From contig CAIXFE010000008.1 in assembly GCA_903918675.1 (NCBI GenBank), forward strand, positions 1 through 41,423: a stretch of 41,423 bases of DNA, written 5' to 3'. The first letter of the stretch is position 1; every line of letters begins with the position of its first letter. A program made the translations under genes and the position numbers. This DNA comes from an uncultured bacterium (lineage in GTDB: Bacteria; Patescibacteriota; Gracilibacteria; Absconditabacterales; Absconditicoccaceae). Shown piece after piece: positions 1 to 41,423 of the stretch. The notes beneath the pieces are model-generated. The model was not told where the DNA came from. It ran no database searches and saw only the letters and a program-made list of their open reading frames with translations.

Positions 1-2223
1 CGGTCTGCTGGGACAGCCACGTTTATGACCATCAGAAAGATCCTGACCGAACTGAGTAAACTTAGCACAACCACAACTCCATCATCTGTCACCAATCTTC
101 CGACATCATCAGATAATAATCTTCCGACATCTTCTGTTACAAATCCTCTGGAATCATCTGACAAAATCCAAGTTGCCGACATCAAAGCATTACCAGAAGA
201 TACGCAACGGAAACTTGCAGAAGAACTCACAGGGGAGGCCGATAAAGTAAAGAGTACGGATGCTGATCTGTCTAAAAACAAAATAATTCTCCAAAATTTT
301 GTAGATTACAATACCACCAAAAAAAGAATCGACGAGATGATAACAGAAAATGCTACACTTAAAGCCAGTGGAGCTAAGGCACAAGAGATCAATGATAACA
401 AAAAAGTGATCGCATCCGATAAGAAAGACAATGCAGCAATCCTGACACAACTAGCAAAAGATACCAAGACCGATAAGCCCACCCTCTTGAAAAATTTCAA
501 TGAGACTATGGCAAAGTATTATGAAGCACTACAGACTAAGATAGTGGAAGTAAGTAAAACCACGCCAGCCACTACCATAGACAATATCACCACTACCATT
601 CCTCCTCAGACCTCAAACACCATTCCTCTTCAGACCTCAAACATCATTATTCCTCAGACCTCAAATTCAACACTTAAAACTTCCAACAGCACTTCCAACA
701 CCCCCAGCAAAGCGCCCACACTTTCCAATACCAAAAAACTCGATATCAAATCAGATAAAGTCTTTACCGCTATCAACGATAGTAAAATCATAGATAATTA
801 TCCCAACTGGAAAGATGCTACTGAAGATAAGAGAACGGAAGCCAAGGGCATATATTCAGAGCTAAAACCATTAGCCACAGATACTGATATCATCGCCACA
901 CTGAAAAAATACGATGATCTTACTACACTCAAAATTACTAGTGAACTTTTTGCTAAGAAGATCAGGATGACCAAAGCCGACAAGGTAGAGAAGGCAAGCC
1001 TACAGAAAGTAGCTCAAAATATCATCACGAGAGAAAGTGAAATCATCACCGCAGCCAAAGCGAAGGTAAGTACTACCCCAGCGACCGTAGACAATACTAC
1101 GACAAACGCAACACCAGACAATACCTCAACAAATACCACTACTAATATTGATAATACAACTTCCAACTCAACACCTAACACCTCCAACAACACTTCCAAC
1201 ACTACTCCTGATAATACAACTCCGGACAATACCACAACAACTGTGGACAATACAACAACAACCGTAGATAATACTATAAACAGAGCCACAGAAACAATAC
1301 CCATAATAAATATCAAGGAAGATGCAACAACGACGGATCAAAACACAACCGCAAACGATACAAATACGACGGACAACTCAGAGACTAAGAAAGTAGAGAC
1401 TGGAGATGCCTCATTCACCCTTGAATTATTGAAGGCCTGATTACCAGTTACAAAAATAGATAAAAACCTAACTTATGAAACCATCTTTAATAAAATCAGT
1501 AAAATAAAAAATGATGAAGTAAGACAAGAAATAGAAAAAGACCTCTTGATAGGAGATATCTTATCAATGCAAAAATATGCAGGTATGAAAGCATGATCTT
1601 TATATAGTGACAATATTGCCACCGGGAAATTGGATTATAGAACACTTGGTAGGATTACAAACCAGCTCTTTGGATTGAGTAAAGATAAGCTTCTAGCCTG
1701 TACATTAATCTCACAGGACGTAAGGACTGAATATAAAAAGTTTGAAGAAAACGAACTCAACCAGTGACTTCCCTATGCTATTATCTCCAAACAAGATTTT
1801 AATCTCTACCTTTTTACCAAAGATCACAAACTCATAAGCATACATAAAACACTCTTATGAGCAGATGTTTGAGATCAAGAGAATAAAGCATATCTTTGAG
1901 GCGACCCTGGCTATTGGACTACGCCAGGTGGTATGTATCACACATCTAAAAGGATATTTGATACCGCAGACTACGCCGGACCTGGAGAATATATCTGACT
2001 TTATCCAGAAGAGAAACAATATGACATAAATAATACATACAATTACACAATGGGAATCCACAACTACTATAAAAATGATCCAAATAGGATTCTGATGCTA
2101 AATGATAAAACAGAATCTCTAGGGAGAAGGGTGAGTAATGGATGTATCAATACCTTATCTCAAGGAGCGATATTCGATAATCTCACACACTATTCTAAGG
2201 TCTATGTCTGCCATGAATCATAA
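1..2223 (+). CDS. L,D-transpeptidase (YkuD-like) with long Thr/Asn-rich linker; 5' end probably outside window
   Basis: Open from position 1 (in frame with ATG 25) to TAA 2221-2223 when TGA=Gly. C-terminus 'YTMGIHNYYKN...LGRRVSNGCINTLSQGAI' matches the H...S-x-G-C-I/R LDT catalytic motif. Preceded by low-complexity TTTVDNTTTTVDNT linkers. Confidence 0.8.
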
Positions 2224-2266
2224 TATACATATTCCTTTACCATATCGTTTTTTACAATAACAAAAG

Positions 2267-2288
2267 AATGTCAGGTAAACCTGACATT
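2267..2288. terminator. Perfect inverted repeat between convergent genes (AATGTCAGG-TAAA-CCTGACATT)
   Basis: 9-bp perfect stem, 4-nt loop, between a + strand and a - strand gene end. Confidence 0.6.
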
Positions 2289-2314
2289 CGATCGTAATAA
2301 TAAGCAAGCACATG

Positions 2315-2788
2315 CTACTTCCGCGGTTTGATGACTGTTTTAGTCCTAGTTGCAAGCAGTTTTGGGTTGTCGCCCCTGCACCAGTTAACTATAACAAGAT
2401 CAGTACCATTCACCGTTACAGTCTCCTCTGTAGGAATGAAATTTTTCGAACAAAGAACGTTAAGTGTGTCCCCTGTTTTCGTTAACTTCTTCATCCAGAT
2501 TTGGAGAGTATCGCTTTTATCGGAAGAACTTGTAGGAACTCCGGTAATGTACTGAGCAGAAACTACCTCCATGGAGGTATCTTTGCGATTGTCGCCGAAT
2601 TTGCCTGACTGTTTGGTTACAGGGTCTGTAATGGATTTCAGTAGTTCTGCGCGTAATGCGAAAGATTGCGATTTCCAGACCGCCGTGTCCGGATCCACAG
2701 TGATTGCGGTTGCCTGTGCGAAGGTTGTTCTTACTGAGCCGATTACCATCATAATGGTAATCATGGCAAATGTTAATAATTTTTTCAT
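2315..2788 (-). CDS. Small secreted protein, N-terminal signal peptide, C-terminal RGDNP
   Basis: 157 aa ORF ending TAG; MKKLLTFAMITIMMVIGSVRTTFAQ signal peptide; no in-frame TGA. Confidence 0.75.
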   Translation of the reverse strand: MKKLLTFAMITIMMVIGSVRTTFAQATAITVDPDTAVWKSQSFALRAELLKSITDPVTKQSGKFGDNRKDTSMEVVSAQYITGVPTSSSDKSDTLQIWMKKLTKTGDTLNVLCSKNFIPTEETVTVNGTDLVIVNWCRGDNPKLLATRTKTVIKPRK

Positions 2789-2808
2789 TTTGTTGTTTTT
2801 TTTAATTG

Positions 2809-3708
2809 TTATTTGTTAGTTGTTAGTTGTTTTTGAATTTTTTGAGTTTTTGAATTGTTTGAGTTACGTTTGGGAAGGACTGGCGAATCCCCCCGGTAAG
2901 CGTTAATAATTACATCATCCACGCCACGGATGATTTGAACCAACTGTCCCTGAAGTAAAAGCATTTCATGCGTTCCTGCCACATCAGTGTAGCTTAACCA
3001 AACCTGATCCTTATCCTGAGGATCCAATGATCTGGTGTAGGGAATATCCTTCACTAATCGTGCAAAGTTGATTTTTTTGCACTGAAGGACAAGGTTCTTT
3101 TTGACAGAATCGGCATTGGCCCATTTAAGGAGCGAATCCTGCTTTGCTTTGGGAACTCCCACCCATTGAATGGTATCGGTAATGGATATTGTTGTAGCCT
3201 TGGCCGCGGTTTGTGAATTAACCGTGACGGACTGGGTAACATTCTGCTGCGGCTGGTTCTGTGCTGTAAAGCCTGGTACAGCTGTAAAGCCTGGTACATA
3301 AGTATTCTTCGGTGCATGGACTACAGAATCATACTTTTTGTAGTTCTCAGCGACACACGATTCTACTTCCAGTTCAAATGCTTGTTTTTCAGCCTTTGTT
3401 TTTCCCTTTAGTTCTTTGCCGTATTGATCATGCGAACATGCATAGCGCAGAATTTTTTTGCGAGTCTTCACATTGTAGCGGTTCCAGTTTTGGCTAAGCG
3501 ACATGTAGTCCATCGCCCCCTTGGAAAGCCTTTGCTTTTTTGCCTGCTTCTTTGCAAGACTGATCGAATCCTGAACATGCTTTTTTAACTTTTTTTGTTC
3601 TTTCTGCACGAGACGGATCGAATCCTGCTTCTTCGTCGTCTGGGCGAAGCTGTTGCCCAGTGCCATCGTGAAGATGGCGATTGCGAGTACTGTGATGATG
3701 TTTTTCAT
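2809..3708 (-). CDS. Secreted lysine-rich protein, signal peptide, C-terminal RGDSP
   Basis: 299 aa ORF ending TAA; MKNIITVLAIAIFTMALGNSFAQ signal peptide; internal VPGFTAVPGFTA duplication; C-terminal segment resembles the 2315-2788 product. Confidence 0.75.
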   Translation of the reverse strand: MKNIITVLAIAIFTMALGNSFAQTTKKQDSIRLVQKEQKKLKKHVQDSISLAKKQAKKQRLSKGAMDYMSLSQNWNRYNVKTRKKILRYACSHDQYGKELKGKTKAEKQAFELEVESCVAENYKKYDSVVHAPKNTYVPGFTAVPGFTAQNQPQQNVTQSVTVNSQTAAKATTISITDTIQWVGVPKAKQDSLLKWANADSVKKNLVLQCKKINFARLVKDIPYTRSLDPQDKDQVWLSYTDVAGTHEMLLLQGQLVQIIRGVDDVIINAYRGDSPVLPKRNSNNSKTQKIQKQLTTNK

Positions 3709-3790
3709 GAGCTTGTTGTTTGTTTGTGTTATTAATTAATAATTTGAGTTATCTAATTTAAATTTTGTTTTCTTTTTTATTGATGACATG

Positions 3791-3818
3791 GTTATAACAA
3801 TTTACATACAAATGTCAA
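3791..3818 (-). promoter_or_regulatory. Sigma70-like promoter for the 3708 gene
   Basis: Reverse strand TTGACA - 16 nt - TATAAC. Confidence 0.55.
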
Positions 3819-4031
3819 GAGAAAGTAAAAAGAAAATGATGGGGTAAGAGTATAGGTACTACCTAGAGAAATTTATAGTAGATAATTTATAGTTTGTAAT
3901 TATGGTATTTTTCTGGATATTCAACTGGTACAAGTATTGACAATTTTTCTGACTTCATCCATCCCCCCCAATTGAACTATTATCAAAATATAAGGAATTG
4001 ATTCCACTCATTAATTTATTAACATATATAT

Positions 4032-4185
4032 GTCATTTGTCATTAGTCATTTGTCATCCGTCATTAGTCATTTGTCATCAGTCATTTGTCATTAGTCATT
4101 TGTCATTTGTCATTAGTCATTTGTCATTTGTCATTAGTCATTTGTCATTTGTCATTAGTCATTTGTCATTAGTCATCCGTCATTC
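4032..4185. repeat. Heptanucleotide tandem array (GTCATTT/GTCATTA, about 22 units)
   Basis: Direct reading; higher-order 21-bp pattern GTCATTT-GTCATTA-GTCATTT. Confidence 0.95.
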
Positions 4186-4212
4186 ATAATTTTAATTAAC
4201 TCATTTCTTTCA

Positions 4213-4677
4213 ATGATTCACAATTTAACAATCCAGGCCCTCTGCGTCGATGCTTCTTGTACGGGCAATCCTGGCGTCATGGAATATAGAGCCGTCGATC
4301 TTCATACATGGAAAGAGCTTTTCCATTCGCCCATCTATCCCATGGGGACAAATAACCTCGGCGAATTCTTGGCTATTTATGATGCTATAAGATATATTGA
4401 GAACCTCGAAAAGAAAAAATCCAAGAACTTGCAACCTGGAACCTGAAACCTGAAACCACGTTTTGAATGTATTTTTTCCGATTCCGAGACAGCCATCGCC
4501 CGAGTAAAATCCAAGAAAATCAAGACCACCCTGCCCTATACCGCTCAGACTAAAGAACTTTTGACGAAAGTCCAAGAAGCCGCCACCCGGCTCAAGACAC
4601 ACGATTTCACGATCCCCATCCGCAAATGGGAGACGGAGATTCGAGGAGAAATACCAGCTGATTTCGATAGGAAGTAG
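4213..4677 (+). CDS. Ribonuclease H-like protein
   Basis: MIHNLTIQALCVDASCTGNPGVMEYRAVD...MGTNNLGEFLAIYDAIRYIE...IFSDSETAIARVK; D-x-S-x-x-GNPG and NN-x-x-E motifs; TGA=Gly gives ORF to TAG 4675-4677. Confidence 0.75.
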
Positions 4678-4684
4678 ATTGCAT

Positions 4685-4795
4685 CATCGTCGTTCCGGTC
4701 TTAAGGCGAAGCTGCAACCGGAACCCACAGTATCAATATAGATTCCGGCTGCAAACCGTAACCCAGCTGAGCTGGACTGACGCGCCGGAATGACA
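4685..4795. repeat. Short palindromic intergenic element (GTCGTTCCGG...CCGGAATGAC ends)
   Basis: Imperfect terminal inverted repeat with internal CCGGAA...TTCCGG and CCAGCTGAGCTGG palindromes. Confidence 0.55.
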
Positions 4796-4966
4796 AGATA
4801 CGACCATCGTTCATCTTTAATCTTTCCTCTTTCATCCATGCTCCGACATGTGCTTAATTGGATAATTATCATCAACTTCTGACATCTCATCTGCTACTGA
4901 ACATATCAGATATTTTTCGTGCTTAAATGAAACAAAAGAGGTCCTGCATTCGCAGAGACCAAATCC

Positions 4967-5077
4967 ATGCCTCTAGATCTTTTCACCAAACGTAGACTCT
5001 TCGCGATAGAGACTATCATCGCCATCTGTGGTCTGTGTATCTATTTGGCGATAATTTACTGAGATAAATTAAGATAA
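4967..5077 (+). CDS. Possible 36-aa membrane protein
   Basis: MPLDLFTKRRLFAIETIIAICGLCIYLAIIYGDKLR with TGA=Gly; one hydrophobic segment. Confidence 0.35.
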
Positions 5078-5176
5078 AATTAGAGCTTAGAACCGAGCCG
5101 CAGGCGAGCTCCGCAAGGCGGGGTTAGTGCTTAGAGCTTAGAGCTTAGATTTGGGGCATCGTTCCACACTCCAACC

Positions 5177-5211
5177 TACTTGATACTTACTACTTTATAC
5201 TTGATACTTTA
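5177..5211. repeat. Heptamer tandem repeat TACTTGA/TACTTAC/TACTTTA x5
   Basis: Direct reading, exact 7-bp period. Confidence 0.9.
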
Positions 5212-5286
5212 TAAAAAATTGCGAATTGAAAATCCAAAAGCAATAGATACAATCCATTGTAAAAATTTTTTATTCAATCGAATGTG

Positions 5287-7596
5287 ATGCAATTAAATCC
5301 CAAATATAGATATATCTGATTGGATTTCGAAACGACTGGCTTGGACGTCACAAAAGATGAACCTATCCAGATCGGGCTTGTCGAGCTTGATTGCGACGGC
5401 AAAGTCATCGACAGCTTCCAATCTCTGATCAAACCGAATAAGAAGACAGATGAACTCAAACATATCGTCGGCTTCATCACCGGCTTGTCTATTTCTGATT
5501 TAGAAAATGCTCCCAGGAGAGAAGCGGTGCTTCCGCAGATAGAAAAGTTTTTCGGAGAAAACACAGTAGTAGTCTGACATAACGTAGGATTTGATATGGA
5601 TTTTTTGAACGCATACTTTCCAGGTCTGGCTTGTGAATGAATCATCGATACCTATAAATTATCCCAATCATTAGTCCATTACGCACCAAGTCATGCATTA
5701 GAAGTCCTAATCCAGCACTTGCAAATCAAGGAGCCAAAATTTAATGAGGTTTTCTTAAAGCTCAATGACAATCAAGCGCACGACAGTGAAAAATCTCATG
5801 ATGCACTCTATGACACCAAGGAGTCATTAGCGATGTTTCTTTTTTTTATAGACTACATTCAAGGTTTAGAAGCCGAATATGGATCATTGCTTACCATCCA
5901 ATCTCAAAGCGAATGATTATTGCCAAAGATTCTCCACATTCCCACACTCCAACACTCCCACACTCCCACCATTCATTTTTCTCCACTTACAAGAATCTCC
6001 CCCCAGCACACTTCTCTAGAAAAATCCAAAGAAACTTTCACTCGAGAAAATCAGAAAAGATATTATATTGGCAACATCGATATCAAAGACTTCATCAAGC
6101 AGCTCGCAGGCAATAAAAATTGTATCCTCGCATTTCAAAACATCCAAAAACTTGATATCGCAAAAAGGATCCTCAATGATGCGGGGATCAAAAATATCGG
6201 ATTTGTGAAAGAGGACCAGACCATCAGCGAAGAGATATTTAAATCATTTCTCAATAAAGGGACATTCACCGAAGAAGAATTTCTCTTCATCTGCAAATAT
6301 CTTTCTCATCTCCAAAAGGGCTATGGAACACTGGATCTGAATAATCCCAGCGATTACAGAATTTATCACACCATCAAAGATACGAGAGCTAAGACTAAAT
6401 ATCCGATCATTCTCGGGACACATCCTGGCATTTACGCAATGATGGAAGAAGAAAATATTTTCCCCGAATATGAAATCTTTTTCTTCGATGTAGAATGGCG
6501 GTACAAGACCTATAATTATTACCTCTCTCGCCCTTGCGACCTGTATTACACATTAAATCTCATCGAATCATTTATCTACAAGCAGAAAGTCCAATCACAA
6601 ATAGAAAGTTGAAAAGTTGGAAAGTGGGAAAGTGGGAAAATTATCGCTTCACACGAGCATACTCCCACCCTCAAACACTCCCACCCTCCAACGCTCCCAC
6701 CCTCCAACGCTCCCACCAGCGAAGCTTTAAATGATTTCTATAACTTCTTTCAAATATTGATCGGTGTCCTCTCAAGTGAGACCAAGAAAATTTTCACCAA
6801 GACGGAGGCCATTTATATTCCTCATGATCCCATCATCGATCATAGCGACTTTTATCAGTCGACATTATTGCGGAAGCAGATCCCTGAATATATGGAGAAG
6901 ATAAGCGACAGTATTAGCCCCGAAGATTTACAAACCTTAGACAAGCAGATCCAGCACATCGATAAAATCTTCAATGGGGTCGTCAACATCAGCAAGAAAA
7001 TGTACAACCAATCCGACTTCTATTTCGTCTACGCAGAAGCACAGAGATATACTGACCGAAAAGAGTTCGTCGAAATATTCAAGAATAACATCTACTTCTT
7101 ATCCAACGGGAATAAGGAATACCCCCAACCTTCAACTCTCAACAGCCAAAGGCTTCAACCTTCAACCACCGAAGGTGTCAACGTTCTCCCAATCCCCAAT
7201 ACACCAATAACCAATAACCAATCCACTAAGATCCCTACCCGAAACCTCTGAAGAGTAGAACAAATCACGACGCACATCCAAAACGCCGACCCTTCCATTC
7301 AGAATATATTTATCTTTTCTCCCAAAAAAGAAGAGTCCAAAAAAATATTTGAAGATCTCTGCCAAAAAGATATACATAAAGACAGACTGTTCTTGGTAGA
7401 AAATATTACGGGGGGCGTAGGGAAGAATGTATTCAAAGCAACAGCCCCTGGCAAGAAGGTCATCATCGGCGGCAATAGCTTCCTTCTCTACCTCTATGCC
7501 AATGGCATCACTATCGACGAAATCATCTTATTCAATAGTAAATGAGGCAGCGAACAATCGATATTGCAGGATATACAACGATATTACCCCAAATAG
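5287..7596 (+). CDS. DnaQ-like DEDDh exonuclease fused to a large helicase-like (possibly DinG-type) C-terminal region
   Basis: 769 aa with TGA=Gly. N-term YIGLDFETTGLD, VVGHNVGFDMDFL, AHDSEKSHDALYDT motifs; C-term 'YPIILGTHPGIYAMMEEE' and 'GGVGKNVFKATAPGKKVIIGGNSFLLYL'. Contains several in-frame short tandem repeat tracts. Confidence 0.7.
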
Positions 7597-7671
7597 TTTA
7601 TAGTTGATAGTTCATAGTTAATAGTTTTGGTGTTTTCTATATCAGCATATTTTAGATAAAAAAACCATCCG

Positions 7672-7706
7672 ACACTCTACACTCTACACTATACACTCTA
7701 CACTAT
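7672..7706. repeat. Heptamer tandem repeat ACACTCT/ACACTAT x5
   Basis: Direct reading. Confidence 0.9.
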
Positions 7707-7738
7707 AAAGTCTTTATCTAATCACCTTGATCACTCAA

Positions 7739-8719
7739 GTGAATAAGAAACGAGTAACTAAATGGAACGTACTAAAATTCGTCCTTGCAACGATAACATT
7801 TTATGCATTGCTGACGATAAATATTTTCAATGTCGGCGAAAAAATTACCCCGACAGAAAAAGATTATCTACGACTAGAGACACCTGAATACACATGAGGA
7901 CAGACTACGGGAGACCTTGCGATCCAGCAGGCTATGCAGGAAATCCAGACAGACACACAGACTCATCCCTCTGCAGGAAATGAGACAGGAGACACTACTG
8001 GCAATATCCAAGATCAGATAAACTTCCAAAAGATATGTAATGCAAATACTTCACTCTGCGACGAGATCACCTTTGATAAACAGCTGACGGACAAGGACAG
8101 ATATCTCTATCTCGCCTCTGTCTTCAAAGTCGTCAATTTCATGGACAACAATATCATTACCAGACAGAAAGCAGAAAATACACTTGCAGATATAGAGATC
8201 AATAAAGATATGGGGGAAAGAAGAGGATATGCCACACATACTTCAGTCATCGTAAACCTCTGAACCATAGCGGACAGATCAGAGTTTCTACAGGTCATAA
8301 GCCACGAATTAGGACATATCTTTGATCTAGGTATCATAGTAGGATCTTCCTCACCCAAAAACACAACATATACTGAATTTGAGAAACCGGTCTTCTGGAG
8401 TGATGACGCATCGCTCAAATATTACGCGGTATCTCGAGACAGCGAAACGATAAGAAAAGCAACTGCGACCAAAAAAGATTTCTGCAGTGGCTATGGAATG
8501 AGTGATCCTTTCGAGGATTTCGCAGAGTGTTTCAATCTCTATCTCCATCATAATGCGCTCTTTAGACAGATCGCCAAAGCCGATTCCGCACTGAAACAAA
8601 AATATAATTTCATCGCAGGATTTTTTGATGGTAAATACATGGATGCGAACAAAGGTGAGATTACACTGGTACAGACTAGCCTTTCTCGAAGGCCATGGGA
8701 CAGCACGAAGATTAACTAA
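7739..8719 (+). CDS. Membrane-anchored zinc metallopeptidase-like protein
   Basis: N-terminal TM segment (FVLATITFYALLTINIF) and VISHELGHIFD (HExxH) motif; start codon uncertain (GTG 7739 suggested). Confidence 0.65.
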
Positions 8720-8728
8720 CAAATCACT

Positions 8729-8824
8729 GTCATTCTGATCCCGACGGGTCGGGAGAAGAATATAATTGTTTTACTGATATCCTTCGACCTTGCCTGCCTT
8801 GGTGGCAGATAAACTCAGGATGAC
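8729..8824. repeat. Short palindromic intergenic element (GTCATTCTGA...TCAGGATGAC)
   Basis: Terminal inverted repeat with one mismatch; internal CCCGAC-GG-GTCGGG hairpin. Confidence 0.6.
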
Positions 8825-8829
8825 ATCAA

Positions 8830-8857
8830 TTCTTAATTTTTAATTCTTAATTCTTAA
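8830..8857. repeat. Heptamer tandem repeat TTCTTAA x4 just upstream of ftsW-like gene
   Basis: Direct reading. Confidence 0.85.
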
Positions 8858-8866
8858 TTCAATTCT

Positions 8867-10003
8867 ATGCCCATCATCATCATATGAGCGCTTCTTACCA
8901 TCTTTGGCTTGCTCGCTATCTATAGCGTAAGTATTTATGAATCATTCACTTTGACCGTTTCACTGATTGCTAAGTGAGCCATGAAATGAGATCCTTCTAA
9001 TTATTTCTATTTTTTCAGGCAGCTAAGAAATGTGGGGATGGCGCTTATCATGGCGGGACTGATTTATTATGTGCCGATCAAATTTTTCCAGAAAGAAAGA
9101 AATATGACGATCATAGCTATTATCCTGATGGCATTACAATTAGCTGTATTCATCCCAGGGATCGGCGTGACGCTCAATGGTGCAAGAGGATGGATCAATG
9201 TCCCTCTTCTCCCAAGTATCCAACCGGCAGAATTTTTCAAATTGGGATATGTATTATTTCTCGGTTCATGGCTACTCAGAAAACGCAATACCATGAATGA
9301 CAAAAAATTCTTCACTTCATTCATCGTGCTCAATGCCATCCTCTTTTTCATCTTCTTACTGATCCCTGATCTTGGGACGGTTATGATCCTGGGAATCGTA
9401 TGATTGATCATGTGTCGATATATGTGAGCTAAGTTCAAACACATTCTCCTGATACTTTTTGGCGGCCTGTTGGCCGGCATTGTGGTCTGAGCCGTGGCAG
9501 GGACTGTAAGCGACAGATTTAGTTATATCCAGAAGAGATTTACGTACTTTATCAGCTCAAGTTCAGATCCTCAGGCGAAACAGATCTGATGGCAAAATCA
9601 AGAAGCTTTGCTGGCTATCTGAGGATGATGATTTCGATGAAAATGATACGGGAAATGATTACAGAAATTCTGATATATCCCAGAAGCACAAAGTGACTTC
9701 GTATTTTCAGCATTTTCCGAAGAGATTGGATTCGTAGGAAACCTAGTTATCCTCTGACTCTATTTCTATCTCGGCTATTACTTTCTATCCAATCTCAGTA
9801 AGATCAGAGATGACTATAAAAAAGTAGTAGGAGTCTGAATCCTCTCCCTCGTTCTGGTTCAAGTTTTCGTAAACATCGGCGTCAACACAGAGATCCTGCC
9901 AAACACAGGTCTTACGCTCCCTTTCATCAGTTACTGAGGAACAGCACTGATGGTAAATCTGATGGAGATCGTTATCTTGTATAAAATTATTAAGGACAAG
10001 TAG
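8867..10003 (+). CDS. ftsW: SEDS-family protein FtsW/RodA
   Basis: 378 aa with about 17 TGA=Gly; AIGGGGFRGKGYGKGLQKFGYIPEAQSDFVFSAFSEEIGFVG and NTGLTLPFISYGGTALMVNL; ends TAG. Confidence 0.9.
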
Positions 10004-10148
10004 AAATATTTAAACACTGGTCAAACAGTGGTTAAACAGTAGATGAACAGTAGTTAAACAGTAACACAATAAGACAACCGTTTATCACGAACGAAGGTGC
10101 GTATTTATCAACTGTTTATCGCGAAGCGTTTATCCTCTATCCAACACA

Positions 10149-11015
10149 ATGACTATCCAAATAGACAAAAACAACCTCCTCACAATTAGCAATCCAAGCA
10201 TCCCTCAAACCAAAGAGTACACCTACACTGTAGGATGATATAAATTTTCCGATTTTGATAAATGAATCATTGTGCTCCATAAAAAGGATTGGAAAATTAT
10301 CAATTTGAAAAATCTTGGTGATGGTATGAGTGTAGTTTATATAAGAGGTTGAAACGTTGAAGCGTTGAAACGTTGAAACGTTAGCAACATCGAAAATGCA
10401 CTTCAATTTTTTGAAGGGTTTGATGAAAACACAGGAGAGAAATATTACTTCATCCCTGGGCTCGGAGAAGCACAACAACAAGAAAAAAATGAGATGCTTC
10501 AAAAATTATGAACCGCATATACTATACATAAGACAGAGAAAGGCATGAAAGTAGTCTGAATTCAAACCACAGATAAATCCGCATCCGACGCGATCAGTCT
10601 TTTGTTTGGTCTGCTGTGTGTCTACGGAAAATTTGACGGGAAAAACGGAGAACTCTCTTCCATAAAGATTCAATTACCTCTCTTCTGACAATATTTAGCG
10701 CAGCAAGAAAACTTAGATCAGATGATTAAATCCCTGCAAGATGAATGAATCTTCCTCAAGGCCGATAAGCTCCCAAATAAGAATGGAATCATTTATCAGA
10801 TCAGTAGCAACGATTATGAGCTTCTAGAAATATTTGCCAAACGATACGAAGGAGTTGAAAAATTCTCCAGGATCACTAAACGTGAATTCACTGAGGATAT
10901 GAAGACGAGACTCATAGAGTTTATCCAATCAAATCCAGAAATCCCTTCAGCAGGCAAATCTGAAGTTCTGGAAAAAATAAAAAAAGGGACAATAAAACTC
11001 CTAATAAAAAACTAA
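10149..11015 (+). CDS. Hypothetical protein (288 aa)
   Basis: MTIQIDKNNLLTISNPSIPQTKEYTYTVGGYKF... continuous with TGA=Gly to TAA; contains an in-frame GTTGAAAC 8-bp repeat. Confidence 0.7.
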
Positions 11016-11098
11016 AATAAATACTTCAAAACAAACCTCCATCATTATTCACTTGTCCTGTAAAGGATTATTCATTCTTAATTATTCATTCCCTTCAA

Positions 11099-11169
11099 GG
11101 GGCGTTAGTGTAGTGGTAACACAGCAGTCTTCGGAACTGCCCTCAGGGGTTCGAATCCCTTACGCCCTG
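11099..11169 (+). tRNA. tRNA-Arg (anticodon UCG)
   Basis: GGGGCGT/ACGCCCT acceptor, GTGT/ACAC D-stem, GCAGT-CTTCGGA-ACTGC anticodon arm, AGGGG-TTCGAAT-CCCTT T-arm; CCA not encoded. Confidence 0.75.
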
Positions 11170-11198
11170 AATTAACATTCCATAAAACATTTAAAATA

Positions 11199-11334
11199 TT
11201 GGTGTAGTGGCGAGCGAAGCGAAGACTACCAACGGTAGTCAGGTCCAGCTCAGCTGGATAACATGACGGTCTTCGGAACCGCAGTCGGAGGTTTGCTATC
11301 CCGTAGAACTACGGGGCAATCCCTTCACGCCCTG
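11199..11334 (+). pseudogene. Degenerate tRNA-like copy with palindromic insertions in D- and T-loop regions
   Basis: GGTGTAGTGG ... GACTACC-AAC-GGTAGTC and CCAGCTCAGCTGG inserts, CGGT-CTTCGGA-ACCG anticodon arm, CCCGTAG-AA-CTACGGG in the T-arm region, CCCTTCACGCCCT 3' end. Confidence 0.6.
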
Positions 11335-11364
11335 AATTAACATTCCATAAAACATTTAAAATAT

Positions 11365-11456
11365 TGGTGTAGTGGCGAGCGAAGCGAAGTCCAGCTTAGC
11401 TGGATAACACAGCAGTCTTCGGAACTGCCCTCAGGGGTTCGAATCCCTTACGCCCT
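11365..11456 (+). pseudogene. Second degenerate tRNA-Arg-like copy with D-loop insertion
   Basis: GGTGTAGTGG-[CGAGCGAAGCGAAGTCCAGCTTAGCTGGA]-TAACACAGCAGTCTTCGGAACTGCCCTCAGGGGTTCGAATCCCTTACGCCCT; identical to the 11099 tRNA from the D-loop on; 5' acceptor strand does not pair. Confidence 0.65.
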
Positions 11457-11556
11457 GAATTAACATTCCATAAAACATTTAAAATATTGGTGTAGTGGCG
11501 ACCAACGGGAGTCCCGTAGAAATGACGATCCAAATTATTTTGTAAATCATAAAAGA

Positions 11557-12224
11557 AGGGTCTATTCTGAAGTTCGGGAATTATTTACTTAGCCTGTCCT
11601 CCTTTTTCAAAGGAGGGGGTACCCTTTAGGGTGGAGGATTTTCATAAACCTAATTGTAATTCTCTGTCCTGAATTTGGAGTTCTAAATCAAGCATCACTC
11701 AATCTAGTTGATAATATATCTGATCGTTTGTATATCTAATTATTTTGATTCCTACGCTTCATAAGAAGCGAGTTCTTTCTTCATCATATTCGCCCTGCCA
11801 ATCATGACTTTCACCATCTATCTCTATTCACAACTTCAATTTATTACAATAGAAATCTATAATGTAGTTTCATAATAGTTTTTGTCTTAGAAATCTATAT
11901 CATGTAGCATCTTTTCTCAACGCTAAATTCCATATTTTTCATTCGGCTTCTGTCATGGTATATTGATTCCTATTAGCTCTAGCATATTCTTTATTTTTGT
12001 GATTATATGGTATGATCATGGATGAGAAAAATATATAAATACCGAAATTATATAATTTTAATCACTACTTTCCACTAAAAATCTCCCTGTCCGGAGTTTA
12101 TCCCGGTAATTCACCGGGAGACTTCCTAAAAAATCCCTCTCCCCCTCCGGGGTTTCTCCCTTTGCAAAGGGAGACAGTAAAGATGCAAAGGGGGACAGAA
12201 TTCCCAGACATGCGAATAGACCCT
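11557..12224. mobile_element. TIR-bounded element carrying a DUF559 endonuclease gene; 6-bp TSD AAAAGA
   Basis: Left end AGGGTCTATTC-N8-GGGAATT, right end AATTCCC-N8-GAATAGACCCT (18/26 inverted identity over the outer 26 bp); inner CTGTCC...CAAAGGGAG similarity; AAAAGA at 11551-11556 and 12225-12230. Confidence 0.7.
11585..12019 (-). CDS. DUF559 / Vsr-like endonuclease domain protein
   Basis: MIIPYNHKNKEYARANRNQYTMTEAEGKIWNLALRKDATGYRFLRQKLLGNYIIDFYCNKLKLGIEIDGESHDWQGEYDEERTRFLGSVGIKIIRYTNDQI with TGA=Gly. Confidence 0.85.
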
Positions 12225-12256
12225 AAAAGAATAATATCTCTTTTGAAACTATAAAA

Positions 12257-13432
12257 TTAAATCGGCAGATCAAGGGAAGTATGCTCTTGGTCCAGTTTTA
12301 TTGTTTCCTCCAGCTGGTTTTTTGCTTCCCTATATATTTCATTTTCATCCGACATTTTCTTTTTCTCCATCTGTATTAATTCGGATGCATTTTTTGCATC
12401 TTGTGACAGAAATCATCTCTTAATAGTGGCATAAATAGTCGATAGACGGAGAGTTTGATACATAGAGAAAAGATCATTATTTAACGTATTCTGTAGCTCG
12501 TCTATCTTAATTTTAATTTCATTTTGTATCTTTTCATCCTGAGATGCACTATCTCATAAGACTTTATTCAACAAGGCAGTAATCTTTATTTGATATGTAA
12601 TCGATACTGTAGCTATCTCTTCTCCTATGGACTGTAGCAAGACATCGGCATCAGAAGTATATTCGGAAGGCAAACCAGACGTATGGGTGTCCTCAATTTT
12701 TTGTAGGTCACCTTCCATATCAGAGATAATCACTGATATATCACCATACACTGATATCATTATTTGATTCACGTGATAGTGGACATCAGCCTTGTCCTTA
12801 CTATCTTTAATTTCCTGTGCCGCTTCGATCTGCTTTTGCACCACTAGTTTCAATCAAGATAGGAAATCTTTTATCCAACTTTTTTTGGAATATTCTTTTT
12901 TATACAGCCAAATATCTTCAGCTATTTGTTTCAGGTCTTCTAGTGGGATATCGCGCAAACTAATATCCCTAAGGATTCATTTGTAAGTATGCCCTGATAA
13001 GTCCTTAATCTGTAATTTTCCCTCCATGTACTCTTTCACACTAGGCAAAGGAGCTGATTTTTTATCCATTTTTCAGTGTTTGATTTTAGGAGATTGAGAT
13101 CTCGAAGATTTATCGGAATCATGATCTCTTGGATGTTTAATATCTTCTGGATGTTCCTCAAGGTCTTCTTGTTGTTCCTCAAGGTCTTCTTGTTGTTCCT
13201 CAAGGTCTTCTTGTTGTTCCTCAAGGTCTTCTTGTTGTTCCTCAAGGTCTTCTTGTTGTTCCTCAAGGGGGTCAAATCATACTCCTGCCTCAATCAGTGC
13301 TGCATGTAACGCTGGATTCTCTATCCCCAAAATTTTATCATGAGCACCTCATAATTCTGCCTCCTCATTTTCCCCTGGGTCTCCATCCTCTAACAGACCA
13401 TCATCTAAATTAAAATCTTCAGCTCCCATCAT
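12257..13432 (-). CDS. Acidic/coiled hypothetical protein with heptapeptide repeat EEQQEDL x5
   Basis: 391 aa (TGA=Gly) from ATG ATG to TAA; repeat encoded by a 21-bp tandem repeat. Confidence 0.75.
13154..13268. repeat. 21-bp tandem repeat (5 full copies plus partial) in coding sequence
   Basis: TTCCTCAAGGTCTTCTTGTTG on + strand. Confidence 0.95.
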
Positions 13433-13636
13433 ACTATTTGAAAAATATAAACGCATATTTTATAAACATTCGAGAAGGAAAGTCAACACACGATGTATAG
13501 GGGAAAACCGTGAAAGCATACAGCATTTTTTCCTTACTCCACCACCACGCTTGATCCAGAAACTCTTGCAATCTCCGATCCATTTACTAAAGTTTTGACC
13601 GTTATATCCCTTTTTATTTTATTACACATTTTACAG

Positions 13637-13888
13637 ATGAAATTTCTTTACCGGTTATTTCTCGTTATCTTAGTAATTGGAGGGCTCAATCGAGCTTTAG
13701 TAGGCCGATTTGACATGAATCTCGTCACAAAAATTTTCCCAGACGTCATCAAGACCGTCGCAACAAATGGTGTAGAGACTACTACCACTACACTGAATCA
13801 GTTGGCAATGATCGTCTACACATTGGTCGGAGTATCTGCATTGTGGGTATTCATAGCTAACCTTTGCTGCAAATGTAAGAAACAATAG
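13637..13888 (+). CDS. DUF378-family small membrane protein
   Basis: MKFLYRLFLVILVIGGLNRALVGRFDMNLVTKIF...IVYTLVGVSALWVFI. Confidence 0.7.
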   Translation: MKFLYRLFLVILVIGGLNRALVGRFDMNLVTKIFPDVIKTVATNGVETTTTTLNQLAMIVYTLVGVSALWVFIANLCCKCKKQ

Positions 13889-13905
13889 TCACATAACACT
13901 AAAAG

Positions 13906-13933
13906 ATCCTCCTAACGATAGGGGGATTTTTTT
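13906..13933 (+). terminator. Rho-independent terminator
   Basis: ATCCTCCTA-ACGA-TAGGGGGAT followed by T7. Confidence 0.75.
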
Positions 13934-13948
13934 GTTTTTCATTAAGAC

Positions 13949-13976
13949 TTGACATAAGACAGGAAAAATTTATAGT
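13949..13976 (+). promoter_or_regulatory. Sigma70-like promoter upstream of hotdog/LpxC-like gene pair
   Basis: TTGACA - 16 nt - TATAGT. Confidence 0.55.
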
Positions 13977-14040
13977 GTTGAACGGACGTTGGTCTGTAAT
14001 AGAAAGTTAGAACATGTTTTTATTTTATTTTTTTTAATAA

Positions 14041-16152
14041 ATGGATTCTTTAAACAATACTAGAGAACACGGGGATGAAATCATCAATCAAATCTGAGTA
14101 ATTATAGATATAGTTAAGAACTGTCTTTCTATAGATTGAAAAGCACTAGAAATTTTATTATCAACCGACGAGATATTAAATGACGTTTTCATTGTATTGA
14201 AGAATTGAAAACTCTGAATTAAACCAGATAGTAAGATATTACACGCACACATCAGGGGAGGGATCGAAGATTCTCCTTGAGTCCCAATTCTACCAGGGAT
14301 TATACAATTAAGACTTTTACGTCTAGCAAACCAAATACCAGAAGATAAGAAAATACAGATTAATTTCTCATCCGTAGGTTTCCCATGAGACGAAGTAATA
14401 GTCACAAAAAACAAATTACGGGCAAAAGATGCCGCAATTGCAGAAATAAAAGAAGTAAACGAAGAAAGAGACTTCACAAAGAATATCGGTAAAACAATAA
14501 CATATAAAGAATCTGAACTGCCAGGATATCATCGCTTACAACAGGAGCCATTTGGTTTCGTGGATAAAGTTGCGATAGAAAATGGAGTTGATATGCCTAA
14601 AGGCGAAACACATTTTCAGTGAAGCTTCAATACCAAAAACTGTCTCCGAAAAGATACTCATTGAAATATCCCACTTGAAGTATTGATAGAATCTGCAGCA
14701 CAGACAGGTTCTGTAGCCATTAGCCCCTTTCTTAACATTGGGAAAGTGCCAACGACCGAAAGCAATGGAAGAAAGACGATGAATACAGCTCGAGATTTCT
14801 TCACATTTGAATCTAGTACTTGCAACCCAACTGATATAATCGTTTCTGCTGATGAAAAACTCACCATCACCGGGAAGATTATAAAACTGAATCTAGAAAA
14901 TAAGAAGGATAAAGAAGTGAAATTCTGCTATATGATACAAAATACAAAATGAGAAACCATTCTCTCGTGAGAAATTACTGGTACAATAACTAATATGAGA
15001 GCCCTCTTAGGAGCCTACAATAAACATCAAAAAATGCTGAAAGTAGAAGAAAGACTACAAGGGATAAAAGCTATAAACTCAGAAGCTGAGAGTGCCGTGA
15101 TTCTTTGAGGACTCCGGGATATAGCAAGGAAAGTGACCAATCTAATAAAAAAAAGCAACAACTATGACATAAAAAACAACTTCGAAAGTACCACCATATC
15201 TACTCTTTTGGAAAAATGAGAAACATTTTATATGAGCCCATCGTCTGATTATGCGATGGTCACGATAGAATGCCTCAAAAGAACTGGACTTGAAAACGTC
15301 AAACTTGTAGCAGATACCATAGAACGCAAAGATGGGACTCAATTAAGTCTTTGGATAGAGGTAACCATATGAAGAGAAAAATACTATATCAGCTACGATG
15401 AATCTAATAATGTTCGCATAGGCCAAGGAAATTTTACTACAAGTGATTATGCAATTGAAAGGTGAGATTACTGTCACAACACTGTCAGAATAGATGCTAA
15501 AGAGATAACCCTAGATGATAGTATATCGACACTAGCAAAAAGAAAAGATAGTGGGCTAAAGAAATCCGACAATAAATTTATCGAAACACTTACCAAAAGA
15601 CATACTTCAGAATCTTGGGAACAATTTAACAAAGATTTTCCCATGCTCATAAAAACGCCAAATATATTTATAAAGCCAAGAACAAATGGAATAAGCCCCG
15701 CCTCAGGACTTGGAATGACATATGAAAAATTTAAAAAAATTTATGGCCGAGGAAAGTATAATGATAATAATGTCCCACAGGATTATCCATTGGCATCCGA
15801 CTTAAATACGTCAGCCACGCAACAAGATAGAACAGTATCAGCTCAAAATAAGACAGATAAAGCAGGGATACAATCAATACAAGGAGATTTTGATACCACC
15901 TTCAATAAAATACCAGGCGATATCCTCACAAAATGCATTGATTTGGTAATGGACGCCATAAATGGGAAATCTCTAGACTATCTAGAAAACCTACCAGAAG
16001 AAACAATAAAAGGCATGAGAAATAAATTAGGGGAATATATGGTACAACGAAGAAAGACAAAAAACGATCTCAAAAAGAAATTCTTCTTAGAATATGGAGA
16101 CCAAGGAGAAATTATGTATAATTTCTTCGAACAATACCTCCTCGTAGCATAA
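14041..16152 (+). CDS. FabA/FabZ-like double-hotdog protein with large C-terminal region of unknown function
   Basis: 703 aa (TGA=Gly). Hotdog 1: HAHIRGGIEDSPGVPILPGIIQLRLLRLANQ; hotdog 2: LPGYHRLQQEPFGFVDKVAIENG...THFQGSFN...NIPLEVLIESAAQTGSVAI, compare FabZ LPHRYPFLLVDRV...FFQGHFPGxPVMPGVLIIEAxAQ. Confidence 0.7.
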
Positions 16153-16226
16153 TAAACTTACAGAATACATATTTAAATGATATCTTTATATCGGCTAAGA
16201 ATAAATTATTTCATTCTCAATCACTG

Positions 16227-17195
16227 ATGAAACATAGCATAACCACAAATATGGCAGAAATTTCTAGACTTAAGGGAGCCCGCCATCCTGACATTTTTAG
16301 ACTCCCAGATCATTGGAGAAATGAGCTTTATGAAAACATTGAGCCAAACAAGGATTATACAGTTAAGAAAATTATTTCCGTAGGAGGAAGATCGGTTTTT
16401 TGAAACAGACCAATGATAATAGATATTCTACCTGCCTCATCAAATGGGATCAAAATCGGTATAAATAACGATTTGCATCCAGCGGATCTTAAAACTGTAG
16501 GAAACAGTAAGAGTAGTTTGAAAACAGGGAATGTTAGAGTGTATGAACATACCTGAGCAATGGCGCTTGCAACAGGGCTAAAAGCAGATTTTGATCTAAC
16601 CGAAGATAGCTTTCCTAATTTCAACGGAGGGATTTATGAAATATTATCGGAGATACACCCGCACCTTAAGGTAGTATGAGATAGTAAATTTATCACTGTA
16701 CAAGAACCTATAGGGATAATTTTCGATAATTGAGGATATATAATAATCGAACCAGACGATGGCCAACATAAAGTAATTATGGATCATCAATTCTCTCACA
16801 AAAACGCCCTCGGGATTCAAAGGACGATAATAAATATCACACCAACAAATTTTGCTTTTTTATCAAGCGCTAGGCCTCCAGCTTATGGGATCAGAACAAT
16901 AGCTGCCAAAGCTCTTTGCAACAATCTGAACGGGTTTCCGTTATTATGGTGATTGAATAAAAACAATATCGTATTTGTAGATAGCAAAAAGATTATAAAT
17001 GGTAACCCAAAATTTAATGATTCCAAATGAGTAAATAGAGAAATTCTCATGCATGAAGCCGCCCAAGACAAACCCGCACCCTTCAAACTTCTAGATGGCA
17101 GATTCGTTGGGAAAGTAACAACATATAGAACCAATCACGCAATGGATTTGGAAGCCGTAAAAATAATATCAAAAAATCTCGAATATGAAAAATAG
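16227..17195 (+). CDS. LpxC-like (UDP-3-O-acyl-GlcNAc deacetylase family) divergent protein
   Basis: 322 aa (TGA=Gly; ATG 16251 also possible). VGGRSVFGNRPMIIDILPASSNGIKI, LKTGNVRVYEHTGAMALATGL (compare VRTVEHLLSALAGLGI), NNIVFVDSKKIIN, VNREILMHEAAQD..KLLDGRFVGKVTTYRTNHAMD (compare FVRHKILDAIGDLxLLGxPLxGxxxAxKSGHxLN). Confidence 0.65.
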
Positions 17196-17228
17196 TTTTC
17201 TTATTTAATATCCGCCTTCAGAAAAAAC

Positions 17229-17251
17229 AACCTCCATTGCGAGGTTTTTTC
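17229..17251 (+). terminator. Rho-independent terminator after the LpxC-like gene
   Basis: AACCTC-CATTGC-GAGGTT followed by a T-tract. Confidence 0.75.
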
Positions 17252-17300
17252 TTAATTTGTTATTTGTTATTTGGGGAGTGAAATAAAGCCCCCCATACAA

Positions 17301-18668
17301 TTAACGCTTCAAAATATACAAGTCCTCTAATACTTTGGGTACGATCCCCAAATGTTTCTCCCATGCTGATCAGGAAAGTCCCTTGATAGGGATCCAATCT
17401 TTTTCGCCATTAGAATTGCCAGTTCATTTAGATACACAATAGATTTCACCCTTATGAAAATGCGTAGCCTGGGTAGGACCATAGACTCCATCTATGGCAA
17501 CACAGGAAAGTCGCGAATCATGTTCTTCCATTCACGCAATGGTGTTGACAATCGTAACTCAAGCACTATGCCCTATCAGATATACTTTCTTGGGGACTCA
17601 TCATAGGAAAAAATTAAGATGGGTAATGAGTTCTTTAAAATGCAAAATCGCCTCATGATATCTTTCCTCAGAGCGTAGCAATGCGACGTCAATCTTTGCG
17701 GATGGCTTTGGATTTCAATGATAAGAATAATTTCAATTAAGTATACAATATGCCTGATCTGGCATGAGTTTATCTATTTTAAAAACATGTCTTTGCATAT
17801 GATCAGCACTTATCCACATGCCGCAAAAAAAGATATTGAGCTGTCAATGGGCAGGAGAAAAGCCGTCGGGAACATACAGAGAAGCCTCAGAGATAGAGTT
17901 TCACTGCGAATCTTTGATATCTACAGGGACAAAGACTCCTTTTGGAATTTCTCTAGCTCCTTGCATCATGTCTCGAGGAAAGAATGGAATGGATGATTCC
18001 TGCTCTTTCATAATCAAAGCTACTTGAGTTTTTACCTGTTCAATAATAGATTTTATTTGACGACCAACGGGCTTTTCTTGGTAGAAATCAATCAGTAACT
18101 TCTCCTTGTCCTTTAAATAATCTTTCTTCGTCTTGGCAACAGGTCTATCCTGACAGATCGCTCATGTCATCAAAAAGAGTTCAGCACATTCTTTATCAGT
18201 AAAAGTATAAAGGACACCATTGAGATTGACGGAAGCGGTCTTGGTCTTGGGATCCCAGGCATATGATACTGACTCTGCAAGTGACTGAAGAGGCTCTTTC
18301 GTGACGGATTTCAATCGCTTGATCTTGGCCGAATCAGTAAGAAGATCAATGAGATGATCAGCCTTCTTCTTATCTTCAGGTCATTCCTGTATGAAATGAG
18401 CAATATTTAGTTTGGAAAAATGTGGGACATCTTTTTTAATGGGTCTTTGAGGCGAAGTATGGGAAATATCTCAATACAAAATAGTGCACAGGAGCGCCAC
18501 TGCAAGAGTTGTAACAAGTGAGCGAAGCGGACTTTTGGATTTCATATTCAACGCATTTGCTTCATTCTCGATCCAATATTCTACACCATCTGGGACACCT
18601 TCAAAATCTATTTCCAATTGCTCACTCTTATCTTGAGTATGTTTAACCATACCTCCATGTGATAGCAC
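17301..18668 (-). CDS. Membrane-anchored alpha/beta-hydrolase-like protein
   Basis: KKVYLIGHSAGVTIVNTIAGMEEHDSRLSCVAIDGVYGPTQATHF (GxSxG nucleophile elbow, second Gly = TGA); N-terminal TM segment; start GTG 18668 or ATG about 18650. Confidence 0.65.
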
Positions 18669-18773
18669 AATAAAAGATTGTATAAGAATATCCCCCTTAT
18701 ACAGGATACTTTTTTATATCTTTTATTTTAATATTTGCTTCTATTTTTTTATTGAGGACACCCAAGCTTTAAG

Positions 18774-19973
18774 TTATTTCTTACGACTTTTAGCAACCTT
18801 CGTCGATTTTTGGCTATCTTTAGCAAGTTTCTTTTCTTTCCACTTCTCAACCAATGTGTGTAGATACACGATATTATGCAAACTCAACAAAATCCCACTC
18901 AGCATTTCTTTTTCTCTATTGAGATGATGCAGGTAGGCCTTGGTGAAATTCTTGCACGTATAGCAACCGCAATTTTTGGTCAAGGGACTAAGATCGTCAG
19001 TATATTTCGATTGAGAAATTTTGATATTTCATTTATCGCTAAAAGCCTCTCCATGCCTACCCAATCTCGTCGGCAAAACACAATCAAACATATCGAAGCC
19101 TTGCTCTATCGCATGACGGATGTCCTCCGGCGTCCCGACTCCCATCAGATATCTTGGCTTATCAACTGGTAATTGTGGCCCTACAAATTCGACGACATTG
19201 CGGACAAGCGATTTACTTTCTCCTACACTCACTCATCAGACAGCGATCCCATCCCGCGCATACTCGGAAAGAAAATCGATCGACTTCTGTCTGAGATCTA
19301 AATGTGTTCCTCATTGCACGATAGGAAACAGCACTCCGCGAGCCTTCTTATACTTCGGATCAAAATGATCGAATGCTCTCTTGGCCCATCTATGCGTCAT
19401 CTCCATTTGCTTCTCGACATCTTTCTTCTCAGCTTGACCAGGCGAACACACATCCAGCACCATCATAATATCCGATCACAAATCACACTGGATATCCACG
19501 ACATTCTCAGGGGTAAACATGTGTTTGGATCCATCATACGGAGACCTAAATTTAACTCACTCTTCAGTCAGTTTTATTTTTACATCATGACCTCAAGTAT
19601 TCATCTGTCATTCGTCATTAGTCATTAGTCATTTGGCTTTTCATAAGCCAAGAGAAAACACTTGAAACCCTCCACTATCCGTCAAAATCAATCCATCCCA
19701 ATGCTCGAACTTATGTAATCCTCAAGCTTTTTTAATTAATTTTTCTCCAGGGCGAAGATACAGATGGAATGTATTCGCCAATATCAAATTGATCATCGGC
19801 AAATCACCGATATACTTAGGATCTTGGAGCATATCTAGGACCATTCACTTGATGGTAGCCTTGGTCCCGACTGGCATAAACACCGGCGTCGTGAGCGTCA
19901 CCCCATTGAGCGTAATCTCTCAAACTCTTGCATTCCCTGCTTGTTTGAGTATCTTAAATCTGAGTTTAGACAT
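18774..19973 (-). CDS. tgt: tRNA-guanine transglycosylase (queuine tRNA-ribosyltransferase)
   Basis: LTDSGGFQVFSLG, VQGGTHLDLR, YLMGVGTPEDI, DMFDCVLPTRLGRHG, C-terminal CxCxxC..H zinc motif; contains an in-frame heptamer repeat at 19607-19634. Confidence 0.95.
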
Positions 19974-20074
19974 AATCAGAAATCAAAGTAAACCGTAAAT
20001 TGTTTGTAAATATTTCCTCATAAATTTCAATTAGGTTTCACCTCAATACACTTTTACCTTCTACCTCCCATTCA

Positions 20075-20512
20075 ATGTTAGAACAACTCAAAACCGCCAT
20101 TTTCAAGACACATAAAAAAGAAGAAATTCACTGACTCTTCGTCACGTTACGAGATGCAAACAATGTGATGCTCGCGTCCAACGGAGTCGTGCAGACAGAC
20201 AAACATCTAGACCAGCTTATAGATATCCTCTACCACGGTATTGTAGAAAAATACCCAACAGCTCAAACTCTCGTTGTCGATATCATCGGAGAATTAGTCC
20301 TGCAAAACGACGCTGCAAAATTAGTAGCCACTTCGCCAACTGACAACGGAATTTTCGTAATGGAAAGACTCGGCGGGAAAAGCGGAGTTATGCTGCCATG
20401 AACCGCAGAGGCCAAAGATATGAAAACCGCACTGACTATGATCAAACAGAAATTCTGACTCGGGGGCGATGTAGAGATCTATACGTTTAAGACTGAGAAG
20501 TTTACGATATAA
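20075..20512 (+). CDS. AMMECR1-like protein
   Basis: FVTLRDANNVMLASNGVVQ...FVMERLGGKSGVMLPGTAEAKDMKTALTMIKQKFGLGGDVEIYTFKTEKF. Confidence 0.5.
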
Positions 20513-20535
20513 AAATTTATCCTTTTTCAAAACAC

Positions 20536-21036
20536 ATGACGACAGACGAAATCAAGAAAGACAGCAAATGAAGATTCCTTGTAGCTGCGTGTATATTCAT
20601 ATTCAAGGATGATAAGATTTTGGTAACCAAGAGAAATGAAAGTCGTGATCATGATCCTGGGAAACGGGAGTGCGTAAGCGGGAGATTCGATCAAGATTTC
20701 AACACGGTAGAATCCGAAGTAATGAGAGAGGCACACGAGGAATTATGAGAAGAGTTTACATGTAGACTGATTGCACCGATTTCATTTTACCATTTTTACA
20801 GAGCAGGAAGAAAATCAGATGAACTTGTCGGCATAAATTATATCGCAGAATGGATAGAGTGAGAGGTAGAATTATCAGATGAGCATACGGAGTATCAATG
20901 GATCAAGCCAGAAGACTTCTTACAATGGAATGTAGATGAATTTCTGATCAAAGATATCAAACATCTCATACAAGTGAAAGATCTCTACTTTCAGAATAAA
21001 GAAATGTTCTTGAAAAATTTTAAAGAATCTAACTAA
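20536..21036 (+). CDS. NUDIX hydrolase
   Basis: NUDIX box GRFDQDFNTVESEVMREAHEELGE. Confidence 0.85.
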
Positions 21037-21042
21037 TTTCAT

Positions 21043-21708
21043 ATGAAGATAGATATCAAACATTGTATCCAATGAGCGAAAGAGGCCGAAGGCATTGCTG
21101 TCGTCATGGATGTCTTCAGAGCAAGCAATACCATCATCGCATGCCTAGCTTGAGGAGCCGAATACCTCATCCCAGTGGGAACGTTGGACGATGCTTTTGC
21201 ATTGAAGAAAAAATTTCCTGATCATATATTGTTTGGTGAAAGAGAAGGCCAGAAAGTAGAAGGATGCGAATATGGTAATTCACCCGTAGAAGCAAGTCAG
21301 CTTTCACTTAATGGCAAGAAAATAATCCTCACCACATCAGCATGATCTCAAGGAGTGGTAAATGCGAATAAAGCAGATGAAATTTTGATAGGAAGTTTTG
21401 CTAATGCGGATGCTATCGTCAAATATATCCAGAAAAAAAATCCTACACAAGTGAGCCTCATCGCGATAGGATTTATCAGCGAAGAGATTGCAGAAGAAGA
21501 TGAACTCTGCTGACAATATATCCAAGCAAAATTATCAGGCGAAGATGTTGGTTTCTCATCTCTCAAAGACGAGATGCTAAAATGCCAATGAGCAGACCGC
21601 TTGAGATGATTGGGGCAGAAAGATGATCTCGCCTTCTGTCTGCAGCTTGACACCTACGATATCGTTCCCGTGTATGATAGGAGAACTTGAAGAATAACCC
21701 ATAAATAA
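21043..21708 (+). CDS. ComB-like 2-phosphosulfolactate phosphatase family
   Basis: AVVMDVFRASNTIIACLAGGAEYLIPV, LFGEREGQKVEGCEYGNSPVEAS, KKIILTTSAGSQGV. Confidence 0.8.
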
Positions 21709-21793
21709 TCACCAAATTCCTTACGCCTAAAGTTTACCCGCCACAGCGGGCCTTAAGCTTTGAGCCAATCTTTCATCTTTAATCTTTCATCCA

Positions 21794-22450
21794 ATGCTTA
21801 AAGCCATCATCTTCGATATGGATTGAGTTCTAGCAGATTCCACAGAGAGCATCCGGAAATCCTTTGCTAAGATTTTTGAAAAATATTGAGTAGACATCAG
21901 TCAATGAGACAAAAGAAAATATCTTTGAAGGGCTCTCAAAGATCAGTTAGATATGTTGAAGGAAGAATATCATGTCCAAAGAGATATCCCAGTAAAAGAA
22001 TTTTCCGATGAAGCTTTTCAATATGAATTAGAATTTATGAAAGATAAATTACATCCCGATCCAGAAATTCAAAATTTCATACAAGAGGCCAAGGAGAAAT
22101 GAATCAAGATAGCAGTGGCCACATCTAGCAGTAGAAGAAGAGCAAAAATTATGCTGGATTTGCTCGGCGTTTCACCTCTTCTTGACGCATTTATTACTTG
22201 CGAGGATGTAGAGAAAAGCAAACCCGATCCAGCTATCTTTCTCAAGGCGGCTGAGACACTGGGTATTCAACCACAAGATTGTATCGTGGTAGAAGACGCC
22301 GTCAACGGTATCCAAGCAGCCCAAGCAGGAGGCATGAAATCCGCTGGTAAAATCTGACCAGAACAAACGAGAGAAGAATTAAGCATAGCTGATATCGTCT
22401 TCTCAGACTTCAGTGAAATAAGTATAAGCGATCTGGAAAATATTTTTTAA
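21794..22450 (+). CDS. HAD-superfamily phosphatase (beta-phosphoglucomutase-like)
   Basis: MLKAIIFDMDGVLADSTESI (G=TGA), ATSSSRRRAKIMLDLLG, KPDPAIFLKAAETLG, VVEDAVNGIQAAQAGGM. Confidence 0.9.
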
Positions 22451-22467
22451 TCTTTCATCCACCGCCC

Positions 22468-23013
22468 ATGCAAAACGAATACGAAACCAAAATCCTCGAC
22501 ATCAAGATCTCAGAGATCGAAGAAAAATTAAACAAACTCGGGGCTACGCTCGTAGAAGATGAGACGCTCATGAGGAGACGAGTTTTCGATGTATTGGAAC
22601 ATAGCGAAAAGAAAGGAAAACGATTCCGTCTTCGTCAGAAATGAGATAAAACCACATTAACGTATAAAGAAAGAACATGACTAGAAATCGGCGCAACGAA
22701 AGAACTAGAGACCAAGATCGGAGATTTCGATATCATGGCAGAGATTATGCAGAAATTAGAGCGACAGACGATGGTCTATCAGGAGAATAAAAGGAAAGTG
22801 TATAAACGAAATGATGTAGAATTTTGTATCGATACGCGACCCATGGTCCCTACGTATATGGAGATAGAAGCACCAAGTAAAGAGCAAGTAGAAGAAGCAT
22901 TGAGACTCCTAGGGCTTGAATGACAAGATGTCGGTGATATGGGCATGATTGAAATTTATCAAAACCATGGTCTAGATCTCCATAGTTTCAAAGAATTGAA
23001 GTTTGAGAAATAG
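22468..23013 (+). CDS. CYTH-domain protein (copy 1)
   Basis: MQNEYETKILDIKISEIEEKLNKLGA...RFRLRQKGDKTTLTYKER...TRPMVPTYMEIEAPSKEQVEEALRLLG. Confidence 0.85.
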
Positions 23014-23083
23014 CTATATGTCTAATGCCTTAGGCCAACGACCAATCTTTCATCTTTCCTCTTTAATCTTCCATCTAAACCCC

Positions 23084-23629
23084 ATGCCAAACGAATACGA
23101 AACTAGAGTACTCGACATCGACGTCGGAGAGATCGAAAAAAAATTGCTCAGTCTTGGAGCTACTTTGACCGAGAAAGAAGTCGTGATGAAGAGACGAGTG
23201 TTTGATATCCAGCCCTATGATAATGAGGACAAAGGAAAACGACTGCGCTTGCGTCAACAAGGAGATAAAACGACATTGGCCTATAAGGAAAGATGATGAA
23301 CTGGCATCTGAGAGACCCAAGAATTGGAAGTAAGGGTACAAGATTTTGATGTCATGACAGAGATATTGAAAAAACTAGAATGGAGATCAATGTCCTATCG
23401 TGAGAATAAGAGAAAAACCTACACATATAATGACATAGAATTTTGCATGGATACTTGGCCTAAAATACCGACATATCTGGAGATTGAGTCATCAAATGAA
23501 GATAAGGTTCATGAAGGACTATCACTCCTCGATCTCACAGGGAAAGATGTCGGTAATATCTGAGTCATCGCGACATACAAAAGATATGGAATAGATCTGG
23601 AAAACATTCAGGAGCTAAAATTTGAATAG
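23084..23629 (+). CDS. CYTH-domain protein (copy 2, tandem paralog)
   Basis: MPNEYETRVLDIDVGEIEKKLLSLGA...RLRLRQQGDKTTLAYKER...TWPKIPTYLEIESSNEDKVHEGLSLL; same length as copy 1 (181 aa). Confidence 0.85.
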
Positions 23630-23663
23630 ATTACACACTCTTTCACATTCCAACCTTCCCACA

Positions 23664-24209
23664 CTATTTCCTATACAGACAAATCCTCCCCTTCCCCTTA
23701 CGATTTTTAACAATCTGGAATGGTGTATGCTTACCAAAATGAAAAGTATTGGTAATCACGACCGTTCCTTTTTTGATAGAAGAGAAAACTCGATCTTCGA
23801 TATCCAAGATTTGCTCTGGGAAAAGATAGAGATAGATATAATCGGCCTGACCAAAATCTGCAGCGGAAAAATCTGAATGGATAAGACGGACGGACTGCTT
23901 CGTCAGAAAATTGATGAGCTTCCCATATCGGATGGCTTGGAGATTGCAGTCATATCATAGGCCTTTCAAGCCATATCTACGAGCGAAGAAACGAAGCGCC
24001 TTCCCATCTCCACATCAGAGATCGATGATGGTTTTGCCAGATTGTAAATCGAGATCATGCATCAATGCAATATCTTTATCGAATGAGGGAGCGTAGATCG
24101 CCTTCCCTCATCCTGCGAACATTACGACAAAAAGCTGAATGATAAACCAGACGGTAAGTCCGAGTATCACGCACATCAGCAGTCAGAGAAAAATTATTTT
24201 TATAAGCAT
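23664..24209 (-). CDS. Membrane-anchored class I SAM-dependent methyltransferase
   Basis: N-terminal TM, KTIIDLGCGDGKALRFFARRYGLKGLGYDCN. Confidence 0.8.
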
Positions 24210-24336
24210 AGAAATGGGTGTATAATTGATAATTGTGGTATGGGATAAAGAATTAGTTAGATGGCATTTCGTAAATTTATAAATTCATTCCTTCTAAAAT
24301 TGTTTCGAAAATTTCAAATTCGAATATTCGAAAATT

Positions 24337-25128
24337 CTATTTCAGTACCACTCCCTTTCCCTTGCTTGTCCATTCTTTCCACTTCGCATATAATATTGCT
24401 CTATATTGATATCCATATTGGCAGACACTAAACAAGGTGGTAGTCACGATATACAGACCGACTGCAGCATTCAGAGTATACACAAATGAGCCGATCATGA
24501 CGACCAAAAATACATTCATAAATCACATCATCTTGCCCATGTCAGGAGTTTTCTGTCCGGGAATATTTGGAGTAGCTGGTTTTGCTAGTGTAGTAAACTT
24601 TGTTTGTAAGTAGGTCAACACCGCTGCGATGATCGTCAATGCAATATTCTTAGTAGCAAGAAGATCCATACCCAGGAAATGATGATTGATACTCTTAGGA
24701 TCAAGATATTGAGCTCCGAAGCCATGGAAAAAGCTATATAACCATCATGCAGGGATCGTATTTGCTGTGATCCTTCTGACTACTCGATACAATCAGATGA
24801 ATACAGGGATCTGGATCAGCATCATAAGACAGCCTTTGAACGCTCATTTCCCATCAGACTTAAATACCTTCATCGTTTCTTCTGATAATTTCTTGGGATC
24901 GTCTTTGTATTTTTCTTGGATGGCATTCAGCTTTGGTTGGAGATCGGCCATACCTTTCTGCATATCATTGCCTGCTAAAGTCTGTTTGATCATCAAAGTC
25001 CTGATAACCAAGGTCAGTAGGATGATCGCTATTCATAGGTTCCCTCAGAATATCGCGAGAAACATGACCAGGAGATTGAATATCGGACGGTATAAAATCT
25101 CAGTAAATAATAGTGAAAAAATGTTCAT
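24337..25128 (-). CDS. yidC: Membrane protein insertase YidC
   Basis: IAIILLTLVIRTLMIKQTLAGNDMQKGMADLQPKLNAIQEKYKDDPKKLSEETMKVFK...MMLIQIPVFIGLYRVV...AAVGLYIVTTTLFSVCQ. Confidence 0.9.
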
Positions 25129-25308
25129 AGTTTTATTTATACAAGTAAAAATCCTTTATTGAATTATTGTAATGGTCACAGGTTGTTGCACATCGTTGCA
25201 GATTGGCACAGATTATTTTTTTAGCTTTTTAAAAAACGTAAATTAACAATCTGAGACCCCCTGCAACCATTCTTCAGATTTTTCAGGATATTTTTCAGAT
25301 TCTTCAGC

Positions 25309-25863
25309 TTATACTTTCATCACCTCTTCACTCTTATTCTTCACATGCTCATCTATTTTTTCATTCATTCATTTGACCATGGCATCGATATCTTTTTCAT
25401 TTCTATTCTTTTCATCTTCACCGATCTCTTTCGCATCGAAAATAGTCTTATTGTCTTTCATGGCTTCTTGTCTAGCGACTCTGATGCGTCACTTGATCTC
25501 TTCTCCCATCGCTTTGACTTGCTTGGTGATCTCTAGCCTTCTCTCTTGAGTCAATGCGGGAATTTTGATAAGGATATAGCTACCTTCATTTTGAGGAGCA
25601 AGACCGATATTAGCGTCATAGATAGCTTTCTCGATATGTTTCAATTCATTTTTATCCCGTGGTTCAATCTTTACGGTCTGCCCATCCATCAAAGTTACAT
25701 GAGCAATTTGAGGGATCTTCATAGGCCCGTAAGAAGCTTCTACTTGGATATTTTCTACCAATCATGCTGACGCTCTTCCGATCTGCAAAGCTTTCAATTC
25801 TCATTCGAAGTACGCAATCGCCTTATCCATCTGTTGTTTGTACGGAGTCATGTCCATTGTCAT
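25309..25863 (-). CDS. frr: Ribosome recycling factor
   Basis: ELKALQIGRASAGLVENIQVEASYGPMKIPQIAHVTLMDGQTVKIEP...RRLEITKQVKAMGEEIKGRIRVARQEAMK. Confidence 0.95.
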
Positions 25864-26169
25864 AAGCAAATTATGAAATAAAGTATAAGTAATAATAATG
25901 GAATTTACAAATTTCTAAATTTAAAATTTACAAAACAATTTTTGAATGTCCAAATATCTAAATTTCCAAAACTTAATCTTGCGCTACTGTTCGACTACCG
26001 TTTATCTACTGTTTGACAATTCCTCTAAGGTCTAAGTTCCAAGCTCTAAGATCCTTCAGCCTTAAGCCTTAAGCTTTAAGCTACACACTCCTGTGTGAAT
26101 AATACAAAAAGGGACAATCTTTGCAACTGGAAAAACACAACCTTCAACTTTCAACCTTCAACTTTCAAC

Positions 26170-26187
26170 CCCCGCAGTACTGCGGGG
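26170..26187. repeat. 18-bp perfect palindrome CCCCGCAGTACTGCGGGG at the end of a TTCAACY heptamer repeat
   Basis: Direct reading. Confidence 0.95.
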
Positions 26188-26195
26188 TCAACCTT

Positions 26196-26723
26196 CTATC
26201 CTAAAACGATTCCATCCACGCTCATATCATGCTCCGACATCGGGATGTCATCTACAAGCTGACACGTGAAACACAGTCAGATTTTTTTTACCTTAGTATG
26301 CTGTGCCAGGAAAGTATCATAATATCCGTATCCTCTGCCCAATCTTTTACCATCAGCAGTGAAAGCCAGTCCCGGAACCAAAATAATATCGACAGCCCCA
26401 AGGTAAGGAATAGGATCTTGTATCGTTGGCTCGCCCAATTTTCAGCGACGAATCTTGACGTCAGTGGTATAGAGAAACGGCTCCAGAATATTTACATCTA
26501 CCTGTGGGACAATGACCGTCTTGCCACGAGCGAGGAGCAGATCAATAAATTGTTGTATCTGCGGTTCAGATTTCATCGGCAAAAACACAGACCAGACCTG
26601 ATATTGATCTATCATGGGCATCAGCTGTTGGATGATCTTTTCTGAGGAATGTAAAATTTGCTGACTCTTCATCTCGGTCAGTTTTGCTTTGACGTACGTT
26701 CTCATTTCTTGCTTAGCTTGCAT
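26196..26723 (-). CDS. 5-formyltetrahydrofolate cyclo-ligase
   Basis: [26 protein letters not shown] motif; N-terminal region consistent. Confidence 0.85.
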
Positions 26724-26948
26724 AAGAAAAATATAGGGAAATGAGATGATAAATCAAATTGTAAAATGCATCTTTGTGCATAATTCATCTTCCAAATGTC
26801 ATAAGTTTAAGTAGTATAAAATGATTTAAAATTCCAAAATTATTTTGGTATAATTAGGAATAATTTGTACACCCGCCTGCGTCGGGCAGGTTTGTAAATT
26901 ATTATGTTCATCTGTATAACTTGTTTTACTTTCAATCAGTAAAAAAAT

Positions 26949-27392
26949 ATGCATCATCTCGCCATCATGAATCCCAAGCGAAAGCTGATCCCAAAAATCC
27001 TTTCTGGCGAGAAGAAGATAGAATCCAGACGATATCTGATGAAAGTGGCTCCTCGGGATAAAGTGCACCCGGGTGATATTATTTATTTCAAAGATGCAGG
27101 CAAGCCAGTGACACTCCAAGCCGAAGTAGAGAAAGTCCTGCAATACGATCATTACAGCGACCAGCAATTGCAAGAAATCATTACAAAGTACTGATGACCC
27201 TGAGGGATCGCTTTTCATGGGGCTCTTACTTGAGCTTATACGCGGGCAAAGCCCAAGAAATATTGTATCCTCATGTTCTTGAAGAATCCGCAAAAGATTA
27301 AACCCTTTGCAATCGATAAGAAATGATATTGAAGCGCCTGCGCTTGGATCACATTGCCAGATATTGAGAAGATTAGGAGCTTAGAAGTTTAG
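26949..27392 (+). CDS. ASCH-domain (PUA-like) protein
   Basis: MHHLAIMNPKRKLIPKILSGEKKIESRRYLMKVAPRDKVHPGDIIYFKDAGKPVTLQAEVEKVLQY. Confidence 0.7.
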
Positions 27393-27426
27393 GTGCTTAG
27401 GCCTAACCATCTAACCCGCTAATAAA

Positions 27427-28104
27427 CTATTCAATCTTCAATGGATTGAAATTCGTATCATAATCATAGTAATCTTCATGTTCGATCTTTTTCAATTTGT
27501 GAATAATGACATAGGTAAGTGGCGTAAAAAGTACTTCGACACCAACCTTGAAAATATAATTGGAGACCATGATAGCGATGACCATGTCAGTACTAAAGAC
27601 ACCCGAAAATGCGATCATGATAAAAATTACCGTATCAAAAAGTTCTCCCACTAGAGTCGATCAGATCGTCCTTACTCGTAATTTTTTCCCTTTCATCCAG
27701 ATCTTGATCTTGGCCAAGATATATGAATTGCTAAATTCTCATGCAAAATATGCGATCAAACTCGCCAAAACGATCCTTGGAGTCAATCATAAGATATGCT
27801 GATAATCTTGCTGGTAAGGTCGATTGGTTGCGGAAGGAAGCCGACCGACGATCATGATCACTGCCGCCATCAGAAAGATAGCTCCGAAGCCCATCCAGAT
27901 AATTTTTCTGCTCTGTCTATATCCATACACCTCAGTCATAACGTCGCCAAAAATATAACTGAGCGGGAAGAGAATTGTCCCTCCATCAAAGGTAAAAAAT
28001 CACAGATTTAAAATCTTGGTCGATGCAATATTGGAGATCATCAGGACTGCGACGAATGCAACAGCGATTAGCGTGATCAACTTATAATTTCTCTGCTTAT
28101 CCAT
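27427..28104 (-). CDS. YhhQ-family queuosine precursor transporter (DUF165/VUT)
   Basis: LMISNIASTKILNLGFFTFDGGTILFPLSYIFGDVMTEVYGYRQSRKIIWMGF...GEFSNSYILAKIK...GSTLVGELFDTVIFIMIAF. Confidence 0.85.
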
Positions 28105-28259
28105 AGGGAAATATTTTTACTAAAAGTTTTTTTCTGAACGCATTCAGGGTTTGGTCTCGAACGAAATCTGAACGTAGTTATACGGAATCGTTATGCAAAA
28201 CATACACATTCTAGCCAGATATAAAGATGTAAAACCTTACAATATCCGTATTTGCTCGT

Positions 28260-28303
28260 ACTCCACCGCCATCCAAAATTTAAAATATTCAAGGTGGTGG
28301 AGT
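28260..28303. repeat. Inverted repeat ACTCCACC...GGTGGAGT
   Basis: 8-bp perfect arms, 28-nt spacer. Confidence 0.6.
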
Positions 28304-28455
28304 ATAAATGGAGGGGGAATACAAGAAGTTCACAACCTTTGGAAATAACATACTCTCAGAACAAACCATTACATTAATCTCCAACAAAATTTAGTTGACT
28401 TTTAGCAGGTAATAATTATTATGCTCTTACTCTTTTATTCCTTACAAAGGCTAAA

Positions 28456-28926
28456 ATGGGCAAGTGACCAATAAATTTCAAAGACAAAAAAGCAATGATT
28501 GTATGAGAGAAGACTATTTTGATTGACACAAATAGCCCTGAAACGAATGGAGAAAAAGAAGTACGTCTGATCACAAATGAATTAAAAAATCTGGGCTTCA
28601 ATGAAGATAATATCACTGTAGAAAACGGAGATCATTCAGAGGCATATAAGAATATTATAGAAAAGGTAGCGGGAGGGATTGCTCTTGTAATCTTTTCAAG
28701 TTCAGTCAAACTGGGAGAAGCAAATTTTACCGCTAATTGAATGGATACCTACTTGGAGAAAAGACCAAAGATCGTTATTCTTACAGAAAATTCCGGATCC
28801 AAAGATGAAGTAGTGGATAGCTATTTACCTACACCATTCGACTCAGAAACATTTCAAGAAACAGTCACAAACTTATTCCAAGAAACTCCATCCGAAACAG
28901 AACAAGAAAAGGAGGTGTCTGATTAA
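28456..28926 (+). CDS. Receiver-like (pseudo-REC) small protein 1
   Basis: GIALVIFSSSVKLGEANFTANGMDTYLEKRPKIVILTENSGSKDEVVDSYLPTPFDSETFQETVTNLFQETP; response-regulator-like pattern, no clear phospho-acceptor Asp. Confidence 0.5.
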
Positions 28927-28978
28927 CTTTTTACTATAACTGATTTCATCAAAGCCTTTTTACTTTCTGTAAAAAAAC

Positions 28979-29506
28979 ATGTCTGTAGAAAAAGCCATAA
29001 ACGATAAACACGTAGTAATAACAGTTCCAGAGCCAAGCATACTTCGGTGAAGAAACACATTCGATAGGGAAAATGAAAATGAATTTGAAGAATCAATGAT
29101 CCAAGAAATGCTATTGAGCATAGGAATCCCTAATGAGAATATTCATCACCAAAAATACGAACATAACCAACAATATATGGAATGGGTTAAAAACGTAAAA
29201 GCAGATATCGCACTCGCTATTTTTACATGATGATTAGATAGCCGATATTTTAGAACCGGATGACTTTTTGACCAAGTCAGACAACAAAAAAATAACATAA
29301 AAATAATTTTAATTGGAGATAAAAAATATGAAAATTATCAATCTCATAAAACAAAGAAGCGAAATATGATAGATACCTACATTTATACACCCTATGAGCC
29401 AGAACAATTGAAAAAAATCATTTTAGAATCACTTCAAGAAACTCCCGCTTCAGAAACAAATGCAAGCAGCTCAGCCTCTGATAACCGGCTTAACATAAGG
29501 GCTTAA
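28979..29506 (+). CDS. Receiver-like (pseudo-REC) small protein 2
   Basis: DIALAIFTGGLDSRYFRTGGLFDQVRQQKNNIKIILIGDKKYENYQ...MIDTYIYTPYEPEQLKKIILESLQETP; C-terminal pattern shared with protein 1. Confidence 0.5.
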
Positions 29507-29625
29507 TGGGGGATTACATCAACGACAGACATCTCTCCATTTCAGATAAAATTGCTTCAGAAAACGATACTAGAGTTACTCTTAAAAACTCATTAAAAGG
29601 ATTCATATTTATCCTCTGAGAATAA
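29506..29625 (+). CDS. Possible 39-aa ORF overlapping the previous stop (TAATG)
   Basis: MGDYINDRHLSISDKIASENDTRVTLKNSLKGFIFILGE. Confidence 0.35.
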
Positions 29626-29629
29626 CAAT

Positions 29630-30178
29630 ATGATCAATAAATCAGCAGCCGTGATAGGACGACAGACAGATTTCACAATTGACGAACTTAGAAGATTTAC
29701 GATAGAACAAAAATCTAAAAATCATAAGCCAATAGAAGAAAACGAAGGGAAACTTTATCATATCAAAAAAGAGCTCGCTTTAATAGTTGAGGGACTAGAA
29801 CAAATCGGACTCACAGATATTGCTATGAATAAAATTTCTACTCAATGAACCGAGCTAAGAGACATCCTTATGCACGAAACACAACCGAAAGACCTCATAA
29901 TTTTTACGGGTGAAAAAATTCAAAACCACATACATACCTTGGGTATAGCCGAGAAGATAAAAAGGATAAGAGAAGAAACGGACATTGTTATGATCGGCGA
30001 TTATGATTGGCAAAATTATGACAAGGTAAATCGGGATCTCTTCATGAAAAAACCTTTCACAATAAAAGATTTTAAAGGTAGAATCTTAAATTTGTTGCTG
30101 CAAAGAAACGACTTCAACCCATTAGAAAAATTAAAAATAAGATTATGATTGGAAAAAATAAGGCTGGGATTAGGATAA
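29630..30178 (+). CDS. Receiver-like (pseudo-REC) protein 3
   Basis: DLIIFTGEKIQNHIHTLGIAEKIKRIREETDIVMIGDYDWQNYDKVNRDLFMKKPFTIKDFKGRILNLL (KPF...L pattern typical of REC beta5). Confidence 0.55.
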
Positions 30179-30310
30179 AGCTACGAGGATTTTCATAAGA
30201 CCATCTCTCCATTGCAATTCATTAGGATTTCCTTATTATAATCTCGTTATATCAAGCGATACCTAAAAGCGTTCTCACTCTTCTGTCCCTTCGGTATTTG
30301 AGACCCGATA

Positions 30311-30421
30311 AAACCCCGACACTTTTTGAGGGGGTTTACGGAGTCGAAATTATACCGGCGATTTTTGACACATAAAGTACAAGCGTAAGCGAAGTAATTT
30401 ATGATTTCAAAAACAGCCGGT
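30311..30421. other. Candidate structured RNA or palindromic element: two consecutive hairpins
   Basis: AAACCCC...GGGGTTT (30311-30337) and a long interrupted stem ACCGGC/GCCGGT, TTTTTG/CAAAAA, CATAAA/TTTATG (30354-30421). Confidence 0.5.
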
Positions 30422-30512
30422 GCGTTACACTTGGACAATAAAGAGTGTACCAGATAAGATCACTATGGACGAGGAATTATGAGAGCTTTTTTTGTTTAAT
30501 GAAAAAAATGAT

Positions 30513-30640
30513 GTCCCCCCTTTAAGGGACTGAAAGGAATCCCGCTAGGGAAAAGGGGGTGGCCGAAGGCCGGGGGATTTACTCAATAAAATCTCCCACC
30601 ACTCCGTGGTCCCCCCTCTTTAGATAAAGAGGGAACTCAA
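30513..30640. repeat. CCCCCCTTTAAGGG...-type intergenic repeat, related in style to the ends of the DUF559 element
   Basis: Palindromic G/C-rich segments GTCCCCCCTTT...GGTCCCCCCTCTTTAGATAAAGAGGG. Confidence 0.55.
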
Positions 30641-30733
30641 TCAGAAAATCTTCTTCACTGTTATCCGTTATCCGGTATCTGTTATCTAATTTATCATTTA
30701 TCCTGTAAAGAACTTTATCATTTTATCATTCCC

Positions 30734-32593
30734 ATGGAATTCAAAGACCTCTGACTCTCCGAGTCAACACTCAATGCACTGACTAAAAAATGATTTATCA
30801 CTCCCTCACCTATCCAGGCGCAGATCATTCCTTTGCTGATGAAAGGAGAGAAAAACGTGATCGGACAAGCTGAAACAGGCTCAGGCAAGACTGCCGCTTT
30901 TGGGATTCCGCTCATAGAAAAACTCCAGCCAAACAAAGGTATCCAGGCACTTATCCTCGCACCTACAAGAGAACTTGCAGTGCAAATTGCTGCAGAGATT
31001 GATTCTTTCCAATGAATAGGAAATAAGAGACTCCGCATCACAACCATCTACGGGAAGCAATCCTACACGATACAGATGCAGGCGCTCAAAAGAGGTGTCG
31101 ATATCGTAGTCGGGACGCCAGGAAGGATCATGGATCATCTCGATAGAGGCACGCTCAATCTTAAGAATTTGGAATATTTCATCCTCGATGAAGCAGATGA
31201 GATGCTGGATATGGGGTTTGAAGAAGATATCCAGAAAATATTTAAGCAGACCAACGATCACAGAAAAGTGCTCCTCTTCTCTGCTACGATGTCCAGAGAT
31301 ATCCTGAGTATCGCTAAGAAATATATCGGAGAATACGACTTAGTCTCAGTGAAAAATGAGCAAGCTACCGTCGCGCTGACAGAGCAAAGTTTCGTGGAAG
31401 TGCAAGAAAGAGATAAGTTTGAGACCTTGCGCAGGATCGTAGATATGGCTCCTGATTTCTATGGGATCGTATTTTGTCATACCAAGAATGATGTCGATCT
31501 CGTCACTTCTAAGCTCGTCGATAAGTGATATAATGCCGAGGCATTGCACGGTGATCTCCAGCAGAGACAGAGAGAAAGAGTATTGAAGTTATTCAAAGAT
31601 AAAAAAGTTACCATCCTCATTGCTACCGATGTCGCAGCAAGAGGGATCGATGTAGATGATGTGACGCATGTCATCAATTATTCACTTCCACAAAATGCAG
31701 AAAAGTACATCCATAGAGTTGGCAGGACTGGGAGAGCTGGCAAGGCAGGGATCGCGATCACCTTCGTAACACCGAGAGAATATAGACAGATGTCAGCCAT
31801 CAAAGCGATCACCAAAACCGATATCAAGAAAGGGATGATCCCTAAGGTCACAGATATTATCCAGACCAAAAAAGATAACCTAAAGACTGACATCCAGTGA
31901 GCGATCGGTGGGGAAAAATATAAGGATTTCCTTCCTATCGCGGATTTCCTTCTAGAGAATAACGACGCTCGCGAGGTCATTGGAGCACTTTTGAAGATCC
32001 ACTACGAACATGATTTCTCTCAGAAAGATTACTCAGAGATCAGTGATGTTCGTTCCGCAACAGGATCTAGAGCATGATCAGGACAAGCGAGACTCTTCAT
32101 CGCAGTGGGAAAATGACTAGGCTATACGCCTCGCTCGCTCCTAGAATTGATAGAGAAAGAAGCCGGCGTCGCAAGTAATGGAGTGAATGATATGAGGATC
32201 ATGGAAGACTTTTCTTTCATCACGGTAAGTAGTCCTGACGCCGAAAGGATCATCGACGCCTTCATCATGAAGACCATCAATGGCAAAAAATCCATCGTCA
32301 GTAGAGCGAAAGAAGAAAGCAGATGAGGCGGCAGTTTTAGAAAACCTTACGGAGACAGACCGAGAACCTATGGGAATGACAGACCAAGGACCTATGGAGG
32401 CGACAAACCAAGAACTTATGGTGGAGATAAGCCTAGGACATACGGAGGAGACAAACCTAGAACATACTGAAGCGATAGACCAAGAACATCATCCTACGGC
32501 CCTAAGAAAAGCTTTGACGATAAGCCTAGGACAAGTAGCTATAGCGACAAAAAACCATGATTTAAGAGCAGTAGAGCTAGACCAGAACGATAA
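30734..32593 (+). CDS. DEAD-box RNA helicase with DbpA-like RNA-binding fold and RPRTYGGDK repeat tail
   Basis: [90 protein letters not shown]=Gly; ends TAA. Confidence 0.95.
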
Positions 32594-32621
32594 TATCGAA
32601 CAAATAATTTCATTGCAGAAA

Positions 32622-32645
32622 AGGAGCCTCAATGGCTTCTTTTTC
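32622..32645 (+). terminator. Rho-independent terminator
   Basis: AGGAGCC-TCAAT-GGCTTCT plus T-tract. Confidence 0.7.
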
Positions 32646-32880
32646 GTATAAACATATTGCACCCGACAATGGATATTGTCGGACTAGGAAACAGTCACTT
32701 AAAAACAATCATCCCGATTATTACGATTGAAATTTTGAGGGAAATGGGTAGAAAGTTATTCGTATATTGGTGTATTAGTATATTGGGAGGGAAATTCCCG
32801 GACCAATAACAAATAACCAATGCACCATACAAAAATAAGCCAATCCATAATCGACAATTTAACCTTTAAAAGTAGCCAAT

Positions 32881-34293
32881 ATGTCCTTAGCCAATAAATA
32901 CCGTCCACAAACCTTCGATGAGATTATCGGACAAGAACACGTTACCGAGATCCTCAAAGCTCAGATGAAAAGCAACAAACAGCAGCATCATAATTTTCTC
33001 CTTTTCTGACCAAGAGGGACAGGAAAGACAACTGCTGCCAGAATTATAGCCAAGGCAATAAATTGTCTGAACCTCCAAGATGGAAATCCTTGCAACAAGT
33101 GTATCAATTGCCAAACGATCAATGAAGGCAAGACCTTGGATTACATAGAGATCGATGCAGCTTCTCATACCGGAGTAGACAACATCAGGGAAGAAATTTT
33201 GGACAAAGCATCCTATCCGCCAGCAAGTTTAAAAAAGAAAATATACGTGATAGATGAGGTGCACATGCTCAGTAAAGGTGCGTTCAACGCCCTCCTCAAA
33301 ACGATCGAAGAACCCAGAAATAATGTCTGTTTTATCCTGGCCACGACCGAGCTCCATAAGGTTCCCGAGACCATTATTTCCCGCTGCCAGGTCTTCAATT
33401 TCAAGAAGGTAAACAACCAAGAGATGACGAAACATCTGGAAAATATCTGCACGCAGGAAGGACTGAAACATAGTCATACTGCTCTAGAAGTGATTTCAAA
33501 AATATCTGAAGGCTGTGTACGTGACGCGGTCAAATATGTAGACCAAGTAAGTGTACTGGGGGACGTAAATGAAGAACATATCACGAAATTTCTTGGTGTC
33601 GCTCCAGAAAGTATGATAGAAAATTTTCTGCAACTGATCAAAGAAGGAGATAAGACAAAGATATTTACGCAGATAGATGACATCCATAATCAAGGAGTCG
33701 ATCTGCACAATTTCGCCAAACAAGTCCTCATGTATATGGATCAACACTTCTTGGAAGACATCGATTTCCTTTCTCAAGTCTCAGAAGCATTCACAGAGAT
33801 CATCAGCAATATCAGATATTATCCCTATCCGACGATTGTGTACAAGATCGCAATAAATAAACATCTTGATTGAATTAAGAATGAAGGATGAAGAATTAAG
33901 AATGAAAAAAATAAAGAGGAAAATCTAAGGTCTAAGGTCCAAGATTTAAAGCCTACTACGCCAGCATCGACTGACCAAAGCCAACCCACTACGAGTGAAA
34001 CAAAGCTCGAAGACCAGACGCAACCTGATAACGACGACCTCCTCCAGCAAATATTAGATAGTTTGGAAGAAGGCTCCTTCAAAAACAATCTCCAAGATCA
34101 GATCGTGATCGAAGAAGTGACTGATGCCAAAGTGAAAATCATCGCCATCAATAAAATAGCAGAAATGATGCTCAAGAAGCCAGAAAACATCACCATCATC
34201 CAGAAGGTTTTTTCAGAAACTCTTGGCAGAGATGTGATGTTGGAAGTAAAATTTGAAAACAAGGAAAACTATTTCGCCAGGAAATTGTGATAA
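32881..34293 (+). CDS. dnaX: DNA polymerase III subunit gamma/tau
   Basis: MSLANKYRPQTFDEIIGQEHV, LLFGPRGTGKTTAARIIAKA (first G=TGA), CNKCINC zinc motif, EIDAASHTGVDNIREI-like, VIDEVHMLSKGAFNALLKTIEEP. Confidence 0.95.
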
Positions 34294-34302
34294 CAATCAC
34301 AA

Positions 34303-34322
34303 CCCCGTAGTTTACTGCGGGG
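34303..34322. repeat. 20-bp near-perfect palindrome CCCCGTAGTTTACTGCGGGG downstream of dnaX
   Basis: Related to the 26170 and 11300 palindromes. Confidence 0.85.
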
Positions 34323-34363
34323 AAGGTGTCGTGATGTTCCATTTTATCATTTTATCACTCTTC

Positions 34364-35155
34364 ATGCCCATCTCTCACCTGATAGCAAAATACGACCTTT
34401 CCAGATATACGGTCTACCAGATGTTGGAATACGTGTCTGCCACACAAGATCGAAAGGTAGTCCAAGAGGAAAGAGATGGTATGTATCTTATCAAGACCAC
34501 TGTTTCCGTAAATGATCTATATAATTATGCGCACATCCTAGATGGTAAACTTTCTACGGATGACAATAGTGCAATGAAAACATTTTTTGCTGATGATATA
34601 TTCAGGATCAAATTTCCAGAAAATGAATCATTGTCACAAGCATGTGCATGATTTGGCTACACATATAGAAGCACATCCTACGGGATGGTTGCCGACATAG
34701 AGGAAGAGACTGATTATAGCGTCGAATTAAGCGCCGATCTTAAGATCACTAGAGTAAAAAGCACAAGTGACTTCAATATATGTAAATCCATTTTCGCAGA
34801 AGCATTTGATTACAGCGCAGAAGAGACAGAAAAGAAAATTTGATTCATAGAAAAATATGTATTAGATGAGCAAGATAATCATATGAGCAGTTTTATCCTT
34901 TACGAAAAAGACATTCCAGTCTCCACTGGATCATACTACGCATTCGATAGTTTCTCAATAGAACACATAGGGACAAGGAAAGATTATAGAGGCAAAGGAT
35001 ATGCTGATAAGATCATGAAAACATTACTGCAAGAAGCCCAAAGACTCAAGTACAAGCAGGCTTGCCTCTCAGCATCAGAAGCGGGATATCATGTCTATCT
35101 CAAAGTAGGATTTAAGGTCACAAACAAAAATACTACATTTTTCTTGAAGAAATAG
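34364..35155 (+). CDS. GNAT-family N-acetyltransferase
   Basis: SFILYEKDIPVSTGSYYAFDSFSIEHIGTRKDYRGKGYADKIMKTLLQEAQ. Confidence 0.8.
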
Positions 35156-35361
35156 GTGTAGATAAGCAACATAATCTTAAAATTATTGAAGCCCCAAAAG
35201 AACCCCCTTGTAAATCCAGAAAAAATCTGTATACAGACGCCACACATTTACCTACGCATACCCAATCAATGCACACTGCACTACTTAGGACAAGGAGAAT
35301 GACTAACTGTATCTACAGGAGTTTTTCTCGATAGCATAGATATCATACCCTACTTGATGAT

Positions 35362-35391
35362 GCTTCTGGAAACACTCCAGAGCTTTTTTTT
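35362..35391 (+). terminator. Rho-independent terminator
   Basis: TCTGGA-AACAC-TCCAGA-GC-TTTTTTTT. Confidence 0.6.
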
Positions 35392-35563
35392 AAAATTATA
35401 CAAATATTTCATTATGGACATCATAACTACTCATAAACTCTACCTCAGGATCAGAAGGTTTAAAATACTAAGGCGATCCTTTTAGAGTTACAAAAAAAAT
35501 ATATCTGGCTCTACGACGATCGTCCTAGTGCCTTTTTTATTTATCTTTTAAAATAGAGTAAAA

Positions 35564-36103
35564 ATGGAAAAATATAATAAGCTAGAACTTCCTACAAATG
35601 CATATAAAATCACTGAAGCCATTTCTTTAACTGACTGTGAAACTTTGGTGCAATGGATCAAGGAAGAGAATGAGATGCATGGGCATCATATGCTAGAACC
35701 CGATGCACAAGAGCTATGGGAAGAGGCAAATGCATACGGGTGTTGTTGTATCAAACACCAAGATATACTCATCTGATTTATCAAACTCATGCCAGTACAG
35801 AAAGATGGATTAATATTATTTGAACGCTGAAGTTTATTTATCAAGCCATGATATCGTAATCAATGACTATGAAAACATCTAGTAGCGACTATCCTTAACA
35901 AACAAAATCATCTGCCCGTGTATTCGGTAACCAATGTACCAGCAGTACACCATATCAATCAATCATTATGACAATACCAATACACCACTACAAATATCCA
36001 GCAACAGATTCTAGATACTATAGAGACAGCCGGCAAACTATTAGATGATGATATGATCTATGCTAATGAGATTTTACATACCTTAATCCAAACGTGATGA
36101 TAG
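35564..36103 (+). CDS. GNAT-family N-acetyltransferase
   Basis: LFERGSLFIKPGYRNQGLGKHLVATILN; ends TGA TGA TAG read as Gly-Gly-stop. Confidence 0.75.
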
Positions 36104-36927
36104 AAAGTATCAGTATCGAAAGTGGTAAACCAGGACCACACTTGCTCATATTAGGGGCAATTCATGGGAACGAAACATGTGGGACGTATGCTATCAAGAA
36201 AGTAATAGATGAAATACATCAGGGAGTGATAACGCTAAAAAGATGATGCATCACAGGCATCCCTATTTGCAATCCTAAAGCCTATAAAAATAAGGTAAGA
36301 TATGTCGAAAAAAATCTTAATAGAGTTTTTATGAAACATCACAATCCTCTTTTTTATGAAGAACATCTAGCAAATCAGATTACTTCATTTGTAGAAAAAT
36401 GTGATTACGTCTTAGATATTCATTCTATGCAAAGCCAAGGAAAGAGTTTCATATTTCAAGACTACGATGATGAAGCCACATCAGATATGTGTCAACACAT
36501 AGGAGTCCCTTATATCATACGCTGACGAGCGCAACTCAATACGCTCGACGACCATACTGATACTATCGGATATGCACATACAATTTGAAAAATCTGAGTA
36601 CTCGTAGAATGCGGACAACATAATGATGACACATCTAAAAAAATTGCCTATCAAGCAATCATGAACGTTCTCATTCGATTATGAATGATCTCCAACAAAA
36701 AAATACCCTCAAAACGTCCTGTTTCTATCAAGGTAAATAGTGTCGTTATCAAGACACAAAAATGAAATTTCAGTCAGAGTCGGAAACATTGAGATCTTGT
36801 CGATACTAATCAAGTCTTGGCTGTATATGAAGATGGACAAAGAATTATCTCCGGAACAAAAGGGTTTATCCTGTTACCCAATGAAAAAGCAAAGACTGGG
36901 GAGGAACGGTTTTATATAGGGGAATAG
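36097..36927 (+). CDS. Succinylglutamate desuccinylase/aspartoacylase family (AstE/AspA) metallo-hydrolase
   Basis: LLILGAIHGNETCGTYAIKKV, NLNRVF, VLDIHSMQ, LVECGQH. Confidence 0.8.
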
Positions 36928-36928
36928 C

Positions 36929-37204
36929 CTATCCCAACACCTTCCTATATCCACCCATCTCACCCTTGAGATACTTCCCCACTCTAGCAATCGTCGTAGA
37001 AGAAGCACCCGTCTCTTGCTCAATCTTTTTGTAGTTCTCTCCTGCATGTAATCTTTTCGCGATCTCCAATCTCAGCGAAAACTCTACAATCTCATCTTCC
37101 GTAAATAAATCTCTGAGAAAAGAAAATACCTCATGTTTGGTCTGTAATTGTAAGAACGCCTTCTGGAGAGGAAGGGAAACTTGTTGCAAATGATGGTTAT
37201 CCAT
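36929..37204 (-). CDS. TrpR/YerC-like helix-turn-helix regulator
   Basis: DLFTEDEIVEFSLRLEIAKRLHAGENYKKIEQETGASSTTIARVGKYLKG. Confidence 0.85.
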   Translation of the reverse strand: MDNHHLQQVSLPLQKAFLQLQTKHEVFSFLRDLFTEDEIVEFSLRLEIAKRLHAGENYKKIEQETGASSTTIARVGKYLKGEMGGYRKVLG

Positions 37205-37345
37205 TGGAAGGGGGATAAAATGATAAAGTGATAAAATGACAAAACAACAGATTATATAAGGATGTTTTTCTCTATTTCAACTTTACTTAAATAAAGTATT
37301 GCATTTTTATTGTGAATCACTATACTTTACTCAGATAAAGTATCT

Positions 37346-37422
37346 GCGATTGTAACTCAAACGGACAGAGTAATAGATTGTGACCCTATGTATTGGAGGT
37401 TCGACTCCTCCCAATCGCACCA
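37346..37422 (+). tRNA. tRNA-His (GTG), CCA encoded
   Basis: GCGATTG/CAATCGC acceptor, ACTC/GAGT D-stem, ATAGA-TTGTGAC-CCTAT anticodon arm, GGAGG-TTCGACT-CCTCC T-arm, A73, CCA. Confidence 0.8.
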
Positions 37423-37760
37423 ATAAAAATCAAAAAACTGCAATCATTTATCCTTCGCGAAGTCGAAGGACTCTCAACTGCGAAGCCCGCATTCGCGGAC
37501 AAGCCTCAACTGCACCAAACCATCATTGTGCCAAGCTCCGCTTAGCCACATGCAATGTGGCTCTACAGAAATTATGGTGGGTGCTTCAACTCTTTATCCT
37601 GTAAAGGACAACTTCTTTCAAAAGCCGCCCCATCAAAAATCAAAAAATTACCATCACACTCCCACATTCCCACCCTCCCACTTTATATATTCTTATCAAC
37701 CCAATGTTCTTATTAGCCAATAAAACAAGCCACTTACATCACGTCTTCCATCGCAGATAA

Positions 37761-37804
37761 GTTTTCCCTATAGCAGAATTATTGCAATGACTCTCTGGGA
37801 AAAC
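37761..37804 (+). other. Inverted repeat GTTTTCCC...GGGAAAAC followed by GGAGGGTTTTTT (possible terminator/leader element)
   Basis: 8-bp arms; T-tract downstream. Confidence 0.4.
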
Positions 37805-37963
37805 GGAGGGTTTTTTAATTGAGACGCAACAAAAGGTCGAATGCAGTGAGATGCTTTTGTGACGTCGAAACTATAGTTGACCAACAAATAATTATGCAAC
37901 AAAGGGAAGAAGTATAGCAAAAAAGTACGGTCAACTAAATTTTTATTCTACTATCCAGCGATT

Positions 37964-38746
37964 ATGAAAATATGATTTTATCAAGCCGATTCAAAATTTT
38001 GATCCATAGATGAAAATCTGCAGAAACTTGAACAGCAATTACAAAGTATCCAGACTGATCTTTTGGTCCTGCCAGAACTCTTTACTACCGGATATATGTT
38101 CAAAGACAAAGAGGAATTACAGCAATACAGCGAAGAGATTCCCAATGGCCAAACGGTCCAAAAAATAATTGCTCTCGCTAAAAAATACGAGACTACTCTT
38201 GTCCTCGGCATACCAGAATGTGAAGGAAATAAATACTTTGATACCACAATCCTCGTGTGACCTGAGGGATACGTGGGGAAAAATCAGAAAAAACATTTAT
38301 TCTACAGAGAAAATCTGATCTTCGATAAGGGAGAAAACAGATACGAAGTATTCACCACACCGATAGGAAATATCGGCCTTATGGTCTGCTTCGATTATAT
38401 GTTCCCTGAAGTCTATAGGACGCTGGCTTTGCAATGAGCCGATATCCTATGTCTGACCTGCTGTCTCAAGACGATGCCTAGCAAAGTCATGACCGTAGCC
38501 AGAGCAAATGCACTGTCCAATGGCGTCTACGTCATCGCAGTCAATAGAGTCGGCGAAGAGAGATGAGCGACATTTAGCTGATGTTCAGAAGTGATCTGAC
38601 CCAGGATGGAGCCGCTCGCACAGGGCAAAGAAAATGCAGAAGATTGCCAAATTGTAGAAGTGGATATCAACGAAGCAAAGGACAAAGCATACAATGAATT
38701 CAATGACCTCATCGGAGACAGAAGACCCAACTATTATTCCTACTAA
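37964..38746 (+). CDS. Nitrilase-superfamily carbon-nitrogen hydrolase
   Basis: Catalytic E-K-C contexts: LLVLPELFTTGYMF, KNQKKHLFYREN, IGLMVCFDYMFPEVYR. Confidence 0.9.
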
Positions 38747-38783
38747 CAAATCTTTCATCTTTTATCTTTTTACTACTATTATT

Positions 38784-40313
38784 ATGACCAAGGAAATTCT
38801 ATTAACAGGAAAAAACATCACTATCGAGGATATTATCGCTATAGGACGCGACAGAGCCAAAGTCGTTATCCCTGCGGAAACTTTAACCAGAGTCCAAGAA
38901 AATCGAGACGCCATGGCAGAAATGCTGGATCGCGGAGATATCATGTATGGACTCAATACCGGCATCGGCTGATTTGGCAATGTCATCATTTCCAGAGATG
39001 AAGCTGGAGAATTATCCACAAGGATGCTCAGAGCTCACTCGTCCGGATATGGTAATTTTGTGGAAGAAGAAATTGCAAGAGCAACATTATTCCTCAGGAT
39101 CAGTGTCTTCGCACAGGGATATTCTGGCGTAAGAGTTGAACTCTTGAAAACATTTGTAGAGATGCTCAACAAGTGAGTCGTACCTACTTTCTACGAAAAA
39201 TGATCAGTCGGAACGTCTGGAGACCTCGCACCTCTTTCACAGATGGGACTCGTAATTATCGGTGAAGGAAATGCGTATTACCAATGAGAAATGTTGACCG
39301 GAGCAGAAGCGATGGAGAAAGCTGGCATCCCATTGGTTACACTCGCTTACAGAGAAGGCCTCGCCATCATGAACGGCACCCAATTCATGTCAGCCATCGC
39401 AGCATTTAATGTCTATGATGCGGAGAGACTTATCAAGCAGGCTGAGATCAGCGGCAGCATGACCTTGGACGTTTTGAATTGCGTAGAGGCAGCGTTTGAC
39501 TCGAGATATAATGAACTTAAACCATATAAATGACAGAATAATTGCGCAGAAAATATTCGCAGAATGCTTGCATGAAGCGAGATCATGAAGCAGAAGAAAC
39601 AGAACGTGCAGAATGCATATTCACTCAGAGCATTACCTCAAGTCTTGTGAGCTATGAAAGATTCCTTGGATTTTATCCGCATGATGACAGAGACAGAAAT
39701 GAATTCTGTAGCCGATAATCCCATCTTCATCACCAAAGATAAAGTGGCTCTCGCATGAGCAAATTTCCATGGAGCTCCGATCTGATATACTCAAGATCTG
39801 CTGTGAATCATCATTACCGATCTCGGGAATTTATCAGAAAGACAGACCAACAATTTATTAGATCCTGCATGCTCAGGAGGATTGCCAGCATTCTTAGTCA
39901 AGACTCCAGGATTAGATTCATGACTGATGATCAGCCAATATACTCAGGCCGCATTGGTCTCTGAGAATAAAAGTCTGGCCAGTCCTGCAAGTGTGGACTC
40001 GATCCCCGTGTCAGCAAACCAGGAAGATCACGTTTCATTTGGTACTATAGCAGCCAGACAAGCGAGAGAAATTATCAAAAATACCGAGGCTGTCGTCGCC
40101 ATCCAATTATTGGCAGTATGCCAGGCCTACGAATTCAAAAAAGAATTCAAACCTTCCATCACCTTCCAAGCAGTCTACAATCTCGTCAGATCAGTCAGTC
40201 CTGCAATAGAGAAGGATAGGGCATTCTACAAGGACATTGATGCAATTGTACCACTGGTAAGAAAGTATCAAGTACTAGAAGAGGCCGAGAAGGTGATAGG
40301 GAAATTGAAGTAA
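38784..40313 (+). CDS. MIO-dependent aromatic amino acid ammonia-lyase/aminomutase (HutH-like)
   Basis: IMYGLNTGIGGFGN, EKGSVGTSGDLAPLSQMG, NGTQFMSAIAAF, SVADNPIF, VSENKSLASPASVDSIPVSANQEDHVSFG; 509 aa. Confidence 0.9.
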
Positions 40314-40338
40314 GTTTTAGTTATTTACAAACTGCAAA

Positions 40339-40524
40339 ATGGAAAAAGAAAAGAATATCTCACGCACCAAATGAAAAAAAGAACTTTCGGAAAAGGAACT
40401 CATTAAGGCGCTATCAAAGGACAATAAAAAATTATCAAAAAAAAATGATGAGTTATTGAAAATGATGATAAAGGAAGAAGAGAAACAAAAACCACGAGAT
40501 AAAGATCCTTATCGGGTCGTATAG
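40339..40524 (+). CDS. Small lysine-rich hypothetical protein (61 aa)
   Basis: MEKEKNISRTKGKKELSEKELIKALSKDNKKLSKKNDELLKMMIKEEEKQKPRDKDPYRVV; TGA=Gly. Confidence 0.5.
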
Positions 40525-40553
40525 TATTATTTATATTTTAATTTAATTATAAA

Positions 40554-40880
40554 ATGACAGCAAATGGAGAACCTCTCTTTAATGGAGAAACCTGAGGCTC
40601 TTATAATCCAGAACAATTGGAATTATTGAGAGATATAGGGAGAAAACAAATCACAACAACAATGGATAGTAGTGGAAAATGAACCGAAAACGAAGAGGCG
40701 AAAAGTATTGAAAAGAAAAATTATGAAAATTTAGATACAATTGCGAGAAAAATAATAACCAGATTGGATGATATGGCGAGATGACTGAGAGAATACAGTG
40801 ATCTTTATAATCCAAGAACTGAGGTTATCAGAATATTACAAAAATCATTTCCTACTTCCTCCGACACTTCACAAGCTTAG
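40554..40880 (+). CDS. Hypothetical protein (108 aa)
   Basis: MTANGEPLFNGETGGSYNPEQLELLRDIGRKQITTTMDSSGKGTENEEAKSIEKKNYENLDTIARKIITRLDDMARGLREYSDLYNPRTEV... Confidence 0.5.
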
Positions 40881-41332
40881 TTAAGCTCATCGACCGATTT
40901 CCTCATCATTTCCCGAAGTTCAAAAATACAGGCAACGGGCAAAACACTGAAATCTAAATCTTGTCATTGCATTGATTGATCTAGTTCTATTTGTCTATTG
41001 GAAAATTCAAGCCTTTGACTTGGCATTTTCTGTCATTTATTTTTCCCATGTTTTATAATAAAATCTAATTTGAAATTATGGCTAAGAGAATTACGGACCA
41101 ACCTAACAAATCAATACCAATAAAGTCATTTTAATTGTTGATTAGTTTTACCAGCATAGTCTTTAATTAATTCGAACGACATAGTTATCATATCTTTTAA
41201 TCAGAGACGAACTACGTTTGAGGAATCATTTTCAATTTCCTTCTGATTGCCATACTTCTCAACAAATCATCTAAGCGGTGGCAATGAAGCTCACGCGCAG
41301 CAAGCGGCGCGGTATCTAAACCCGATTGCCTG
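40877..41332 (-). CDS. HEPN-like protein; start unresolved, possibly frameshifted at its 5' end
   Basis: FVRLVRNSLSHNFKLDFIIKHG contains an R-x4-H motif; continuous with TGA=Gly from 41332 to TAA 40877-40879. Confidence 0.45.
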
Positions 41333-41423
41333 CTAAAAGACTACTCATTCAAATAATGATCTCATTCACGCTGTGTTCATATACCATTGTTTATACTCTT
41401 TCGTTTCTCATTGATGCTGGATA

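Follow-up and report, generated by a model that had tools for sequence, protein, structure and literature searches.

Why does a single bacterial genome carry so many short tandem repeats that differ in sequence and share a step of about seven nucleotides, both between its genes and inside conserved ORFs? We addressed this question starting from a window of 41,423 bp (the whole stretch of DNA that was analyzed) from an uncultured member of the Absconditicoccaceae, whose genome uses code 25 (Gracilibacteria-like). The reading that we favor, with a probability of roughly 0.45, is that the repeats grew by slippage and were partly kept as Shine-Dalgarno (SD)-independent leaders, a function that we infer; accordingly, some heptamer arrays look like parts of an unusual translation start rather than on/off switches.

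Abundance and period of the arrays

Every tract of the original prediction was recovered by Tandem Repeats Finder (TRF), with coordinates matching within a few bases. The window has 18 period-7 and 10 period-8 arrays, against 0.13 of each in third-order Markov sequences. Elsewhere in the genome, TRF found 72 period-7 and 48 period-8 arrays in 260,693 bp, with all other periods at 13 or fewer; in 302,116 bp of the genome, a stricter detector yielded 82 and 37, respectively, with at most five for each of the other periods from 4 to 12; these genome-level counts rest on stretches totaling 22% of the genome. The claim of one period shared genome-wide by many different sequences is thus borne out and fits a common generating process, but the 8-bp arrays, which had been treated as occasional relatives, reach about half the number of the 7-bp arrays. 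The arrays are imperfect, mostly have about 4.5 copies and drift in unit sequence along their length. They lie mostly outside coding sequence (75/119 are intergenic, although the coding fraction is 0.88). The excess is also seen in congeners, but most of the family's other genera show almost none of it. An excess of period 7 is in itself already known from other bacteria (Mrazek 2007, as cited in PMC4679880 and PMC4692102; MacGregor 2015, PMC4679880).

Leader arrays and their distance to the start codon

Several arrays of the window lie directly upstream of genes:

4031..4183 (+): (GTCATTN)22, the longest array, with internal 21-bp higher-order copies, 29 nt before ATG 4213 of an ORF labeled rnhA-like
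8828..8860 (+): (AATTCTT)n, 6 nt before ATG 8867 of an FtsW/RodA-family gene (Pfam PF01098)
21768..21791 (+): (ATCTTTM)n, 2 nt before ATG 21794 of a HAD-family gene (Pfam HAD)
23045..23064 (+): (ATCTTTC)n, 19 nt before ATG 23084, with looser copies reaching ~23076
30714..30730 (+): (TTTATCAT)2, 3 nt before ATG 30734 of a DEAD-box helicase gene (Pfam DEAD)
34340..34357 (+): (CATTTTAT)2, 6 nt before ATG 34364
37214..37244 (−): (ATTTTATC)n in the sense orientation, 9 nt before ATG 37204 of the minus-strand ORF 36929-37204
38750..38770 (+): (ATCTTTY)n, 13 nt before ATG 38784

With gene starts mostly predicted as the first ATG, the 3′ ends of 20 arrays in this genome fall 5-9 nt before an ATG (2.6 expected under random intergenic placement), and 15 do so in congeners (0.9 expected). 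The lock is sharp, as a single array ends at 10-14 nt, and the exact distances peak at 5-8 nt. Where homology fixes the start, the arrays are 8, 8 and 8 nt from it in dnaX, with differing units, and 4, 4, 5 and 4 nt in an AMMECR1-like gene; more generally, orthologous leaders retain an array at a common position while its unit differs. A 7/8 array is present in 36/227 leaders, against about one in dinucleotide shuffles, and arrays of other periods are missing from leaders. These arrays stand in the sense orientation within tens of nucleotides upstream of start codons and are U-rich and G-poor on that strand (49% T, 3% G), with T exceeding A in 34/43 leader arrays versus 11/37 post-stop arrays. 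The start-lock at 5-9 nt with such units, and the persistence of leader arrays through changes of unit, are new here. About one-fifth of the arrays are start-locked; for the rest, slippage and tolerance are enough as an explanation.

Extending that explanation to all arrays is a somewhat unlikely alternative. It would combine a replication bias toward 7-8 nt, AT-rich seeds and selection that removes gene-breaking arrays, with U-rich, low-complexity leaders seeding well. Heptamer excess in unrelated bacteria and the polymerase-footprint slippage model (Mrazek 2007, as cited in PMC4679880 and PMC4692102) favor it, as do the drift of units and the occurrence of arrays in coding loops and in the middle of gaps. 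It is opposed by the near-absence of arrays from shuffled leaders, the sharpness of the start-lock and the retention of arrays with different units in orthologous leaders; seeding in leaders followed by neutral growth is compatible with these three results.

Two further signals were considered and set aside. Arrays also lie 0-9 nt from stop codons (18 vs. 4.6), but 31/39 such arrays have TAA or TAG in the unit, so that the end of the ORF is probably set by the array itself; a stop lock of this kind is also seen in cyanobacterial arrays. A translational-coupling hairpin between a post-stop arm and a leader arm was likewise rejected, as complementarity is no higher than in permuted pairs in this genome (p = 0.64) and is marginal in congeners (p = 0.03).

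Shared units, hairpins and dispersed elements

The genome has many units rather than one fixed unit, and these recur: identical unit pairs between loci number 73 for period 7 and 19 for period 8, versus 15 and 2 in composition-matched shuffles, and one-mismatch relatives are enriched. This recurrence of unit families within the genome is new here. Moreover, some arrays sit within dispersed elements of ~90-200 bp. Hence, of the proposal that the repeats reflect a common mechanism rather than descent of one repeat, the common process stands, while the exclusion of descent is too simple. The GTCATTN unit recurs on contigs C5, C41, C75, C82, C90, C94 and others, and is also found in cyanobacteria, Bacteroidota, Verrucomicrobiota, Chloroflexota and Planctomycetota. 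In unbiased surveys, its frequency equals that of the backward-read pattern in Patescibacteria other than this genome (5/286 each) and falls below it in Bacteroidota other than the centre genome (4/247 vs. 13/247); as the unit is no commoner than its reversed control, convergence suffices and horizontal spread was rejected. Sharing of the unit spectrum with cyanobacteria is weak (8 vs. 3.8 expected without the GTCATT family, with 28/1000 shuffles reaching 8).

Some of the arrays form the arms of long bulged hairpins, which is likewise a new observation. Hairpin-forming, potentially paired and dispersed arrays in the window are the following:

5030..5149 (+): dispersed element in which a GC-rich hairpin accompanies (GCTTAGA)n; closely similar copies lie at L022:6830-6940 and 8660-8790
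6604..6718 (+): octamer arrays (GAAAGTKG)n and (CTCCMACC)n, pairing as a bulged hairpin within the coding sequence of the exonuclease-domain gene (fold z −3.6)
7593..7626 (+): (ATAGTTN)n, at the 3′ terminus of the exonuclease-domain gene, forming an approximate inverted pair with 7672-7704 (fold z only −0.9)
7672..7704 (+): (ACACTMT)n, in the gap that separates the exonuclease-domain gene from the following ORF, the other half of the approximate inverted pair with 7593-7626
26053..26169 (+): two intergenic heptamer arrays, (CCTTAAG)n and (CAACYTT)n, with no clear pairing (z 0.25)
32757..32825 (+): F1 hairpin element upstream of dnaX, (TATTGGTR)n, apical GC-rich stem, (CCAATAA)n (fold z −2.8), with eight further approximate copies in the sampled 22% of the genome

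Such structures raise the alternative that MITE- or REP-like hairpin elements, small and either mobile or structured, have spread through the genome and that the arrays are their arms, solitary arrays being decayed halves. Arrays do cluster pairwise (19 gaps <100 bp vs. 4.0 expected), inverted partner arrays are in excess (18 vs. 4.6 by chance), a pairing partner is present for about one-quarter of the arrays, several arrays fold with z < −4, and there are dispersed families (F1-F7). However, most arrays have no partner, and family members share units but not outer ends. A Y1 transposase as the driver was rejected, as nine genomes have 0-3 copies each, several array-bearing species have none and the copies do not track the arrays. 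We consider this origin improbable for the arrays as a whole.

Translation initiation and the −22 element

The leader arrays occur in a lineage without an SD signal. SD-like motifs are present in 3% of leaders, and the 16S rRNA 3′ tail is without CCUCC in genome G000 and five congeners. CCUCC is also missing in 10/11 other genera of the family with a readable tail, and is present in 9/16 readable genomes from other families of the class. UUUUA/UUUAU-type words starting at −28 to −18, i.e., ~22 nt before the start, are found in 57-81% of genes, versus 4-13% further upstream. Operon-internal genes have this element in 64% of cases, there located in the upstream coding sequence, which points to a translation signal and not a promoter. 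The combination of absent SD signal, eroded 16S tail and an element ~22 nt upstream of most genes is new here. The element is no more frequent in leaders with arrays (40/62) than in others (288/438), indicating that the arrays are not simply copies of it. Array leaders were found in 0/98 cases in other genera of the family, most of which also lack the anti-SD core; the arrays are thus not needed for SD-independent initiation.

A −10 box lies 5-9 nt from the site where transcription begins, the same spacing as between array and ATG, and arrays just before ATG could be −10-like boxes in multiple copies, belonging to transcripts with almost no leader. In some organisms, anti-SD loss goes together with leaderless mRNAs (PMC10783764). 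This promoter reading is very improbable, as the −22 element is equally strong where the upstream neighbor gene overlaps its position, the best −35/−10 pairs peak 30-39 nt before ATG, and a conserved promoter-like pair, TTGAAAAATT-N-TAACTACACT, lies upstream of the dnaX array in several congeners.

Returning to SD-independent leaders, we posit the following course. Tandem repeats with a 7-8 bp step probably arise by replication slippage and would persist where they are harmless, in intergenic gaps, protein loops and linkers, with a sizeable part possibly kept for a purpose. With ribosomes lacking the anti-SD and most genes bearing the U-rich element, U-rich, G-poor arrays ending 5-9 nt before ATG would extend this leader and give the 30S subunit a larger unstructured site on which to land. 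The probable reader is ribosomal protein S1, with OB folds that would touch one 7-8 nt step after another; G000 and several congeners are listed as having a gene with at least three S1 domains in tandem. A more far-reaching version, in which anti-SD loss led to UUUUA at about −22 across the family and one genus added slippage-grown arrays as multi-copy landing sites for S1 OB folds, with sequence drifting freely while U-richness and spacing are kept, is rather unlikely as a whole.

Arrays inside genes

Genic arrays occupy permissive loops or linkers of housekeeping genes, as in tgt and dnaX below:

4426..4457 (+): (ACCTGRA)n within ORF 4213-4677, earlier called rnhA-like, for which a Pfam search gave no match
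10348..10382 (+): octamer array (GTTGAAAC)n within ORF 10149-11015
13143..13268 (−): 21-bp array encoding EEQQEDL repeats, in a protein for which no Pfam family was found
19607..19633 (−): (AATGACN)n within tgt (Pfam TGT), in a variable loop between FSLGL and KLTE
33872..33943 (+): (GAATKAA)n and (TCTAAGG)n in a DnaX linker of low conservation, past the end of the Pfam DnaX domains

The EEQQEDL array had been counted as a 3×7 heptamer, but the three 7-nt thirds of its unit differ; the repeat is one of seven residues at the protein level, its 21-bp unit is ordinary, and it lies outside the heptamer phenomenon. The tgt array is readable in frame only because TGA is a sense codon in code 25. Comparison with orthologs found open frames in dnaX and in all nine tgt genes compared, although most of these tgt genes have different repeats at one loop. 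The suggestion of contingency loci, in which gain or loss of one unit would shift frame or expression as a phase-variation switch (7 mod 3 = 1, and some arrays are in coding sequences), is therefore unsupported and extremely improbable: most arrays are intergenic, the hosts (tgt, dnaX, the exonuclease-domain gene) are not surface or host-interaction genes, and short, imperfect arrays are poor substrates for fast slippage.

Relation to known repeats and implications

Heptanucleotide repeats of prokaryotes, in which period 7 dominates the 5-11 nt class and polymerase slippage has been proposed (Mrazek 2007, as cited in PMC4679880 and PMC4692102), resemble the present arrays in their dominant period, units that vary between genomes and mostly intergenic location; as far as those citations describe them, they differ in that here period 8 is prominent, arrays are short and imperfect, some pair as hairpin arms and a subset is start-locked. 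The TAACTGA direct repeats of marine Beggiatoaceae, patchy across phyla and with a suggested translational role, are likewise heptamer arrays directly upstream of start codons (PMC4679880), but with one fixed unit per genome and few near relatives of it among the repeats, in contrast to the dozens of unit families, U-rich sense strand, fixed spacing and rRNA without anti-SD found here. The GGGNATC/GGGGAYT repeats of Xanthomonas and Nostoc share heptamers with one variable position and orthologous gaps that retain repeats of varying length and sequence, but are G-rich quadruplex formers, unlike the G-poor arrays here (PMC4692102). Certain Bacillus tandem repeats also keep a constant length while sequence varies between families in one genome, but with units of 52 or 20-21 nt (PMC8161180). 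SD-scarce organisms, including two SR1 genomes, have similarly lost the 16S anti-SD core and nearly all SD motifs; the part of PMC10783764 used here reports no replacement element for them, whereas the present genomes display a positional UUUUA and start-locked arrays.

Heptamer repeats of bacteria have been described for decades, and no function has yet been settled for them. In the genus studied here, in which the anti-SD is eroded, arrays lie at a fixed distance from start codons, with consistent strand and composition. This turns "why period 7" into a testable question of how ribosomes locate starts without Shine-Dalgarno pairing, and makes the positional UUUUA element a candidate for a replacement signal in one family of the CPR.

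Period-7 and period-8 arrays

Short tandem repeats of period 7, built from many different units, were noted originally in the window, an observation that holds up and is extended here. TRF recovered the listed tracts, and the window contains 18 period-7 and 10 period-8 arrays, against 0.13 of each expected from Markov sequences. Contig C8, which makes up the window, belongs to a draft of 123 contigs and 1.39 Mb (genome G000), whose long frames when TGA is read as glycine (NCBI table 25) and whose grouping with Patescibacteria-type relatives suggest, from sequence for both code and placement, a Gracilibacteria/Absconditabacteria-type genome. In 302,116 bp of it (22% of the genome, from one draft assembly with 5% contamination), a stricter detector found 82 period-7 and 37 period-8 arrays, while no other period between 4 and 12 exceeded 5. 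In the small samples compared, the excess is weaker in congeners, near zero in most other genera of the family and patchy in other families. At window positions 25-2223 lies a gene for a long protein rich in Thr and Asn, which has an L,D-transpeptidase (YkuD) domain at its C-terminus; several repeats of 21-24 bp occur there too.

Arrays tend to be a few units long with 4-6 bases left over (lengths of 27, 32-33 and 39-41 bp), typically at about 4.5 copies. Substitutions are concentrated at few unit phases (271 invariant phases versus 213 expected; 53 of 55 arrays exceed their expected number), which yields hexamer-plus-N units such as GTCATTN, and identical units recur at several loci far above letter-shuffled units. 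The generating step is putatively slippage with a 7-8 nt stride, a process known in kind.

Arrays within genes

The proposal that unit gain or loss shifts frames, making genic arrays contingency loci, is not supported. In most of nine species, the loop that separates FSLGL from KLTE in tgt carries a differing short insert, and the frame is nonetheless open in all nine:

G000 (genome under study) and G007: GTCATTN
G004 and G005 (L090, L095): GC-rich palindromic repeats, CCCCCCAACCCCCCTTTATCAAGCGGGGG and CCTCCTCACCTCCCCTTATCAAGGGAGG, in frame
G008: a 10-mer
G006: CAAAGTC

The dnaX arrays lie within a linker that is unalignable in most congeners. These genic arrays are tolerated insertions at permissive sites, favored by code 25 because a TGA within an array is sense.

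Paired arrays and dispersed elements

Nineteen array pairs lie less than 100 bp apart (4.0 expected), and inverted partners are commoner than expected. Several pairs form long stems in which helices of 5-6 bp alternate with 1-2 nt loops at a 7-nt step; others fold no better than shuffles in the fold z test, and hairpin pairing is limited to roughly a quarter of arrays. In the F1 family of dispersed hairpins, an octamer arm (TATTGGTG)n pairs with a heptamer arm (CCAATAA)n, which may explain why periods 7 and 8 co-occur.

Folded array pairs (L, analyzed stretch) and F1 copy
L015:11855-11950, z -4.3
L015:8440-8535, z -4.5
L028:15100-15200, z -5.4
L017:415-520, z -4.5
L018:3365-3470, z -5.1
Window 6604-6718, octamer pair with bulged-type fold, within the exonuclease-domain gene, z -3.6
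Window 32757-32825, F1 copy with octamer and heptamer arms

Leader hairpins at L018:5317-5413 and L019:723-809 have a left arm (GTTGAA..)n, apex CCTCCTTGGTGGAGG and, near the ATG, a right arm (CGTTTAGT)n. A dispersed, non-tandem element of about 80-90 bp (F5), with palindromes CCCGACGGGTCGGG and CTGCCTTGGTGGCAG, occurs at window 8740-8834, L020:980-1080 and L025:16090-16200. The sole Y1-family transposase match found in G000 (L232, G000:C4:16991-17254) covers only profile positions 28-121.

Placement at start codons

Although the sample is 88% coding sequence, 75 of 119 arrays are intergenic. The 3′ ends of arrays fall 5-9 nt upstream of a predicted ATG in 20 cases in G000, versus 2.6 expected from random intergenic placement, and the count falls at once past 10 nt. 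Detector thresholds, motif set and distance bins were chosen in the course of exploring these data, following trials of a number of other ideas, and gene starts are mostly predicted, with random placement and shuffles as the only nulls; the congeners, a partly independent check, give 15 versus 0.9. Arrays occur in 36 of 227 leaders in G000 and 27 of 275 in congeners (about 1 in dinucleotide-shuffled leaders), are T-rich and nearly G-free on the sense strand, and among the periods tested only 7 and 8 are enriched. Homology-anchored starts of dnaX and an AMMECR1-like gene match this lock. The dnaX array ends 8 nt before the ATG in three congeners (two with ATTATTC-type units, one with TTAGTNN) and, as (TAATTCG)8, lies farther away in G002; in four species the AMMECR1-like gene is preceded by octamers CGTTTNAN or CATTTNAT, which stop 4-5 nt short of its start. 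At the cyanobacterial loci (L099-L177), arrays display no comparably sharp ATG lock; heptamer arrays there are locked to stop codons (0-5 nt after the stop, 24 versus 2.8 expected).

SD motifs, 16S tail and U-rich leader element

SD-like words are found in 3% of leaders, and the 16S tail reads GACCACCAYTCTAACC in place of the usual GGATCACCTCCTTA. CCUCC is absent from G000, five congeners and 10 of 11 other family genera with readable tails, the anti-SD core being eroded in many ways (CCACCATTC, CCACCTCTC, CCATTATCC, CACTTCCC and others; L245-L250, L257-L267) and retained in one genus (G016); it is kept in 9 of 16 readable genomes from other families of the class. Core loss was reported earlier for two SR1 genomes (PMC10783764). 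Three S1 domains in tandem are encoded by a gene at G000:C38:15536-16258, with equivalents listed for congeners.

A U-rich element, which begins between -28 and -18 and reads TTTTA, TTTAT, TTTTT or TTTAC, precedes 57-81% of genes, versus 4-13% farther upstream. Examples of this UUUUA/UUUAU element, found some 22 nt ahead of the start codon at most genes, operon-internal ones included, are:

upstream of 20075
upstream of 25869 (- strand)
upstream of 32881

Since it is equally strong where the upstream gene covers the position (64% versus 7%), the evidence points to a translation rather than a transcription signal. Its positional peak is found across the family and is absent from the leaders compared from other families of the class. 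The element is a candidate SD replacement in the family. Arrays supplement this element and are not identical to it, because array leaders carry it at the ordinary rate (40 of 62 versus 288 of 438 others). The novel feature is the locking of arrays to starts in a lineage that lacks the anti-SD and has a U-rich element at a set position; judging from sequence, the start-locked arrays may be functional.
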